A stretch of DNA of 64,000 bases from Actinomycetospora sp. TBRC 11914 (GTDB taxonomy: Bacteria; Actinomycetota; Actinomycetes; Mycobacteriales; Pseudonocardiaceae): positions 1-64,000 of the forward strand of contig NZ_JABBND010000010.1 in NCBI RefSeq assembly GCF_012933465.1, in the 5' to 3' direction. This document shows, piece after piece, positions 1 through 64,000 of this stretch. The position numbers were made by a program, and so were the translations under genes. The notes beneath the pieces were generated by a model, which saw nothing but the letters and a program-made list of their open reading frames with translations, was not told the origin of the DNA and ran no database searches. How positions within the stretch are numbered: the stretch's first letter is position 1; the number at the start of each line of letters is the position of its first letter.

Positions 1-40
1 CACGAACCCCTGATCCACTCCTGGATCGGGGGTTTTCGTG
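1..40. terminator. Terminator hairpin upstream of gdh
   Basis: An 11-nt arm at 7-17 (CCCCTGATCCA) pairs with 22-32 apart from one mismatch, around a CTCC loop. Outer CACGAA/TTCGTG bases extend the stem and a TTTT run follows it. It probably ends the gene to the left of the window. Confidence 0.7.
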
Positions 41-174
41 TGTTCGGAATCGAATGAGCGGCATTCCCCTGGTCGGCGGAGCCCGATGGCCCGTCGTCGG
101 CTCGTTACAGTGGCCGCCGTGTCCGTGTGGTGCGCTGTCCCCTGGTCCACGCCGCTCCTGCCGGGAGTGAGTAG

Positions 175-3100
175 ATGACCAGCACCGAGGCGCGGGCGCA
201 CTCCGCCATCGAGGCCCTCCGGCGGACGGCGATGGACCAGGCCGATGACCCCGAGCTGGCGGCGCTCGCCGTCCACTACTTCGAGCGCGTCCCGCCCGAG
301 GAGCAGGTCGACGACCCGTCCGAGGCGCTGGCGATCGTCCGCGCCCACCGCAGCCTCGCCCGCCTCCACGTGCCCGGCCAGCCCGTCACCGCGGTGCTCG
401 GCGCCGGCGCGGAGCCCGGGCCGGACGGCACGATGCCCGACCCGGACCGGGTCTTCGTCCTCGTCGTCACCGAGGACATGCCCTACCTCATCGACTCGGT
501 GATGGCGGAGCTGGCGCGGACCGGCACCGTCGTGCACCGGGTGGTGCACCCGCTCGTCGTCGTGCGCCGCGACGCCCAGGGCGCCCTGCAGGAGGTCCTC
601 GCGGGAACAGACCCCGCCGCGCCGCCCGCGGGCGCGGTCGTCGAGTCGTGGATGAACCTCGAGCTCGAGGCCGACGCCGGCTCGGAGTCCGTGCGCGAGC
701 TCGCGGCGGACCTGCACGAACGGCTCTCGTCGGTCCTGGCGGACGTGCGCGACGTCGTCGAGGACGCCGACGCCATGCTGACGAAGGCCAAGGCGCTCGC
801 CGACGAGCTGGAGTCGTCGCCGCCCCCGGTCCCCGAGCACCGCACCGACGACACCGTCGCCCTGCTGCGGTGGTTCGCCGACGGGAACCTGACCTTCCTC
901 GGGTACCGCTACGAGGCGGTCGGCGACCTCGGCGGGGCGGCCGGCACGACCGGCGGGCGGCCCGGGCTGGGCATCCTGCGCCGCGACAGCGCGGCCGCGC
1001 GGGCCCTCACCGCCGGACCCGACCTGGCCGAGCGGGAGGCGCTCGCCCCCGAGGTCCTCGCCGAGGCGTCGGCCCCCGACCGGACCGGCGCCGACGACTC
1101 CGCGCTGCTGGTGCTGACGCGCGCCAGCGCCCGCTCCACGGTCCACGAGCCGGTCCACCCGCTCTACGTCGGCGTGCGCGAGTTCGGCGCGGGGGGCCGC
1201 GTCGTGGGGGAGCACCGCTTCCTCGGCGTGCTCACCGTCGCGGCCCGCAGCACCGACGTCACCCGCATCCCGGTGGTGTCGCGCCGGGTCCGCGAGGTGA
1301 TCCGCCAGACCGAGCTGCCGGTCGAGTCCTGGTCCGGGCAGCGGATGCTCGAGGTGCTCCAGACCTACCCGCGGGCCGAGCTGCTCTGCACCGACCGCGC
1401 CTCGCTGCTCGAGACCGTGACCGGCGTGCTCGCGCTCGCCGAGCGCCGCAAGGTCCGGCTGTTCCTGCGCCGCGACCGCTGGGGCCGCTACTTCTCGGCG
1501 ATGGTGTACCTGCCCCGCGACCGCTACACCACGGCCACCCGCCTGCGGATGCAGCAGCTGCTCCTCGAGCGCCTCGAGGGCACCGACATCGAGTACACGG
1601 CCCGGGTGACCGAGGACCAGCTCGCGCTCCTGCACGTGACCGTGCACACCGGGCAGCACGAACCGGTGCGCCCCGACGTCCCCGCGCTCACCGCCGAGCT
1701 CGCCGAGGCCGCCCTCACCTGGAACGACCGCCTCCGCGCCGCGGCCGGCCCGACGGCGCGGGCGGCCCTCGCGGCCGCCGACGTCGAGCCCTTCAGCCAG
1801 GCCTACCAGGAGGACTTCCCGCCGGAGCAGGGCCTCGAGGACCTGCTGGTGCTCGACGGCCTGACCGGTCCCGACGACGTCGCCGTGCGCCTCTACCGGC
1901 CCACCGAGGTCCCGGCCGACGACGGCGCCGGGGACCACCGGCTCAAGCTCTTCCTCGTCGGACGGCGGATCACGCTGTCCTCGGTCCTCCCGGTGCTGCG
2001 CTCGCTCGGCATCGAGGTCATCGACGAGCGGCCCTACGAGGTGCGCCGCAGCGACGGCCAGTCCGGGTGGGTGAACGACTTCGGCCTGCGCCTGACCCTC
2101 CCCGCCGGCGGCGCGGGCCCGGAGGACGACCTCACCCGGCGCTTCGCCGACGCGTTCACCGCGGCGTGGCGCGGGCTCGTCGGCACCGACGGCTTCAACG
2201 AGCTGGTGATCTCCGCCGGGCTCACGTGGCGCCAGACCGCCCTGCTGCGGGCCCTGGCCCGCTACCAGCGCCAGCTCGGCAGCCCCTACGGCCAGAGCTA
2301 CATCACCGACGTCGTCGGCGCCCACGCCGAGGTCGCCGTCGGGCTCGTGCGGCTCTTCGAGGCCCGCTTCGACCCCGACCTCGCCCCCGACCCGGAGCGC
2401 TACCCCGGCGGGCGGGACGAGCTCGTCGCCGAGCTCGACGCGCAGGCCGAGGCGGCCATCGACGCGGTGACGGGTCTCGACGCCGACCGGATCCTCCGGG
2501 CGATCCTCGGGCTGGTCCGGGCCACGCTGCGCACCACGTTCTTCCTGCGCGACGCCGACGGCGCCCCCCGCGAGTACCTCGCGTTCAAGATCGACCCGGC
2601 ACGGGTGCCCGGGATGCCCGAGCCGCACCCGGCGATCGAGACGTTCGTGCACTCCCACCGGGTGGAGGGCGTGCACCTGCGCTTCGGCCCGATCGCGCGT
2701 GGCGGGCTGCGCTGGTCGGACCGGCTCCAGGACTACCGCACCGAGATCCTGGGCCTGGTCAAGGCGCAGGCGGTCAAGAACGCCGTGATCGTGCCGGTCG
2801 GGGCCAAGGGCGGCTTCGTTGTCAAGCACCCGCCGGCCGCCACCGGGGACGCGGCCGCGGACCGCGACGCCCAGCGCGCCGAGGGCGTCGCCTGCTACCG
2901 GATGTTCGTCTCGGGGATGCTCGACCTCGTCGACGACCGCAGCGACCACGGAGCCCACGCCTCCACGGTCACCCCGGAGCGCGTGGTCCGCTACGACGGC
3001 GACGACACCTACCTCGTCGTCGCGGCCGACAAGGGCACGGCCACGTTCTCCGACATCGCCAACGGGGTCGCGAAGGACTACGGCTTCTGGCTCGGCGACG

Positions 3101-5148
3101 CGTTCGCCTCGGGCGGGTCGGTGGGCTACGACCACAAGGCCATGGGCATCACCGCCCGCGGCGCCTGGGAGTCGGTGCGCCGGCACTTCCGCGAGCTCGG
3201 CCGCGACGTGGCGACCGACGAGATCACCGTCGTCGGCGTCGGGGACATGTCCGGTGACGTGTTCGGCAACGGCATGCTGCTCTCCGAGCACCTGCGCATC
3301 GTCGCCGCGTTCGACCACCGCCACGTCTTCCTCGACCCGGACCCCGACCCGGCCGCCTCGTTCGCGGAGCGGCGCCGGCTCTTCGGGCTCGCGCGGTCGT
3401 CGTGGGCCGACTACGACGAGTCCCTGATCAGCAAGGGCGGCGGGGTGTACCCCCGCACGCTCAAGCGGATCCCGGTCTCCGACGAGGTCGCCGCCGTCCT
3501 GGGCGTCGACCCCGACCCGGTCGGGGTCGACCCGGCCACGCTGGTGCGCGCCGTCCTGCGGGCCCCGGTGGACCTGCTGTGGAACGGCGGCATCGGCACG
3601 TACGTCAAGGCGTCCGACGAGACCCACGCCGACGCCGGCGACAAGGGCAACGACGCGGTGCGCGTGGACGGCGACGAGCTGCGCGTCGCGGTCGTCGGGG
3701 AGGGCGGCAACCTCGGCCTCACCCAGCGCGGCCGCATCGAGTACGCCCGCGGCGGCGGCCGGGTGAACACCGACGCCGTCGACAACTCGGCCGGCGTCGA
3801 CTGCTCCGACCACGAGGTCAACATCAAGATCCTGCTGGACTCGCTGGTCGAGCGGGGCGAGCTCGCCGAGGAGCGCCGCGACTCCCAGATCGCCGCCACC
3901 ACCGACGACGTCGCCGCGCTCGTGCTCGCCGACAACGTCGCCCAGAACGAGCTGCTCGGCGTCGCCCGCGCCCACGCCGCGGACATGCTCAACGTCCACG
4001 AGGCGCTCGTCCGCGACCTCGAGGCCCGCGGCGAGCTCGACCGCGAGCTCGACGTGCTGCCCGACGCCGAGGGCTTCGAGGCCCGCCGGGTGGCCGGTGA
4101 GGGCCTCTCCCGCCCGGAGCTCGCGACGGTCATGGCCCACGTGAAGCTCGACCTCACCGAGTCGCTCGCCCAGAGCGAGCTGCCGGACGCCGAGGTGTTC
4201 GCCCGCCGGCTCCCGTCGTACTTCCCGACGGTGCTCTCGGGCACCTACCCCGACGCCGTCGCCGCGCACCCGCTGCGTCGGCGCATCGTCACGACGATGC
4301 TCGCCAACGAGGTCGTCGACGGCGGCGGGATCTCCTACGTCCACCGGCTGATGGCCGAGGTGGCCGCGACCCCGTCCGACGCCGTGCGCGCCTACCAGGT
4401 GGCGACGCGGGTGTTCGGGCTCGACACCCTGGCCGCCGACATCGCGCGGGCGACCGCCGACGGGCTGCCGACCGCGGTGGCGGACCGGCTCACCCTCGCG
4501 GCCCGGCGCACGCTCGACCGGGCGTCGCGCTGGCTGCTCACCCACCGCCCGCAGCCGCTGGCCGTGGGCGCCGAGACGCAGCGGTTCTCGGCCACCGTCG
4601 CGGCCCTCGACCCGCAGGTACCGATGATGCTGCGCGGGGTGGAGGCCGAGGGCCTCGCCGAGCGGGTGCAGGAGATGGCCGAGCTCGGCGCGCCGATGGA
4701 GCTCGCCGACCGGGCCGTCGGCGGCCTCTACAGCTTCGGGCTGCTCGACGTCACCGAGATCGCCGAGCTCGCCGAGGCCGACCACGGGGGTGACCCGGAG
4801 GACGTCGCCGAGGTGGCGGCGCTCTACTACGCGTTGTCCGACCACCTCGGGCTGCACGGGCTGCTGACCGCCGTCGCGGGCCTGTCCCGCCGCGACCGGT
4901 GGGACGCGCTCGCCCGACTGACGCTGCGCGACGAGCTGTACTCCTCGCTGCGGGCGGTCACCCTCGACGTCCTGGCCCAGACCGACGACACCGAGACCGC
5001 GGACGAGAAGATCGCGCACTGGGAGCAGGCCAACGCCTCGCGGCTGACCCGTGCCCGCAGCGCGCTCGGCGAGATCGCGCGCTCCGGGCGCAGCGACCTC
5101 GCGACGGTCTCGGTCGCCGCCCGCCAGATCCGCAGCATGGTCCGATAG
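175..5148 (+). CDS. gdh: NAD-dependent glutamate dehydrogenase, large (180 kDa) type
   Basis: This 1657-residue protein matches the length of the large NAD-specific glutamate dehydrogenases, which convert glutamate to 2-oxoglutarate and ammonia in the cytoplasm. The N-terminal 700 residues form the regulatory half. The catalytic core is around residues 835-890, with the segment GPIARGGLRWSDR and the lysine-rich VKAQAVKNAV stretch. GVGDMSGDVFGNGML near residue 1022 is also typical. The ATG at 175 follows GGGAG at 162-166; a possible -10 (TACAGT) lies at 106-111. It heads an operon with the next two genes, in the same order as Rv2476c-Rv2474c of M. tuberculosis as I recall it. Confidence 0.95.
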   Translation: MTSTEARAHSAIEALRRTAMDQADDPELAALAVHYFERVPPEEQVDDPSEALAIVRAHRSLARLHVPGQPVTAVLGAGAEPGPDGTMPDPDRVFVLVVTEDMPYLIDSVMAELARTGTVVHRVVHPLVVVRRDAQGALQEVLAGTDPAAPPAGAVVESWMNLELEADAGSESVRELAADLHERLSSVLADVRDVVEDADAMLTKAKALADELESSPPPVPEHRTDDTVALLRWFADGNLTFLGYRYEAVGDLGGAAGTTGGRPGLGILRRDSAAARALTAGPDLAEREALAPEVLAEASAPDRTGADDSALLVLTRASARSTVHEPVHPLYVGVREFGAGGRVVGEHRFLGVLTVAARSTDVTRIPVVSRRVREVIRQTELPVESWSGQRMLEVLQTYPRAELLCTDRASLLETVTGVLALAERRKVRLFLRRDRWGRYFSAMVYLPRDRYTTATRLRMQQLLLERLEGTDIEYTARVTEDQLALLHVTVHTGQHEPVRPDVPALTAELAEAALTWNDRLRAAAGPTARAALAAADVEPFSQAYQEDFPPEQGLEDLLVLDGLTGPDDVAVRLYRPTEVPADDGAGDHRLKLFLVGRRITLSSVLPVLRSLGIEVIDERPYEVRRSDGQSGWVNDFGLRLTLPAGGAGPEDDLTRRFADAFTAAWRGLVGTDGFNELVISAGLTWRQTALLRALARYQRQLGSPYGQSYITDVVGAHAEVAVGLVRLFEARFDPDLAPDPERYPGGRDELVAELDAQAEAAIDAVTGLDADRILRAILGLVRATLRTTFFLRDADGAPREYLAFKIDPARVPGMPEPHPAIETFVHSHRVEGVHLRFGPIARGGLRWSDRLQDYRTEILGLVKAQAVKNAVIVPVGAKGGFVVKHPPAATGDAAADRDAQRAEGVACYRMFVSGMLDLVDDRSDHGAHASTVTPERVVRYDGDDTYLVVAADKGTATFSDIANGVAKDYGFWLGDAFASGGSVGYDHKAMGITARGAWESVRRHFRELGRDVATDEITVVGVGDMSGDVFGNGMLLSEHLRIVAAFDHRHVFLDPDPDPAASFAERRRLFGLARSSWADYDESLISKGGGVYPRTLKRIPVSDEVAAVLGVDPDPVGVDPATLVRAVLRAPVDLLWNGGIGTYVKASDETHADAGDKGNDAVRVDGDELRVAVVGEGGNLGLTQRGRIEYARGGGRVNTDAVDNSAGVDCSDHEVNIKILLDSLVERGELAEERRDSQIAATTDDVAALVLADNVAQNELLGVARAHAADMLNVHEALVRDLEARGELDRELDVLPDAEGFEARRVAGEGLSRPELATVMAHVKLDLTESLAQSELPDAEVFARRLPSYFPTVLSGTYPDAVAAHPLRRRIVTTMLANEVVDGGGISYVHRLMAEVAATPSDAVRAYQVATRVFGLDTLAADIARATADGLPTAVADRLTLAARRTLDRASRWLLTHRPQPLAVGAETQRFSATVAALDPQVPMMLRGVEAEGLAERVQEMAELGAPMELADRAVGGLYSFGLLDVTEIAELAEADHGGDPEDVAEVAALYYALSDHLGLHGLLTAVAGLSRRDRWDALARLTLRDELYSSLRAVTLDVLAQTDDTETADEKIAHWEQANASRLTRARSALGEIARSGRSDLATVSVAARQIRSMVR

Positions 5149-5155
5149 GAGCCCC

Positions 5156-5617
5156 GTGCCCACGTACGACGTGGACGTGCCCCTGCGCTGGTCCGACCAG
5201 GACCCGTACCGGCACGTCAACCACGCCAAGGTCGTCACCCTGCTCGAGGACGCCCGGGCGGTGCTGCTCTTCGACGCCGCCGTCCGCGAGGGCGTCGCCG
5301 CCTTCGAGGCCGGGCTGCTGGTCGCGACGGTCCAGGTCGCCTACCGCCGGCCCATCCCGTGGCACCCGCGCGGGGTCCGGGCGCGGATGTGGTGCCGGGA
5401 GGTGCGCGCGGCGTCGTTCACCGTCGCCTACGAGCTGCTGCTCCCCACCGGCACGAACGGCGCCGGGCCCGACGGTCCCGGTGCCGAGGGCTGGGAGGCG
5501 GCGAAGCCGGCGGTCACCGCCGACACCCAGCTCGTGCCCTACGACCTGGCCGCCGAGCGGCCGCGGCGGCTCACGGCCGAGGAGCGGTCCTTCCTGGACC
5601 GCTACGTGGCGTCGTGA
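5156..5617 (+). CDS. Hotdog-fold acyl-CoA thioesterase (4HBT family)
   Basis: The 153-residue length suits a single hotdog domain. RWSDQDPYRHVNHAK near residues 11-24 is the typical active-site segment of 4-hydroxybenzoyl-CoA thioesterase-like enzymes, which hydrolyse acyl-CoA thioesters; the substrate cannot be told. The GTG start is set by AGGAG overlapping the gdh stop codon, 7 nt downstream of that stop. The gene is therefore probably co-translated with gdh and also overlaps the next gene by 4 nt. It corresponds in position to Rv2475c. Confidence 0.85.
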   Translation: MPTYDVDVPLRWSDQDPYRHVNHAKVVTLLEDARAVLLFDAAVREGVAAFEAGLLVATVQVAYRRPIPWHPRGVRARMWCREVRAASFTVAYELLLPTGTNGAGPDGPGAEGWEAAKPAVTADTQLVPYDLAAERPRRLTAEERSFLDRYVAS

Positions 5618-6327
5618 CCGGGCCGGACGGGGTGGGAGCGGCGGTGTCGGGCGTGCGGCCCGCCGGCGGCCGGCTCACGGTGCCCGACCGGGCGCAGCGC
5701 GAGGACCTCGCCGGGTTCGTCGGCCGCGCGGTGCGCCTCGACGGCGGCGTCGTGGTGCGGCTGCGGGCGCGCACCGACCCCGACGGCGCGGGCACCGTCG
5801 AGGCGTGGGCCCCGACCCCGTTCGACGCGCTGGTCACGCGGGCCGCGCCGGGCACCGTCGTACCCGGTGACGTGACCGTCGTCGGCTCCGACCTCCTCGC
5901 CGCCCTCGCCGTGAGCCCGGGCGAGACCGTGGAGCCCGGGGCGCCCGTCGACGACCGGTGGCGCGGCCCGCTGCCCCCGCTGCGGCCCGACCGGCGCTGG
6001 GAGGTCGTGGGCGAGGTGCCCGCCGCCGAGCTCGGCGGGCTGGCCGAGCGCGGGGTCGCGGCGGCGCGGGCCGGGGACCCGGGCGGGCGCCCGAGCGCGG
6101 CGCTGCTCGACCAGGTCGTGCTCACGGTGACCGGCGACGGCACCGGCACCGAGGTCCGCGTCCCGATGCGGTGCGTGTTCGCGCTGTCGGGGATGGGCTT
6201 CGTCGGCGCGGGCGCCGGCGACCCGGACGCGACGGTGCGGGTCTCCACCGACGGCGGGTGGCTGCGGCTCGACGCGCACGGCGGCGCCGTCGTGCGCCGC
6301 CGCCGCGCCCAGCTGCCGTGGGCCTGA
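5614..6327 (+). CDS. Conserved hypothetical protein of the gdh operon
   Basis: I do not recognise a named domain in this 237-residue protein. It is rich in Ala, Gly, Val and Arg, has no signal peptide or membrane segment, and ends with a beta-rich stretch (VRVSTDGGWLRLDAHGGAVV). The GTG start overlaps the thioesterase stop in a GTGA arrangement, indicating translational coupling. Its place after gdh and the thioesterase matches Rv2474c in M. tuberculosis from memory, so the trio appears to be an old conserved unit. Downstream is a 40-bp palindrome shared with the convergent gene. Confidence 0.7.
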   Translation: MTGPDGVGAAVSGVRPAGGRLTVPDRAQREDLAGFVGRAVRLDGGVVVRLRARTDPDGAGTVEAWAPTPFDALVTRAAPGTVVPGDVTVVGSDLLAALAVSPGETVEPGAPVDDRWRGPLPPLRPDRRWEVVGEVPAAELGGLAERGVAAARAGDPGGRPSAALLDQVVLTVTGDGTGTEVRVPMRCVFALSGMGFVGAGAGDPDATVRVSTDGGWLRLDAHGGAVVRRRRAQLPWA

Positions 6328-6334
6328 CGGCCTC

Positions 6335-6374
6335 GTGCGTGCGTTCCCGTGTCTGGACACGGGAACGCACGCAC
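6335..6374. repeat. 40-bp perfect palindrome, family A copy 1
   Basis: Arms GTGCGTGCGTTCCCGTGTC at 6335-6353 and its exact complement at 6356-6374 flank a TG centre. It lies between two convergent genes and can act as a bidirectional terminator, though there is no U-tract. The same palindrome recurs at 26096-26135 with a compensatory base-pair change. Confidence 0.85.
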
Positions 6375-6381
6375 AAGCGCG

Positions 6382-7086
6382 TCAGCGCAACGTCGACCGC
6401 AGGAAGTTCAGCGTCTCGTTCCAGGCGATGGAGGCCTGCTCCGGGTCGTAGGTGCCCATGTGGTCCTCGTCGTTGAAGAAGGCGTGCCCCGCCGGGTAGA
6501 TCCGGAAGTCGGGCCGGCGGCCGGACTCGGACTCGATGCGGTCGGCGAGCGCCTTCACCGCGTCCGGCGGGGCCATCGTGTCCTGCTCGCCGAAGTGCCC
6601 GAGCATCGGCGCGGAGAGGTTCGCGAAGCTCGGGTAGTCCTCGCCGAGCACCCCGTAGAACGGTACCGCGGCACCGATCTTGTCGCCCTGCTGCGCGGCC
6701 AGGACCAGGACGAACCCGCCGCCCATGCAGAACCCGACGGCGCCCACCTTCCGCCCGACGACGGCCTCGTGGTCCAGCAGGTAGTCCACCGCCCCGCCGA
6801 GGTCGGTGGCGGCCCGGTCGACCGGCAGCTCCTGCATGAGCCGGCCGGCCTCGTCGGCGTCGTGGGTGGTGGTGCCGCCGTAGAGGTCCGGGGCGAGCGC
6901 GACGAAGCCCTCGGCGGCGAGGCGGTTGGTGACGTCGGCGATGTGCGACGTCAGGCCCCACCACTCCTGGATGACGACGACGCCGGGTCCCTCGCCGGAC
7001 TCCGGCAGCGCGAGGTAGCCGTGGGCCGTGCGCCCGTTGCTCGGGAAGGTCACGTTCTGCAGGGGGTTCTCGGCCATGGTCGACAT
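6382..7086 (-). CDS. Dienelactone hydrolase family protein
   Basis: This 234-residue cytoplasmic alpha/beta hydrolase has the dienelactone hydrolase layout: Glu41 in QEWWG, nucleophile Cys120 in GFCMGGG, Asp in GEQDTMAP, and His in PAGHAFFND. The cysteine nucleophile separates it from serine esterases. Family members open lactones or act on carboxymethylenebutenolide-like compounds; the substrate here is unknown. An in-frame ATG at 7077 (MAENPL) is an alternative start. It lies downstream of glbO on the same strand. Its TGA stop sits 7 nt from the family A palindrome. Confidence 0.9.
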   Translation of the reverse strand: MSTMAENPLQNVTFPSNGRTAHGYLALPESGEGPGVVVIQEWWGLTSHIADVTNRLAAEGFVALAPDLYGGTTTHDADEAGRLMQELPVDRAATDLGGAVDYLLDHEAVVGRKVGAVGFCMGGGFVLVLAAQQGDKIGAAVPFYGVLGEDYPSFANLSAPMLGHFGEQDTMAPPDAVKALADRIESESGRRPDFRIYPAGHAFFNDEDHMGTYDPEQASIAWNETLNFLRSTLR

Positions 7087-7135
7087 CCCATCAGGGACGA
7101 GCGGGCCCCGCGCGCGGGGACGACGTGACGCCGCG

Positions 7136-7528
7136 TCAGAACGACTTGTTCATCATGCTCATCGCCGCCATCTCCATGTACTCCCAGATCTGGCGGTGGC
7201 GCTCGGGGTCCAGCTCGACCTCGTCGATCGCCACACGCATGCAGCGCAGCCAGGCGTCGCGCTCGAGCGGGCCGATCGGGAAGGGCGCGTGGCGCATCCG
7301 CAGCCGCGGGTGCCCGCGCTGCTGGGAGTAGGTCTGCGGGCCGCCCCAGTACTGCTCGAGGAACATCCGCAGCCGGTCCTCGGCGCCGGCGAGGTCGTCC
7401 TCGGGGTAGAGCGGGCGCAGGACCGGGTCCTCGGCGACCTGCTCGTAGAACCGGTGGACGATGCGGTCGAAGGTCTCGTGGCCGCCGACCGCGTCGTAGA
7501 AGGTCTGGGGACTGCTCACGCCCACCAC
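7136..7528 (-). CDS. glbO: Group II truncated haemoglobin GlbO
   Basis: The 130 residues closely resemble mycobacterial GlbO (Rv2470), an oxygen-binding globin with a 2-on-2 fold. Expected haem-pocket residues are visible: Tyr28 in HRFY (B10), Tyr41 in PLYPEDDL (CD1), the proximal histidine in [10 protein letters not shown] (F8) and tryptophan in RDAWLRCM (G8). It probably handles O2 or NO chemistry in the cytoplasm. It sits between the MscS channel gene upstream and the dienelactone hydrolase gene downstream, all on the minus strand with gaps of 27 and 49 nt, so they may be co-transcribed. Confidence 0.95.
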
Positions 7529-7555
7529 CGTCTCAAATCCGCGTCGGGCCCGCCG

Positions 7556-8593
7556 TCATCGCCCGCCCGACGGTGCCGGCGCGCCGAACGGGGTGGGCGC
7601 CGGGACCCCGGCCTCGTCGAGCGCGGACTTCACCGCGCCCGCCACGGCGCGCTGGACCGCCCACTGCTCGCCGGGGCGGGTACGCACCGTCAGCCGCAGC
7701 AGGATGCCCTCCGCGGTCACCGACTGGACGCCGAGCATGTCCGGCGGGGCGAGGACCTTGGCCGCGACCTTCGCCTCGGCGCACTCCTCGGTGGCGGCGC
7801 GGAGGGCGAGCTCCGAGGTCTCCTCGACGTCGGCCGAGTGCCCCACCGGGATGTCGACCACGGCGACCGACCAGCCCTGGCTGGAGTTCCCGACGCGCAG
7901 CACCTCGCCGTTGCGGACGTACCAGACGGTCCCGGCGATGTCCCGCAGCGTGGTCACCCGCAGCCCGACGGCCTCGACGGTGCCGCTGGCCTCGCCGAGG
8001 TCGACGACGTCGCCGACGCCGTACTGGTCCTCGAGCATCATGAAGATCCCCGACAGGAAGTCCCGGACGAGGTTCTGGGCGCCGAAGCCGATCGCGACCC
8101 CGACGACGCCCGCCGAGGCGATGATCGGCGCCAGGTTCACCCCGAACTCGCCCAGGACCAGCACGAACGCCACGCCGTAGACCAGCAGCGTGGTGAACGA
8201 CCGCAGGACCGACCCGATGGTCTGCGCCCGCTGCGTGCGCCGTTCCACGATCTGCGGGGCGGCCTCGCGCAGGCTGGCGGCGGCGCGGTCGCGCAGCGGG
8301 CGCAGGATGCGGGGCACGCGGCCGCTGCTCGCGCCGACGGTGAGCCGCCGGATCGCGCGGTGCACGGCGAGCCGCAGCAGGACCGCGACGACGACGATGA
8401 CCGCGACGGTCGCCGCGTGGGAGACGATCGCGTCGGAGGACTTCGAGAGCCAGCCCGCGTGGGTGTACTGGAAGACCCGGGCGCACAACGACCCGCTGTC
8501 GCTCGCGCACGCGGGCGCGCCGACGGGGACCGACGGCAGCACGGGCGTGGGTGTCGGGGTCTGGGAGGGGACGTCCATGCCGACGGCGAGCAC
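7556..8593 (-). CDS. MscS-type mechanosensitive ion channel
   Basis: The 345-residue membrane protein has an N-terminal hydrophobic helix near residues 40-60, further helices at about 110-165, and the MscS pore and beta-domain signature (SAGVVGVAIGFGAQNLVRDFLSGIFMML region, then DQYGVGDVVDL). Such channels release solutes when membrane tension rises after osmotic downshock. The GTG start is preceded by AGGGT 7 nt upstream; a later ATG (MDVPSQ) is also possible. It is the first gene of a probable minus-strand set with glbO and faces the HNH gene divergently. Confidence 0.9.
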   Translation of the reverse strand: MLAVGMDVPSQTPTPTPVLPSVPVGAPACASDSGSLCARVFQYTHAGWLSKSSDAIVSHAATVAVIVVVAVLLRLAVHRAIRRLTVGASSGRVPRILRPLRDRAAASLREAAPQIVERRTQRAQTIGSVLRSFTTLLVYGVAFVLVLGEFGVNLAPIIASAGVVGVAIGFGAQNLVRDFLSGIFMMLEDQYGVGDVVDLGEASGTVEAVGLRVTTLRDIAGTVWYVRNGEVLRVGNSSQGWSVAVVDIPVGHSADVEETSELALRAATEECAEAKVAAKVLAPPDMLGVQSVTAEGILLRLTVRTRPGEQWAVQRAVAGAVKSALDEAGVPAPTPFGAPAPSGGR

Positions 8594-8667
8594 GACCCGA
8601 CCCTACGAGGGTCCCTCGGCGCCCCGCGGCGGGAGGTCGCCGGAGACGGGGAGGTGAACCCTGTCGT

Positions 8668-8693
8668 ATCACGGGTGCACAACGGGCCGTGAT
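8668..8693. promoter_or_regulatory. Inverted repeat in the mscS/HNH divergent promoter region
   Basis: ATCACGG at 8668-8674 is repeated inverted as CCGTGAT at 8687-8693 with a 12-bp spacer. Its position between two divergent starts would suit a regulator site, but nothing else supports this. Confidence 0.25.
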
Positions 8694-8731
8694 GTGGTCG
8701 ACTGTGGCCACTCTCGGTGGGAGGTGGTCGT

Positions 8732-9442
8732 GTGCCCGAACGACAACCCAGGACCGTGACGCCGCTGGTCGGCGGGGTCGGAACGGGTCCGGGTGTGGAG
8801 CCCGTCGCCGGTCCGGTCGACGCGATCCCCATCGCCGCCCCCGCCCCTGTCCCGCTCACCCCGCCCGCCCCCGCGGCGGGCGACGACGTCACGGTCACCG
8901 TCCGGGCCGAGCCTCCCGCGCCCGCCTGGGGCCGCCGGCGGGTCCTGCTCCTCAACGCGACCTACGAACCCCTCACCGCGCTCCCGTTGCGCCGGGCGAT
9001 CGTCCTGCTCGTCTGCGGCAAGGCCGACGTCGTGCACGGCGACCCCTCCGGGCTGGTGCTGCACTCCGCCGCCGGCTCCGTCGAGGTGCCGTCGGTGATC
9101 CGGCTGCGGGTCTACGTCCGGGTGCCCTACCGGGCCCGCGTCCCGCTCACCCGCGCGGCCCTGATGCACCGCGACCGGTTCCGGTGCGCCTACTGCGCGG
9201 GCAAGGCCGAGACCATCGACCACGTCGTGCCCCGCAGCCGCGGCGGGACGCACACCTGGGAGAACTGCGTGGCGTGCTGCGCGCGGTGCAACCACAAGAA
9301 GGCCGACAAGCTGCTCGCCGAGCTGGGCTGGCCGCTGCGCACCATGCCGACCGCACCGCGCGGCCGGCACTGGCGCCTCCTGGCGGGCCTCGTCGACGCC
9401 GACCCGCAGTGGCTGCCCTACCTGGGCGAGACGGCCGCCTGA
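8732..9442 (+). CDS. HNH endonuclease domain protein (Rv2469c-like)
   Basis: The first 60 residues are a proline- and valine-rich low-complexity region. A small domain follows, then a classic HNH zinc-finger nuclease motif: CAYC, IDHVVPRSRGG, and CCARCNHKK near residues 155-195. The family includes McrA-like nucleases but also conserved actinobacterial housekeeping proteins of unknown role. GTG at 8732 is chosen because GGGAGG at 8719-8724 lies 7 nt ahead; GTG 8717 would lack a site. Position and length recall Rv2469c. The DNA or RNA target is unknown. Confidence 0.85.
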   Translation: MPERQPRTVTPLVGGVGTGPGVEPVAGPVDAIPIAAPAPVPLTPPAPAAGDDVTVTVRAEPPAPAWGRRRVLLLNATYEPLTALPLRRAIVLLVCGKADVVHGDPSGLVLHSAAGSVEVPSVIRLRVYVRVPYRARVPLTRAALMHRDRFRCAYCAGKAETIDHVVPRSRGGTHTWENCVACCARCNHKKADKLLAELGWPLRTMPTAPRGRHWRLLAGLVDADPQWLPYLGETAA

Positions 9443-9447
9443 CGCGG

Positions 9448-9453
9448 CATGAT
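9448..9453 (+). promoter_or_regulatory. -10-like hexamer CATGAT before the amidase
   Basis: CATGAT ends 8 nt before the GTG start, and no Shine-Dalgarno sequence is present. This is the spacing expected of a leaderless transcript. Confidence 0.4.
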
Positions 9454-9461
9454 CGCGGCCC

Positions 9462-10916
9462 GTGGGTGATCTGCACGAGCTGACCGCGCTCGAGACCGCC
9501 GAGGCGGTCCGCCGGCGGGAGGTGGCGGTCCTCGACGTCGTCGACCACGCGCTGGGACGCGCGGAGACCCTCGGCGCCCGGCTCGGCGCGTTCGCGGTGC
9601 TCACCCCCGAGCGGGCGCGCGAGGCCGCGCGGGCCCTCGACGCGGGAGCCGAGGTGTCCGGCCCGCTCGTCGGGGTGCCCACCGCCGTCAAGGACCTGAC
9701 CGCGACGGCGGGCGTGCCGACCGGGCGCGGCTCGGTGGTCACCCGCGGCTGGGTGCCCGGGTACGACGACGACCTGGTCGGCCTGCTGCGCGCGGCGGGC
9801 ACGGTGAGCCTGGGGAAGACGGCGGTGCCGGAGTTCGGCCTGCCCTGCTACACCGAGCCCGCCGGGGCGCCGCCCGCGGTGACGCCCTGGGACCCGTCGC
9901 GCTCGGCCGGGGGCTCCTCGGGCGGGGCGGCGGCCGCCGTCGCCGCCGGGGTGCTGCCCGTCGCCCAGGGCTCGGACGGCGGCGGGTCGATCCGCATCCC
10001 GGCCTCGGTGTGCGGGCTTGTCGGGATCAAGACGACGCGGGGCCGGGTGCCCGCGGGGCCGGCGGGCGGCGACCCGGCGGGCCTGTCCGTCGCGGGGCCG
10101 CTGGCCCGCACGGTGGCCGACGCCGCCGCCCTGCTCGACGCGCTGTGCGGCGGGCGCACCTGGCCGGGGGAGCCGTTCGTGCCGGCCGCCCCGCCTGCGG
10201 AGGGCTACCTCGGCGTGGCCCGCGGCGCGCCCGGGCCGCGCCGCCGGATCGGGCTCAGCACCATCCCGCCCTTCGGGGACCTCGCCGACCTGCTCGGACG
10301 CGCGTGGGCACCCGTCGTCGTCGACCCGGTCTGCGCGGCGGCGGCCGAGGACACCGCCGCGGCGCTGGAGGCGCTCGGGCACACGGTGGAGCCGGTCGAC
10401 CTGCGGCTGTCCGACGAGGCGATCGCCGCGTTCCTGACGCTGTGGGCCGTGCTCGCGCTCGCCGAGCCGGTGGCCCCGGCGGACGAGGAGCGCCTGCAGC
10501 CGCTCACCCGCCTGCTCCGGGCCCGGGGACGGGAGGTCGGGCCGGCGGCGGGGCTGGGGGCCCTGCACGTCGCGCAGGTCGAGACGCGGCGCCTCACGGC
10601 GGCGCGGGCGGAGCTGGACGCGGTGCTCACGCCGTCGGTGGCGCTGCCGCCGCGGCCGGTGGGCTGGTTCTCGGCCGACGGGCCGGAGACCGACTTCGCG
10701 CGCCAGGTCGCGTTCACGCCCTGGACGGCGATCGCGAACCTGACCGGGGAGCCCGCGATCGGGCTGCCCCTCGGGTGGCCCAAGGTGGACGGCACGACGC
10801 TGCCGGTCGGGGTGACGCTGCGCGGGCGGCGCGGCGAGGAGGCCCTGCTGGTCGCGCTCGGCGCGGAACTGGAGGCCGCCCGGCCGTGGTCGGGGCGCCG
10901 CCCGCCGGTGTGGTGA
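9462..10916 (+). CDS. Amidase signature family hydrolase
   Basis: This 484-residue enzyme carries the amidase-signature Ser-Ser-Lys triad: Lys in AVKDLTATAG (about residue 78), then SAGGSSGGAAAAVAAG and GSDGGGSIRIPA around residues 147-180. Such cytoplasmic enzymes hydrolyse small amides. The absence of a neighbouring gatC or gatB argues against a GatA role in tRNA amidation. The GTG start has a -10-like element 8 nt upstream and no ribosome-binding site. It lies between HNH and the small membrane gene on the same strand. Substrate cannot be predicted. Confidence 0.88.
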   Translation: MGDLHELTALETAEAVRRREVAVLDVVDHALGRAETLGARLGAFAVLTPERAREAARALDAGAEVSGPLVGVPTAVKDLTATAGVPTGRGSVVTRGWVPGYDDDLVGLLRAAGTVSLGKTAVPEFGLPCYTEPAGAPPAVTPWDPSRSAGGSSGGAAAAVAAGVLPVAQGSDGGGSIRIPASVCGLVGIKTTRGRVPAGPAGGDPAGLSVAGPLARTVADAAALLDALCGGRTWPGEPFVPAAPPAEGYLGVARGAPGPRRRIGLSTIPPFGDLADLLGRAWAPVVVDPVCAAAAEDTAAALEALGHTVEPVDLRLSDEAIAAFLTLWAVLALAEPVAPADEERLQPLTRLLRARGREVGPAAGLGALHVAQVETRRLTAARAELDAVLTPSVALPPRPVGWFSADGPETDFARQVAFTPWTAIANLTGEPAIGLPLGWPKVDGTTLPVGVTLRGRRGEEALLVALGAELEAARPWSGRRPPVW

Positions 10917-10962
10917 CCAGGCCGGGGCGTCCTACGACACGACGTCGCAGCGGGGTTTCCAC

Positions 10963-10968
10963 TACGGT
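10963..10968 (+). promoter_or_regulatory. -10-like hexamer TACGGT before the small membrane gene
   Basis: TACGGT lies 8 nt before the GTG at 10977, with no ribosome-binding site between, suggesting a leaderless start. Confidence 0.45.
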
Positions 10969-10976
10969 TCGCTCCC

Positions 10977-11225
10977 GTGAGACCGATCGACACGATCCTG
11001 ATCTACGTGGTGATCCCGGTCGTCGTCCTGCTGCTCCTGCTCGCGGCCACGACGCTGCGTCGCTCCGGACGCGCGGCGCGCTACCGCGTCGGGGACGACT
11101 GGCCGCACGACCCGGTGTGGTGGATCGGCAACCCCAAGGGCACCCACCTCCCCGAGCCGACCGTCGACGCCGTCGGCACCACCACGACCCGCACGGCCCG
11201 AGGAGGCGCACGTGGCACCTGGTGA
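10977..11225 (+). CDS. Small single-pass membrane protein
   Basis: The 82-residue protein has one strongly hydrophobic helix at residues 6-26 (ILIYVVIPVVVLLLLLA), then basic and Trp-rich cytoplasmic sequence with DDWPHDPVWWIGNPKG. I do not recognise a family name, though small proteins of this shape sit before DUF5130 genes in related genomes as I recall. The last 14 nt overlap the start of the next gene, so the two are coupled and may act together at the membrane. Confidence 0.7.
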   Translation: MRPIDTILIYVVIPVVVLLLLLAATTLRRSGRAARYRVGDDWPHDPVWWIGNPKGTHLPEPTVDAVGTTTTRTARGGARGTW

Positions 11226-11745
11226 GGGAACGGGGCAGATCGACCGTCCCCAGGCGGGGCCGGGCGAGACGCCGGTGGTGACCGGCGGGGGCCTCGCGGA
11301 GGAGCCGGTCGCCGGTCACTCCCGCATCCCCACCGCCTCCGGGCGGATCTCCGAGGCGACCGACGTCCACTCCGAGGACGAGCACGTCCCCTTCTCGCCC
11401 TCGCAGCTCTCCCGCATCGACGAGGCCCTGACGCGGACCTCTGCCGAGACCGGGCTGCTGTTCACGGTGTGGGTCGGCGCGCTCGGCGGCCGCTCCCGCG
11501 AGCGGGCCGAGGAGCTGCACGCCACGCTCGGCGACTCGGCGGCCGACGCGGTGCTCGTCGCGGTGTCGCCGGGGGAGCGGGTCGTCGAGGTCGTGACCGG
11601 CGAGGAGTCGCACCGCCGGGTGGACGACCAGGGCGCCAAGATCGCCGTCGGCTCGATGGTCTCCCGGTTCACCGAGAGCGACCTGGTCGGCGGGATCGTC
11701 GAGGGCCTGCGCGTGCTCGGCGACCACGCCGGCAGCAAGCACTAG
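11212..11745 (+). CDS. DUF5130 domain protein (Rv2468c-like)
   Basis: This 177-residue protein has a disordered N-terminal third and a folded domain from about residue 55 (FSPSQLSRIDEAL, then GLLFTVWVG) that resembles the TPM-like DUF5130 fold. Family members are conserved in actinobacteria but lack an assigned role. The GTG start is fixed by AGGAGG 5 nt upstream inside the preceding gene. The VLVAVSPGERVVEVVTG strand pattern fits a TPM fold. It lies next to pepN, as Rv2468c lies next to Rv2467. Confidence 0.8.
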   Translation: MAPGEGTGQIDRPQAGPGETPVVTGGGLAEEPVAGHSRIPTASGRISEATDVHSEDEHVPFSPSQLSRIDEALTRTSAETGLLFTVWVGALGGRSRERAEELHATLGDSAADAVLVAVSPGERVVEVVTGEESHRRVDDQGAKIAVGSMVSRFTESDLVGGIVEGLRVLGDHAGSKH

Positions 11746-11752
11746 CGTGCAT

Positions 11753-11792
11753 GTGAACGGATTTGGTCGTCTGGACGACCAAATCCGTTCAC
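11753..11792. repeat. 40-bp perfect palindrome, family B copy 1
   Basis: Arm GTGAACGGATTTGGTCGTC and its exact complement flank a TG centre. The pairing extends 3 bp further outward (CAT/ATG, 11750-11795). It lies between convergent DUF5130 and pepN, so it may terminate both. A diverged copy lies at 29293-29332. Confidence 0.85.
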
Positions 11793-11798
11793 ATGGGG

Positions 11799-14366
<2,568 letters not shown>

Positions 14367-14477
14367 GCGGCTCACCCTATCCACCCGGCGGCGCCCGGCC
14401 CCCTCGCGCGGGAACACGGTTGCCGCTTCGACTGTTCGCCTGGGTACAGACCCGTAGTTCGAGGGAAGCCTGGTGCC

Positions 14478-15095
14478 ATGACCGCTGCTGGTGACAAGAC
14501 CCGCGTCGACTTCTGGTTCGACCCGCTGTGCCCCTTCGCCTGGATCACCTCGCGGTGGATCCTCGAGGTCGAGAAGGTCCGCGACATCGACCTCGCCTGG
14601 CACGTGATGAGCCTCTCGGTGCTCAACTCCGGCCGGGACCTCGACGAGAAGTACCAGTCGATGATGGACGAGGGCTGGAAGCCGGTCCGCGTCTGCATCG
14701 CCGCCGCGCAGAAGCACGGCGACGAGATCCTCGCCCCGCTGTACACCGCGATGGGCACGAAGATCCACAACGAGCAGAACAAGGACTTCGACGACGTCAT
14801 CGCCAAGTCGCTCGAGGAGGTCGGTCTCGAGCCCGAGCTCGCCAAGGCCGCGACCTCGACCGACTACGACGACGCCCTGAAGAAGTCCCACCACGAGGGC
14901 ATGGACCCGGTGGGCATGGACGTGGGCACGCCGACCATCCACGTCGACGGCTCGGCCTACTTCGGCCCAGTCATGACGCGCATCCCGCGCGGTGAGCAGG
15001 CCGGCACGATCTTCGACGGCGCGAAGCTGCTCGCGGGCTACGAGTACTTCTACGAGCTCAAGCGCACGCGCGACACCGAGCTCAAGTTCGACTAG
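14478..15095 (+). CDS. DsbA-fold mycothiol-dependent reductase (Rv2466c-like)
   Basis: The 205-residue thioredoxin/DsbA-fold protein matches Rv2466c along its length ([43 protein letters not shown]-like end). Rv2466c is a mycothiol-dependent nitroreductase in M. tuberculosis. The active site here reads Cys-Pro-Phe-Ala, so only the first cysteine is present, whereas Rv2466c has CPWC as I remember. A monothiol mechanism with mycothiol is therefore likely. The ATG follows a GGGAAGCC stretch. It is divergent from pepN, the same arrangement as in M. tuberculosis. Confidence 0.88.
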
Positions 15096-15291
15096 GACGA
15101 CGTACGGGCGGCCGGGTCCCCGGGCGCGACGGCGGGCGAGTCGACCGTCGCGCCCGGACCGCGGGTCGTCGCCGTCACATCACGGACCGCGTGAGGATCC
15201 GCAATCGAGTTGCGTCCAACTGAGGAGTTCCACGGACGGCGTCCTTCAGCCGGAGGGGCGCCCGGTCGCCGTCGGACACCAGGAGGACACG

Positions 15292-15798
15292 ATGAGCACG
15301 CCCACCTCGAGCACCCCCACGACGGCTGCCCCGACGCCGGCCGCGCCGAAGCCGACCTCGCCCGCCGCGGCGGTCGCGCCGGCCGCCGGGTCGCCGCTGG
15401 AGAGCGCCCAGGGCAAGACCGTGATCTCCGACGGCGTGGTGGCCAAGATCGCCGGTCTCGCCGCGCGTGAGGTCCACGGCGTCCACGGTTTCGGCGGCAG
15501 CGCGGCCCGCGCCTTCGGGGCCCTGACCGAGCGGATCCCGGGCGCCCGGTCCTCCTCGACGCAGGGGGTGTCGGTGGAGGTCGGCGAGCGCCAGGCCGCG
15601 GTCGACGTGACCGTCGTCGTCGAGTACGGCGTCGCGATCACCGAGCTGGCCCGGGCGATCCGCCGCAACGTCATCGGCGCGGTCGAGCAGATGACCGGCC
15701 TCCAGGTCGTCGAGGTGAACGTCGACGTGGTCGACCTGCACCTGCCCGACGACGACACGGCCGACGCCCCGGCCGCGGCGCCGGCCCGGGTGCGGTGA
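15292..15798 (+). CDS. Asp23/Gls24 family envelope stress response protein
   Basis: After a 45-residue Pro/Thr/Ala-rich N-terminus, the protein carries an Asp23 domain (KTVISDGVVAKIAGLAAREVHGV, then VDVTVVVEYG and QMTGLQVVEVNVDVVDL). Family members are abundant membrane-associated proteins linked to cell-envelope stress. The ATG is fixed by AGGAGG at 15281-15286. It starts a three-gene operon, overlapping the next gene by 4 nt. A short inverted repeat (AGTTG/CAACT) lies near 15210 upstream and might be regulatory, but this is weak. Confidence 0.9.
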   Translation: MSTPTSSTPTTAAPTPAAPKPTSPAAAVAPAAGSPLESAQGKTVISDGVVAKIAGLAAREVHGVHGFGGSAARAFGALTERIPGARSSSTQGVSVEVGERQAAVDVTVVVEYGVAITELARAIRRNVIGAVEQMTGLQVVEVNVDVVDLHLPDDDTADAPAAAPARVR

Positions 15799-16115
15799 CC
15801 CGCGCGGGAGCCGGTCGGCCCGAGGCCCCCGCCCTCGTGGCGGGGATCGACGTCGACCGCGTCGCGGCGGCGGCCTGCCCGCTCGTCGTCGGGCTGCACC
15901 CCGGCCCGCACGGCACCGCGGCGACCCTGCTGCCCCGGCGTCGCGTCGACGGGGTCGTCGTCACCGACGACGGCCCCGGCCCGGCGCGCATCGCCGTCAC
16001 CGTCACCGCCTGCTTCGGTGCCCCGCTGCGGCGGGTCGTCGAACAGGTCCGGTCGGCGGTGGCCGTCCGCGCCCCGGGCCACCCGGTCGACGTCACCTGC
16101 GCCGACGTCGCCTGA
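15795..16115 (+). CDS. Short Asp23/Gls24-like protein
   Basis: This 106-residue protein resembles a trimmed Asp23 domain: a VAGIDVDRVAAAACPLVVGLHPG segment, a beta-strand stretch IAVTVTACFGAPL and a helix before VDVTCADVA. It overlaps the preceding Asp23 gene by 4 nt (GTGA), so the two are translationally coupled and may associate. The weak identity to the first protein makes the family call tentative. In Streptomyces-type Asp23 operons a second short Asp23-like gene is common. Confidence 0.65.
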   Translation: MTRAGAGRPEAPALVAGIDVDRVAAAACPLVVGLHPGPHGTAATLLPRRRVDGVVVTDDGPGPARIAVTVTACFGAPLRRVVEQVRSAVAVRAPGHPVDVTCADVA

Positions 16116-16186
16116 ACCCGACCACCGCGCCCCGCGTCGACCCGAGGGGCCGGAGCGGGTCGCCCATCCCTCCCCGGAGGTTCTTC

Positions 16187-16399
16187 GTGATCACCACCAA
16201 CACCGTCCTGGGCCTGGCCTTCGGAGTGGCCCTGGGCTTCGCGGCCGCCTTCGGGGGCGCGAACGCCTTCGTCCTCGTGCTGGTCCTCGGCGTCGTCGGG
16301 CTCCTCGTGGGCCGCTTCCTCGACGGCCGGCTCGACCTCACCGAGCTCACCGAGCGCGTCCGTGGCGTCGGCTCCGACCGTGATCGAGGCGGCCGGTGA
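16187..16399 (+). CDS. Small two-helix membrane protein of the Asp23 operon (DUF2273-like)
   Basis: The 70-residue protein has two hydrophobic helices at about residues 6-26 and 28-44 with Gly-rich packing (GLAFGVALGFAAAFGG), followed by a charged tail. Its size and place after two Asp23 genes match the DUF2273 membrane proteins thought to anchor Asp23 complexes. GTG is preceded by GGAGG 6 nt upstream. No further operon gene follows: a strong hairpin and a convergent gene lie downstream, so an AmaP-like partner is missing here. Confidence 0.65.
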   Translation: MITTNTVLGLAFGVALGFAAAFGGANAFVLVLVLGVVGLLVGRFLDGRLDLTELTERVRGVGSDRDRGGR

Positions 16400-16436
16400 G
16401 CGCCTCGGTCCGCGCGGCCGGGTCCGCGGGATCACC

Positions 16437-16483
16437 GGGCACCTGGAGGGGTGGCGCACCGTCGCCGACCCCGCCAGGTGCCC
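16437..16483. terminator. Bidirectional terminator between Asp23 operon and M28 peptidase
   Basis: A perfect 10-bp outer stem (GGGCACCTGG at 16437-16446 with 16474-16483) encloses GGGGT/ACCCC and GGCG/CGCC pairs. It lies between two convergent genes. Confidence 0.75.
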
Positions 16484-16500
16484 GTTCGTCGTTCCCGGCC

Positions 16501-16532
16501 GTCACACCCTCCCGCCGTCACACCCTCCCGCC
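16501..16532. repeat. 16-bp exact tandem duplication at the M28 peptidase stop
   Basis: The unit gtcacaccctcccgcc occurs twice in a row. The peptidase stop codon lies in the second copy, so the first copy is a recent-looking duplication of the gene's 3' end. Confidence 0.7.
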
Positions 16533-18071
16533 GGCCGCCACCGCGACCAGCGGCAGACCGGCCAGCGCGAACGCCGCGGCGGCGAGCCCGTGCGCGGCCC
16601 CGTCGACGAGGAAGACCCGCGGCGCGTACGGCAGCAGCAGCGCCGCCACCGGGACCGTCCCGACGGCGAGGGCGGTGAGCGCGGCGCGCGGGCGCAGGAC
16701 CGCGACGGTGAGCCCGAGACCCAGCCCGAGCGCCGGGAGCGCGAACAGGAACGACGCCCCCGGCACGACGACCGCGGTCGCGACCCCGATCGCCGCGAGC
16801 AGCGCCGCCGCGCCCGCCGTCGTCGTCGCTCCGGGCCGCCGTCGCAGCGCCAGGGCCCAGGCCAGCACCACGACGACCGCCAGCGCGACGTCGGCGACCT
16901 CGTAGGGCAGGAGCCCCCGCGAGAACGGCCCGGCGTCGGGTCCCGCCGCGGCGCCGAGCGCCGCGCCGAGACCGGCCGCGGCGAGCAGCGCCCCCGTGGC
17001 CGTCGCCGTCGCGGTGACCACGTCGCGGAGGCGCAGCAGGCCTCGGCGTCGGGCGAGCACGACCGCGCCGACGAGCACGAGCGCCGCGGCGACCGCGATC
17101 GGGAGGGCCCACGCCTGCGGGTAGGTGACCAGGACGCCGAGTAACCGGAACCACACCTCGTCGGGCTGGGCCGGCAGGCCGCTCGCGGCCGGGTCGAGGG
17201 GACGCAGGTCGGCGTCGCCGAGCGTGCGGGCCAGGGCCAGCATCGTCGAGCCCTGGCTCTGGACGCTCGCCGCGCTCAGTGCCGCCGGGGTGTCGCCCGC
17301 GGTGTGGTACTCGCTCGGGCGCTCGATGAACGCGGAGTCGATGCCGGGGCGCCCGGCCGCGAGGACCGCGGAGAGATCGGTGTCGTGGGGCAGCAGCCGG
17401 AAGACCGCGTCCAGCGAGGAGTCCCCGCGGGGATGCGGGACCGCGGCGATCGCCCGGAGGAGGCCGGCGTTGCCGGGGGAGGTCCGGAAGACCAGGGACG
17501 GCCCGGCGACCCCGCGGGCCTCGTGGTTGAGCACGACCGTCGGCCGGGCGGCGGGCAGGCCGTCGCGGACCCAGGCGCGCGCCCCGAGCAGACCGGCCTC
17601 CTCGCCGTCGGTCAGCAGCACCTCGACGTCGTCGCGCAGCGGCGGGCCGGCCCGCAGGGCGCGCACGGTCTCGAGGATCGCCGCCACCGACGCGGTGTCG
17701 TCGGCCGCGCCCGGCCCCGCGGGCACGGAGTCGGTGTGCGCGGCGAGCACGACCGTGCCGGTGGGCGCGCTGCCGGGCAGGGTGGCGACGAGGTTCGTCA
17801 CGGCCGTCCCGCCGACGACGGAGGTCTCCGTGCGTGGCGCCAGACCCAGGGCCCGGAGCCGCCCGACGACGTCGTCGCGGACCCGGGCGGCGGCGGGGCT
17901 GCCGACCGGGTGCGGCGCGCGGGCGAGGTCGGCGACGATCGGGAGCGCGCGCTCCGCGCTGAACTCCGTGGCCGGGGCGCTCGCCGGGACCGGCGCGGGT
18001 GGCCGGTCCGACCAGAGCGCCCCGCCCGCGACGACGGCGAGCAGCAGGAGCGCGACGAGGCGTGCGGGCAC
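16518..18071 (-). CDS. M28 family zinc aminopeptidase with C-terminal membrane domain
   Basis: The 517-residue protein begins with a membrane anchor (residues 3-20). An M28 peptidase domain follows with typical ligands: [38 protein letters not shown], and EYHTAGD around residue 290. About 150 residues at the end hold some six hydrophobic helices. The catalytic domain probably faces outside and trims peptides. GTG is chosen because GGGAGG lies 5 nt upstream; the longer upstream reading has no such signal. It is convergent with the Asp23 operon and divergent from the aldehyde dehydrogenase. Confidence 0.88.
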
Positions 18072-18207
18072 GGCGACCTCCCGGGGCTCCGCGCCAGTCT
18101 GCCGCCGGCGGGTCGGTCGGGCCCGGCGCGCCCCGGCCGACCGCCGCGCGACCCGGCCGTGTCCGGCAGAGTGGGGGCGAGGACCGACGACGACCGGAGG
18201 CGCTCGG

Positions 18208-19635
18208 ATGGCGACCAGCACGGACACGCTGACCCAGCACTGGATCGACGGCGAGGCGGTGGCCGGCTCGGGGTCGATCGCGGTCGTCAACCCCGCGACG
18301 GGCGCGACGATCGCCGAGGTGCCGCGCGGCGGCCGGGCCGAGGTCGACGCGGCGGTCCTGGCGGCCCGGCAGGCGTTCCCGGCGTGGTCGTCGACCCCGG
18401 TGGCCGACCGGGCGGCGGCGGTGCTGCGCATCCGGGACGGGCTCAAGGCCCGCCACGAGGAGCTCGCGCAGTCGATCACCGCCGAGATGGGGTCGCCGAT
18501 CAGCTTCGCGCGCAGCGTGCAGCTCGGGATGCCGATGGCGACGTCGAAGGGCGTGGCCGGGCTCGCCGACGGGTTCGCGTGGAGCGAGGAGATCGGGAAC
18601 TCGCTGGTGGTGCGCGAGCCGGTCGGCGTCGTCGGCGCGATCACGCCGTGGAACTACCCGCTCCACCAGGTCGTCGCGAAGCTCGCACCGGCCCTCGTCG
18701 CGGGGTGCACCGTCGTGCTCAAGCCCTCCGAGGTGGCGCCGCTGACGGCGGGCGCGCTCGCGACGATCAGCGCCGAGGCCGGGCTGCCCGCCGGGGTGTT
18801 CAACGTCGTGCACGGCACCGGGCCCGAGGCCGGCGAGGCGCTGGCGGCGCACCCGGGCGTGGACATGGTGTCGTTCACGGGCTCGGTCGCGGCGGGGCGT
18901 CGCGTGCAGGAGGTCGCCGCGGGCACCGTCAAGCGGGTCGCGCTCGAGCTCGGCGGGAAGTCCGCGAACATCGTGCTCGACGACGCCGACCTCACCCAGG
19001 CGGTCAAGGTCGGCCTCGGCAACTGCTTCATCAACGGCGGTCAGACGTGCACGGCGTGGACGCGGCTGCTCGTGCCGGAGTCGCTGCACGACGAGGTCGT
19101 CGAGAGGGCGGTCACGGCGTCGGCGAAGTACGGCGTCGGCGACCCGACCGACGAGGCGACGCGGATCGGCCCGATGTCGTCGGCGACGCAGCGCGACCGG
19201 GTGGAGTCCTACATCACCCGCGGTGTGGAGGAGGGCGCCGAGCTGGCCGTGGGCGGGCCGGGCGCGCCGGAGGGCGTGTCGGCCGAGGGCGCCTACGTGC
19301 GCCCGACGATCTTCTCCGGGGTGCGGCCCGACATGGTGATCGCGCAGGAAGAGATCTTCGGGCCGGTGCTGTCGGTGATGCCGTACTCCGACGTCGACGA
19401 GGCGGTGGCGATCGCCAACAACACGATCTACGGGCTCGCGGGCGCGGTGTTCGCGGGGTCGCAGGAGCGCGGCATCGAGGTGGCGCGCCGGATGCGGACC
19501 GGACAGGTCGACGTCAACGGCGGCGCGTTCAACCCGCTGGCGCCGTTCGGGGGCTACAAGCAGTCCGGCACCGGCCGGGAGCTGGGGCGCTACGGGCTCG
19601 AGGAGTTCCTCGAGGTCAAGTCCATCCAGCTGTAG
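18208..19635 (+). CDS. Aldehyde dehydrogenase family protein
   Basis: The 475-residue enzyme has all hallmarks of NAD(P)-dependent aldehyde dehydrogenases: the WNYPLHQ cofactor segment, [21 protein letters not shown], catalytic Glu in [16 protein letters not shown] (about residue 250) and catalytic Cys in [12 protein letters not shown] (about residue 284). It oxidises an unidentified aldehyde to the acid. The ATG has CGGAGG 7 nt upstream. The gene appears monocistronic; the family C palindrome 16 nt after its stop probably terminates it. Confidence 0.93.
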
Positions 19636-19650
19636 GTGGCCTCCGGCCTC

Positions 19651-19690
19651 GTGAGCACTAACTGTCGGTATAGCGACACTTTGTGCTCAC
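19651..19690. repeat. 40-bp imperfect palindrome, family C copy 1
   Basis: Arm GTGAGCACTAACTGTCGGT pairs with 19672-19690 at 16 of 19 positions around an AT centre. It lies just after the aldehyde dehydrogenase. A related palindrome is at 35181-35220, and both are joined to the flank CGGCCTCGTGAGC. Confidence 0.75.
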
Positions 19691-19806
19691 GGGCGGCGAA
19701 GCCGCACCTCTTCTCCGAAACCGCACCCACGGCGTGAAGGCCGCGTCTAGCGTCCGCTCGCGTCGGTGGTCCCGATCCCCGGGCCCCGCGCGAGTGGGGA
19801 GTGCGC

Positions 19807-21189
19807 ATGAGGCGGGCGGCGGCGCGGCGGCGGGCGCTCTACGTCGCGCTGTTCGCCGTCGTGGTGCTCGTGCTGGGCGTGGCGCTGCCGCTCGGGGCGG
19901 CCGGGGTGGTGCGCGTCGCGGCGGCGCGGGCGGCGTCCGCCGTCGGTGCCGTGCTGCTGGTGAAGAACGAGACCGACGACTCCGGCGGGAAGGACGGGGA
20001 CTCGTCGGGGAAGGACTCGTCGGGCACGAAGGACGGCGCCGAGAAGGACGCCGCGAAGAAGGACGGCGCGAAGAAGGACGGCGCGAAGAAGGACGGCGCG
20101 AAGAAGGACGCGGGCAAGGCCGACGACGGCGGGTTCGAGGGTCGCGACCAGATCGGCGAGGCGTCGGCCGACGAGTACGTCGACATCGGCGACGTCCCGG
20201 CGAAGGGCAACATCCTCGCGGGCGGTGACTTCTCCGGCGGCAGCTACTCCTTCACCTGCTCGCTGTCCGACCACAAGAACTCCGACAACCCGATCATCGC
20301 CCCGGGGAAGCGCAACGGCGCCCAGCACGTGCACGACTACGCGGGCAACGACAGCACCAACGCCGCGTCGAACCTCCAGGTGCTCAAGGAGTCGAGCACC
20401 ACCTGCACCAACGGCGACCAGTCGCCGATCTTCTGGCCGGTGCTGCGCGACCTGCGGGGCGTGGGGCCCGACGTCGGGCAGGACGGGGGCAGCCTCGACG
20501 GCAACGTCGGGTCGTACGTCGAGCCGACGGCGGTCGACTACACCTTCCACGGGCACGGCACCCGGGCGATGCAGGCGATGCCGGTGAACATGACGATGGT
20601 GACCGGCTCCGCGAAGGCCGGGACGGCCGACGGCAAGGGCGCCAACGCGAAGTACACCTGCTCCGGTTTCGGCAACCGGATGACCGACCAGTACCCGATC
20701 TGCCCGCAGGGCTCGCAGCTGCAGCGCGTCTTCGACTTCCCGAGCTGCTGGAACGGCAAGGACCTCGACTCGGAGGACCACACCGAGCACCTGACGTACC
20801 CCGACGAGTCGGGGGAGTGCGAGGACGACCAGGTCCCGGTGCCCGCCCTGCGGATCACGGTCGACTACGACGCGCCCGAGGGCCGGTCGTTCGCGATCGA
20901 CAGCTTCCCGGAGCAGCAGCACGACCCGATCACCGACCACGCCCTGCTCGAGTACCTGTCCACCAGGAGCCGCGCCCAGGCCGGCGCCGAGTGCATCAAC
21001 TCCGCCCGCCGGTGCACGCAGGGCAGCACCGACGACGCCTCGCGGGCCGGGCCGACGGGAGCCAGTGACCAGGTGACCACCTCGAAGAACTTCGCCAACC
21101 TCATGGCGACGCACGCACGCGCGCAGGGCGGCGGGATGCCGATGGGTGGCATGCCCATGCGCGGCATGCCGATGGGCGGGTCGCGGTGA
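19807..21189 (+). CDS. Exported DUF1996 domain protein with Lys-rich linker and Met-rich tail
   Basis: The 460-residue protein has an N-terminal signal or anchor helix (residues 10-40), a Lys/Asp/Gly low-complexity linker (residues 55-105), and a DUF1996 domain with HVHDYAGN, the family's conserved histidine motif, plus paired cysteines. The tail GMPMGGMPMRGMPMGG is rich in methionine, a composition seen in copper-binding segments; binding here is a guess. ATG 19807 has GGGGAG 5 nt upstream. Its stop overlaps the start of the next gene. DUF1996 has no settled function; eukaryotic and actinobacterial members are secreted. Confidence 0.85.
   Translation: MRRAAARRRALYVALFAVVVLVLGVALPLGAAGVVRVAAARAASAVGAVLLVKNETDDSGGKDGDSSGKDSSGTKDGAEKDAAKKDGAKKDGAKKDGAKKDAGKADDGGFEGRDQIGEASADEYVDIGDVPAKGNILAGGDFSGGSYSFTCSLSDHKNSDNPIIAPGKRNGAQHVHDYAGNDSTNAASNLQVLKESSTTCTNGDQSPIFWPVLRDLRGVGPDVGQDGGSLDGNVGSYVEPTAVDYTFHGHGTRAMQAMPVNMTMVTGSAKAGTADGKGANAKYTCSGFGNRMTDQYPICPQGSQLQRVFDFPSCWNGKDLDSEDHTEHLTYPDESGECEDDQVPVPALRITVDYDAPEGRSFAIDSFPEQQHDPITDHALLEYLSTRSRAQAGAECINSARRCTQGSTDDASRAGPTGASDQVTTSKNFANLMATHARAQGGGMPMGGMPMRGMPMGGSR
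20056..20110. repeat. 15-bp tandem repeat encoding KKDGA units
   Basis: The unit aagaaggacggcgcg occurs three times exactly at 20056-20100, followed by a partial copy. It builds the Lys-rich linker of the DUF1996 protein and is prone to length variation. Confidence 0.9.
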
Positions 21190-22283
21190 GGGCCCTGGCC
21201 GCGGTGCCGCCGCGGGTGGCCGTGCACCTCGTGCTGGCCGCGCTGCCGCTGCTCTCGATCACCGCGCACGTGGCCGGGCTGGTGCCGATGCACGTCTCGG
21301 CGGGGCTCGTCGTCATCCCGACGGCGCTGGTGCTCCTCGTGCTCGGGATCTTCGTCCCGATGCCCGAGGACCGCCTGGTGCTCGAGGGACTGCGCTGGGG
21401 GATCCTCGCGACGGCGGTCTACGACGTCTTCCGCCTCGACACCGTGGCCTTCCTGGGTTGGTGGGGCGACTTCATCCCGACGATGGGCACGTGGCTCATC
21501 GACGTCGACCCGTCCTCGCGGGTGCTCGGCGGCATCGCCGGCTACGTGTGGCGCTACGCCGGCGACGGCGGCGGCCTGGGCGTGGTGTTCCTCGTCCTGG
21601 CGGCGGCGACGGGGCTGCGCCGGCTGGGCCCGAGGGTGACGGTCGCGGCGGCGGTCCTCTTCGCCGTGGGCCCGACGTGGGGCGGGCTGATGGTGACGGT
21701 GCTCCTGCCGCGGGGCCAGCAGCTGATGTTCCCCCTGACCCCCGTGACCGTGACGCTGTCGTTCATCGGGCACGTGATCTTCGGGGTCGTGCTGGGCCTC
21801 GGCGCGCTGCGCTGCCGCGACCTCGAGGCGCACTGGGCCGGCCCGCGCGTGGTGGACCTGGAGAAGCTCGCGCGCTGGGGCGAGCTGCCGGACCCGGTGC
21901 CGGTCCCGGCGCTGGCCGACATCCCGCCGTCGGCGCTCCCGGGCGGGTCCCGGCGCGCGGCACTTCCCGGCCGCTCCGCCCCCCGGTTGCCCGCGGGGCG
22001 CCCGGCTCCGGGTTCGTCCGTCCTCCCGACGCCGGCCCGCGGGCCCTGGCTGCGGCCGGTCGTGCCGGCTCCGCGGACGGACTCCGGGGCGTTCGAGGTC
22101 ACCGTCGTGGACGCCACGGTCGTCGCCGGCATGGCGCCCGTGCCCGCGGACCCTCGCCGTGGGTCGACCCCGGTGCCGTGGGGCGCCCGGCCGCCGTCGT
22201 CGGGCTCGGGGGGCCCCGGCCGCCGCCCCGGGACGCCCGCGCTCGAGGCGGCCGACTTCGGCCTCCGGTCCGCCCGCCGCTGA
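21186..22283 (+). CDS. Polytopic membrane protein coupled to the DUF1996 gene
   Basis: I do not recognise a family. The first 220 residues contain about six hydrophobic helices, among them VAVHLVLAALPLLSITAHVAG, LVVIPTALVLLVLGIFVPM and VTVTLSFIGHVIFGVVLGLG. The last 120 residues are proline-rich and hydrophilic and probably cytoplasmic. The GTG start overlaps the DUF1996 stop (GTGA), so the two proteins are made together. A joint role in export, anchoring or metal handling of the DUF1996 partner is possible but only inferred from coupling. Confidence 0.75.
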   Translation: MRALAAVPPRVAVHLVLAALPLLSITAHVAGLVPMHVSAGLVVIPTALVLLVLGIFVPMPEDRLVLEGLRWGILATAVYDVFRLDTVAFLGWWGDFIPTMGTWLIDVDPSSRVLGGIAGYVWRYAGDGGGLGVVFLVLAAATGLRRLGPRVTVAAAVLFAVGPTWGGLMVTVLLPRGQQLMFPLTPVTVTLSFIGHVIFGVVLGLGALRCRDLEAHWAGPRVVDLEKLARWGELPDPVPVPALADIPPSALPGGSRRAALPGRSAPRLPAGRPAPGSSVLPTPARGPWLRPVVPAPRTDSGAFEVTVVDATVVAGMAPVPADPRRGSTPVPWGARPPSSGSGGPGRRPGTPALEAADFGLRSARR

Positions 22284-22331
22284 TCAGGGCTCATCAGGCA
22301 GCCCGCGCGGGCTCCGGAGATGCAGGGTGTG

Positions 22332-22366
22332 CCCCTCGCACGCGGGGCCGGTCCCACCGCGAGGGG
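22332..22366. terminator. Terminator between convergent membrane protein and S9 peptidase genes
   Basis: CCCCTCGC at 22332-22339 pairs with GCGAGGGG at 22359-22366 around a GC-rich loop. It lies in the short gap between the two gene ends. Confidence 0.55.
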
Positions 22367-22380
22367 AGCATCCGGCCGCT

Positions 22381-24249
22381 CTAGCCGACCGAGGGTTCCC
22401 CTCGCCCTGGAGTCTCGAGGCCGAGGTGCGTGGTGACCCAGTCGGTGACGGCGTGGATGAACGTCCGGCGGTTCTCGAGGCGCTGGATCTCGTGGCCCTC
22501 GTCGTCGAAGAGCAGGTAGCGCATCTCGACCCCGGCCGCCTTCGCGCCGTGCACCGCGAGCTCGGCCTCGTGGACCGGGACGTTCGTGTCGTAGCGCCCG
22601 TGCACCACCATCAGCGGGGCGCGCAGCCGGTCCATGCGGTGCACCGGGGAGAGCTCGCGGAGCAGGTTGCGGTCGTGGATCGGGTGGCCGTACTCGCCCA
22701 CCGCCGCGTCGGCGATCCACGGCTCGGTCCGCGCGAAGAACGTCTCGAAGTCGGCCATCCCGCACACGTCGACGCCCACCGCGAAGAGCTCGGGGTGGTT
22801 CACCAGCGCCGCGAGCGTCAGGTAGCCCCCGTACGAGCGGCCCATGACGCCGAGCCGCTCCGGGTCGGAGATCCCGGACCCGACCAGGTGCTCGGCGCAC
22901 GTCGCGACGTCGCGGATCGCGGCGAACCGGCCCGCGCCGTTGTCGGCGTTGACGAAGGAGCGCCCGAACCCCGAGGACCCGCGGACGTTCGCGGCGTACA
23001 CGGCGACGCCCCGCTCCAGCAGCGTCTGGTAGAGCGGGGTGAACACCGGCCGCTCCTGGGCCTCGGGCCCGCCGTGCAGGTAGATCACGGTCGGGAGCGG
23101 GCCGACCACCCCCGGCGGGCGGTAGAGCCAGCCGGGCAGGGCGAGGCCGTCCGGCGTCGTCACCGTCTCCAGCGTCGGGTGCACCAGCGAGCCCGGCGAC
23201 CACACCGGGTCCTCCTGCGGGCAGATCAGCGCCGTGGTCTGCGAGGACAGCTCGTGGCACCACACCGCGGCCGGCACGTCCGGCGACTGGATGCCCAGCA
23301 CCAGCGAGTCGCCGTCGTGGCTGAACACCGCGGAGGTGACGACGTCGCCGGGCGGGCTGTAGGGCGCGGGCTTGCCGGAGGCGAGGTCGAGCAGCTCGAC
23401 CTCGCTGCGCCCGGTGACGTTCCAGACCAGCGCGGCGAGCCCGCCGTCCTCGGTGAGCGCGAACCGCTCGAGCTCGGCGTCGTCGCGCTCGGCCAGCACC
23501 TCGGGGTACATCGGGCTGGCGTCGGTGGCGACGTCGACGGCCACCAGCGCCGCCCGCTCGCGCCCGCCGTCGGTGAGCACGAGCATCCGGGTGCCGTCCT
23601 CGACGAACCGGCCGGCCACCACCGACGAGTCGCGGGTGATCGCGACGGGGTGCTCCACCGCGCCGGGCGGGCCGCCGGGTCCGCGCCCCGAGTCGATCTC
23701 GTGCCAGCCCTCGGTGCCGTCGAGGTCGACGATCCCGACGTGCCGCGAGCCCCGCCGGCCCCGGCGCAGCAGGACCCGCCGCCGGTCCGGGGACACGTCG
23801 AGGATCTGCAGCGCGTGCCCGGAGCCGAGCCGCTGCCGCTGGGCGGACTCGACGTCGACGAGCCAGGCCGTCGTCGTCTCGCTGTCGGACTCGGTGATCG
23901 CGACGACGGAGCCGGTGTGGGCCCAGCGGTCGAGCGAGACGGCACCACGGTCGCCGTCACCGACGCCGCGGATCGGGTGCAGGCCGGTCCCGTCGGGGCG
24001 CACCACCAGCACCGTCGAGCGCTCGCCGCCCTCGGGGGCGGCCTGCACGGCGAGCCAGGCGCCGTCGGGGGACCACCGCACCGTCGAGACCAGGTCGGGC
24101 CCGGTGTCGATCGACCACTCCTCGCCGGTGGCGCGCCGGTGCAGCCGCACCCGGGGCCGGCCGTCGCCGTCCCAGACGAACGCGATCGCCGTGCCGTCGG
24201 GGGACGGGCTGGGCGACCAGCACCGGGTCGCGCTGATCCACTCGTCCAC
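22381..24249 (-). CDS. S9 family prolyl-oligopeptidase-like peptidase
   Basis: The 622-residue enzyme has an N-terminal beta-propeller of about 380 residues (repeated WSPDGAWLA-like blades) and a C-terminal alpha/beta hydrolase domain with the triad Ser472 (GRSYGGY), Asp554 (GRYDTNVP) and His586 (DDEGHEI). Such cytoplasmic peptidases cut short peptides. GGGGAG precedes the GTG start. It is the last gene of a minus-strand operon, 46 nt after the amidotransferase, so its natural substrate may be the peptide made by the two upstream enzymes, as suggested by the peptidase in NAGGN clusters. Confidence 0.9.
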   Translation of the reverse strand: MDEWISATRCWSPSPSPDGTAIAFVWDGDGRPRVRLHRRATGEEWSIDTGPDLVSTVRWSPDGAWLAVQAAPEGGERSTVLVVRPDGTGLHPIRGVGDGDRGAVSLDRWAHTGSVVAITESDSETTTAWLVDVESAQRQRLGSGHALQILDVSPDRRRVLLRRGRRGSRHVGIVDLDGTEGWHEIDSGRGPGGPPGAVEHPVAITRDSSVVAGRFVEDGTRMLVLTDGGRERAALVAVDVATDASPMYPEVLAERDDAELERFALTEDGGLAALVWNVTGRSEVELLDLASGKPAPYSPPGDVVTSAVFSHDGDSLVLGIQSPDVPAAVWCHELSSQTTALICPQEDPVWSPGSLVHPTLETVTTPDGLALPGWLYRPPGVVGPLPTVIYLHGGPEAQERPVFTPLYQTLLERGVAVYAANVRGSSGFGRSFVNADNGAGRFAAIRDVATCAEHLVGSGISDPERLGVMGRSYGGYLTLAALVNHPELFAVGVDVCGMADFETFFARTEPWIADAAVGEYGHPIHDRNLLRELSPVHRMDRLRAPLMVVHGRYDTNVPVHEAELAVHGAKAAGVEMRYLLFDDEGHEIQRLENRRTFIHAVTDWVTTHLGLETPGRGEPSVG

Positions 24250-24295
24250 CGGCTCCCCGACCTCCTCCGACCAAGTCCGCAGCCGGGAACCTACG

Positions 24296-26074
24296 TCAGC
24301 CGATCTCGTGGGCCTGCAGCCACATCTCCAGGAGTGCGACCTGCCACAGTGCGTTCGCGCCGAGGTTGGTCCGCCCGGAGTTCGGGTCGTCGAGCATGGT
24401 GGCCACAGCGTCGGACCGGAAGATCCCGCGTCGCTTGGCGGCCGGGTCGGTGAGCGCGGCCGACACGCGCTCGAGGACGGGCCCGGAGAGCTGCCGGATC
24501 GCCGGGACCGGGAAGTAGCCCTTCTTGCGGTCGATGATCTCGTCGGGGAGCACGCCCCGGCTGGCCGCCTTGAGCACCCCCTTGCCGCCGTCGGCCATCT
24601 TCAGCTCCGGCGGGCAGGCGCCCATCGTCTCGACGAAGTCGTGGTCGAGGAACGGCACCCGCGCCTCGAGGCCCCACGCCATCGTCATGTTGTCGACGCG
24701 CTTCACCGGGTCGTCGACGAGCATCACCGTGGTGTCGAGGCGCAGCGCCGCGTCGACGGCGTCCTGCGCGCCCCGGCGGGCGAAGTGCTCCCGCACCAGG
24801 TCCAGCGACGGGTCGGACGAGAGCAGGAACTCCGGCGCCACCAGCTCGCCGATCTCGTCGTGCGGGCGGTCGAAGAACGCCTGGTGGTAGGCGTCCACGG
24901 CGCCCTCGCGGCCGACGCGGGCGATCGGCGGGTACCAGTCGTAGCCGCCGAGCACCTCGTCGGCGCCCTGGCCGGACTGCACCACCTTGATCGACTTCGA
25001 GACTTCGCGGGAGAGCAGGTAGAAGGCGACGACGTCGTGGCTGGTCATCGGCTCCGACATCGCCGCGATCGCGCCGGGCAGGGCCTCGTCGGTCTCGTGC
25101 TTCGGCACGCGGAAGCGGGTGTGGTCGGTGCCGTAGGTCTTCGCGACCAGGTCGGAGTAGTCGAACTCGTCGCCCTGCTCGCCGCCCTCGGACTCGAAGC
25201 CGATCGAGTAGGTCTTGAGGTCCTTCTGGCCCATCTCGGCGAGCAGCGCCACCACGATCGACGAGTCGATGCCACCGGAGAGCAGCACGCCGACCGGCAC
25301 GTCGGAGACCATGCGCCGCTCGACCGCGGTGCGCAGCGACTCCAGCGCGATCTCGGCCCACTCCTCGTCGGAGTGCTGCTGGTCGCCGCGCACGAACTCC
25401 GGCGTCCAGTAGGTCCAGTCGCTCGACGAGCCGTCCGGCTCCACGGTCCGCACGACGGCGGGCGGCAGCTTGCGGACCCCCGACAGGATCGTGTGGGGGG
25501 CGGGCACCACGGCGTGGAAGCTCATGTAGTGGTGCAGCGCCACGCGGTCGATGTCGGTGTCGACGCCGCCCGGCGCGAGCAGGGCGGGCAGCGACGAGGC
25601 GAAGCGCAGCGCGCCGGCCACCGGTGCGACGTAGAGCGGCTTGATGCCCAGCCGGTCCCGGGCGAGCGTCAGGCGGCCGGTGCTCCGGTCGGCGATCGCG
25701 AACGCGAACATGCCCTTGAAGCGCTCCACGCAGTGCTGGCCCCAGCGGTGGAACGCCTTGATGATCACCTCGGTGTCCGAGGTGGAGAAGAACCGGTAGC
25801 CCTCGCGGCCGAGCTCGGCGCGCAGGTCCTGGTAGTTGTAGATGATCCCGTTGAAGACCGCGGTCAGGCCGAGCTCGGCGTCGACCATCGGCTGGGCGCC
25901 GGTCTCGGAGAGGTCGATGATCTTCAGGCGCTGGTGGGCCAGCGCGAGCGGGCCGTGCCCGACGACGCCCCACCCGTCCGGGCCGCGCGGCTCGAGCACC
26001 TGCGCCATCGCGAGGACCGCGCCCACGTGGGCCGCGTTCCCGTCGTAGCGGAACTCGCCGGCGATGCCGCACAC
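24296..26074 (-). CDS. Asparagine synthetase-type amidotransferase, NAGGN-like
   Basis: The 592-residue protein pairs a class II glutaminase domain (catalytic Cys2 in MCGIAGEF) with a synthetase domain bearing the ATP loop LLSGGIDSS near residue 265. Segments such as VALHHYMSFHAVVPAPHTIL and GVRKLPPA recall the amidotransferase of the N-acetylglutaminylglutamine amide (NAGGN) osmolyte clusters rather than ordinary AsnB. It would amidate a terminal carboxylate using glutamine and ATP. The GTG start has GAAGGAG 6 nt upstream. It lies between the ligase and the S9 peptidase. Plain asparagine synthesis remains possible. Confidence 0.85.
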   Translation of the reverse strand: MCGIAGEFRYDGNAAHVGAVLAMAQVLEPRGPDGWGVVGHGPLALAHQRLKIIDLSETGAQPMVDAELGLTAVFNGIIYNYQDLRAELGREGYRFFSTSDTEVIIKAFHRWGQHCVERFKGMFAFAIADRSTGRLTLARDRLGIKPLYVAPVAGALRFASSLPALLAPGGVDTDIDRVALHHYMSFHAVVPAPHTILSGVRKLPPAVVRTVEPDGSSSDWTYWTPEFVRGDQQHSDEEWAEIALESLRTAVERRMVSDVPVGVLLSGGIDSSIVVALLAEMGQKDLKTYSIGFESEGGEQGDEFDYSDLVAKTYGTDHTRFRVPKHETDEALPGAIAAMSEPMTSHDVVAFYLLSREVSKSIKVVQSGQGADEVLGGYDWYPPIARVGREGAVDAYHQAFFDRPHDEIGELVAPEFLLSSDPSLDLVREHFARRGAQDAVDAALRLDTTVMLVDDPVKRVDNMTMAWGLEARVPFLDHDFVETMGACPPELKMADGGKGVLKAASRGVLPDEIIDRKKGYFPVPAIRQLSGPVLERVSAALTDPAAKRRGIFRSDAVATMLDDPNSGRTNLGANALWQVALLEMWLQAHEIG

Positions 26075-26095
26075 GTTGGTCTCCTTCGTCGACGT

Positions 26096-26135
26096 GTGCG
26101 TGCGTTCCCGTGCCCCGGCACGGGAACGCACGCAC
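26096..26135. repeat. 40-bp perfect palindrome, family A copy 2
   Basis: Arm GTGCGTGCGTTCCCGTGCC and its exact complement flank a CC centre. Relative to 6335-6374 one pair next to the centre changed on both sides (T-A to C-G). It lies inside the operon, between the ligase stop and the amidotransferase ribosome-binding site. Confidence 0.85.
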
Positions 26136-26142
26136 AAGCGCG

Positions 26143-28722
26143 TTAGCGCAAAATCCAGGTGTCCTTCGAGCCGCCGCCCCGCGACGAGTTGACCACGAGA
26201 CTGTCGGCGGGCGCGACACGGGTGAGCGGGGTCGGCAGCACCCCGGGATGCGGGCCGAGGACGACGAAGGCCCGCAGGTCCACCACCCGCGGGGCCAGCC
26301 GGGTGCCGGTGAACGTCGGGTGCGTGGAGATGCGGATCGTCTCCTGGGCGACGTAGCTCGCCGGGTTGGCCCGCAGGTCGCGCGCCGCCGCCGCCAGCTC
26401 GTCGGCGTCGGCGTGCGGGCCGATGACGATGCCGGCCCCGCCGTACCCGTCGACCGGCTTGAGCACCAGCTCGTCGAGGTGGTCGAGCACGTGGGCGCGC
26501 TGGTCGTCGTCGGCGCAGAAGTAGGTGGTGACGTCGTCGAGCAGCGGCTTCTCGCCGAAGTAGTACTCGGTGAGCGCCCGGATGTAGGGGTAGACGGCCT
26601 TGTCGTCGACCAGCCCGTTGCCCGGGGTGTTGGCGAGCGCGAGCCGCCCCTCACGAGTCGCGGCCTGCAGCGGCTCGCGCAGCGTGCGGCCGTCCGCGTC
26701 GGGCGAGGCGAAGAGCTTCTCCTCGTCGATGCGCCGGTACGCGACGTCGATCCGCCGGCCGGACACCGCCACCGCGATCGACCCGTCGTCGGTCACCCGC
26801 AGCCCGGAAGGTTCGAGCAGCGGGACGCCCATCTCCTCGGCGAGCATCGCGTGCTCGAAGTACGCCGAGTCCTGGGGCCCCTCGGTGAGCACGACGAGGC
26901 TCGGGTCGTCGCCCGCCGCGGGCGGCGCGCAGGAGAGCAGCGCCGCGCGCAGCATCGCCGGGCCCTCGTCGGAGTCGACGACGCCCTCGGGCGCCTGCAG
27001 CTCGGGCAGCACGCTGCGCACCACCCGGCGGTCGGCCATCGCGTAGGCGATGCCCGAGGGGATGCGCAGGTTGTCCTCGAGGACCTTCCAGCGCCCCTCG
27101 CCGTCGCACACCAGGTCCAGGCCCGAGACCAGCGCCCGCGTGGTCTTCTCGGGGACCATCGTCGAGGCCTCGCCCTCGGCGGGCAGCCAGCGCAGCGCCT
27201 CGCGCGGCAGGATGCCGTCGCGCAGGGCGGCCCGCTCGCCGTGGAGGTCCTGCAGCAGCGCCTCGAGGGTGCGGGCGCGCTGCACCAGGCCGTCGGAGAG
27301 CTGCTCCCAGTCGGTGCGAGTGATCAGCCGGGGGATGAGGTCGAGGGGGAAGAGCCGCTCAGGGTCATCGGGCTGGGGGAAGAACATCGACCGGGCGCGC
27401 TGCTCGGCGTCGCGGCTCTTCTCGTGGGCGAGCAGCCCCGCGGGGCCGATCCGCTCCAGGTTCGTGACGAGCCAGGCGTAGGGGGGCCTCACGTGCCCGG
27501 TCTCGTCCACGGCCTCGTCGTACGACGGCGGGTGGTAGTCGCCGAGCAGGACGGGCGCGGCCGTCGCCGGCGTCGGCAGCTGCTCGACGGCGGGCTCGTC
27601 GGGCTCCCCGCGGGTCTCGGCGACGAGCATGTCGACGACGCCCTCGAGCCCGCCACCGCGGTTGGCGCGCTGGCGCTGGCGGGCCGCGGAGCTGCCCCGG
27701 GCCAGGGCGTCGAGCGCGAGCTCGGAGATCTCGTCCCAGTCGCCGGCGTCGGTGAGGTCGTCGCGCAGGTGGTCGAGCATCAGCCGGATCGCCCGCGACG
27801 GCGGCACCAGCTCCCGGCCGGTGACGTCGACGAGGTCGCCCTCCAGCCCGGAGCGCGCGGCGCGCCACGACGCCGCGCGGAGCAGCTCGGGGCGGTAGCG
27901 CGGCTGGGGTCGGCCCTCGAGGTGGGCCCGCACGCCGTGCACGACGAGCGCCCGCGCGAGCCCGGCGACGAGCACGACGCCGTCGACGGTGGGGGAGGCG
28001 TCGCAGATCCGCACCTCGACGGTCTTCTGGTGCGCCGAGGGACGCATGTCGAAGTAGACCATCCCCGGGTCGGACATCGTCCCGGACCGGAGCAGGTCGT
28101 CGATGAGGGCGTCGTAGTCGGCGGCGTCGCGCAGCGGGGCGGGCGGGCCGGCCGTGGGCCAGCGGTGCCAGGCCAGCGTGCGCGAGCTCGCGTACCCGGT
28201 GTCCTCGCTCTGCCAGAACGGGCTCGAGCCGGACAGCGCGAGCAGGACCGGCAGCCACGGCGCGGAGTGCTGCATGACGGCGACGGCGGCGTCGCGGTCG
28301 GGCACGTCGACGTGCACCTGGGTGCCGCAGATCTGCTGCTCGAAGGCGAGCATCTGGTACTCGTCGCGCATCCGCTCGTAGCGCGGGGAGGCGGTGATGC
28401 CCTGCGCGGAGCTGTCCACCAGCGGCACGCTGCCGGCGCCGACGACGCCGAGGCCGCGCTCCTGCGCCATCGACGACAGCATGCGGCGCAGCCGCAGCAG
28501 GTCGGCGCGCAGGTCGGTGAGGCTCGCCGTCGGGTCGGAGTTCGTCTCGATGATCGACGGCTTGAGCTCGGCCGCGAACGCGTCGGCGTCCAGGTCGGCG
28601 AGCTCGTCGAGCAGCTCGGGCACGCGCGGCACGGCGCTGCGCGTCCCGAGGTCCACCAGGTGGAACTCCTCCTCCACCCCGAGGACGACGTCCCGGGCCG
28701 CCGCGATCCGCTCCGCCGACAT
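26143..28722 (-). CDS. Fused GCS2 carboxylate-amine ligase and circularly permuted ATP-grasp protein
   Basis: The 859-residue protein joins two amide-forming enzymes. Residues 10-370 form a GCS2 (YbdK-type glutamate-cysteine ligase) domain (VLGVEEEFHLVD, CGTQVHVDVPD, KTVEVRICD). Residues 400-859 form a circularly permuted ATP-grasp domain (VLEDNLRIPSGIAYA, GPQDSAYFEH, LANTPGNGLVDDKAVY, VLKPVDGYGGAGIV). Both form peptide-like bonds using ATP, so a short peptide or amide is the likely product. The ATG has TAGCGT 7 nt upstream. It starts the operon with the NAGGN-like amidotransferase and S9 peptidase and is divergent from rpiB. The amino acids joined cannot be predicted. Confidence 0.88.
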   Translation of the reverse strand: MSAERIAAARDVVLGVEEEFHLVDLGTRSAVPRVPELLDELADLDADAFAAELKPSIIETNSDPTASLTDLRADLLRLRRMLSSMAQERGLGVVGAGSVPLVDSSAQGITASPRYERMRDEYQMLAFEQQICGTQVHVDVPDRDAAVAVMQHSAPWLPVLLALSGSSPFWQSEDTGYASSRTLAWHRWPTAGPPAPLRDAADYDALIDDLLRSGTMSDPGMVYFDMRPSAHQKTVEVRICDASPTVDGVVLVAGLARALVVHGVRAHLEGRPQPRYRPELLRAASWRAARSGLEGDLVDVTGRELVPPSRAIRLMLDHLRDDLTDAGDWDEISELALDALARGSSAARQRQRANRGGGLEGVVDMLVAETRGEPDEPAVEQLPTPATAAPVLLGDYHPPSYDEAVDETGHVRPPYAWLVTNLERIGPAGLLAHEKSRDAEQRARSMFFPQPDDPERLFPLDLIPRLITRTDWEQLSDGLVQRARTLEALLQDLHGERAALRDGILPREALRWLPAEGEASTMVPEKTTRALVSGLDLVCDGEGRWKVLEDNLRIPSGIAYAMADRRVVRSVLPELQAPEGVVDSDEGPAMLRAALLSCAPPAAGDDPSLVVLTEGPQDSAYFEHAMLAEEMGVPLLEPSGLRVTDDGSIAVAVSGRRIDVAYRRIDEEKLFASPDADGRTLREPLQAATREGRLALANTPGNGLVDDKAVYPYIRALTEYYFGEKPLLDDVTTYFCADDDQRAHVLDHLDELVLKPVDGYGGAGIVIGPHADADELAAAARDLRANPASYVAQETIRISTHPTFTGTRLAPRVVDLRAFVVLGPHPGVLPTPLTRVAPADSLVVNSSRGGGSKDTWILR

Positions 28723-28729
28723 GACGTGC

Positions 28730-28735
28730 ACGCTA
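28730..28735 (-). promoter_or_regulatory. -10-like hexamer TAGCGT before the GCS2/ATP-grasp gene
   Basis: Read on the minus strand, TAGCGT ends 7 nt before the ATG at 28722, and no ribosome-binding site is present. A leaderless transcript is likely. Confidence 0.4.
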
Positions 28736-28830
28736 GGGCCACCGTGTCACGGGCATGTTTCCCGGCCCGGGTTCCGTGACCAGGACGGCGATCGCGACTA
28801 TCCGTGCGCGACGAGTGGGTAGCCGCCTGC

Positions 28831-28836
28831 GATAGT
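28831..28836 (+). promoter_or_regulatory. -10-like hexamer GATAGT before rpiB
   Basis: GATAGT lies 7 nt before the GTG at 28844 without a ribosome-binding site, consistent with a leaderless rpiB transcript. Confidence 0.45.
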
Positions 28837-28843
28837 GCTGCCC

Positions 28844-29296
28844 GTGCGCGTCTACCTCGGTTCCGACCACGCGGGCTTCGAGCTGAAGGCCCACCTGTGC
28901 AGCGAGCTGCGAGCCGACGGCCACGAGGTCGTCGACGTGGGCCCGGAGGTCTACGACGCCGACGACGACTACCCGCCGTACTGCACCGCCACCGGCGAGC
29001 GCACCGTCGCCGACCCGGGCAGCCTCGGCGTCGTCATCGGCGGCTCGGGCAACGGCGAGCAGATCGCCGCCAACAAGGTGCGCGGCTGCCGGGCGGCGCT
29101 GGCCTGGAGCATCGAGACCGCGCAGCTCGCCCGCCGGCACAACAACGCGCAGATCGTGGCGGTCGGCGCGCGCATGCACACCCCGGAGGAGGCGACGACG
29201 TTCGTGCGGGCGTTCCTCGCGACGGAGTTCGAGGGCGGCCGCCACCAGCGCCGCATCGACATGCTCGACCGGTACGAGAAGGGCGAGCCCATGTGA
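28844..29296 (+). CDS. rpiB: Ribose-5-phosphate isomerase B
   Basis: The 150-residue RpiB/LacAB-family enzyme interconverts ribose 5-phosphate and ribulose 5-phosphate in the pentose phosphate pathway. It begins MRVYLGSDHAGFELK and contains GVVIGGSGNGEQIAANKVRG and the HNNAQIVAVGARMH segment. The mycobacterial form has a catalytic Glu in place of Cys in this loop, as here (GSGNGEQ). GTG 28844 matches remembered homologues. Its TGA stop lies inside the family B palindrome, and nei starts at the palindrome's far edge. Order matches Rv2465c-Rv2464c. Confidence 0.95.
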   Translation: MRVYLGSDHAGFELKAHLCSELRADGHEVVDVGPEVYDADDDYPPYCTATGERTVADPGSLGVVIGGSGNGEQIAANKVRGCRAALAWSIETAQLARRHNNAQIVAVGARMHTPEEATTFVRAFLATEFEGGRHQRRIDMLDRYEKGEPM

Positions 29297-29332
29297 ACGG
29301 TTTTCGTCGTCCCGACGACCACATCCGTTCAC
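29293..29332. repeat. 40-bp imperfect palindrome, family B copy 2, overlapping rpiB stop and touching the nei start
   Basis: Arm GTGAACGGTTTTCGTCGTC pairs with 29314-29332 at 16 of 19 positions around a CC centre. The rpiB TGA occupies bases 2-4 of the palindrome. The symmetric AT/AT flank supplies the nei ATG at 29333. Confidence 0.8.
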
Positions 29333-30163
29333 ATGCCTGAGGGCCACACGATCCGCCGCCTCGCGCGGTCGCACGTCCGTCGCTTCCGCGGCCACGAGGT
29401 CGCGGTGAGCTCACCGCAGGGGCGGTTCGCCGCGGGCGCCGAGCTCGTCGACGGCCGGGTGCTGCGGTCCGTCGACGCCCACGGCAAGCACCTGTTCCAC
29501 GTCTACGAGGACGACCTCGTCGTGCACGTCCACCTCGGCCTCTACGGGAAGTTCTCGCTCACCGCGATCCCCGGGGACGGCGCCGTCCCGGAGCCGGTCG
29601 GTCAGGTGCGGATGCGGATGGTGGGGAGCACCCACTACGCCGACCTGCGCGGTGCCACCGCCTGCGAGGTGCTCACCGAGGGCGAGGTGGCGGCCGTCCA
29701 CGAGCGTCTGGGCGCCGATCCGTTGCGTCCCGACGCCGACCCCGAGCAGGCCTGGCGGCGCCTCTCCCGGTCCCGCTCGCCCATCGCGACGCTGCTCATG
29801 GACCAGTCGGTGATCGCCGGCGTCGGCAACGTCTACCGCGCCGAGGTGCTCTTCCGGCACGGCATCGACCCGCTGGTCGCGGGCCGCGACCTGGGGCGGG
29901 CGCGGTTCGACGCGGTGTGGGACGACCTGGTCGACCTGCTCGCCGACGGCGTGCGCCGCGGCTCGATCGACACCCTGCGTCCGGAGCACGCCGACCTGCG
30001 CTGCCACCACCCCGCCCGACGGCACGACCGCACCTGCGGACGGCCCGTCTACGTCTACCGGCGGGCCGGACTGCCGTGCCTGCTGTGCGGCACCGAGATC
30101 GCGCGCCGCACCCACGCGGCCCGCAACCTCTTCTGGTGCCCGGTGTGCCAGAGCGCGACCTGA
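29333..30163 (+). CDS. nei: Fpg/Nei family DNA glycosylase (endonuclease VIII, Nei1-like)
   Basis: The 276-residue base-excision repair enzyme removes oxidised bases and nicks the abasic site. Catalytic Pro2-Glu3 begin the protein (MPEGHTIRR), Lys occurs in DAHGKHLFH (about residue 53), and the H2TH region contains DQSVIAGVGNVYRAE. A zinc finger ends the protein (CLLCGT then CPVCQ). GHTI after PE favours Nei over Fpg (MutM). It starts immediately after the rpiB palindrome with no conventional ribosome-binding site outside the hairpin. Position matches Rv2464c. Confidence 0.93.
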   Translation: MPEGHTIRRLARSHVRRFRGHEVAVSSPQGRFAAGAELVDGRVLRSVDAHGKHLFHVYEDDLVVHVHLGLYGKFSLTAIPGDGAVPEPVGQVRMRMVGSTHYADLRGATACEVLTEGEVAAVHERLGADPLRPDADPEQAWRRLSRSRSPIATLLMDQSVIAGVGNVYRAEVLFRHGIDPLVAGRDLGRARFDAVWDDLVDLLADGVRRGSIDTLRPEHADLRCHHPARRHDRTCGRPVYVYRRAGLPCLLCGTEIARRTHAARNLFWCPVCQSAT

Positions 30164-30186
30164 TCGAGGTGCTATAACGAGCAGGT

Positions 30187-30207
30187 CACTCGTCCGGGTG
30201 ACGAGTG
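30187..30207. promoter_or_regulatory. Small perfect hairpin before the Pro/Arg-rich membrane protein
   Basis: CACTCGTC and GACGAGTG form an 8-bp perfect stem around a 5-nt loop, shortly downstream of a -10-like TATAAC near 30174. It would lie in the 5' leader of the next gene. Confidence 0.4.
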
Positions 30208-30220
30208 AGGGAGGCGGCCG

Positions 30221-31582
30221 GTGCGCTCCGTGATCCTGCTGCGTTCGCGCCCGGGTCGACCCTGGTGGCAACTGACCACCCGCCCGACGACGGCGGCCGT
30301 GCTCGGCCTGGCGTCGCTCGTAGCGGCCGAGGCGCAGGTCCTGTTCTCCTCCTCGCCGACGCCCTGGTACCAGCTCGCGGTGGCGGGCTTCTGGGCGCTG
30401 GTCGGGCTCGCCTTCCTCGGCTCGGCGCTGGGGACCCGGGTGCGACGACGGCGGGCGGCCCGGGCCCGCGCCCGGGTGCCCGTCACGGAGATGCCGTTCG
30501 TGCCCGTGCCGGTCCGGCCGGCGCGCCCGCGGCGGCGGGAGGAGCCGTCGGAGGTGTCGGAGGTGTCGGAGGCGTCGGAGGCGTCGGGGCCGCCGGACGA
30601 GGCGACCCCGGAGCCGGAGACGGGGGAGCCCACCGACGACCTCGAGGACGCCGTCCGCACCGCCGTGAACCCGGTGGTGACCGAGGTGATCGCCCCCGCG
30701 GGCGGCTCGTCGCTGGCGGCCCGTCTGGCCACCCCGGCCCGTCCGGCGGAGCCCCCTCGCGTCCTGGCCGCGGCGGTCCCGCGGCCCCGGGCCACCCCGG
30801 CGCCGGCCGCCTCCGGGGAGCCGACGACGCAGCTGCCGCGCGACACGGTCCGGGACACCGGCCCCGACACCGGGACGGGGAGCCGCGGGCGGTACGCGGT
30901 GCGGGCGGTGCAGTCCGTGGAGCTCGCCGCCCGGGAGCTCCGCGAGGAGGCGGAGCGCGCCGCCGCCGAGCGCCCGCCCGCCGCAGAAGACCGGGCACCC
31001 CTGCGCGATGGTCGGGTCCGCGATCGCGGTGCCCACCGGGGTCGGCGCCGCGGCAAGAGCTCGGCCGCGTCGACTCCGGCTGCTCCGCCCCGGGCCGTCT
31101 CGACCGGGACCGCGTCGACCCCGGCCGCGCCGGACGGTGCGGTCCCGACCCCGCGTGGCGCGGTGGAGCCGCCGCGGCGCGCGGTCCGCGCGGACGTCGG
31201 TCCGCTACCGCCGTCGCGGGACAGCGACCGCGGTCGGGGCTCCCGTCGCCCCGTCGACGAGCGCCCGACCGGTCACCGCCCGCCCCGGAGCGGGACCCCG
31301 GTGCGGGCGACCGAGCCGTCCGAGCCGGCGACCCCGCCGACCGGCAGCCGGCTGAGCTTCGGCCGCTCCCCGGAGCCCGAGCGACGGCCCGCGGCCACCC
31401 GTCGTCGTGCCGAGCCGTGGGCGCCGGAGCCGCGCGACCCGTCGTCGGACGGCCGCCCCGCCGCGCTCCGCCCCGCCGCGGCCCGCCCCGCCGACACCGG
31501 TCGCCACGCCAAGGCCGGGGCTCCCGAGCGGCCGGCCCTGCCCGACCCCGCCGAACCCCGGGCCCGGCACGCCGCCCGGTGA
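30221..31582 (+). CDS. Hypothetical protein with two N-terminal membrane helices and a disordered Pro/Arg-rich region
   Basis: I do not recognise a family. The 453 residues begin with two hydrophobic helices at about residues 24-42 and 48-72. About 370 residues rich in Pro, Ala, Arg and Glu follow and are probably disordered and cytoplasmic. A short Ser-Glu-Val repeat occurs near residues 108-122. GTG has GGGAGG 6 nt upstream, which supports real translation. It is the first gene past nei that is absent from the remembered M. tuberculosis order. A large palindrome follows. Confidence 0.6.
   Translation: MRSVILLRSRPGRPWWQLTTRPTTAAVLGLASLVAAEAQVLFSSSPTPWYQLAVAGFWALVGLAFLGSALGTRVRRRRAARARARVPVTEMPFVPVPVRPARPRRREEPSEVSEVSEASEASGPPDEATPEPETGEPTDDLEDAVRTAVNPVVTEVIAPAGGSSLAARLATPARPAEPPRVLAAAVPRPRATPAPAASGEPTTQLPRDTVRDTGPDTGTGSRGRYAVRAVQSVELAARELREEAERAAAERPPAAEDRAPLRDGRVRDRGAHRGRRRGKSSAASTPAAPPRAVSTGTASTPAAPDGAVPTPRGAVEPPRRAVRADVGPLPPSRDSDRGRGSRRPVDERPTGHRPPRSGTPVRATEPSEPATPPTGSRLSFGRSPEPERRPAATRRRAEPWAPEPRDPSSDGRPAALRPAAARPADTGRHAKAGAPERPALPDPAEPRARHAAR
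30542..30586. repeat. 9-bp tandem repeat in the Pro/Arg-rich protein
   Basis: Five near-identical 9-bp units (gaggtgtcg, gaggcgtcg) encode Ser-Glu-Val/Ala repeats in the disordered region. Confidence 0.8.
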
Positions 31583-31601
31583 GCCCGCGGTCGTCGTCGC
31601 C

Positions 31602-31661
31602 AGGCAGTTGATCACGAATACCGGCACACGGTGATGTGCCGGTTCCCATGATCGACTGCCT
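31602..31661. repeat. 60-bp imperfect palindrome
   Basis: AGGCAGT pairs with ACTGCCT at the ends, GATCA with TGATC inside, and ACCGGCACA with TGTGCCGGT around a 6-nt centre. It lies 20 nt after the preceding stop and could be a terminator. It is unrelated in sequence to the 40-bp palindromes. Confidence 0.65.
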
Positions 31662-31767
31662 AGGGTCGGCGGACCGTATCCCCTGCGGCGCGATGGATCT
31701 CGGTGGACAGCGCCGTTACGGTAGCTCCGGACGAAGCGGACACGAAGCGGCCAGGGCGGGGGCGACC

Positions 31768-31926
31768 ATGGCGGACCCGGAACGGCGGATCCTGGACCGG
31801 ACGTTCGACTCGCCACCGATCCCCGGCAAGGCCCCGTGGTGGAGCCGTGGCGTGACCCCCGCGATCACCGTCGTGGTGCTGGTCGCGTTCGTGCTGTCGC
31901 TCCTGGCGCTCGCCCTCCTCTACTGA
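31768..31926 (+). CDS. Small single-pass membrane protein
   Basis: This 52-residue protein starts MADPERRILDRTFDSPP and ends with one hydrophobic helix (residues 31-51). The ATG is chosen as the last one before the coding-like stretch; there is no strong ribosome-binding site. It sits 2 nt upstream of the MmcQ/YjbR-like gene and is probably co-transcribed with it. No family is recognised. Confidence 0.5.
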   Translation: MADPERRILDRTFDSPPIPGKAPWWSRGVTPAITVVVLVAFVLSLLALALLY

Positions 31927-31928
31927 CC

Positions 31929-32309
31929 GTGCCCGACGCCGAGCAGATCCTCGCCGCCGTGCGGGCGGCGTGCCTGGCGCTGCCCGAGGTGGTCGAGCGC
32001 CCGAGCCACGGGTCGCCGGCGTGGTTCGTGCGCGGGAAGAAGACGTTCGTCGTGTTCGCCGACCACCACCACGGCGACCCGCACACCGCGATCTGGGCCG
32101 CCGCCCCGCCCGGGGTCGCCGCCGAGCTGGTCGCGGCGGAGCCCGCACGGTTCTTCGTCCCGCCCTACGTCGGGCACCGCGGGTGGCTGGGCCTGCGCCT
32201 GGACCTCGCGGGCGAGGACGCGCTCGACGGGACCGAGCTGCGCGGGATCGCCGTGGACGCCTGGCGGACGGTGGCCCCCACGACGCTCCTCCGGCTCCTC
32301 GACGCCTGA
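31929..32309 (+). CDS. MmcQ/YjbR (DUF419) family protein
   Basis: The 126-residue protein matches the small MmcQ/YjbR fold: an N-terminal helix with ALPEVVERPSHGSPAWFVRGKKTFV and a C-terminal VGHRGWLGLRLD stretch with the AWRTVAPTTLL ending. These are double-wing-like proteins found across bacteria; a DNA-binding role has been proposed but not proven. The GTG lies just after the small membrane gene. Its end is 4 nt from the convergent transporter gene, leaving no room for a separate terminator. Confidence 0.85.
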   Translation: MPDAEQILAAVRAACLALPEVVERPSHGSPAWFVRGKKTFVVFADHHHGDPHTAIWAAAPPGVAAELVAAEPARFFVPPYVGHRGWLGLRLDLAGEDALDGTELRGIAVDAWRTVAPTTLLRLLDA

Positions 32310-32313
32310 CGGT

Positions 32314-33957
32314 TCAGCGCGCCGCCGCCTCCTCCGGGAGGTCACCGCGGTCCTCGTCGGCCTCGGCGCGCAGCCGGCGGACCATCTCGGGGCGGGCCGT
32401 CATGTAGGCCGTCCCGCTGCGCGCGCCCCACACGTAGATCGCGAGCGAGAAGGCGGCGACGACGACCGAGTCCCACGGCGCCCCGAGCACGTGCGCCCCG
32501 CCGAAGCTGCCCAGCGCGGAGAGGACCGTCAGCCCGATCAGGTAGACGACGAGCCACGTCCCGCCGACGAGCTCCGAGACGGCCCGCCCCGACCGGAGCC
32601 ACACCACCGCGTACCAGACGATCCCGACCGCGATGATCGCCATCGCGATCGACAGCTTCGACCAGGACGTCCAGAACACCACCAGCGAGGAGACGACGAA
32701 CGCCACCGGCGCGATCACCGTCATGCCGCGCAGCCGGGTGTCGGTGCGGGTCAGCCCGGAGGCGCGGAACGCGATCAGCGAGACCGCGCCGATCTGGAAG
32801 GTGAAGGCCGCGATCGAGCCGGTCACCGAGATGATCGAGTGCCAGCTCGGCAGCGGCAGCAGGTACGCGAGCCCGACGACGAAGTTCAGCACCAGCGCGC
32901 GCGCCGGGATGCCGCGCCTGTTCAGCGCCGTCAGCGACCTCGGGAAGAAGCCGTTCTTGGCCAGCCCGAACACGTTGCGCGAGTTCGAGGCGGTGTAGAC
33001 GATGCCCGACCCCGACGGCGAGAGCATCGAGTCGGCGATGAGCGTCCACGAGAGCCAGGACAGGCCGAGGACCATCGCGAGGTTCGCGAACGGCGAGTCG
33101 AAGTTGACCCCGTGCCACCCGTTCCCGAGCAGCGAGGCGGGCACCGCGCCGAGGAACGCGAGCTGCAGCGCGAGGTAGAGCACGATCGTGATGACGATGG
33201 TGGCGATGAGGGCCCGCGGCACGGTGTGGCGGGGATCGCGGGCCTCGCCGGAGAGCTCGATGACGTTGCGGAAGCCGGTGTAGGCGAACACCATCCCGGC
33301 CGTCGCGATCGTCGAGAGCGCCGCCTCCCAGCCGTACGGGGCGTACCCGCCGTGGTCGGTGAGGTTCGACGAGTCGAAGCCGGACGCGATCAGCAGCACC
33401 ACGGTCGCTGTCGGGATCAGGACCTTGATGGCGGTGACGACCGTGTTCGAGCGGGCGAACAGCAGCACGCCGAACCAGTTCAGGGCCACGAAGACGGCCA
33501 TGAGGGCGACCGCGATGAGGATGCCGAGGCCGGTCAGCGAGGCCCCGTCGTACACGCCGGGCAGGTAGCTCGCCGCGTACTGGACGACGCCGGCGGCCTC
33601 GGTGGGCGGGTTGCCGACGTAGCTGATCCACATCGCCCAACCGACGATGCCCGCGGTCAGCCCGCCGTGGGAGTACATCGGGTAGCGCACGAGGCCGCCC
33701 GACTCCGGCTTCGCCATCCCGAGCTCGGCGAACACCAGCGCCACGAGCAGCATCAGCGCCCCACCGATGACCCAGGCCAGCATGGCCGCGGGCCCGGCGT
33801 CCTGGGCGGCGTACATCGAGGAGAACAGCCAGCCCGACCCGATGACGCTGCCCAGCCCCGCCGCGAGCAGCGACCAGAAGCCGAGGGCCTTGTGCAGCCC
33901 GGCGTCGGGCCGCCGGTCACCGGTGGCCGATGCCGGCGCGGCGCTCGTGTCCGTCAT
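32314..33957 (-). CDS. APC superfamily amino acid permease
   Basis: The 547-residue integral membrane protein has about 12-14 hydrophobic helices. The first carries the APC signature LGFWSLLAAGLGSVIGSGWLFS, in which the unwound Gly-rich segment binds substrate, and AELGMAKPESGGLVRYP follows in helix 2-3. It imports or exchanges an amino acid or amine that cannot be specified. The ATG has AGGAG 5 nt upstream. It is followed downstream only by the convergent MmcQ gene, so it appears to be a single-gene unit. Confidence 0.9.
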   Translation of the reverse strand: MTDTSAAPASATGDRRPDAGLHKALGFWSLLAAGLGSVIGSGWLFSSMYAAQDAGPAAMLAWVIGGALMLLVALVFAELGMAKPESGGLVRYPMYSHGGLTAGIVGWAMWISYVGNPPTEAAGVVQYAASYLPGVYDGASLTGLGILIAVALMAVFVALNWFGVLLFARSNTVVTAIKVLIPTATVVLLIASGFDSSNLTDHGGYAPYGWEAALSTIATAGMVFAYTGFRNVIELSGEARDPRHTVPRALIATIVITIVLYLALQLAFLGAVPASLLGNGWHGVNFDSPFANLAMVLGLSWLSWTLIADSMLSPSGSGIVYTASNSRNVFGLAKNGFFPRSLTALNRRGIPARALVLNFVVGLAYLLPLPSWHSIISVTGSIAAFTFQIGAVSLIAFRASGLTRTDTRLRGMTVIAPVAFVVSSLVVFWTSWSKLSIAMAIIAVGIVWYAVVWLRSGRAVSELVGGTWLVVYLIGLTVLSALGSFGGAHVLGAPWDSVVVAAFSLAIYVWGARSGTAYMTARPEMVRRLRAEADEDRGDLPEEAAAR

Positions 33958-34072
33958 GCTGCTCCTCGCCACGGTGTGCTCACGGATACTTCGGATCTCA
34001 CTACCCGCTCGGGGACCGGGGTTCACGCCGAGCTGACGAGTCGTCGACGCATCGTGACGTGCGCCGCGCGCG

Positions 34073-35083
34073 TCAGGCCCCGAAGAGCGGGGCGAGCAGC
34101 CGGCCGAGGGCGGAGCGCTGGGCCGCGGACGGGCCTGGTGTGGACTGGCCCGGCGTGGACGGGCCCGGCGTGGACGGGGTGGGCGCGGACGGAGTGGGCG
34201 CGGACCGGGTCGCGGCCTGGTGGGCGGCCGGTGCCGGGGCCGGCTCCAGCGCGGCGGCGACGAGCCGGGCGAGGGCGGCCTGGCCGTCGGCGTTCGGCGC
34301 GCCCGCCCGCAGCGGGTCGGGCCCGGCGAACGGCGTGATCCAGGGCTGCCGGGCGCAGGCGCTGTGGGCGACGAAGGCCGGGCGGGCGTCCACGACGACG
34401 GCCCCGGCGGCCCGGCCGCGGTCGGTGAGGATCCCGTCGAGGCGGGCGACCGCGGCGTCGACCCGGCGGGCGGCCGTGGCGTCGGCGGCACCCGCGGCGC
34501 AGGGGAGGCCCTCGGAGAGGCGCGGGTAGGTCGTCACGACGAGGCGGGCGGCCGGGGCCCGACGGTGGATGTCGGCCAGCGAGGCGTCGAGGGCGCCGCC
34601 CAGGCTGTCGAGGGCGTGGCCGGTGCGGGCGGCCGCGGCCTCGCACGCGGCGGGAGTGCTGCCCGTGGCGCACGCCCCGACGAGCTGGCCGAGCCCGGTG
34701 GCGTCGGCGCCGACGGTGATCGCCACGCGCGTGACGCCTGGGGCCAGCGCGGCGAACTGGGTGTTCGCCCCGCCGGTGGTCGAGGCGCACGCGCGGCTGG
34801 TCCAGGCCTGCGGGGCGAGGCGCGGACCGACCCGGGCCGGGTACGACGTGGTCGTGCGCCGGCAGGACGTCCCGTCGGCGCCGGTCGGGTCGACGAGGGG
34901 GTCGCCGCCCGCCGCGGTCCCGGCGGCCCAGGAGTCGCCGAGCGCCACGAACGTCACCGGTCCGTCGGCCCGCGGCGCCGCATCCGCCGTCCGGCTGACG
35001 GCGGTGACCGTGAGGGCCGTGAGGGTGACGGCCGTGACCGTCAGGCACAGCGCGACCACGGCGGCGCGGCGGGACCGTCGCAC
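34073..35083 (-). CDS. Exported SGNH/GDSL hydrolase-like protein, active site incomplete
   Basis: The 336-residue protein has a signal peptide (RRSRRAAVVALCLTVTAVTL, cleavage near the ADAAP region) and block I of the SGNH family (VALGDSWAAG). The block III asparagine motif reads VGADATG instead of GGND. The C-terminal catalytic His is absent: GAPNADGQAAL stands where HPNxxG is usual. The six or so cysteines fit the extracellular actinobacterial group. The tail is a Pro/Thr/Ser repeat. GAGGAG precedes the GTG start. It may be inactive or use altered catalysis. Confidence 0.75.
   Translation of the reverse strand: MRRSRRAAVVALCLTVTAVTLTALTVTAVSRTADAAPRADGPVTFVALGDSWAAGTAAGGDPLVDPTGADGTSCRRTTTSYPARVGPRLAPQAWTSRACASTTGGANTQFAALAPGVTRVAITVGADATGLGQLVGACATGSTPAACEAAAARTGHALDSLGGALDASLADIHRRAPAARLVVTTYPRLSEGLPCAAGAADATAARRVDAAVARLDGILTDRGRAAGAVVVDARPAFVAHSACARQPWITPFAGPDPLRAGAPNADGQAALARLVAAALEPAPAPAAHQAATRSAPTPSAPTPSTPGPSTPGQSTPGPSAAQRSALGRLLAPLFGA
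34128..34210. repeat. 15-bp-type tandem repeat encoding a Pro/Thr/Ser tail
   Basis: Imperfect units such as gcgtggacgggcccg recur across this stretch and encode STPGP/SAPTP repeats near the C-terminus of the SGNH-like protein, typical of a linker or wall-spanning tail. Confidence 0.7.
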
Positions 35084-35180
35084 GATGACTCCTCGGACGA
35101 TCGCTCGATGGGACGTCGAGTGTTGTCGTCCGGGGAGCCCCGCAGAAGATCCGTCCTTCGATCGGGTGCGCTCCGCGCCG

Positions 35181-35220
35181 GTGAGCGGAAAGTGCCGCCA
35201 CACCGGCACTTCCTGCTCAC
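35181..35220. repeat. 40-bp imperfect palindrome, family C copy 2, overlapping a stop codon
   Basis: Arm GTGAGCGGAAAGTGCCGCC pairs with 35202-35220 at 15 of 19 positions around an AC centre. On the minus strand, bases 2-4 are the TGA stop of the Rieske gene. It separates that gene from the SGNH-like gene downstream. Confidence 0.75.
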
Positions 35221-36410
35221 GAGGCCGCAGGCCACCGGCCGAGGTACCAGTCCAGGAACGACGCCACCGAGCCCTCGACCACCGGTGAGAGCGGGCCCGG
35301 TCGGTAGCCGCGCGACGCCACCCCGGCGTAGGTCGCCTCGCAGAGCGCCCAGTCCTGCTCCGAGGTCGCCCGCCACACCGCCGTGAGCGCGTCCACGCGC
35401 GCGTCGTCGAGCCGGGCGTCGGCGTGGACGAGGAAGCAGACCTCGACGTCGGTGGTCCCGGCGTCGACCGGGGTGAGCCGGGTCGTCATCGCGTAGTCGG
35501 CGTTGGCGTGCGCCCAGAGGTTGGGCAGGCCCACCACCCGCAGCGACCCGACGTCGGGGTCGGGCAGCGTCCCCATCACGCGCCCGACGAGCCGGCCGTC
35601 GAGGGTCTCCGTCGTGAAGCCCTCGCGCAGCGGCAGCCGCGTGAAGCGGTACCAGGACCCGCCCGGGAAGCTGACGTCGTCGGTGGCCAGCCCGCGGGCC
35701 CGCCACCGGGCGCGGGCCTGGGCGACGGCGGTGTCGTAGCGCGGGTTCGGCCGCACGTCGCCGTGGGTGCCGTGCTCGAAGTTCGACAGCGAGAACTCGG
35801 GGTGGCTCCCGCGGCAGTGGTAGCACTCGCGGTTGTTCTCGACGAGCGTCTTCCAGTTCGCGGCCACCCGGTAGTGGTCGCGGGCGACGATCACCGCGTC
35901 GTCCAGCCCGTGCGGGCCGAGGTGGCGCGCCGCCGCGTCGGCGAACCCGTCGAACTCGGGAGCGTCGTCGGGCGTCGCGGCGAGGCAGACGAACACCAGC
36001 CCGGCGATCTCCCGAACCGCAGCCGGGGCGAGCCGCACGCCCGCCGTCGTACTCTGCTCATCCCAGAACGTGTCGCCCATCAGCCGCGCCGAGCGCAGGC
36101 AGCCGTCCAGCCCGTAGACCCACTGGTGATAGGGGCAGACGAACGCTTTCGCGGTGCCCCGCTCCGTCGTCGTCACCCGCGATCCGCGGTGGGCGCAGAC
36201 GTCGTGGTGGGCCTGCAGCGTGCCGTCGACGTCGCGCACGACGATCACCTGGTCGCGCCCGAGGGCGACGCGGAACCAGTCGCCCGGTCCGAGCTCGCAG
36301 GAGTGTCCCGCGAACGTCCAGCCGCGGGCGAAGACGTGCTCGAGGTCGTCGGCGAACACACCCGGGTCGGTGTAGGCGCCCTGGGGGAGCGTCCAGCGGA
36401 GCTCAGACAT
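35217..36410 (-). CDS. Rieske [2Fe-2S] aromatic ring-hydroxylating-type oxygenase, alpha subunit
   Basis: The 397-residue protein has a Rieske cluster site (Cys72, His74 in CAHRG; Cys92, His95 in CPYHQW) and the mononuclear iron site NNRECYHCRGSHPEFS near residue 205. The NREC-H pattern resembles the quaternary-ammonium demethylases of the GbcA type more than aromatic dioxygenases, which would fit the N-methyl amino-acid oxidase encoded just upstream. The ATG overlaps that gene's end by 8 nt. No reductase gene is next to it, so electron supply must come from elsewhere. Confidence 0.88.
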   Translation of the reverse strand: MSELRWTLPQGAYTDPGVFADDLEHVFARGWTFAGHSCELGPGDWFRVALGRDQVIVVRDVDGTLQAHHDVCAHRGSRVTTTERGTAKAFVCPYHQWVYGLDGCLRSARLMGDTFWDEQSTTAGVRLAPAAVREIAGLVFVCLAATPDDAPEFDGFADAAARHLGPHGLDDAVIVARDHYRVAANWKTLVENNRECYHCRGSHPEFSLSNFEHGTHGDVRPNPRYDTAVAQARARWRARGLATDDVSFPGGSWYRFTRLPLREGFTTETLDGRLVGRVMGTLPDPDVGSLRVVGLPNLWAHANADYAMTTRLTPVDAGTTDVEVCFLVHADARLDDARVDALTAVWRATSEQDWALCEATYAGVASRGYRPGPLSPVVEGSVASFLDWYLGRWPAAS

Positions 36411-37599
36411 GGAACCGGCGCTCGAACTCGGGGTCGAGCAGCGCCGGACGGTCGAGGGTGAAGGTGTCGATGGGGTGCCGTGACCGGCCGGCCGTCGCGA
36501 GCTCGGCGAGGATCCGGCCGATCAGCGAGGCGAACTTGTAGGCGTGGCCCGCCCCGACCGCCACGTGCACGTTCGGCGCCTCGGGCACGGTGTCGATGAC
36601 GAAGTGCTGGTCCGGCGGGATCGTGTAGAGGCAGGTCTTGGTGTAGAGCTCGGGGCCGCCGAAGCCGGGGACGTGGTCGGCCAGGAACTCCTCCTGGCGC
36701 TTGCGGCGCAGCGGGTCGGCCTCGAAGGTCCGCGAGTCGGCGGTGACCTCGTGCCCGCCCATGTGCTGCCCGAGCTTCGTCGCGACCTCGCCGTAGACCG
36801 GGAAGCCGTAGAAGTTCTCGGTGCCGTGCCACATGAACACCGGGAAGTTCTCGGGGGAGAAGTCGAGCAGGTTCGGGGTGGCGTAGTAGGTGACCTGCTC
36901 CTGGAGCACCGTGAGCGGCAGCTCGCGCCCGACGCCCTCGAGGACCTCGTTGGTCCGCGCGTCGGCGGTGACGACGACCTGCTCGGCGCGGTAGACCTCG
37001 TCGTCGGTGACGACCTCGACGCCGTCGCGGGTGGGGTGCAGCGCGCGGACCGGGGTGTCCTGCTCGACGACGGCGCCGTGGCCGCGGGCGAGGGCGACGT
37101 GGGTGGCGTTCGCGCGACGGGCGTCGACGATGCCGGAGCGCTGCTGGTAGATGGCCTGCTCGGTGCCGGTGAGCCGGAACTGGGGCCAGCGGGCCGTCAC
37201 CGCCTTCGCGTCCAGCTCCTCGATCGGCACGCCGTGTCGGGCCGCGACCGCGCGGTAGCCGTCCATGTTGCGCGTGCCGGTGTCCGTCGCGGATCGCGCG
37301 TCGACGTCCTCGATGACGAGCCCGCCGGTCTCGGTGACCAGGCGCTGGCCGGACACCCGCTCGACGTCGTGCCACGTGTCGTAGGCCGCGGGGGCCAGGG
37401 CGGCGTAGGCGTCCTGGTGCTGGGCGTAGCGGATGATGCGGCTGTGGTCCTGGCTGGCGCCGCGGTCGTGGCCGAGGTGGTGGGCCTCGAGGCCGAGGAC
37501 GGCGCCGTCCCGGCTGCCCGCGGCGCGCGCGAGCCAGTAGAGGGCGGCGGACCCGAGGCCGCCGCACCCGACGACGACGTAGCGGTGGTCGCGATTCAT
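36403..37599 (-). CDS. FAD-dependent N-methyl amino acid oxidase (MSOX/MTOX family)
   Basis: The 398-residue flavoenzyme starts with a dinucleotide fold (VVGCGGLGSAALYW). It contains the R-IIRYAQHQD segment and the covalent-flavin region KTCLYTIPPDQHFVID near residue 320, as in monomeric sarcosine oxidase and N-methyltryptophan oxidase. It would oxidatively remove an N-methyl group, giving formaldehyde and hydrogen peroxide. It is the first gene of an operon with the Rieske oxygenase. Three CCCTGATCGG repeats lie directly upstream. Together the two enzymes suggest stepwise demethylation of a methylated amine; the compound is unknown. Confidence 0.9.
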   Translation of the reverse strand: MNRDHRYVVVGCGGLGSAALYWLARAAGSRDGAVLGLEAHHLGHDRGASQDHSRIIRYAQHQDAYAALAPAAYDTWHDVERVSGQRLVTETGGLVIEDVDARSATDTGTRNMDGYRAVAARHGVPIEELDAKAVTARWPQFRLTGTEQAIYQQRSGIVDARRANATHVALARGHGAVVEQDTPVRALHPTRDGVEVVTDDEVYRAEQVVVTADARTNEVLEGVGRELPLTVLQEQVTYYATPNLLDFSPENFPVFMWHGTENFYGFPVYGEVATKLGQHMGGHEVTADSRTFEADPLRRKRQEEFLADHVPGFGGPELYTKTCLYTIPPDQHFVIDTVPEAPNVHVAVGAGHAYKFASLIGRILAELATAGRSRHPIDTFTLDRPALLDPEFERRFHV

Positions 37600-37614
37600 C
37601 TGGGCGGACGCGCT

Positions 37615-37690
37615 CCCTGATCGGGGATCTCTTCGGTCCGTTCACCCTGATCGGTGACGTGCGCCCGCGGTGCGGATCCCTGATCGGCGG
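37615..37690. promoter_or_regulatory. Three direct repeats CCCTGATCGG upstream of the demethylation operon
   Basis: CCCTGATCGG starts at 37615, 37645 and 37678, about three helical turns apart, within 95 nt of the FAD oxidase start. Such phasing suits a regulator that binds several sites on one face of DNA. Confidence 0.55.
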
Positions 37691-37749
37691 TCTCACTGGT
37701 GTGAGAAGCCGGGCCTTATCACCGCGGTCGTCGTCGGCCCGGGGGGTCG

Positions 37750-38142
37750 TTGCCGAGGAGTGCGCCCGGCGCCGGACCCGGGTTGGCCGATCTGAGGTGC
37801 CGGGCCCACCACACCCGCAAGCACCGCACCTGGCGGCTGCGTCAACCCCGACCCGGGCACTTCGTGATCACCGACCCCACCGGCACCGAGCACCGCACCG
37901 TCAGCCGGGTGGTCGACCCGTTGCCCGAGCCCTGCCCGCCGGTCGAGGAGGAACCCGACCGTCTCCCGGTCGAAGCCTTCCTGTCCATGCCCCAGGATGC
38001 CGTCGAGCCCTTCCGGCCACGCCGTGGTCGCGACGGCCGGATCACCGCCGAGGCCCGCGACGCCGCCGGACACCTCGCCGACCGCGCCCGACGCCTCCGC
38101 GGCGACCCGCCCACCCGCTACGACACCGACCCCGACTTCTGA
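37750..38142 (+). pseudogene. C-terminal remnant of a DUF222/HNH (13E12-type) protein
   Basis: The 130-residue reading frame resembles only the end of DUF222-HNH proteins: LADLRCRAHHTRKHRTWRLRQPRPGHFVITDPTGTEHRT corresponds to the usual LxxLCRxHHRxKH...QPxPGxFxWTxPTGHxY ending. The DUF222 domain and the first half of the HNH motif are absent, and there is no plausible ATG or GTG start with a ribosome-binding site. These genes are multicopy in mycobacteria and relatives and often decay. I regard it as a degenerate leftover between the FAD oxidase operon and lysR. Confidence 0.6.
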
Positions 38143-38234
38143 CCCGGTGATCCCGACGCGGTCGTCGGTCACGGTCCGGTGCTGCTCGCGCGTCGTCGGG
38201 TCACGCCTCGCCGGGACAGGGCACGATCGTGGTC

Positions 38235-39128
38235 ATGGACCTGGAGCTCCGACAGCTGCGGACGTTCCTCGCCGTCGCTGCCGAGCTGCACTTCAGCCGG
38301 GCCGCGCGCCGGTTGCACGTCAGCCAGCCCGCGCTCTCCCAGCAGATCCGCGCGCTGGAGCGCACCCTCGGCGCGGCCCTGTTCGACCGCTCGAGCCGCG
38401 CCACCGAGCTCACGCCCGCCGGGCGGGTGCTGCTCGACGCCGCCCCCCGGGTTCTCTACGAGGCCGAGCGGGCGCAGACGCTCGTCACCCAGGCGGCGAA
38501 CGGCGCCGTCGGGCTGCTGGCCGTCGGCTCGGTCGGCACCGCGCTCGCCTCGATCACCCCGCGCATCCTCCGTTCGATCCGGGCCCGGTTCCCCGACCTC
38601 CAGCTCGAGGTCAGCCAGCAGGACACCGCGGCCCAGCTCGTGGCGCTCGCCGACGGGCGGCTCGACGTCGGGCTCGTGCGCGCCGCGGCGCCCACCGAGG
38701 CGGTGGCGGTCGAGCACCTGGTCGCCGAGCCCCTGCTCGCGGCGGTGCCCGCCGACCACCGGCTGGCCGGCGGCACCGAGGTCGTCCCGGAGGACCTCGC
38801 CGACGAGCCGTTCGTGCTCTGGCCGCGCCCGCTCGGACGGGCGTTCTTCGACATCATCGTCGGCTACTGCCTCGAGCACGGCTTCAGCCCGCGCATCGTC
38901 GCCGAGGGCGCCGACATCGAGACCCAGCTCGGGCTGGTCGCGGCCGGTCTCGGGGTGTCGCTGCAACCGTCCTACTACGCCAACCTCCGTCCGCCCGGCG
39001 TCGTGTTCCTGCCCCTGACCGGCGAGGTGCCGGAGGTCGCGCTGCAGGTCGCGTGGCGACGCACCGACCGCTCGCCCGCGGTGGCGCACTTCGTCGAGGC
39101 GGCCAAGGAGTGCGCGCAGCCAGCGTGA
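38235..39128 (+). CDS. LysR family transcriptional regulator
   Basis: The 297-residue protein has an N-terminal winged helix-turn-helix (LRQLRTFLAVAAELHFSRAARRLHVSQPALSQQIRALE, given here as the typical residues 3-40) and a periplasmic-binding-like effector domain from about residue 90. ATG 38235 has CACGAT 7 nt upstream, fitting a leaderless start. It lies between the demethylation operon (divergent, 635 nt away) and the P450 gene (75 nt downstream), so it may control either. The usual LysR target is a divergent promoter, which would be the CCCTGATCGG region. Confidence 0.9.
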   Translation: MDLELRQLRTFLAVAAELHFSRAARRLHVSQPALSQQIRALERTLGAALFDRSSRATELTPAGRVLLDAAPRVLYEAERAQTLVTQAANGAVGLLAVGSVGTALASITPRILRSIRARFPDLQLEVSQQDTAAQLVALADGRLDVGLVRAAAPTEAVAVEHLVAEPLLAAVPADHRLAGGTEVVPEDLADEPFVLWPRPLGRAFFDIIVGYCLEHGFSPRIVAEGADIETQLGLVAAGLGVSLQPSYYANLRPPGVVFLPLTGEVPEVALQVAWRRTDRSPAVAHFVEAAKECAQPA

Positions 39129-39202
39129 CGGGTATCTGACAGCGAACTACCGTTTCCGGTGTTACCGTCGAGGTGGTCGCCCCCGACCGCCGAGGAGTCC
39201 CC

Positions 39203-40393
39203 ATGGCCACCGCGCAGGCACCGGTGCTACCCCTGCACATGCGCCGCGATCGCTTCGATCCGCCCGCCGAGATCGCCGCGATCCGCGAGCAGCCGGGCCT
39301 GGGCCGGGTCACGACGCCGATCGGCCGCCCGGCCTGGCTGGTGACGCGCTACGAGGACGCGCGGGAGGTGCTCGGCGACGCCACGCGGTTCTCCAGCGCC
39401 GGCCTGCCCGTGATCCCGGTGCCCGGGGCGGCGCCCGGCGAGCAGCGGTCCGGCAACCTGCTCATGCTCGACCCGCCCGAGCACACCCGGTTGCGCCGCC
39501 TGCTCACGGGCGAGTTCACCGTCAAGCGGATCCGGCGGTTGCAGCCCCGGATCGCCGAGATCGTCGACGCCCAGCTCGACGCGATGGAGCAGGCGGGCCC
39601 GCCCGCCGACCTCGTCCCGGACTTCGCGCTCCCGGTCCCGAGCCTCGTCATCTGCGAGCTCCTCGGGGTGCCGTACGCCGACCGGGCCGAGTTCCACAGT
39701 CGGGCGGCGAAGCAGCTGGACCTCACCCGCCCGCTGGAGGAGCGCGGTCAGGTCGCGATGGAGTCGCGGGCCTACATGGGGGAGCTGGTCGACCGCGCGT
39801 TCGCCGAGCCCGGGGACGACATGCTCGGGATGCTCGTCCGCGAGCACGGTGACGACCTCACCCGCACCGAGCTCATCGGCATCTCCTCGCTGCTGCTCAT
39901 CGCCGGCCACGAGACGACGGCGAACATGCTGGCCATCGGCACCCTCGCGCTGCTGCGCCACCCCGAGCAGGCTGCCGTCGTGCGCGACGACCCCGAGGCG
40001 ACCGCGCCCGCCGTCGAGGAGCTCATGCGCTTCCTCTCCGTCGTGCACACCGGGGTGCCGCGCGTGGCGACCGCGGACACCGAGGTCGCGGGGCAGGCCG
40101 TCGGGGCGGGGGACGTGCTCGTCGTCTCGCTGCCCGCCGCGGACCGCGACCGCGCGCTCGTCGAGGACCCGGACCGGCTCGACGTCGGGCGCGCCGCGAG
40201 CCACCACGTCGCGTTCGGCCACGGCGTGCACCACTGCCTCGGCGCCCCGCTGGCCCGCATGGAGATGGCCACCGCGTTCCCCGCCCTGCTGCGCCGCTTC
40301 CCGACGCTGGCCCCCGCGATCCCGTTCGAGGACGTCGACTTCCGCTCGGCGTCGGTCGTCCACGGCCTGCGGAGCCTGCCCGTGACGTGGTGA
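39203..40393 (+). CDS. Cytochrome P450
   Basis: The 396-residue soluble P450 has the I-helix LLIAGHETTAN (residues 232-242), the K-helix ExxR in EELMR, and the haem-binding loop FGHGVHHCLGAPLAR with Cys near residue 344. The pattern resembles bacterial class I P450s of the CYP105-like type. GAGGAG lies 5 nt before the ATG. A [3Fe-4S] ferredoxin gene follows 44 nt later and is the probable electron donor; no ferredoxin reductase is nearby. Substrate unknown. Confidence 0.93.
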   Translation: MATAQAPVLPLHMRRDRFDPPAEIAAIREQPGLGRVTTPIGRPAWLVTRYEDAREVLGDATRFSSAGLPVIPVPGAAPGEQRSGNLLMLDPPEHTRLRRLLTGEFTVKRIRRLQPRIAEIVDAQLDAMEQAGPPADLVPDFALPVPSLVICELLGVPYADRAEFHSRAAKQLDLTRPLEERGQVAMESRAYMGELVDRAFAEPGDDMLGMLVREHGDDLTRTELIGISSLLLIAGHETTANMLAIGTLALLRHPEQAAVVRDDPEATAPAVEELMRFLSVVHTGVPRVATADTEVAGQAVGAGDVLVVSLPAADRDRALVEDPDRLDVGRAASHHVAFGHGVHHCLGAPLARMEMATAFPALLRRFPTLAPAIPFEDVDFRSASVVHGLRSLPVTW

Positions 40394-40437
40394 GATCGCC
40401 GACCGTCCTTCCGACCACCACCGGAGGAGAACCACCG

Positions 40438-40632
40438 ATGAAGATCAAGGCCGACCGCGACGTCTGTATCGGCGCGGGCAACTGCGTCCTCGCCGCCGAG
40501 AACGTCTTCGACCAGGACGACGACGCGATCGTCGTGGTCCTCGAGGAGAGCCCGCAGGACGAGGACGCGGAGTCCGCGCGCAACGCCGTCGGGTCGTGCC
40601 CGTCCGGGGCGCTGAGCATCGAGGAGACGTAG
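40438..40632 (+). CDS. [3Fe-4S] ferredoxin
   Basis: The 64-residue ferredoxin has cysteines in CIGAGNC (residues 10-16) and in CPSGA (about residue 54). With alanine or glycine in the place of the fourth ligand, this is the pattern of [3Fe-4S] ferredoxins paired with actinobacterial P450s. GGAGGAGA precedes the ATG. The gene directly follows the P450, so it most likely delivers electrons to it. It might also serve the Rieske oxygenase, which lacks a partner, but that is speculation. Confidence 0.92.
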   Translation: MKIKADRDVCIGAGNCVLAAENVFDQDDDAIVVVLEESPQDEDAESARNAVGSCPSGALSIEET

Positions 40633-40740
40633 CGGAGCGGACGGGGCGCGGCGCAGCTCGACCACGGCGACGGGAGACGTCGTCATCGGCTACGACGATC
40701 GATCCAGGGGTGAGGTGGGCGTGAGGAATCCCCGGTCAGG

Positions 40741-40767
40741 GGCCCGACGCTGCTAGCGTCACGGGCC
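40741..40767. promoter_or_regulatory. Near-palindrome overlapping a -10 element before tetR
   Basis: GGCCCG-ACGCT and AGCGT-CA-CGGGCC are almost complementary around a gct centre. TAGCGT at 40754-40759 lies 8 nt before the GTG start. An operator over the promoter would allow TetR self-repression. Confidence 0.5.
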
Positions 40768-41460
40768 GTGACCGGGTCGGGCCTCTCGTCGCGGCCGCTG
40801 CGTGCGGACGCGCTGCGCAACCACCGCGCCATCGTCGCGGCGGCGCGCGAGGCGTTCGAGCAGGTCGGACCCGAGGTGCCCCTCGAGGAGGTGGCCCGGC
40901 GCGCCGGCGTCGGGCCCTCCACCCTGTACCGCCGCTTCGCCGGGCGCGACGAGCTCGTCGCCGCGGTCTTCGCGGAGTACTTCGAGGAGGCCGTCGAACC
41001 GCTCCTGGCGGGTGCCGCCGCCGATGACGACCCGTGGGGCGCGGTGGTCCGGGTGATCGAGGAGATCGCCCGGGCGCTGCTGCACCGGCGCGGGATCCTG
41101 CGGGCCGCCAAGGACTCCGGCGCGTTCACCACCGAGGTGGCGCTGCGCTTCATCGGCCCGCTCTCGGACCTCGTCACCCGGGCCCGCGCGGCCGGCGTGC
41201 TGCGTCCCGACGCCGAGGCGCGCGACATCCCCGCCGCGGCCGTCATGGTCGTCGCCACCGCCGCGCCGTTCGGCGAGGACGTCCGGCCCGACCGGTGGGA
41301 GCGCTACCGCACCTTCGTGCTCGACGCCCTCGCCGCCGAGGGCCACCGCTCCACGCTGCCCCCGCTCGACCCCCCGCCGACCAGCGAGGTCGCCGAGCGT
41401 CTCGCCGGCGTCCTGGCCACGGCCGACACCGGCCCGAGCGCCCCGACCACGGAGAGCTGA
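40768..41460 (+). CDS. TetR family transcriptional regulator (NCS2-linked)
   Basis: The 230-residue repressor has a typical N-terminal helix-turn-helix (IVAAAREAFEQVG then VARRAGVGPSTLYRRFAGRDELV, about residues 20-62) and a ligand-binding helical C-terminal domain. It ends in a TGA directly abutting the GTG of the permease gene, so the pair is an operon. The regulator therefore probably senses a nucleobase-related compound or another permease substrate. The start is leaderless in appearance, with a palindrome covering the -10. Confidence 0.9.
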   Translation: MTGSGLSSRPLRADALRNHRAIVAAAREAFEQVGPEVPLEEVARRAGVGPSTLYRRFAGRDELVAAVFAEYFEEAVEPLLAGAAADDDPWGAVVRVIEEIARALLHRRGILRAAKDSGAFTTEVALRFIGPLSDLVTRARAAGVLRPDAEARDIPAAAVMVVATAAPFGEDVRPDRWERYRTFVLDALAAEGHRSTLPPLDPPPTSEVAERLAGVLATADTGPSAPTTES

Positions 41461-42921
41461 GTGACCGACCCGGCACCCCCGTCCCCGCTGCGATGGACGG
41501 TGCACGGCGACGGCCGTGCGCCCGGGCCGGGCGAGGTGGTGCGGCCCGAGGAGCGGATGAGCTGGGGTCGCACCGTCGGGCTCGGCGCCCAGCACGTCCT
41601 CGCGATGTTCGGGGCGACGTTCGTCTTCCCCGTGCTCATGGGCCTCGACCCGAACCTCGCGATCCTGCTCTCCGGGCTCGCGACGATGCTCTTCCTGCTG
41701 ATGACCCGGGGGCGGGTGCCGAGCTACCTCGGGACCAGCGCCTCGTTCGTCGGCGCGGTCGCCGCCGTACGGGCCGCCGGCGGGACGAGCGCGGAGGTCA
41801 CCGGGGCCATCGCGCTGACCGGCGTCGTGCTCGCCCTCGTCGGACTCGCCGTGCACCTCGGCGGTGCCCGCGTGATCTCGGCGATCCTCCCGCCCGCGGT
41901 GACCGGCGCCGTCGTCCTGCTCATCGGGCTCAACCTGGCGCCGGTGGTGGCCGGCACCTACTGGCCCCAGGACCAGGGCGTCGCCCTGGTGACGATGCTC
42001 GTCGTCATGGTCGTGGCGGTGGCCGGCCGGGGGATGCTCGGCCGGCTGTCGGTGCTGGTGGGCCTCGTCGTCGGCTACGTGCTCTCGGCCGTCCTCGACG
42101 CGCTCGCGGGGCCGATCACGGCCGCGAACGCGTCCGGCGTCGTCTCCACCCACCCGCGCGTGGACCTGTCCAAGGTCGCCGACGCCCCCTGGATCGGCCT
42201 GCCGCTCGGCACCCCCGGCGCCCCCGGCCTGCACCTGCCCGCCTTCAGCGCCTCGGCGATCGTCCTCGTCGTCCCGGTGGTCGTGGCGCTCATCGCCGAG
42301 AACACCGGGCACGTCAAGGCGGTGGCGTCGATGACGCGCGAGGACCTCGACCCCTACCTGGGCCGCGCCCTCGCCGCCGACGGCATCGCCACCGCCGTCG
42401 CCGGCGCGGTCGGCGGCTCCCCGACCACCACCTACGCCGAGAACATCGGCGTCATGGCCGCCACCCGGGTGTACTCCACCGCGGCGTACTGGGTGGCCGC
42501 CGTCGTGGCGGTCCTCATCGGGTTCTGCCCGAAGTTCGGGGCGGTCGTGGCGGCGACGCCGGGCGGGGTGCTCGGCGGGATCACGGTGGTCCTCTACGGG
42601 ATGATCGGCCTGCTCGGCGCCCGGATCTGGGTGGAGAACCGCGTCGACTTCTCCCGGCCCGAGGTCCTCGTCCCGCTCGCCGCGGGCATCGTCATCGGGA
42701 TCGGCGGCGTCACCTACACGTTCTCCGGCGGGGAGTTCGGCGGGATCGCGCTGGGCACCGTCGTCGTCGTGCTCGGCTACCACGGCCTGCGGCGGCTCGC
42801 GCCACGGCGGGGTCCCGACGACGGGTCCGGTCCGGCGGCGTCCGACCCCACGCCCGCCGTCACCGGCGAGGACGTCAGGCCGGGGGAATCCGATCCTCCA
42901 GGCCCCGCAGCAGAGCGGTGA
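41461..42921 (+). CDS. NCS2 family nucleobase (uracil/xanthine-type) permease
   Basis: The 486-residue membrane protein has about 14 helices and the NCS2 motifs LGAQHVLAMFGATFVFPVLMG near residue 40, VALIAENTGHVK (residues 277-288) and GGSPTTTYAENIGVMAATRVYS (about residue 316). These match UraA-type transporters for uracil or purines by proton symport. GTG begins immediately after the tetR stop. The final 47 nt overlap the end of the convergent TetR gene, and the C-terminal tail is Pro/Asp-rich and probably disordered. Confidence 0.9.
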   Translation: MTDPAPPSPLRWTVHGDGRAPGPGEVVRPEERMSWGRTVGLGAQHVLAMFGATFVFPVLMGLDPNLAILLSGLATMLFLLMTRGRVPSYLGTSASFVGAVAAVRAAGGTSAEVTGAIALTGVVLALVGLAVHLGGARVISAILPPAVTGAVVLLIGLNLAPVVAGTYWPQDQGVALVTMLVVMVVAVAGRGMLGRLSVLVGLVVGYVLSAVLDALAGPITAANASGVVSTHPRVDLSKVADAPWIGLPLGTPGAPGLHLPAFSASAIVLVVPVVVALIAENTGHVKAVASMTREDLDPYLGRALAADGIATAVAGAVGGSPTTTYAENIGVMAATRVYSTAAYWVAAVVAVLIGFCPKFGAVVAATPGGVLGGITVVLYGMIGLLGARIWVENRVDFSRPEVLVPLAAGIVIGIGGVTYTFSGGEFGGIALGTVVVVLGYHGLRRLAPRRGPDDGSGPAASDPTPAVTGEDVRPGESDPPGPAAER

Positions 42922-43510
42922 GGGTCCGGCCGAACAGGTCGTCGGGCACGCTCCCGCGGCGCAGCCGGCGCTGCTGGACGAGGCCCTGGTGCAGCGCCGA
43001 CACGACGGCGGCCACCTCGGCGTCGTCGAGCGACCAGCGCACGCCGCGGCGCTCGCGCTCGGCCGCGACGAGCCCGGTGACCACCTGCTGGACGCGGGCC
43101 TGGTGCTCCGCGAGCTCCTTGCCGAACTCGGGGGAGCGCACCGCGTAGAGCCAGGCCTCGGCGCCGAGCAGCGCGAGGTGGTCCGCGTCGGCCTCCTCGC
43201 ACAGCCGGCGGTCGAGCGCGGGCAGCAGGGCGTCGAAGCCGGCGGCGAGCTCGGTCTGGGCGAGGGCGGTCTCGCGGTCCGCGCGGCGCTCGAGGAGGGC
43301 GAGGAAGAGTTTCTCCTTGCTGGTGAAGTGCGCGTAGACCGAGCCGACCGAGACACCGGCCCGCCGCGCGATCTCCTCGACCGACGCCGCGCCGTAGCCG
43401 CGGTCGGCGAACACCGCGAGGCCGGCGTCGAGGAGGTTCTCGTGCGTCCGGGCCTTGGCCTCGGCGCGCGATCCGGCGCGGCGCGACGGCTCGGCCTCGG
43501 GCGCGGACAT
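42875..43510 (-). CDS. TetR family transcriptional regulator
   Basis: The 211-residue protein has the TetR helix-turn-helix (LLDAGLAVFADRGYGAASVEEIARRAGVSVGSVYAHF, around residues 22-60), a form common in the AcrR group. The remaining 150 residues are helical. The ATG at 43510 gives MSAPEAEPSRR; upstream in-frame sequence looks non-coding. The 3' end overlaps the permease coding region by 47 nt, tail to tail. It is divergent from the ArsR gene. Target genes are not evident. Confidence 0.9.
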   Translation of the reverse strand: MSAPEAEPSRRAGSRAEAKARTHENLLDAGLAVFADRGYGAASVEEIARRAGVSVGSVYAHFTSKEKLFLALLERRADRETALAQTELAAGFDALLPALDRRLCEEADADHLALLGAEAWLYAVRSPEFGKELAEHQARVQQVVTGLVAAERERRGVRWSLDDAEVAAVVSALHQGLVQQRRLRRGSVPDDLFGRTLTALLRGLEDRIPPA

Positions 43511-43643
43511 GCAGACATTGTCGCGGTCGGGAACCCCGTGACGCTCCGCCCGGGCCGGTGACCTTCGGGCCGGACGCTCGGGCGGGTGGGTGACGGGTGG
43601 CGTCCGCTCCCCACCCCGTCCCTCCACCTCGTCGAGTTGATCG

Positions 43644-43698
43644 TTGACTTCTCCTCCTCTCCGGTCCTACATTCGTACTCAACCGGGGAGTTGAATAC
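43644..43698 (+). promoter_or_regulatory. Promoter with overlapping palindromic operator for the ArsR/SRPBCC operon
   Basis: TTGACT (43644-43649) and TACATT (43668-43673) are spaced by 18 bp. The inverted repeat GTACTCAAC-N6-GTTGAATAC (43675-43698) covers the expected start of transcription. Two more GTTGA half-sites lie near 43636-43648. This fits self-repression by the ArsR protein. Confidence 0.7.
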
Positions 43699-43713
43699 GG
43701 GGAGGTGGTCGCG

Positions 43714-44103
43714 GTGGACGACTCGCTGTCCCGGGCGTTCGCCGCGCTCGCCGACCCGATCCGGCGCGACATCGTCGCTCGCCTGACGGCGGACGACGCC
43801 ACCGTGACGGAGCTCGCGGCGCCCTACGACGTGAGCCTCCAGGCCGTCTCGAAGCACCTCACGGTGCTCGAGGCGGCCGGCCTGATCAGCCGGCGCCGGG
43901 ACGGCCAGCAGCGCTGGGCGCACCTGGAGGTCGACGTGTTCGACCTGCTCACCGGCTGGATCGAGGGCCACCGGCGCCGCGCCGAGCTGCGCTACCAGCG
44001 CCTCGACGCCGTGCTCGCAGAGATGTCCGAGAACAAGCGGACCGCCGAGACCACCGAGACGACCGAGACCACCGAGACCACCGAGACCAGGAGCGACCCG
44101 TGA
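43714..44103 (+). CDS. ArsR family winged-helix regulator
   Basis: The 129-residue regulator has the ArsR fold (AFAALADPIRRDIVARLT, then VSLQAVSKHLTVLEAAGLISRRRDGQQRWAHLE). No metal-binding cysteine pair is visible, so it belongs to the non-metal group often paired with SRPBCC proteins. GTG 43714 is set by GGGGAGG 8 nt upstream; GTG 43705 is inside that site. The tail is a Glu-Thr-Thr repeat. Its stop overlaps the SRPBCC gene start (GTGA). Confidence 0.9.
   Translation: MDDSLSRAFAALADPIRRDIVARLTADDATVTELAAPYDVSLQAVSKHLTVLEAAGLISRRRDGQQRWAHLEVDVFDLLTGWIEGHRRRAELRYQRLDAVLAEMSENKRTAETTETTETTETTETRSDP
44047..44091. repeat. 9-bp tandem repeat at the ArsR C-terminus
   Basis: Five units of the type gagaccacc encode the Glu-Thr-Thr tail. 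The number of units is likely to vary between strains. Confidence 0.85.
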
Positions 44104-44579
44104 ACACCGCCCTCGCCACCACCATCAGCGCCGACCCGACCGTCCCCGCAATCCGCATCACCCGGGAGTTCGACGCCCCGCCCGCGGCCGTCTTCCGCGC
44201 CCACGTCGACCCCGACCTCGTCGTCCGCTGGCTCGGCCCGCGCCGGCTGACGATGACGATCCAGCGCTGGGCCCCGCAGACCGGGGGCGGCTACCGGTAC
44301 ACCCACGTCGGGGAGGACCGCACCGAGCACCACTTCTTCGGCTCGTTCCACGAGGTCCGCGAGGGCGAGCGGCTCGTGCAGACCTTCACCTACGAGGGGG
44401 TCCCGGACATGGTGGCGCTGGAGACGATGACCTTCGTCGAACTCCCCGGTGGCCGGACCCGCCTCGAGGGCTTCTCGATCGGCCCGTCCTTCGAGGCCCG
44501 CGACGCGATGCTGCAGAGCGGGATGGAGGAGGGCGTCGTCGAGGGCTACGAGCGCCTCGACGAGGTGCTGGCACGCTGA
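44100..44579 (+). CDS. SRPBCC (AHSA1-like) domain protein
   Basis: The 159-residue protein has the AHSA1/START-type lipid- or ligand-binding fold: ITREFDAPPAAVFRAHVDPDLVVRWLGP at the start, GGGYRYTHVGEDRTEHHFFGSFHEV in the middle, and a long C-terminal helix (SGMEEGVVEGYERLDEVL). The ArsR-SRPBCC pair is widespread; the SRPBCC protein probably binds a small hydrophobic molecule. The start overlaps the ArsR stop, so expression is under the operator described upstream. Confidence 0.9.
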   Translation: MNTALATTISADPTVPAIRITREFDAPPAAVFRAHVDPDLVVRWLGPRRLTMTIQRWAPQTGGGYRYTHVGEDRTEHHFFGSFHEVREGERLVQTFTYEGVPDMVALETMTFVELPGGRTRLEGFSIGPSFEARDAMLQSGMEEGVVEGYERLDEVLAR

Positions 44580-44592
44580 GTCGCGCGAGGCC

Positions 44593-44648
44593 TCCGCCGG
44601 CCAGGGCTCGGTGTGGTGTCCCCGCCACGATCGGTCCTGGCCGGCGGA
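44593..44648. terminator. Bidirectional terminator between SRPBCC and FAD oxidase genes
   Basis: A perfect 13-bp stem (TCCGCCGGCCAGG with 44636-44648) encloses a 30-nt segment that can form a smaller hairpin. It lies in the 81-nt gap between convergent genes. Confidence 0.75.
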
Positions 44649-44660
44649 TGGCCGACGTCG

Positions 44661-46055
44661 TCAGGGCGCGGGCGGGATGTTGGCGTTGCGGTGGAAGAGG
44701 TTGTCCGGGTCGTACGCGGCCTTGATGCGTGCCAGCCGCGGGTACTTCGTGCCGTAGGTCGCCGGTAGGCGGTGGACGTCGTCGGGCAGGATCCCGTTGA
44801 CGTACCCGCCCTTGCCCATGGCGTGGGGCGCGAGCGCGTCGTAGAAACCGCGCACCCAGGCTCGCTCGGCGGTGAGTCCGTCGGCCTCGGGTGTCATCCC
44901 GAGGATGAACACCTGCATCCGCGGCGTACGCCCGCCGCCGAAGGCCGTGTCCTCCTCGGCCGACGCGCCGTAGGCCCCCGAGAGCACGTAGAAGAACGTG
45001 CACGACATCGGCGACACCGTGGCGGTGATCCGCTCGACGGCCACGTCGATGGCCGCGTCGGTGAACTCCTCGAGGTAGAGGGCCTTCTCGTAGCAGTGGG
45101 TGCCCCGCGGGAACGCGTCGTCGAACATCTGCTGGAGTGCCGCGTACGGCATCGGGGAGACCATCTCGAACAGCGGGGGCAGCGCGGCGCGCAGGCGTTC
45201 GAGCAACTCTCGATGGTGTGGCTCGGCGCCGAAACCCACCGCGGCCAACGCGAGCACCAGTCGGGAGTGGTGCTCCTCGGGCACGAACGGCGCCGGCGGC
45301 GCGGACAGGCCGACCACTTCGAAGCTGACGTCGGGCGGCAGGTCGGGAATGACCTCCCGGGCGAGCCGCAGGGCATCGGCGGCCCGGTCCATGCCGTAGA
45401 AGAACATGCCCACGTCGACCTCGGGTCCCACCTCGTGCAGGGCGAACTCGAAGGAGGTGACGACACCGAAGTTCCCCCCGCCCCCGCGGATCGCCCAGTA
45501 CAGGTCGGGGTTCTCGTCCGGTGCCGCGCGCACGATCCGGCCGTCGGCGAGGACGACCTGGGCGGAGAGCACGTTGTCGCAGGTCAGCCCGTGCTGACGG
45601 GTGAGCCAGCCCATGCCCCCGCCGGTGGCGATCCCGCCGACCCCGGTGTGCCCGATCTCGCCGAGCGGAACGGCCAGCCCGTGGGCCTGGGTCGCCGCGT
45701 CGATGTCACGTTGCAGGGCGCCACCGCCCACGGTGGCACGGCGACGGGCCGGGTCCACCGTGATCTCGCTCAGCCGGCCCAGATCGATGACGATGCCGGC
45801 GTCCCCCACGCTCAAGCCCGCCGTGGAGTGGGCGCCTCCGCTGCGCACCGAGATCTCGAGCGACGCGTCACGGGCGAACGTCACGGCCGCTGCGACGTCC
45901 TCGGCGGTCGCGCAGTAGGCGATGACGGCCGGTCTCCGGTCGATGTCGCCGTTCCACACCTGCCGGGCCTCGTCGTAGCCCGGGTCGTCCGGAGTGACGA
46001 CCGACCCGGTCAGGGCTGCACGGAGATCGTCGACTCGAGAGATGACCTGTGTCAT
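44661..46055 (-). CDS. FAD-binding oxidoreductase, BBE (berberine bridge enzyme) type
   Basis: The 464-residue flavoprotein has a PCMH FAD domain (SVRSGGAHSTAGLSVGDAGIVIDL; GHTGVGGIATGGGMGWLTRQHGLTCDN) and a C-terminal BBE segment (GKGGYVNGI, KYPRLARIKAAYDPDNLFHRNANI). The His in RSGGAH and Cys in GLTCDN are positioned for the bicovalent FAD linkage of this family. Such enzymes oxidise sugars, alkaloids or aromatic compounds. No signal peptide is seen. The ATG lacks a strong ribosome-binding site. It lies downstream of the small gene at 46214 with a hairpin between. Confidence 0.92.
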   Translation of the reverse strand: MTQVISRVDDLRAALTGSVVTPDDPGYDEARQVWNGDIDRRPAVIAYCATAEDVAAAVTFARDASLEISVRSGGAHSTAGLSVGDAGIVIDLGRLSEITVDPARRRATVGGGALQRDIDAATQAHGLAVPLGEIGHTGVGGIATGGGMGWLTRQHGLTCDNVLSAQVVLADGRIVRAAPDENPDLYWAIRGGGGNFGVVTSFEFALHEVGPEVDVGMFFYGMDRAADALRLAREVIPDLPPDVSFEVVGLSAPPAPFVPEEHHSRLVLALAAVGFGAEPHHRELLERLRAALPPLFEMVSPMPYAALQQMFDDAFPRGTHCYEKALYLEEFTDAAIDVAVERITATVSPMSCTFFYVLSGAYGASAEEDTAFGGGRTPRMQVFILGMTPEADGLTAERAWVRGFYDALAPHAMGKGGYVNGILPDDVHRLPATYGTKYPRLARIKAAYDPDNLFHRNANIPPAP

Positions 46056-46100
46056 GGCTTCGCTCCGTTCCCGCGGCCGCGCGCTCTCACGGTGATGCGG

Positions 46101-46123
46101 CTCGGGGCGTCCCTCGCCCCGAG
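46101..46123. terminator. Hairpin between the small dimeric-barrel-like gene and the FAD oxidase
   Basis: A perfect 9-bp stem CTCGGGGCG/CGCCCCGAG surrounds a 5-nt loop, 91 nt after the upstream minus-strand gene. It probably separates the two transcripts. Confidence 0.6.
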
Positions 46124-46213
46124 GGACTGACCACGATACTGCGACTCTGCGTGATCGAGCTCTGGTCCGATCGAGGAGTCATAGGTAGTGAGGCGAAGAA
46201 TTCCACGGATCTC

Positions 46214-46567
46214 TCAGGGTCTCGGGGCTCTCCAGCCGAGGACCTGCTCGGGCAGCGGGCCGGGAGGCGGTTCGGACAGGTCCAGATCGAAGACGCTCTT
46301 GAGGTACGCGCGGAACTCGACGTCGAACGGCTCTCCGGACGAACCGATGAGCTCGAGCGCCCTCGCGGGATCGTCGGCCTCCATCACCATGATCTCCATC
46401 GGGCCCTGCGGGGTGTGGTGCACGAAGACGCCTTGGCGGGTCACGCCCTGCCGAGTTCGCGCGGCGGTGTACTCCTCCCTGCGTGGACCCGCGAACTCGC
46501 TCATGGCGGTGCGCCATTCCGTGTACTTGTCGGCTGGGATCGGCATGGCGATCACGATCATCGACAT
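46214..46567 (-). CDS. Hypothetical small protein, possibly dimeric alpha/beta barrel
   Basis: The 117-residue protein starts MSMIVIAMPIPADKYTEWRTAM and contains alternating strands and helices (QGVFVHHTPQGPMEIMVMEADDPARALELI), the pattern of dimeric ferredoxin-like barrels such as the antibiotic monooxygenase or YCII groups. No specific family is identified. ATG 46567 is preferred because GGAG lies 7 nt upstream; a GTG at 46579 is in frame. Function unknown. Confidence 0.65.
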   Translation of the reverse strand: MSMIVIAMPIPADKYTEWRTAMSEFAGPRREEYTAARTRQGVTRQGVFVHHTPQGPMEIMVMEADDPARALELIGSSGEPFDVEFRAYLKSVFDLDLSEPPPGPLPEQVLGWRAPRP

Positions 46568-46712
46568 CGGATGCTCCACTCATCACCGGACGATCCGGCT
46601 GAGTGTGGAACCAGGGCACGAGAATCACGGAATCGGATCCCGGGCCGAGGCGACTCCGTTGCGCGAACCGGCACTCCATGACGCGTGGTGTCCCCGAGGC
46701 AGGCCGTATCGA

Positions 46713-47225
46713 TCACACCCCGGTGGCACCGTCGATCCGTTCGCGGAGCAGGTCGGCGTGCCCGGCGTGGCGGGCGTACTCGCCGATCATGTGCACACAG
46801 ATCCACCGCAGCGTCACCTCGCCGTCGCCGAACGGGACACGGGACCCCGGGTCCCGCCCGGCGCACGCCTCGACCGCCCGCTCGACCTCCTGCTGCCAGG
46901 TGGCCAGGGCCTGCTCGCCCGTGACGTCGGCGGTGAGGTCGAACCCGCCGCTGTGCTCGCCGGTGCTCGAGGGGGAGTCGTAGAGCGGAGGGACGTCCTC
47001 ACCGAGCAGGACCCGCCGGAACCAGTTCCGCTCGACCTCGGCCAGGTGCTGCAGCAGGCCGAGCGGGGTGAGCGGCGACGGCGGCACCGAGGCGGTCCGG
47101 AGCTGCTCCTCGTCGAGGCCGTGGCACTTGGCGGCGACGGTGTCCCGGTAGAAGTCGAGCCAGCCGGCGAGGGTGTCGCGTTCGTCGGCGGACATCGGGG
47201 GCACGGCGCGCTCGGTGGTCGACAC
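46713..47225 (-). CDS. DinB/DUF664 family protein
   Basis: The 170-residue four-helix-bundle protein has the metal-site histidines of the DinB-like group: His in LLQHLAEVERNWF (about residue 60) and HMIGEYARHAGHADLLRE near residues 145-160. Such proteins include thiol-dependent S-transferases, among them mycothiol-dependent enzymes, but many are uncharacterised. The GTG at 47225 gives MSTTERA; an ATG 30 nt further in (MSADERD) is an alternative. It is divergent from the MBL-fold gene. Confidence 0.88.
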   Translation of the reverse strand: MSTTERAVPPMSADERDTLAGWLDFYRDTVAAKCHGLDEEQLRTASVPPSPLTPLGLLQHLAEVERNWFRRVLLGEDVPPLYDSPSSTGEHSGGFDLTADVTGEQALATWQQEVERAVEACAGRDPGSRVPFGDGEVTLRWICVHMIGEYARHAGHADLLRERIDGATGV

Positions 47226-47275
47226 CCCGCGAGGTTCGCACGAGGGTCCGACAGGACCTGTCAGAGTCCTCGACC

Positions 47276-47959
47276 ATGCCGCCCGCGCTGCTGGAGGTCA
47301 CCGACGGAGTGCATGTCGGAGCCCTGTTCCCCCGCCACCTGTTCAACACGGTCGTCGTGGAGGGCCCCGAGGGCGACGTCGTGATCGACGCGGGCTTCCC
47401 CTGGTCGGGCCGGCGGCTCGCGCGGTTCACCAAGGACCGCACCGTCGTCGAGCACGCCGTCACCCACGCCCACGGCGACCACGTCGGTTCCACCGCCTGG
47501 CTGTGCGCCCACACCGGCGCCCCGTTGGCGATGAGCGACGTCGAGGCCGACGACTTCGAGCACGGGAGCGTCGCGTGGCACGCCGGGGTTGCCGCCAGGT
47601 ACGGGATCGCGCCTCTGGCCCACCGGCGCCGCGTCGTCGACCGGCGCCTCGCAGAGGGCGACACCGTCGGTGGCTTCGAGGTCGTGGCGCAGCCCGGCCA
47701 CAGCCCCGGTCTCCTCGCGTTCTGGCGCGCGGCGGACCGCACGCTCATCGTCGGCGACGGCCCGATCAACCTCTCGACCGATCCGACCGACCCGCACTGG
47801 CTGCGCGTGCCCGACGCGCTGCACCACGACCCGGCCGCGGCCGTCGCGTCGCGTCGGCGCCTGCAGGAACTCGAGCCCGACCTCGTCGTCTCCACGCACG
47901 GACACCCGGTGCGCGGCCTCGATCGCTGGGCGGCGGGAGTGGGCGCGGCGGGCCGCTGA
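47276..47959 (+). CDS. MBL-fold metallo-hydrolase
   Basis: The 227-residue protein has the metallo-beta-lactamase zinc site THAHGDHVG (residues 62-70), a His in GHSPG (about residue 142), Asp in IVGDGPI and a terminal His in STHGHP. This fits a glyoxalase II-like or general thiolester/phosphoester hydrolase; the substrate is unknown. CAGAGT lies 8 nt before the ATG without a ribosome-binding site, possibly leaderless. It is divergent from the DinB-like gene by 50 nt and ends just before the convergent tRNA-Gly gene. Confidence 0.88.
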   Translation: MPPALLEVTDGVHVGALFPRHLFNTVVVEGPEGDVVIDAGFPWSGRRLARFTKDRTVVEHAVTHAHGDHVGSTAWLCAHTGAPLAMSDVEADDFEHGSVAWHAGVAARYGIAPLAHRRRVVDRRLAEGDTVGGFEVVAQPGHSPGLLAFWRAADRTLIVGDGPINLSTDPTDPHWLRVPDALHHDPAAAVASRRRLQELEPDLVVSTHGHPVRGLDRWAAGVGAAGR

Positions 47960-48033
47960 GGTCCACGGCCGAGGTCGTCCCGGGATCGCGGGCCGGCCGT
48001 TCGAGGGCCGCCGCACCGCGCGCCAGGGAGGGG

Positions 48034-48107
48034 TGGAGCGGGCGACGGGAATCGAACCCGCGTAGCCAGTTTGGAAGACTGGGGCTCTACCATTGAGCTA
48101 CGCCCGC
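48034..48107 (-). tRNA. tRNA-Gly (anticodon TCC), CCA encoded
   Basis: The minus strand folds into a full cloverleaf: acceptor GCGGGCG/CGCCCGC, D arm GCTCAATGGTAGAGC, anticodon loop CTTCCAA between CCAGT and ACTGG, and T loop TTCGATT. The 3' TCCA at 48034-48037 is encoded. A -10-like GGATAC lies about 25 nt upstream on the minus strand. Confidence 0.97.
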
Positions 48108-48421
48108 GTGGCCCTTCCGGGCCTGCTCAACCGTATCCGATGCCCCGTCGAGGGCGTCGCGGCGGGCGCCCCGCCGACCCGCTGCTCCATCCGGGCAGCC
48201 GCCCGCCGGTGCCCTGGTGAGTTACTGGATCGTTCAGTAGACGCTCTGTCACGGTCCAGCTCTCGACCGCGCTCTTGTGAACGGGTACACACTCAGGATC
48301 GCTCGCCGCCGGGAGTTCCCGGAGAACTCGTCCTGTGACCCTCACCTGGTACTTCACGGTAGGGCCGTCGAGGCGTCGACGATGGGATCGGGCCGAAGCA
48401 GCAGCCGGAAGGGAGCCCAGG
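48108..48421. other. Intergenic stretch between tRNA-Gly and a small candidate ORF
   Basis: I see no convincing gene here. The sequence contains the tRNA-Gly promoter side and many stop codons in all frames apart from GC-driven shadow frames. It may hold a promoter for the small open frame at 48422. Confidence 0.4.
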
Positions 48422-48487
48422 ATGGACACGGAGCGCGACACCATGGTGGACACGGACGAAGACCACATCGTCCGCGGTCTGGACTGA
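48422..48487 (+). CDS. Candidate 21-residue acidic peptide ORF
   Basis: An ATG with GGGAG about 8 nt upstream opens a 21-codon frame, MDTERDTMVDTDEDHIVRGL ending in Asp before TGA. A strong hairpin follows 9 nt after the stop, as expected for a small transcript. No homology is recognised, and in GC-rich DNA such frames can arise by chance. Confidence 0.3.
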   Translation: MDTERDTMVDTDEDHIVRGLD

Positions 48488-48496
48488 CGCATCGAG

Positions 48497-48530
48497 GACG
48501 GGTGCGGACGACGCCGTCCGCATGCCCGTC
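48497..48530. terminator. Hairpin between the small ORF and tRNA-Pro
   Basis: GACGGG and GCGGACG pair with CGTCCGC and CCCGTC around an acgc loop, with one small bulge. It is well placed to end a transcript before the tRNA-Pro promoter. Confidence 0.6.
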
Positions 48531-48562
48531 GACATCCTGTGATCTCCACGGACGGGCGCGCC

Positions 48563-48568
48563 TACACT
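48563..48568 (+). promoter_or_regulatory. -10-like hexamer TACACT for tRNA-Pro
   Basis: TACACT lies 9 nt before the tRNA-Pro 5' end, the usual position for a tRNA promoter. Confidence 0.5.
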
Positions 48569-48577
48569 CGTCGTCAA

Positions 48578-48651
48578 CGGGGTGTGGCGCAGCTTGGTAG
48601 CGCACTCGCTTTGGGAGCGAGGGGCCGTGGGTTCGAATCCCGCCACCCCGA
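48578..48651 (+). tRNA. tRNA-Pro (anticodon TGG), CCA not encoded
   Basis: The 74-nt sequence folds into a cloverleaf: acceptor CGGGGTG/CACCCCG, D arm GCGCAGCTTGGTAGCGC, anticodon loop TTTGGGA between stem CTCGC and GCGAG, and T loop TTCGAAT. The discriminator A is followed by CTG, so CCA is added after transcription. Confidence 0.97.
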
Positions 48652-48999
48652 CTGGTCCAACCACCACGGGCACCGTCTTCGAGGGCCGCGCGCGGCGCCG
48701 TCGTCGTGAAGAGCCGGCCGAGACCTGACCCGGTGGGCCGAACGGCGCAGCACTGCGGGACGATGCGCGCCACGGTTCACCGCGGCAGCCGTGTACCAGC
48801 GGCCCCGTCCTGGCAGGTGGCTCTTCCGAGGCGGGGCCGCTGGTGGTTGCTGCGGCGAGCGGCTCGCCCCTCCTTCTCGTGTTGGCCACGGAGCGAACGG
48901 GTAGTCCACTGGACGCGTGAACGGGTCGGACCCGGCGCGCGGTCCACCCCACGGGCCGACAGGGCACTGCACCTGACCCGAGGCGAAGGGGGCGAGTCC
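48652..48999. other. Intergenic region between tRNA-Pro and the ANTAR gene
   Basis: No gene is supported here. The one clear structure is the hairpin at 48795-48844. The rest is the leader of the ANTAR-protein gene and possibly its promoter. Confidence 0.5.
48795..48844. other. 13-bp-stem hairpin upstream of the ANTAR regulator
   Basis: ACCAGCGGCCCCG pairs perfectly with CGGGGCCGCTGGT across a 24-nt loop. It could terminate the tRNA-Pro transcript or be a leader structure of the ANTAR-domain gene 155 nt downstream. Confidence 0.6.
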
Positions 49000-49806
49000 G
49001 TGTCGACGAACCAGGAGCTGGCGATCGCGCTCCGCCGTGCCGCACGCGACCTCACCGCGACGCGCAACATCCGGGACCTGGAGCGGACGCTCGCCGAGAT
49101 CGTCACCACGGCGGTGCACACGGTGCCCGCCGCGGACATGGGCGGCATCTCCATGAGCGAGGGCGACGAGGTCGTCTCCCGTCATCCCACGTCCGACGCG
49201 GTCAGCGCGCTCGACCGGCTGCAGAACGAGCTGCTCGAAGGCCCCTGCATCACCGCCCTCGCCGAACCGCCGGAGGACGGCACCGTCGTGGTCCACGACC
49301 TCGCGGGTGACGACTCCTCGCGCTGGCCGCGGTTCGCGCCGCGCGCGGTGGAGGCGGGCTACCGCTCGATGCTGTCGTGCGAGCTCTCGACCGGTCGCCG
49401 GGTGCGCGCCGCGCTCAACCTCTACGCCCGGCCGCCGGAGGCCTTCGACGCCGACGCCCGCCTCACCGCGGGCCTGTTCGGCGTCCAGGCCGCGATGCTG
49501 CTCTACGGCAGCGAGCAGGCCCAGTACCTGCAGCGCGCCGTCGACAGCCGCGACCTCATCGGCCAGGCCAAGGGCATCCTCATGGAGCGCTTCCACCTCG
49601 ACGACGACGCCGCGTTCCAGATGCTGGTGAGATCGTCGCAGGACACGAACATGAAGCTCGTCGACGTCGCGCGCTGGCTCCGGGAGGAGACCAACCGGCG
49701 GCACCGGTCGTGCACGGACGGCGCCGAGGCCGTGGATCGCATCGACGGCGTGGACCTCCCGGCCCGCGCCTCCTCCGGCGCGGAAGGGCGCGCCGCGGAG
49801 CACTGA
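49000..49806 (+). CDS. GAF and ANTAR domain RNA-binding regulator
   Basis: The 268-residue protein has a GAF sensory domain (residues 20-165: LEGPCITALAEPPEDGTVVV, GYRSMLSCELSTGRRVRAALNLYA) and an ANTAR domain (residues 175-235: QRAVDSRDLIGQAKGILMERFHLDDDAAFQMLVRSSQ). ANTAR domains bind paired RNA hairpins and act as antiterminators. The GTG has a GGGGG stretch upstream. It lies downstream of tRNA-Pro and a hairpin and upstream of a GNAT gene. The signal sensed is unknown. Confidence 0.92.
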   Translation: MSTNQELAIALRRAARDLTATRNIRDLERTLAEIVTTAVHTVPAADMGGISMSEGDEVVSRHPTSDAVSALDRLQNELLEGPCITALAEPPEDGTVVVHDLAGDDSSRWPRFAPRAVEAGYRSMLSCELSTGRRVRAALNLYARPPEAFDADARLTAGLFGVQAAMLLYGSEQAQYLQRAVDSRDLIGQAKGILMERFHLDDDAAFQMLVRSSQDTNMKLVDVARWLREETNRRHRSCTDGAEAVDRIDGVDLPARASSGAEGRAAEH

Positions 49807-49813
49807 GGGCGCC

Positions 49814-49819
49814 TACGAT
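49814..49819 (+). promoter_or_regulatory. -10-like hexamer TACGAT before the GNAT gene
   Basis: TACGAT lies 7 nt before GTG 49827, with no ribosome-binding site, suggesting a leaderless transcript separate from the ANTAR gene. Confidence 0.45.
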
Positions 49820-49826
49820 CCGGCCG

Positions 49827-50312
49827 GTGCAGGTACGACCGGCCGAGGACGACGACTGGGGACAGATCTGGTCGTTCCTCGGGGTGGTCCTGGCGGCGGG
49901 GGAGACGTACACCAGCCCCCGGGACATCACGTCCGACCAGGCGCGCGCGGAGTGGCTCGCGCCGCCGCCGAGCCGGACGTTCGTCGCGGTGGACGGGGAG
50001 CGCGTCGTCGGGCTCGCGAAACTGCGGCCCAACCTGCCCGGCGCCGGGGACCACGTCGCCAACGCGGGCTTCGTCGTCGACCCGGCGTGCGCGGGCCGGG
50101 GGGTGGGCCGCCGTCTCGCCGAGGAGATCCTCGCGAGGGCGAGGTCGATGGGCTACGCGGCCATGCAGTTCAACGCCGTCGTGGAGACCAACGTCCACGC
50201 CGTCGCGCTGTGGCAGGCGCTGGGGTTTCGCATCGTCGGGACCGTCCCCGGCGCCTTCCGCCACCCGCGCCACGGCCGCGTCGGGCTGCACGTGATGCAC
50301 CGCGAGCTGTAG
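49827..50312 (+). CDS. GNAT family N-acetyltransferase
   Basis: The 161-residue protein has the GNAT fold with the acetyl-CoA loop region (VDPACAGRGVGRRLAEEILARARSMGY) and the LWQALGFRIVGTVPGAFRH ending of small-molecule N-acetyltransferases. The acceptor substrate is unknown. The stop is 1 nt from that of the convergent DinB-like gene, so no terminator fits between them. Confidence 0.9.
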   Translation: MQVRPAEDDDWGQIWSFLGVVLAAGETYTSPRDITSDQARAEWLAPPPSRTFVAVDGERVVGLAKLRPNLPGAGDHVANAGFVVDPACAGRGVGRRLAEEILARARSMGYAAMQFNAVVETNVHAVALWQALGFRIVGTVPGAFRHPRHGRVGLHVMHREL

Positions 50313-50313
50313 G

Positions 50314-50907
50314 TCAGACGGTGCCCGCCGCCCGTCGGGCCTCGCGCTCGAGCCGGGCGCGGTGGCCGAGCAGCCGGGCGGCCTCGTTGCCGCCCATGTT
50401 CGGGTTGTCCTCCCGCAGCCCGACCGCGCCGTCGGCGAGCTCGCGGCAGATGTCCGCGTGGCCCGCGTGCCGGTGGGTCTCGGTCGCGACGTGCACCAGG
50501 ATCTGGCCCAGGGTCACCTCGGCGCGCTCGTCGGGCCAGTGGGGGACCCGCCCGGGGGACTCGAGGTCGAGCTCGTCGATCGTGGCGTCGGAGTGCTCCG
50601 CGGCGCGGGCGTAGAGGTCGAGGACGTCGGCGCGGGACTCCTCGGCGGTCGCCCACATGTCCGCGTCCGGTTCGGGGTGGGCGGCGAACCAGTCGACGGT
50701 CTCGGCGAAGGGACGGCCGAAGACCAGGCCGAAGTACTCCGAGTCGATGATCGCCAGGTGCTTCACCAGCCCGAGCAGGTTGGTTCCGGTCGGCGTCATG
50801 GGCCGGCGGACGTCGTACTCGCCGAGGCCCTCGAGCTTCCAGCGCACCACCTCGCGGCCCTGGCGCAGGTAGTGGTGCAGGACGTCCTTCAGGCCGGGCG
50901 CGCTCAC
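50314..50907 (-). CDS. DinB/DUF664 family protein, second copy
   Basis: The 197-residue protein has the DinB-like helices with metal-binding histidines: KHLAIIDSEYFG (about residue 45) and HVATETHRHAGHADICRE (about residue 150), closely resembling the mycothiol-dependent S-transferase-like DUF664 group. It is a distant paralogue of the gene at 46713 with the same HAGHAD motif. GTG 50907 begins MSAPGLKDVLHHYL. It is convergent with the GNAT gene and divergent from the gene at 51070. Confidence 0.88.
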   Translation of the reverse strand: MSAPGLKDVLHHYLRQGREVVRWKLEGLGEYDVRRPMTPTGTNLLGLVKHLAIIDSEYFGLVFGRPFAETVDWFAAHPEPDADMWATAEESRADVLDLYARAAEHSDATIDELDLESPGRVPHWPDERAEVTLGQILVHVATETHRHAGHADICRELADGAVGLREDNPNMGGNEAARLLGHRARLEREARRAAGTV

Positions 50908-51069
50908 GCGGGCACCCTGCCACGACCGGCCCCCACCGGCGACGACGACGGTGCCGCCGTCCGTCCGACGGGTCCCCGCCGGTCGGGCGACGAGGAGGAT
51001 GAGGCACGGTGGGGGCCGTTCACCCGAGGAACCGGCACGCCACGTGCCCGGAAGGGAGCAGGACCCGCG

Positions 51070-51975
51070 ATGAGCGAGGGACGCACGAGCGCCGCGCAGG
51101 CGGACGTCGAGGGCGAGGACCGCCCGGCCGACGCGCCGGCGTCGACCGGGACGACCGGGGCGGGCGACGTCTCCGGGTCCGGCGGCACCAACGGCCACGG
51201 CGCCGACGAGACGACGACCAGCGGCGCCGGGACCATCGGCGACGCCTCCAGCAGCGACGCGTCGAAGGACAGCCCCGCGTCGAAGGACAGCCCCGCGTCG
51301 GAGGACAGCGGCGACGCGACGAAGGCCGACAGCGGCGACGCGACGGCGAGGACCGACAGCAGCGACGCGACGGCGAAGGCCGGCAGCGACGCCGCGGACG
51401 AGCCGCCGTCCGCCGCGACGGTGCCCGCGGCGACGCTGCCCGGGGACGATGCCGGGGCGCCGTCGTCGTCGACGGCCGCGCCGGCGGCCGCCACCGCCGC
51501 GGCGGACGGCGACGAGGAGTGGGCCGAGGCCGAGGACAAGGCCTACAAGAAGGAGCTCCGCAAGGGCTTCGCGTTCGGCGCGGCCGGCGGCATCGTCATC
51601 GGCGCGATCGTCGCCCTGCTCCTCGGTGCGCTCGTGTGGCCCGGCTATCTGCTCGGCCCGGGCGACCCGCAGGACACCGCGAACCAGGTCACCCAGGCCC
51701 TGTCGACGAAGGACGCCGGGGCGCTCGACGGGCTCTCCTGCAAGGGCCCCAACGGCCAGCCGGTCACCCAGCTCTCGCCGCAGGTGCTGCAGTTCATCAC
51801 CAAGGTGGCGCCCGCGGGCCCGACGACGACGCTCATCGAGACCGAGGCGCGCACCCCGGTCGACCTGACCCTCTCGGTCCAGGGCCAGACCCAGACGCTG
51901 CCGTCCGAGCTCGTCCTCGGCGAGACCAAGGGCGACTGGTGCCTGAAGGGCCTCGCCCAGCGCCAGCAGCAGTAG
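51070..51975 (+). CDS. Membrane-anchored protein with disordered N-terminus and extracytoplasmic domain
   Basis: The 301-residue protein starts with about 150 residues rich in Ser, Ala, Asp and Thr with 6-residue repeats. One membrane helix follows (GFAFGAAGGIVIGAIVALLLGALVW, residues 172-197) and then a 100-residue outer domain (VTQALSTKDAGALDGLSCKG...GDWCLKGL) resembling DUF4878-like NTF2-fold lipoprotein or membrane modules. Two cysteines may form a disulphide. No function is assigned. The ATG has a weak ribosome-binding site. It ends 6 nt from the convergent nadE. Confidence 0.7.
   Translation: MSEGRTSAAQADVEGEDRPADAPASTGTTGAGDVSGSGGTNGHGADETTTSGAGTIGDASSSDASKDSPASKDSPASEDSGDATKADSGDATARTDSSDATAKAGSDAADEPPSAATVPAATLPGDDAGAPSSSTAAPAAATAAADGDEEWAEAEDKAYKKELRKGFAFGAAGGIVIGAIVALLLGALVWPGYLLGPGDPQDTANQVTQALSTKDAGALDGLSCKGPNGQPVTQLSPQVLQFITKVAPAGPTTTLIETEARTPVDLTLSVQGQTQTLPSELVLGETKGDWCLKGLAQRQQQ
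51259..51312. repeat. 18-bp tandem repeat in the membrane-anchored protein
   Basis: Units gcgtcgaaggacagcccc at 51259-51276 and 51277-51294 are identical and a third (51295-51312) differs at a few bases. They encode Ala-Ser-Lys/Glu-Asp-Ser-Pro repeats in the disordered N-terminus. Confidence 0.85.
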
Positions 51976-51981
51976 GGCGTC

Positions 51982-54078
51982 TCAGCGCCGCCAGCGGCGC
52001 TTGGCGGGTGCCGGCCACTCCTCGGGGACCTCGCGGGCGATCTCGTCCAGCCAGATGGTCGCCGAGGAGTCGGACGGCGCCCGCCAGTCGCCGCGGGGGG
52101 ACAGCGAGCCGCCCGCGGACACCTTCGGCCCGTTCGGGAGCGCCGAGCGCTTGAACTGGGCGAACTGGAAGAAGCGCTGGACGAACACCTCGAGCCAGTG
52201 CCGGATCTCCGGCAGCTGGTAGGCCACCCGGTCGTGCTCGGGGAAGTTCGGGGGCCACGGGCCCTCGGCCGCGTCGTGCCACGCGTGCCAGGCCAGGAAC
52301 GCGATCTTCGAGGGCCGCGACCCGTGCCGCAGCACCTGGTAGAGGCTGAAGTCCTGCAGGTTGTACGGCCCGATCTTCTCCTCGCTCGACTGCACCGGGG
52401 CGTCCTCGGTGGCGGGGACGAGCTCCGGGGTGATCTCGGTGTCCAGCACCGACTGCAGGACCTCGCCCACGGCCTCGTCGAACTGCTCCGAGGAGATCAC
52501 CCAGCGGATCAGGTGCTGGATCAGCGTCTTCGGCACGCCGCCGTTGACGTTGTAGTGGCTCATCTGGTCGCCGACGCCGTAGGTCGACCAGCCCAGCGCG
52601 ATCTCCGAGAGGTCGCCGGTGCCGAGCACGATGCCGCCGCGCTGGTTCGCCGCGCGGAAGAGGTGGTCGGTGCGCAGCCCGGCCTGGACGTTCTCGAAGG
52701 TGACGTCGTAGACCGGCTCGCCCTGCGAGAACGGGTGGTCGAGGTTGCGCAGCATGAGCCGCGCCGTCTCGGTGATGTCGATCTCGGTGAAGCTCGTCCC
52801 GAGCGCCTCGCACAGGCGCTGTGCGTTGCCCTTGGTGTGCTCGCCGGTGGCGAAGCCGGGCAGGGTGAACGCGAGGATGTCGCTGCGCGGGCGGCCGGCG
52901 CGGTCGAGGGCGCGGGCGGCGACGATCAGCGCGTGGGTGGAGTCCAGCCCGCCGGACACCCCGATGACGATCTTCGGCTGGTCCAGCGCCCGCATCCGCT
53001 GCTCGAGCCCGCTGACCTGGATCGAGTACGCCTCATAGCAGTCCTGCTCGAGCCGCTCGGGATCGGCGGGGACGAACGGGAAGCGCTCGACCTCGCGCCG
53101 CAGGCCCAGATCGCCCGACGGCGGGTCGAGGGTGAACGACACCGTGCGCCACCCGTCGAGGCGGTCGGCGAGGTGACGCCGGTTGTCGTCGAACGTGCCC
53201 ATCCGCAGCCGCTCGGCCCGGAGCAGGTCGAGGTCGACGTCGGCGACGCTGTGCTGCTCGCCCGCGGGGAACCGCTGTGTCTCGGCCAGCAGCGAGCCGT
53301 TCTCGTGGATGCTCGTCTGGCCGTCCCAGGCGAGGTCGGTGGTCGACTCGCCCTCGCCCGCGGCGGCGTAGACGTAGGCGGCCGTGCACCGGGCCGACGC
53401 CGAGCGGCACAGCAGCTGGCGGTCGTCGGCGCGGCCCACGGTGATCGGGCTGCCCGAGAGGTTCGCGAGCACCGTCGCCCCGGCCAGGGCGGCCTCCGCG
53501 CTCGGCGGCACGGGCACGAACATGTCCTCGCAGATCTCGGCGTGCAGGACGAACCCCGGCACGTCGTCGGCGGCGAAGAGCAGGTCCGGGCCGAACGGGA
53601 CGTCGGCGCCCAGCAGTCGGATCGTGCCGCCCTGGTCGTCGCCGGCGGCGGCCTGCCGCCGCTCGTAGAACTCCCGGTAGGTGGGGAGGTACGACTTCGG
53701 CGCGACCCCGAGGATCCGCCCGCGGTGGACGACGACCGCGCAGTTGTACATCCGGTGCCGGTGGCGCAGCGGGGCGCCGACGACGAGCACCGGGAGGAGG
53801 TCGGCCGAGGCGGCCACCACGTCGGCGAGGGCCGACAGCGTCGACTCGAGCAGGGTGTCCTGCATCAGCAGGTCCTCGATCGAGTAGCCCGAGAGCGTCA
53901 GCTCGGGGAAGACCACCAGGCCCACCGCCTCGTCGTGGCACTCGCGGGCGACCGCCAGCAGCGACTCCGCGTTGGCGGGCGGGTCGGCGATCGTCGTGCG
54001 CAGCGTCGCGGCGGCGACGCGCACGAAGCCGTGGCGGTAGGCGTTGGTGAAGTCGTTGCGCGCGGGCGCGGCGGGCAC
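51982..54078 (-). CDS. nadE: Glutamine-dependent NAD(+) synthetase
   Basis: The 698-residue enzyme closely matches M. tuberculosis NadE as I recall it. The N-terminal glutaminase (nitrilase-fold) domain shows the Glu-Lys-Cys triad (FPELTLSGYS, PKSYLPTYREFYE, HAEICEDMF). The synthetase domain has the ATP loop VIGVSGGLDSTHAL near residue 375, then TGDLSEIALGWSTYGVGDQMSHYNVNGG. It makes NAD+ from deamido-NAD with glutamine as nitrogen source. GTG with GGAGGG upstream was chosen; longer readings pass through repeats. The upstream region holds the 52-bp repeat arrays. Confidence 0.96.
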   Translation of the reverse strand: MPAAPARNDFTNAYRHGFVRVAAATLRTTIADPPANAESLLAVARECHDEAVGLVVFPELTLSGYSIEDLLMQDTLLESTLSALADVVAASADLLPVLVVGAPLRHRHRMYNCAVVVHRGRILGVAPKSYLPTYREFYERRQAAAGDDQGGTIRLLGADVPFGPDLLFAADDVPGFVLHAEICEDMFVPVPPSAEAALAGATVLANLSGSPITVGRADDRQLLCRSASARCTAAYVYAAAGEGESTTDLAWDGQTSIHENGSLLAETQRFPAGEQHSVADVDLDLLRAERLRMGTFDDNRRHLADRLDGWRTVSFTLDPPSGDLGLRREVERFPFVPADPERLEQDCYEAYSIQVSGLEQRMRALDQPKIVIGVSGGLDSTHALIVAARALDRAGRPRSDILAFTLPGFATGEHTKGNAQRLCEALGTSFTEIDITETARLMLRNLDHPFSQGEPVYDVTFENVQAGLRTDHLFRAANQRGGIVLGTGDLSEIALGWSTYGVGDQMSHYNVNGGVPKTLIQHLIRWVISSEQFDEAVGEVLQSVLDTEITPELVPATEDAPVQSSEEKIGPYNLQDFSLYQVLRHGSRPSKIAFLAWHAWHDAAEGPWPPNFPEHDRVAYQLPEIRHWLEVFVQRFFQFAQFKRSALPNGPKVSAGGSLSPRGDWRAPSDSSATIWLDEIAREVPEEWPAPAKRRWRR

Positions 54079-54128
54079 GGCGGGTTCCCTCCGGTGATCA
54101 CGGACTGACCCGCAGTGTGCCCGGGCCG

Positions 54129-54309
54129 GGCTCTCCGTACCCGTGGTCCGGCCGAGACACGAGGACGGTTCCGGTCGGGCCTGCGCGCGGCGCACACATT
54201 CGGGCGCGTGGCGGTGAGGGTTCTGCGCGGACCTGCGCGCGGCGCACACACTGGGGCGCGTGGCGGTGAGGGTTCTGCACGGACCTGCGCGCGGCGCGCA
54301 CGTAGCGGG
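54129..54309. repeat. 52-bp tandem repeat array 1
   Basis: Units starting CTGCGCGCGGCGCACACA begin at 54181, 54233 and 54285, exactly 52 bp apart; the last is truncated and a degenerate unit precedes the first. The array lies 51 nt upstream of the nadE start. Confidence 0.8.
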
Positions 54310-54488
54310 AGCCGTCTCACGGGCGGGTGTGCCCGCACCCCCCTCGCGGAGCGCCCACGAGCAAGATCAGGGAGTCACTGCGCTCTCTTCGGAGATCCGC
54401 TCGACGCGGAGGGACTCCTTGATCTCCTCGGGCGGCCGCGCCTGGCCCGCCCGCACGCGGTCGGGGCACGCCAACCGACACGACACGT
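54310..54488. other. Central segment between the two repeat arrays, with an inverted repeat
   Basis: No gene is recognised. GATCAGGGAGTC at 54365-54376 faces its near-complement ending at 54423 (11 of 12 positions), so the segment can form a large hairpin. Confidence 0.45.
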
Positions 54489-54590
54489 GGTCCGGGCCGC
54501 GGGAGTGTGTGCGTGGCGCGCTGGTCCGTCGGAGCTCGCAGGTCCGGGCCGCGGGAGTGTGTGCGCGGCGCGCCGGTGCGCCGGGAACCG
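54489..54590. repeat. 52-bp tandem repeat array 2, opposite orientation
   Basis: GGTCCGGGCCGCGGGAGTG begins at 54489 and again at 54541, 52 bp apart. Its TGTGTGCGCGGCGCGC core resembles the reverse complement of array 1. Confidence 0.8.
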
Positions 54591-54630
54591 AGGGGCCCGC
54601 CCCCGGTCCCCGGACGTGCCGGGCCCGGCG

Positions 54631-54759
54631 TCAGCGCTTGCGGCCGACGACCGCCTTCGTCACCGGACGGCGGCTGCGCTTCGTGCCATAGCCCGCCATC
54701 ACGTCGAAGACCCCGAGGACCCGCTCGAACGCCCGTCCGGCCTTGCGCACCATGCCCAT
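54631..54759 (-). CDS. Small basic protein, 42 residues
   Basis: The frame encodes MGMVRKAGRAFERVLGVFDV followed by an Arg/Lys-rich tail (GTKRSRRPVTKAVVGRKR), giving a high positive charge. GGAAGGG lies about 10 nt before the first ATG; a second in-frame ATG is two codons later. It could be a nucleic-acid-binding peptide or chance coding. It is upstream of nadE on the same strand but separated by the repeat region. No family is recognised. Confidence 0.45.
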   Translation of the reverse strand: MGMVRKAGRAFERVLGVFDVMAGYGTKRSRRPVTKAVVGRKR

Positions 54760-54881
54760 GAGGATCTGCCCTTCCTCTCGAAACCGACTCGCCGCTGGGG
54801 AACGGGCCCACGGTCGCAAACGACATCGGTGTGAGGTCACCGGGGGGTGTGGACGGACGCTGCGCCGGGCAGCCCATCCGG

Positions 54882-55811
54882 TTACACCCAGGGCAGGTCG
54901 GCCCGGTGGGCCCAGTAGTCGCCCGGGGCCTCGGCGAGCCCGTCCAGGGCCGTGCGCTCCTCGGCGCTCAGCACGACGTCGGCCGCGGCGAGGTTGGCGC
55001 GCAGCTGCCCGGGCCCGGCGGCGCCGCAGAGCACGACGTCGGCCCAGGGCTGCGCGAGGATCCCGGCCAGCGCCACCGCGTCGGGCCCGACGCCGTGCCG
55101 GCGCGCCGCGTCCGCGAGGGCGGCCGGGGGCTCGACGACCAGCCGGCCGTTCGCGACGCCCTCCTTGACCAGCACGAGCGCCCCGTCGTCGTGGGCCGCG
55201 CGCAGCGCCCCGCCGACCGAGGGCTCGAGCAGGTTCCACGTCGACTGGACCGCGGTGAACAGCCGCTCGCCGCCGACGGACAGGGCGAGCCCGCGGCGGA
55301 CCGCGTCGGCCTGGTCGGCGCCGGAGGTGGAGAAGCCGAGCCGGACGCCGTGCTCGGCGCGGGTCGCGGCGAGCGCCTCGAGGAGGGCCGGGTCGTCGAA
55401 CAGCGGGGAACCGGTCGTCAGCGAGTGGACCTGGTAGAGGTCCGGCGGGCCCCCGAGGGCGTCGAGGGTCTCCGCCCACTGGGTGCGAAAGTGCGCGAGC
55501 GTGTGCTCCTTGACCTCGTGGACCTCGGCGTCGCGGTCCCAGCCCGCGGTGTAGCGGTAGCCCCACTTGCTGGACACCGTCGACGCCTCGCGGTGGCCCG
55601 GGTGGGCGGCGAACCAGGAGCCGAGGAACTCCTCGGCGCGCCCGTAGGAGCGGGCGGCGTCGAACCGGCGCACGCCGGCCTCCCAGGCCACGTCGAGGGT
55701 GGCGTGGGCGAGGGCGCGGAGCTCGTCGGGGGAGCGGTGCACGCCGTCGCGGCCGAGGTTGATGTAGGAGGGGCGCCCGAGCGCCGCCAGGCCCAGTCCC
55801 AAGCGGGTCAC
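54882..55811 (-). CDS. Aldo/keto reductase family oxidoreductase
   Basis: The 309-residue protein has the (beta/alpha)8 AKR fold with catalytic Asp and Tyr in FDAARSYGRAEE (about residues 50-55), Lys in SSKWGYRY (about 83) and His in YQVHSLTTG (about 126). NADPH binding is expected at the C-terminal QPWADVVLCGAAGPGQLRANL segment. Members reduce aldehydes and ketones; the substrate is unknown. GTG 55811 begins MTRLGLGLAALG. It is divergent from tig by 217 nt. Confidence 0.92.
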   Translation of the reverse strand: MTRLGLGLAALGRPSYINLGRDGVHRSPDELRALAHATLDVAWEAGVRRFDAARSYGRAEEFLGSWFAAHPGHREASTVSSKWGYRYTAGWDRDAEVHEVKEHTLAHFRTQWAETLDALGGPPDLYQVHSLTTGSPLFDDPALLEALAATRAEHGVRLGFSTSGADQADAVRRGLALSVGGERLFTAVQSTWNLLEPSVGGALRAAHDDGALVLVKEGVANGRLVVEPPAALADAARRHGVGPDAVALAGILAQPWADVVLCGAAGPGQLRANLAAADVVLSAEERTALDGLAEAPGDYWAHRADLPWV

Positions 55812-56028
55812 GGGTGCCCAGCCTACGGCCGGAAGTGCGGGTGTCCTCCCAGCTCAGGGCCGCCACGGCACGATGTCCGGGCGCACGTCTAGACTCGCCG
55901 CCACGCCCGGGCGGGCGCGCCGACGTGCCGACGGCACCACTGCGGTCCCGAGGGGATCCGGGTGTGCAGCACCTGTCGTCCCCGCCTCCGGGCCGCGTTG
56001 GCAGTCCCGCCCTGGAGGAGAACGAGCT
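55812..56028. promoter_or_regulatory. Divergent promoter region of the aldo/keto reductase and tig
   Basis: A -10-like TAGACT lies at 55890-55895, about 135 nt before the tig start, implying a long leader. GGAGGAG lies just before the tig GTG. No other structure stands out. Confidence 0.35.
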
Positions 56029-57501
56029 GTGAAGTCCACCGTCGAGCACCTGTCGCCGACGCGCGTCCGTCTCGCGATCGAGGTGCCGTTCGACGAGCTC
56101 AAGCCGACCTTCGACCAGGCGTACAAGAAGATCGCCCAGCAGGTCCGCATCCCCGGCTTCCGGCCCGGGAAGGCTCCCGCCCGCATCCTCGACCAGCGGC
56201 TCGGGCGCGGTGTCGTCCTCGAGGAGGTCGTCAACACCGCGGTCCCGGAGAAGTACGGCGAGGCGGTCGGCGAGGCCCAGGTGACCCCGCTGGGGCAGCC
56301 CGAGATCGAGGTGACCTCGATCGACGACGGCGACAAGATCGCCTTCACCGCCGAGGTCGACGTCCGGCCCGAGATCGAGCTGCCCGACTACTCGTCCATC
56401 TCGGTGGAGGTCGACTCCGCCGAGGTCACCGACTCCGACGTCGAGGACCAGCTCACCGGCCTCCAGGCCCGCTTCGGCACGCTCACCGGCGTCCAGCGCC
56501 CGGCCGCGACGGACGACTTCGTGGTGATCGACCTGTCCGCCACGGTCGGCGGCGAGCCGGTCGAGGAGGCCCAGACCAGCGGCATGAGCCACCAGGTCGG
56601 CTCGGGCCAGCTCATCGAGGGTCTCGACGAGGCGCTCGTGGGCATGTCCGCCGGCGAGACCAAGACCTTCACGACGAAGCTCGTGGCCGGCGAGCACGCC
56701 GGCCAGGAGGCCGAGGTGACCGTCTCGGTGCAGACGGTCAAGGAGCGCCAGCTCCCCGAGGCCGACGACGAGTTCGCCCAGCTCGCCAGCGAGTTCGACA
56801 CGCTCGACGAGCTCAAGGCCGACCTGCGCGAGCGCCAGGGCCGCGTCAAGAAGATGGAGCAGGCCGGGCAGGCCCGCGACAAGGTGCTCGACGCGCTGCT
56901 CGAGGCCGCCGACATCCCGGTGCCCGAGTCGGTCGTCGCGCAGGAGGTCGAGGTGCGCGCCCACGAGGCCGTGCACGAGTTCGACCACGACGAGGACGCC
57001 CTCACGACGTACGTCGAGTCCCAGGGGCAGACCCGCGAGGAGTTCGACGCCGAGCTGCGCACCAGCGCGGAGCGGGCCGTGAAGACCCAGCTGCTCCTGG
57101 ACGAGGTCGCCGAGAAGGGCGAGGTCCAGGTCGACCAGCAGGAGCTGATGGAGCGCATCTTCATGCAGGCGCAGCGCTTCGGGATCAGCCCCGAGGAGTA
57201 CATCCAGCAGGCCCAGCAGGCCAACCAGCTCGGCGCGATCTTCGCGGACGTGCGGCGCGGCAAGGCGCTCGCCACGGTCGTCCAGGCGGCCACGATCACC
57301 GGTCCCGACGGCGCGGAGGTCGACCTCTCCGAGCTGTTCGGCCCCGCCACTCCGGAGGACGCGGAGGCGGCGGCCGAGGTCGTCGACGAGACCGCCACCG
57401 TCGCGTCGGGCGAGGACGAGGCCGACACCGACACGGCCGACGCCCCGGCCACCACCGACGAGGAGGCGCCCGCGGGCGCCTCCACCGCCCCGCAGGCCTG
57501 A
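56029..57501 (+). CDS. tig: Trigger factor, ribosome-associated chaperone and prolyl isomerase
   Basis: The 490-residue chaperone meets nascent chains at the ribosome. The N-terminal ribosome-binding domain contains the signature PGFRPGKAP (residues 43-51), the FKBP-type domain spans about residues 160-250, and the helical C-terminal domain follows. The last 60 residues are acidic and low-complexity. The GTG has GGAGGAG upstream. tig, clpP1, clpP2 and clpX lie in order, as Rv2462c-Rv2457c in M. tuberculosis, linking folding with proteolysis. Confidence 0.97.
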
Positions 57502-57694
57502 TCCCGGCGGCCCCTCGCGGGATCCGGTGAGCCGTGAGCGAACACGGCCCCGCGAGGGACGTCCGGGAGGCCCGTGGTCGTTAGTGTCGACGTCGAGCGA
57601 CGCGGGCACCGCCCGGACCCGGGACGACCGGGTCGCGGCGGGCCCGGCGTCCGACCCCCACGTCAGCAACCCCACTCGAGGAAAGCAGGGACAG

Positions 57695-58333
57695 GTGAGT
57701 CAGCACCTCTCCGACCCGTCCGGGGCGGTCATGCGTTCCGCCGGCGGGTCGATGACGCTCAACGACTCGGTCTACGAGCGACTCCTGCGGGAGCGCATCA
57801 TCGTCCTCGGCCAGCAGGTCGACGACGCGATCGCCAACCAGATCTCCGCGCAGCTGCTCCTCCTGGCCGCGGAGGACGACAGCTCCGACATCACGCTGTA
57901 CATCAACTCGCCCGGCGGCTCGGTGTCGGCGGGCATGGCCATCTTCGACACGATGGAGCTGATCAAGCCCGACGTGTCGACGGTCGTCATGGGCCTCGCC
58001 GCGTCGATGGGGCAGTTCCTCGCCACCGCCGGCGCGCCCGGCAAGCGCTACGCGCTGCCGCACTCGCAGATCATGATGCACCAGCCCCTCGGCGGCCTGG
58101 GCGGTACCGAAACCGACATCACGATCCGCGCCGAGTCGATGCGCAAGCTCAAGCGCCAGCTCGCCGAGCTGATCGCGGAGCGCAGCGGCCAGACGGTCGA
58201 GAAGATCACCGAGGACTCGGACCGCGACCGCTGGTTCGACCCCGACGAGGCCGTCGAGTACGGCCTGATCGACCGCGTCATCAGCCGCGCTTCCGGTGTC
58301 GGGAGCAGCAACGGCAACGGCACGAGCGCCTGA
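57695..58333 (+). CDS. clpP1: ATP-dependent Clp protease proteolytic subunit 1
   Basis: The 212-residue serine protease subunit has the triad Ser in AASMGQFL (about residue 110), His in MMHQPLGG (about 135) and the later Asp in SDRDRWF-adjacent sequence. It assembles into heptamers with ClpP2 and degrades proteins unfolded by ClpX or ClpC. The GTG gives [10 protein letters not shown]; an ATG 36 nt later (MRSAGG) is an alternative. It is 10 nt upstream of clpP2, and a -10-like TTAGTGT lies near 57581. Confidence 0.95.
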
Positions 58334-58343
58334 GGAGACGCCG

Positions 58344-58997
58344 ATGAGTGAGCTTCACGTCCCGGGCGGCCGTGCACCGGCCTCCCCGGAGTCGCGCTAC
58401 ATCCTGCCGTCGTTCGTCGAGCGGACGAGCTACGGCGTCAAGGAGTCCAACCCCTACAACAAGCTCTTCGAGGAACGCATCATCTTCCTCGGGGTGCAGA
58501 TCGACGACGCGTCGGCGAACGACGTCATGGCGCAGTTGCTGTTCCTGGAGTCCAACGACCCGGATCGCGACATCACCATGTACATCAACTCGCCGGGCGG
58601 GTCGTTCACCGCGCTCATGGCGATCTACGACACGATGCAGTACGTCCGGCCGGACATCGCGACGGTCTGCCTCGGGCAGGCCGCGTCGGCCGCCGCCGTC
58701 GTGCTCGCCGCCGGTGCCCCCGGCAAGCGCCTCGCGGTGCCGAACGCCCGCGTGATGATCCACCAGCCCGCCACCGAGGGTTTCTACGGCCAGGCCTCCG
58801 ACCTGGAGATCCAGGCCGCCGAGATCACCCGGATGCGGCGCCTGCTCGAGTCCACCCTGGCGACCCACTCGAACCGCACGGCCGAGCAGGTCCGCCAGGA
58901 CATCGAGCGCGACAAGATCCTCACGGCGGAGGAGGCCAAGGACTACGGCCTCATCGACGACGTCGTGGCCAGCCGGAAGCTCTCGGCCAACCGCTAG
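58344..58997 (+). CDS. clpP2: ATP-dependent Clp protease proteolytic subunit 2
   Basis: The 217-residue subunit carries Ser in [11 protein letters not shown] (about residue 114), His in [16 protein letters not shown] (about 139) and Asp later. Its N-terminal 30 residues are an exposed propeptide-like stretch ([15 protein letters not shown]). In mycobacteria ClpP1 and ClpP2 form a mixed 14-mer, and the adjacent genes here suggest the same. GAGGAGA precedes the ATG. A strong terminator hairpin follows. Confidence 0.96.
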
Positions 58998-59010
58998 ACG
59001 GCGCCCCGAT

Positions 59011-59042
59011 GCGGTGGGCGGTGCACACCGACCGCCCACCGC
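59011..59042. terminator. Terminator after clpP2
   Basis: A perfect 12-bp stem, GCGGTGGGCGGT with 59031-59042, surrounds an 8-nt loop, 13 nt after the clpP2 stop. It separates clpP1P2 from clpX; a -10-like TACGGT at 59141-59146 may start the clpX transcript. Confidence 0.8.
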
Positions 59043-59203
59043 GTCGCCCGGCCGGGACGGCGCGTCGCCGACCCCGCCGGGCACCCGACCAGCAGGATCG
59101 CCGGGCCCGCGGAACCTCCCGTCCTGACGGGGTCGGCGGGTACGGTCAATCACGACAGCGCGCACCGTCCGGGTGCGCCGGATGGGACACGAGGTCTGCT
59201 GCG

Positions 59204-60490
<1,287 letters not shown>

Positions 60491-60500
60491 TCCGCGCCCC

Positions 60501-60522
60501 GGCCCGCCGGGTGCGGCGGGCC
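60501..60522. terminator. Bidirectional terminator between clpX and the esterase gene
   Basis: A perfect 9-bp stem GGCCCGCCG/CGGCGGGCC with a ggtg loop, extended by GCGCC/GGCGC after a short bulge, lies in the gap between the convergent genes. Confidence 0.75.
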
Positions 60523-60527
60523 GGCGC

Positions 60528-61466
60528 TCACAGGTGCGGGTAGACGGTCTGGCGCGCCGGCTGGGCCAGCGGCAGCGCCGGCGGCGCGACGTGTGCGCCG
60601 AGGAACGCGAGCACCTGCGGCAGGATCGACCCGATGTAGGTGCCGTCGTGGCGCCCGGGGCTGATCCGCGAGAACTCGGGGTGCGCGAGCGCGACGTAGC
60701 GTCGCACCGGGTCGGCGAACGCGTCCTTGTCCCCGCACCACATCGCCGTCGGGATCCCGGTCAGCTCCGGGTAGAAGCGCAGCGGGTCGTTGGCGGCCCA
60801 GTCGGCGAACCCCGCGAAGGGTCGCCTGGACGCCACCCGCCAGTCGGTGAACAGGCCGGGGGACATGGCGGCGACCGCCCGCACCGGGTCGCGACGGTGC
60901 ACCCGCTCCCGGGCGTACATGAGGGCCCCGGCCCCGCCCATCGACACGCCCGCGGCGAGCACCGGCACGCCGCGGGTGTCCCGGGCCAGGCCGCGCTCGG
61001 TCATCCACACCGGGAGCTCGTCGAGCAGCATCTGCATCGGGTCGTCGCCCGGCCGGAACGCGTGCCAGTAGTTGTCGCCGCCGTCGAGGGCGGCCACGGT
61101 GAACCCCGGGACGCCCGAGGCCCAGGCGGCGCCCAGGGCCCGGCGCATCCCCGGGTCGCCCCACCACAGCGCGTTGCCCCCGAGGCCGTGCAGCCCGACG
61201 CAGACCGGCAGCGTCCTCCGGTCGCGGCCCGCCGGGGAGCTGATCACCAGGCGCACCGAGCGGTTGCGGGCCGCCGAGCGCACCCACTCCACCGTGGTGT
61301 CGGCCTGCGCGGCGCGCGGGAGCCGGGCGGGGGCGGGCACGCGCTGCGGGATCGGCGCCGGCGTCTCGACCGACCCGGCCAGGCTGGCGCCCCCGAGGGC
61401 CAGGGCACCGGCACCCGCGGCCGCGGCGCCGCCGACGAGGAGCTGTCGACGCGTCAGTCGAGGCAT
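60528..61466 (-). CDS. Exported esterase-like alpha/beta hydrolase with Tat-type signal
   Basis: The 312-residue protein starts with twin arginines and a hydrophobic stretch (MPRLTRRQLLVGGAAAAGAG), a likely Tat signal. The alpha/beta hydrolase domain has an oxyanion region VGLHGLGGN and nucleophile Ser in AAGVSMGGAGAL (about residue 170); the acid is probably in CGDKDAFAD and the His in PGRHDGTY. The fold recalls esterase D and mycolyltransferase-like enzymes. ATG 61466 best fits the signal peptide. It is convergent with clpX and downstream of fdhD. Confidence 0.85.
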   Translation of the reverse strand: MPRLTRRQLLVGGAAAAGAGALALGGASLAGSVETPAPIPQRVPAPARLPRAAQADTTVEWVRSAARNRSVRLVISSPAGRDRRTLPVCVGLHGLGGNALWWGDPGMRRALGAAWASGVPGFTVAALDGGDNYWHAFRPGDDPMQMLLDELPVWMTERGLARDTRGVPVLAAGVSMGGAGALMYARERVHRRDPVRAVAAMSPGLFTDWRVASRRPFAGFADWAANDPLRFYPELTGIPTAMWCGDKDAFADPVRRYVALAHPEFSRISPGRHDGTYIGSILPQVLAFLGAHVAPPALPLAQPARQTVYPHL

Positions 61467-61545
61467 GCGCCCCGGCACCGCGCCCGCTGTCCCACCTGTG
61501 CCCCTCCCGGTCGCCCTCACGTGGGGGGCGTCGTGTGCGACCCCC

Positions 61546-62388
61546 TCATCGTGCACCGTCCTCGATGCCGACGACGCGGGACGCGACCGCGTAGATGTTC
61601 ATCGAGCGGCCGCGCAGGAACCCGACCAGCGTCATGCCCGCGTCGTCGGCCATCTCGACCGCGAGCGACGACGGCGCCGACACCGCGGCCAGGGCGGGCA
61701 CGCCCGCCATCACGGCCTTCTGGGTCAGCTCGAACGACGCCCGGCCCGAGACCATGAGCACCGTACCGACGGCCGGGACGCCGCCGGTGAGCAGGGCGTG
61801 GCCGAGGACCTTGTCGACGGCGTTGTGCCGGCCGACGTCCTCGCGGGCCGCGAGGAGGGTGCCGTCCGCGGTGAACAGCCCCGCCCCGTGCAGCCCGCCG
61901 GTGGAGTCGAAGACCTTCTGGGCGGCGCGCAGGGCGTCCGGGAGCCCGAAGAGCACCTCGGCGGACAGTTCGACCTCGTCGGACTCCGGGGAGAACGCGG
62001 TGCGGGTACGGACGGCGTCGAGCGACGCCTTCCCGCAGACGCCGCACGACGACGTCGTGTAGAAGCGGCGCTCGACCGAGTCGTCGGGCGGGGCGACGCC
62101 GGGCGCGAGGGCGAGGTCGAGCACGTTGTAGGTGTTGCGTCCGGTGTCGTCGACCGAGTCGCAGTAGCGGGCCGTCTCGATGTCCTCGGCCGACGTGATC
62201 ACGCCCTCGGTCAGCAGGAAGCCGTGGGCGAGCTCGACGTCGTGCCCCGGCGTGCGCATCGTGACGGCGAGCGCGCGGCCGTCCACGCGGATCTCCAGCG
62301 GTTCCTCGGCGGCCAGCGCGTCCGGGCGGCGGCCCACGCCCTGTTCGCGCACGCGCACCACCGGGCGGCGCACGGTGACTCGTCCCAT
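61546..62388 (-). CDS. fdhD: Formate dehydrogenase accessory sulfurtransferase FdhD
   Basis: The 280-residue protein transfers sulfur to the molybdenum cofactor of formate dehydrogenase. It has the conserved CGVCGK motif (about residue 120), [11 protein letters not shown] context, the [12 protein letters not shown] segment and [20 protein letters not shown] lies 5 nt before the ATG. No formate dehydrogenase gene is visible in this window. It is divergent from folC by 58 nt. Confidence 0.95.
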
Positions 62389-62434
62389 GTCGGCCTCCAC
62401 CTCACGGCTCGGCCTCCATCGTCTCACCCACCCG

Positions 62435-62440
62435 TAGGAT
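62435..62440 (+). promoter_or_regulatory. -10-like hexamer TAGGAT before folC
   Basis: TAGGAT lies 6 nt before GTG 62447, which is directly followed by ATG. A leaderless transcript starting at the GTG or ATG is likely. Confidence 0.45.
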
Positions 62441-62446
62441 CGGCCG

Positions 62447-64000
62447 GTGATGCGGTACGAGCCCTGGGCCGTCCCCGACGGCATCTCCTCCTCCCCGGAG
62501 ACCGACGCCGCCGGCGACACCGACCCCGACGAGATCGCCCAGCTCCTGGCCGCGGCGGGCGGTGACACGACGCCGGGCGGCGCGGCGATGGCCGACGCCC
62601 TGGTGCGGACCGGCCCGGACCCGGACGCGGTCCCGGACGCCGAGCACGACGGCCCCGACGACCTCGCCGCGCTGCGCGAGGTGGAGGCCGAGCTCGACCA
62701 GCGCTGGCCGGAGACCCGGATCGAGCCGTCGCTGGAGCGCATCCGTGCGCTGTGTGACGTGCTCGGCGAGCCGCAGCGGGCCTACCCGGTGATCCACATC
62801 GCGGGGACCAACGGCAAGTCGTCCGTCACCCGCATGATCGACGCTCTGCTGACCCGCATCGGACCGCGCACCGGGCGCTACACCAGCCCGCACCTGCAGC
62901 GGGTCACCGAGCGCATCGCGCTGGACGGGCGGCCGATCTCCGCGCGGCGCTACGTGGAGACCTGGCGGGAGATCGCGCCCTACGTCGGGGTGGTCGACAA
63001 GGCCCGCGACGCCGTCGACGGCGTCCACTGCTCGAAGTTCGAGGTCCTGACGGCGATGGCGTTCGCGGCCTTCGCCGACGCCCCGGTCGACGTGGCCGTC
63101 GTCGAGACCGGGCTGGGCGGCTCGTGGGACGCCACGAACGTCGCCGACGGTGCGGTCGCGGCGATCACGCCGATCGGCATGGACCACATGAACTACCTGG
63201 GCTCGGACATCACCGGGATCGCCCGGGAGAAGGCGGGCATCATCAAGCCCGGCTCGGTCGCCCTGCTCGCCCAGCAGACCCCCGAGGTCGCGCAGGTGCT
63301 GCTCGAGCGCGCGGTCGAGGTCGACGCCGAGGTGGCCCGCGCCGGCGCCGAGTTCGGGGTGCTGGAGCGCTCGGTCGCCGTCGGCGGGCAGTCGCTGCGC
63401 CTGCAGGGGCTCGCCGGCGAGTACGACGACATCTACCTCCCGCTCTTCGGCGAGCACCAGGCCGGCAACGCCGCGCTCGCCCTCGCGGCGGTCGAGGCGT
63501 TCTTCGGGGCCGGCGCGTCGCGGCGGCTCGACATCGACGCCGTCCGCGACGCCTTCGCCGCGGTCCGCGTCCCGGGCCGGCTCGAGCGGCTGCGCTCCGC
63601 GCCCACGGTCGTGGTCGACGCCGCCCACAACCCGCACGGCGCCGCCGCCGCGGCCAACGCGGTCCGCGAGGAGTTCTCCTTCCGCAAGCTCGTCGGCGTC
63701 GTCGCGGTCATGGGCGACAAGGACGCCGACGGGATCCTCGCGGCCCTCGAGCCCGTGCTCGACGAGATCGTCGTGACCGGCATGTCCTCGCCCCGGGCCC
63801 TCGACCCCGACGAGCTCGGCGGCCTCGCCGTCGGCCGCTTCGGCGCCGAGCGGGTCGTCGTCGAGACCCGCACGGACGCGGCGCTCGAGACCGCGATCAG
63901 CATGGCCGAGGAGACTTCCGACGACGACGAGCCCGTCGCCGGCGGCGGGGTGCTCGTCATCGGCTCGGTCGTCGCGGCCGGCGAGGCCCGGACGCTGCTC
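62447..64000 (+). CDS. folC: Bifunctional folylpolyglutamate/dihydrofolate synthase, 3' end outside window
   Basis: The open frame runs without a stop to the window end (518 codons seen). After a variable 90-residue N-terminus rich in Asp and Pro, it shows FolC signatures: the ATP loop [35 protein letters not shown] and the later [22 protein letters not shown] motif. The enzyme adds glutamate to folates and makes dihydrofolate from dihydropteroate. The start is GTG 62447 or ATG 62450. Only the last few residues are missing by comparison with M. tuberculosis FolC. Confidence 0.95.

Follow-up and report, generated by a model that had tools for sequence, protein, structure and literature searches.

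Results

The window analysed here is a stretch of 64,000 nucleotides from Actinomycetospora sp. TBRC 11914 (contig NZ_JABBND010000010.1, positions 1 to 64,000). It carries six palindromic elements of three sequence families (A, B and C), all at the ends of protein-coding genes (Table 1). A sequence-only reading had described them as 40-bp palindromes beginning with GTG and ending with CAC, three of them perfect and three with 3–4 mismatches. Re-checking the sequence bore out the coordinates, size and ends of all six, and in coordinate order 19, 19, 16, 19, 16 and 15 of 19 arm pairs are complementary, in line with the mismatches given. The size of 40 bp holds for the core, but both B copies reach 46 bp (CAT..ATG) and the C palindrome is the centre of a consensus unit of about 76 bp, TAGGTGGCC..GGCCACCTA. 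The assignment of the palindrome at 35181 to family C also needs qualifying: it is an outlying C-like copy, with GTGAGC ends and C-like flanks, that an automatic rule filed under B.

Table 1 Palindromic elements in the window, with their flanking hairpins and adjoining genes.
Element	Position	Strand	Palindrome	Flanking structures	Genes and stop codons
A-type	6321..6388	.	6335-6374	Mini-hairpins GGCC-TGAC-GGCC and GCGC-GTCA-GCGC	Left gene: TGA in first mini-hairpin loop; convergent gene: TCA (= TGA) in second
B-type	11739..11807	.	11753-11792 (46 bp with CAT/ATG)	Mini-hairpins 5' GCAC-TAGC-GTGC and 3' GGGGC-TAC-GCCCC	Stop codon in 5' mini-hairpin
C-type	19633..19709	.	19651-19690	Outer stem, two mini-hairpins	Outer stem begins with TAG, the stop codon of an aldehyde dehydrogenase gene
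A-type	26096..26149	.	26096-26135	Single mini-hairpin GCGC-GTTA-GCGC; none on other side	GCS2/ATP-grasp gene (minus strand): stop codon in mini-hairpin loop
B-type	29290..29335	.	29293-29332		Between rpiB (stop TGA within GTGAAC) and an Fpg/Nei-type DNA glycosylase gene (ATG at palindrome's end)
C-like, divergent	35163..35238	.	35181-35220	Mini-hairpins GCGC-TCC-GCGC and GGCC-GCA-GGCC	Rieske-type ring hydroxylase gene (minus strand): stop inside element

The six palindromes are copies of one large, coherent class of genus-typical repeat. The host genome holds well over a hundred copies: 84 exact C-type matches (versus 0 for a control pattern), 16 A loci plus one weak one, and B loci numbering at least 41, a minimum because scoring covered 40 of the 88 candidates. 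In the same draw, the C-type pattern matched 33–72 times in each of four other genomes of the genus and 0–5 times in each of 115 genomes from other genera. Within the window, 14 palindromes score at least 11 and three of these score 20–22, compared with 2, 3 and 5 palindromes, and a top score of 13, in three third-order Markov versions of it. GTG..CAC palindromes that are at least 75% paired numbered 42 at 40 bp and at most 14 at any other length from 24 bp up, in a 0.67-Mb sample made up of the host contig C2, A. endophytica contig C1 and part of C12, and 15 contigs of the relative G013, most of which had been picked for matching an A element or the window. A length of exactly 40 bp likewise holds for nearly all matches listed from the genus, although spacers of 9–39 were allowed. 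The abundance above chance, the peak at 40 bp in place of a smooth spread of lengths, and the single repeat class with several sequence families that the sequence-only reading had anticipated were thus all upheld, as was dispersal, with copies across the genome and gain or loss between relatives. Two further repeated palindrome families, D and E, lack this architecture; repeated hairpins are therefore common here.

The unit has the 40-bp palindrome between two mini-hairpins; in C copies an outer stem closes it. Its symmetry makes both DNA strands read nearly alike. Most copies have mini-hairpins on both sides. Mini-hairpins of at least 4 bp are found on 17/30 A, 29/44 B and 54/58 C flanks, compared with 10.3% of 5000 controls. 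Read outward, A and C loops are GNA or GTCA-like (GNA in 73/76 loops of the host's C copies), and B loops are more varied. Where the host's C copies have two mini-hairpins of 4 bp with 3-nt loops, the two stems are unlike in 17 of 29; because the two sides vary independently, the mini-hairpins are what is kept, and an extended 76-nt hairpin was rejected as the main conserved fold. Symmetric copies do fold as such an extended hairpin. Mini-hairpins also occur on the start-facing sides of elements between tandem genes (C 14/15, B 8/11, A 4/9), as expected of a DNA unit.

Predicted folding was more stable than that of shuffled sequence in all eight units tried (z from −2.8 to −13.2), the copy at 29293 being weakest, with 4 of 200 shuffles as good. 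The element at 19633..19709 is predicted to fold as a cloverleaf with DNA parameters and as a longer imperfect hairpin with RNA parameters, and the three-hairpin form was not obtained by RNA folding of the C copies tried. In the minimum-free-energy RNA fold of 35163..35238, the flanks pair with each other instead of forming mini-hairpins. Rfam covariance models recognized two tRNAs only in 122,580 bases (four sources: the window, L011, L022 and L023). Flanking mini-hairpins, outer stem, genome-specific dialects and in-element stop codons were absent from the sequence-only reading.

That reading had placed every palindrome directly at or just after a stop codon. Proximity holds for all six, the adjoining stop ending no more than 4 nt inside or 15 nt outside the edge, but the stop is often inside the element and not merely before it. 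With gene positions from a caller trained on Pfam-supported genes (two other callers were dropped for wrong strands or missed genes), the stop codons of adjoining genes sit mostly at a few fixed in-element positions: stop distances are +15 (31/55), −4 (10) and −11 (4) in C, −4 (20/35) in B and 6–8 (10/17) in A. Intergenic elements lie between convergent genes in 36 of 73 cases, compared with 114 of 645 neighbouring pairs, and just 2 of the 73 separate divergent genes. A gene start lies within 37 nt on 19 of 39 start-facing sides. T-runs were found at 6 of 148 flanks, against a background of 5.1%.

The outer half-sites of C and A are conserved across genomes; the inner arms differ, yet stay paired. 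A arms read GTTCCCGT in 28/30 cases in the host genome and GTTTCCGT in 72/74 among the matches listed for A. endophytica. Across the C cores of named Actinomycetospora, pairing is kept in 427 of 464 inner cells and double changes occur at all 8 inner pairs, with 182 double-change cells versus 56.5 when shuffled and 27–60 when slid. Such paired interiors, particular to each genome, amount to genome-specific dialects.

Between relatives, copies have been gained or lost at orthologous sites, one family has taken the place of another, and common sites carry different arms. Of 15 host elements whose A. endophytica site could be located, 11 have a filled and four an unfilled counterpart, and in all 11 filled sites the arms are unlike those of the host copy; in reverse, four A. 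endophytica elements correspond to host sites without one. The C element at A. endophytica 34431 is matched by D-type palindromes at the same orthologous site in G014 and G003, and the C element at G014 65926 by an E-type palindrome in the host. At the window's own loci, A. endophytica has an A copy in its own dialect at 6321..6388, where G013 retains most of the flanking mini-hairpin sequence and no palindrome; B at 11739..11807, where G013 has a C element; a C copy at 19633..19709, where G013 has a 25-nt remnant; and an own-dialect A copy at 26096..26149, where the G013 copy is degenerate. At the 29290..29335 junction, none of 17 relatives has such a 40-mer. Density is uneven: stretches totalling 400 kb from nine relatives, chosen regardless of elements, held eight plausible copies in five genomes and none in four. 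These presence and absence differences were observed between species, not as strain-level events. Since most of the locatable host elements stand at sites filled in A. endophytica too, much of the pattern is old and was later homogenized, and conversion in place, without much transposition, could be the source of the dialects.

A RAYT/Y1 transposase was sought as mobilizer in the host genome and across the genus and was absent: the Y1_Tnp profile (PF01797) had no hit in 18 of 18 genus genomes and rang in 5 of 14 control genomes. GTAG and CGTC tags occur at a fixed offset in at best 2 and 6 of 148 flanks, with none abutting inside; anywhere within 30 nt they occur, as raw counts, in 10 and 36 of 148 flanks. 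Neither a transposase nor any other carrier gene turned up, and the genes between four pairs of copies about 1–2 kb apart look ordinary, judging their translations by eye. Target-site duplications were not evident in the few sites inspected by eye. The C ends TAG..CTA had prompted the idea of strict, IS630-like TA insertion, which was not clearly borne out: of 35 host C copies, 11 have TA at both ends and 25 at one or both; for the element at A. endophytica 34431, the CTA is TCA in relatives, and the right-hand TA is absent in G014 and G003, which are without the element. No terminal TA is seen in the flank profiles of A and B. Viral contigs, searched with one pattern, held no copy. A weak hint that B lands beside a pre-existing hairpin is an idea only. 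An open-access literature search, mostly at title and abstract level and no proof of absence, returned nothing that we recognized as describing these elements.

Discussion

Repeats that are dispersed, fixed in length, paired yet genome-specific in their interiors, present or absent between relatives and joined to stop codons at a few fixed internal positions are, with somewhat better than even confidence, REP/REPIN-like non-autonomous elements that colonize gene 3' ends and act there as two-way 3'-end hairpins. Copies would derive from a handful of master sequences current in each genome, through a putative copying enzyme that may recognize the DNA as a folded single strand or by its conserved outer half-site. 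They would persist almost exclusively at the 3' ends of genes, since the element supplies stop codons and is nearly harmless in that position. Settled copies would then serve one or two genes as symmetric hairpins at the 3' end, perhaps terminating transcription in part and/or protecting the mRNA 3' end. Older copies would give way to others, take on the current dialect or be deleted.

The stronger proposal, which we regard as possible but doubtful, is of a novel class of palindromic DNA, mobile or self-converting. A non-Y1 hairpin-recognizing enzyme would move it, and it would settle at gene ends, perhaps next to small hairpins already present there, with its own stop codons, a strict 40-bp core and genome-wide rewriting into species dialects.

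Should REP/REPIN-like colonization be right, Actinomycetota would have a REP-like system spreading without the type of transposase that REPs are known to use, and gene C-termini and 3' ends would be edited as the repeats spread. Paired genome-specific interiors at common sites make concerted change of dispersed repeats directly testable, and the exact 40-bp rule is a handle for finding the recognizing protein.

The lack of a T-run and the stops that overlap or abut the palindrome count against ordinary bidirectional transcription terminators under selection, homogenized by gene conversion between loci without mobility, an account that we consider rather unlikely. A terminator role does draw support from the 3'-end position, from the excess between convergent genes with only two divergent cases, and from unrelated palindromes at orthologous convergent sites in other species (C versus D-type at 34431, C versus E-type at 65926); the 11 sites common to A. 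endophytica, with differing dialects, suit this account as well. Yet half of the start-facing sides lie near a gene start, start-facing sides keep mini-hairpins too, terminators require neither mini-hairpins nor an exact 40-bp length, and some copies occupy sites that are empty in relatives. For E. coli, PMC4824070 reports near-complete repression of terminator function when the terminator lies several base pairs past the end of a gene. Simple termination is unproven, and with it the suggestion of the sequence-only reading that the repeats double as terminators.

Recognition sites for a DNA- or RNA-binding protein with sequence specificity, with half-sites GTGAGCAC, GTGCGTGC and GTGAACGG in a fixed 40-bp frame and an interior co-evolving with the protein in each species, would fit outer half-sites conserved at fixed spacing, an interior free but paired, and concerted change that takes in nearly every copy within a genome. 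Binding alone, however, requires neither inner arm pairing nor sequence-variable flanking hairpins, accounts for no fixed in-element stop codons and leaves the exchange of one family for another unexplained, which makes this explanation improbable. RAYT/IS200-type REPs or REPINs, suggested by size, palindromy, copy number, extragenic position, small flanking hairpins and a possible clover configuration like that mentioned for REPINs in PMC3116915, are largely refuted by the missing Y1 transposase and fixed-offset tag, and are very unlikely.

Among known systems, REPs and REPINs are characterized, in the sections of PMC3733652 and PMC3116915 that describe them, as GTAG- or CGTC-tagged palindromes. 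Like those so described, the present elements are short, palindromic and extragenic, with many copies per genome, two inverted conserved parts able to form one long hairpin or a clover, and variants that differ between genomes, and they are probably mobile. They differ from these descriptions in having no fixed GTAG/CGTC tag, in belonging to a genus without Y1 transposase, and in their exact 40-bp core, copy-specific mini-hairpin stems and fixed in-element stop codons.

Intrinsic terminators that work in both directions between convergent genes have been described as evolving by compensatory change in Bacillus cereus (PMC5381666). Gene positions and predicted folding place a stable hairpin downstream of genes here too, at the 3' ends of convergent genes and with compensatory pair changes. 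Relative to that account, our elements lack a T-run, form repeated families of one exact length, hold stops inside the unit and also stand just before start codons.

Correia and RUP elements belong to the palindromic, IS630-type MITEs: they are small, have inverted repeats, are non-autonomous and can carry regulatory signals to new places. The elements described here resemble them in these respects, but have TA at both outer-stem ends in just 11/35 host C copies. DNA uptake sequences of Neisseria and Pasteurellaceae are paired as terminators and form species dialects. Copies are far fewer here, counted as full 40-mers, but the likeness to uptake sequences extends to dialects that change in nearly all copies and to inverted pairs at gene ends.

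A dispersed 40-bp repeat class

The six 40-bp palindromes of the window, starting at 6335 (family A), 11753 (B), 19651 (C), 26096 (A), 29293 (B) and 35181 (divergent, C-like), are as the sequence-only reading described them, with 19, 19, 16, 19, 16 and 15 complementary arm pairs, respectively, of a possible 19. In the 6.52-Mb genome (63 contigs; the window, with a G+C content of 74%, spans positions 1-64000 of contig C2), family A occupies 16 loci plus one weak one, family B at least 41 distinct loci (a lower bound, with 40 of 88 candidates scored), and family C has 84 matches to GTGAGCAC-N9-39-GTGCTCAC. Across 120 genomes drawn from the taxonomic family, this C-type pattern matched 84, 52, 40, 72 and 33 times in the five Actinomycetospora genomes included, which are 5 of the 18 genus genomes, and 0–5 times in each of the 115 genomes from other genera. 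A control pattern matched 0–2 times, which upholds the earlier proposal of a dispersed repeat class above chance.

A-type half-sites were found in 8 of 18 genus genomes (control, 0–1): 14 matches in the present genome, 37 in A. endophytica, 12 in G006 and 8 in G008, with single matches in G017, in G013 and, at lengths other than 40 bp, in G003 and G011. Searching named genomes for GTGAGCACT-N22-AGTGCTCAC gave at least 110 stretches; among the 80 matches listed, 64 were from Actinomycetospora, 15 from Saccharopolyspora (hirsuta, shandongensis, indica, oryzae and elongata) and one from Rhodococcus. In twenty 20-kb stretches of nine relatives, picked irrespective of elements, a loose 40-mer test was passed at nine places, one of which (in G017) does not resemble a member; no 40-mer passed it in the 20–40 kb sampled from each of G010, G002, G001 and A. 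chiangmaiensis.

Length is sharply fixed. In 0.67 Mb, 42 GTG..CAC palindromes with at least 75% pairing were 40 bp long, including a few outside families A, B and C, and any other length of 24 bp or more occurred 14 times or fewer; the smooth spread of lengths that would have spoken against a distinct class was not seen. Among the genus matches listed, almost all were exactly 40 bp despite permitted spacers of 9–39. The C-type exceptions, among the first places of each genome, were 50 bp twice (A. chiangmaiensis and G001, once overlying a 40-bp match) and 41 and 38 bp (G001); the A-type exceptions listed were 32 bp (G006), 29 bp (G003), 53 bp (G011), 39 bp (present genome) and 26 bp (G008).

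Other palindromes were also seen. GTGGAC..GTCCAC 40-mers with another interior (contig C2 88766, 88839 and 210098; G013 contig C231 12008) are possibly a further 40-bp family. Family D, a 45-bp palindrome CGAAGGGCCCC..GGGGCCCTTCG without GTG/CAC ends or evident mini-hairpins, recurs at more than 20 loci of this genome (for example, L010 10060-10104, L016 14084-14128 and L018 19091-19135), with related palindromes in other genus members. Family E (CGCACGAACGGCCGGTTCGTG.. and similar) measures about 54–57 bp (L011 14397-14450, L013 18217-18272 and L022 1301-1357); one copy occupies a site that holds a C element in A. chiangmaiensis.

Flanking hairpins and folding

A mini-hairpin lies outside the palindrome on its outward side, commonly 2 nt off. 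Stems of at least 4 bp were present in 17/30 A, 29/44 B and 54/58 C flanks versus 10.3% of 5,000 random places. A second, C-type count gave 72/80 flanks in this genome, 84/134 in other Actinomycetospora, 2/32 in Saccharopolyspora and 346/4,000 in the control. The Saccharopolyspora loci (L212, L222, L251 and others) have the same type of 40-bp GTGAGCACT..AGTGCTCAC core without conserved mini-hairpins. Read outward, C loops of this genome were GGA, GAA, GCA or GTA in 73 of 76 flanks with a stem of at least 3 bp, and B loops were more varied. A loops facing gene ends were GTCA, GTTA or GCTA in 10 of 15, the inward reading containing TGA, TAA or TAG, versus 0 of 11 facing gene starts. In 36 of the 148 flanks the motif GGAG stood at one and the same offset; we rejected it as an unpaired tag, as it is the GGA loop plus the following base.

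In C copies an outer stem, TAGGT/ACCTA, extends the unit to about 76 bp, and the two mini-hairpins vary independently, with unlike stems in 17 of 29 copies of this genome carrying two 4-bp/3-nt hairpins. With DNA parameters, window 19633-19709 formed a cloverleaf of four arms, and three hairpins each were obtained for the 6335 and 11753 copies; both symmetric copies tried favoured a single long hairpin. RNA parameters again gave three hairpins for 6335 and 11753, long hairpins for C copies and a weak fold for 29293 (z = -2.8).

Stop codons within the elements

Among 74 elements of this genome, mostly from family searches and placed with home-made gene calls, 36 lay between convergent genes, 35 between tandem genes and 2 between divergent genes, with one more falling within a predicted gene; the reference for neighbouring gene pairs was 114 convergent, 423 tandem and 108 divergent. 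Stop codons lay at quantised distances from the edge of the palindrome: for C, +15 in 31 of 55, -4 in 10, -11 in 4, -23 in 2, -33 in 2 and others in 6; for B, -4 in 20 of 35, -23 in 2 and others 3 to 13; for A, 6–8 in 10 of 17 and others 9 to 97. Most stops therefore lie in the outer stem, the mini-hairpin loop or the palindrome's GTGA. Some reading frames enter the element and gain C-terminal residues from C copies, as in three mutually unrelated proteins (see table). On start-facing sides, a gene start lay within 37 nt in 19 of 39, and tandem copies also carried mini-hairpins there (C 14/15, B 8/11, A 4/9). Copies may survive at gene ends, where the element would play a symmetric 3'-end role.

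Coordinates of tRNA genes in the window and of proteins ending in C-element residues
Feature	Location	Strand	C-terminal residues
tRNA gene	window 48037-48107	minus	
tRNA gene	window 48578-48651	plus	
Protein	L058 3523-4122	minus	..STNCRYSDL
Protein	C2 198216-199283	minus	..LRPREHTRSV
Protein	C2 200033-200881	minus	..STKGRYSDS

Genome-specific arms at shared sites

The outer eight bases are common to the genus; the inner arm is genome-specific yet still paired. The commonest C interiors were TAAGTGTCG and TTTCTGGGG in this genome, TTTCCGTGG and TAAGTGGGG in A. chiangmaiensis, TAAGTGGGG and TAACGGTCG in G003, TAATCCGTG in G001, TTCGAGGGC and TTGTTGTCG in G007, TAATTGACG in A. endophytica and TTTCCGGGG in G013, each accompanied by variants. 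In 66 C cores of named Actinomycetospora (58 distinct rows; inner 22 bases unconstrained by the search), 427 of 464 inner cells were paired, with two-sided changes at all 8 inner pairs. Double-change cells numbered 182 versus 56.5 in shuffles and 27–60 in slid versions, although C copies within a genome are related and the cells are thus not independent events; the count of pairs with a double change did not separate these rows from shuffles (342/500). A arms read GTTCCCGT in 28/30 here and GTTTCCGT in 72/74 in A. endophytica, each genome having one half-and-half copy.

Fifteen elements had a locatable A. endophytica site (unplaced: C2 89956, 108058, 137256, 198199, 200026, 204070 and 217046, and C1-region 1723 and 34372; 35181 was not comparable). 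Eleven sites were filled, always with arms unlike our copy, and four lacked an element (29293, 77683, 147328 and C1-region 38576, the last with an apparent half copy). Conversely, A. endophytica elements 1968, 39193, 55511 and 59964 (C1-region comparison) face empty sites here; 12 others from the C2 comparison and one from the C1-region comparison were unplaced. The right flank of 34372 makes it a likely counterpart of A. endophytica 34431. C elements stand at A. endophytica 34431 and A. chiangmaiensis 65926, where relatives carry unrelated palindromes. Site 11753 holds B here and in A. endophytica, and in G013 a C element after the same TAG as in this genome. G013 also keeps most mini-hairpin sequence at 6335 around different intervening sequence, a 25-nt remnant at 19651 and a degenerate A copy at 26096. 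On its contig C98, GCACGCCGATAGGGCGTCAGC stands after, or in place of, the A palindrome at the equivalents of both 6335 and 26096. At the rpiB–nei junction (29293), none of 17 relatives has such a 40-mer, the nearest thing being a short GTGAGCGGCCCAC in G013.

Origin and comparison with known systems

Shared sites with unlike dialects call for gene conversion between copies or repeated insertion at identical places, and the data fit both alike. C1-region site 16757 has an element in all four genomes compared; homogenisation has not reached every copy, because this genome, A. chiangmaiensis and G003 retain common site-specific letters there. For insertion, a weak hint is that pre-existing repeats or hairpins beside B copies might be targets. 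Two of 17 relatives have at this junction the repeat GGGCGAGCCC that adjoins the 29293 copy, and nine have its core GGCGAGCC, but the repeat is part of a coding region and forms a stem of 3 bp. GGCGAACGCC, adjoining the B copy at A. endophytica 39193, already exists in our genome, which has no element at that site; at 77683 and C1 38576 the hairpin is missing from the relative compared.

Simple intrinsic termination is weakened as an explanation, because the flanks show no T-run beside the elements and because of the elements' position. An E. coli study reports near-complete repression of a terminator located several base pairs past the end of a gene (PMC4824070). The known mover of RAYT-associated REP/REPIN sequences, a Y1 (IS200-type) transposase, does not fit these elements, whose copies would be made from master elements and spread by some other enzyme.
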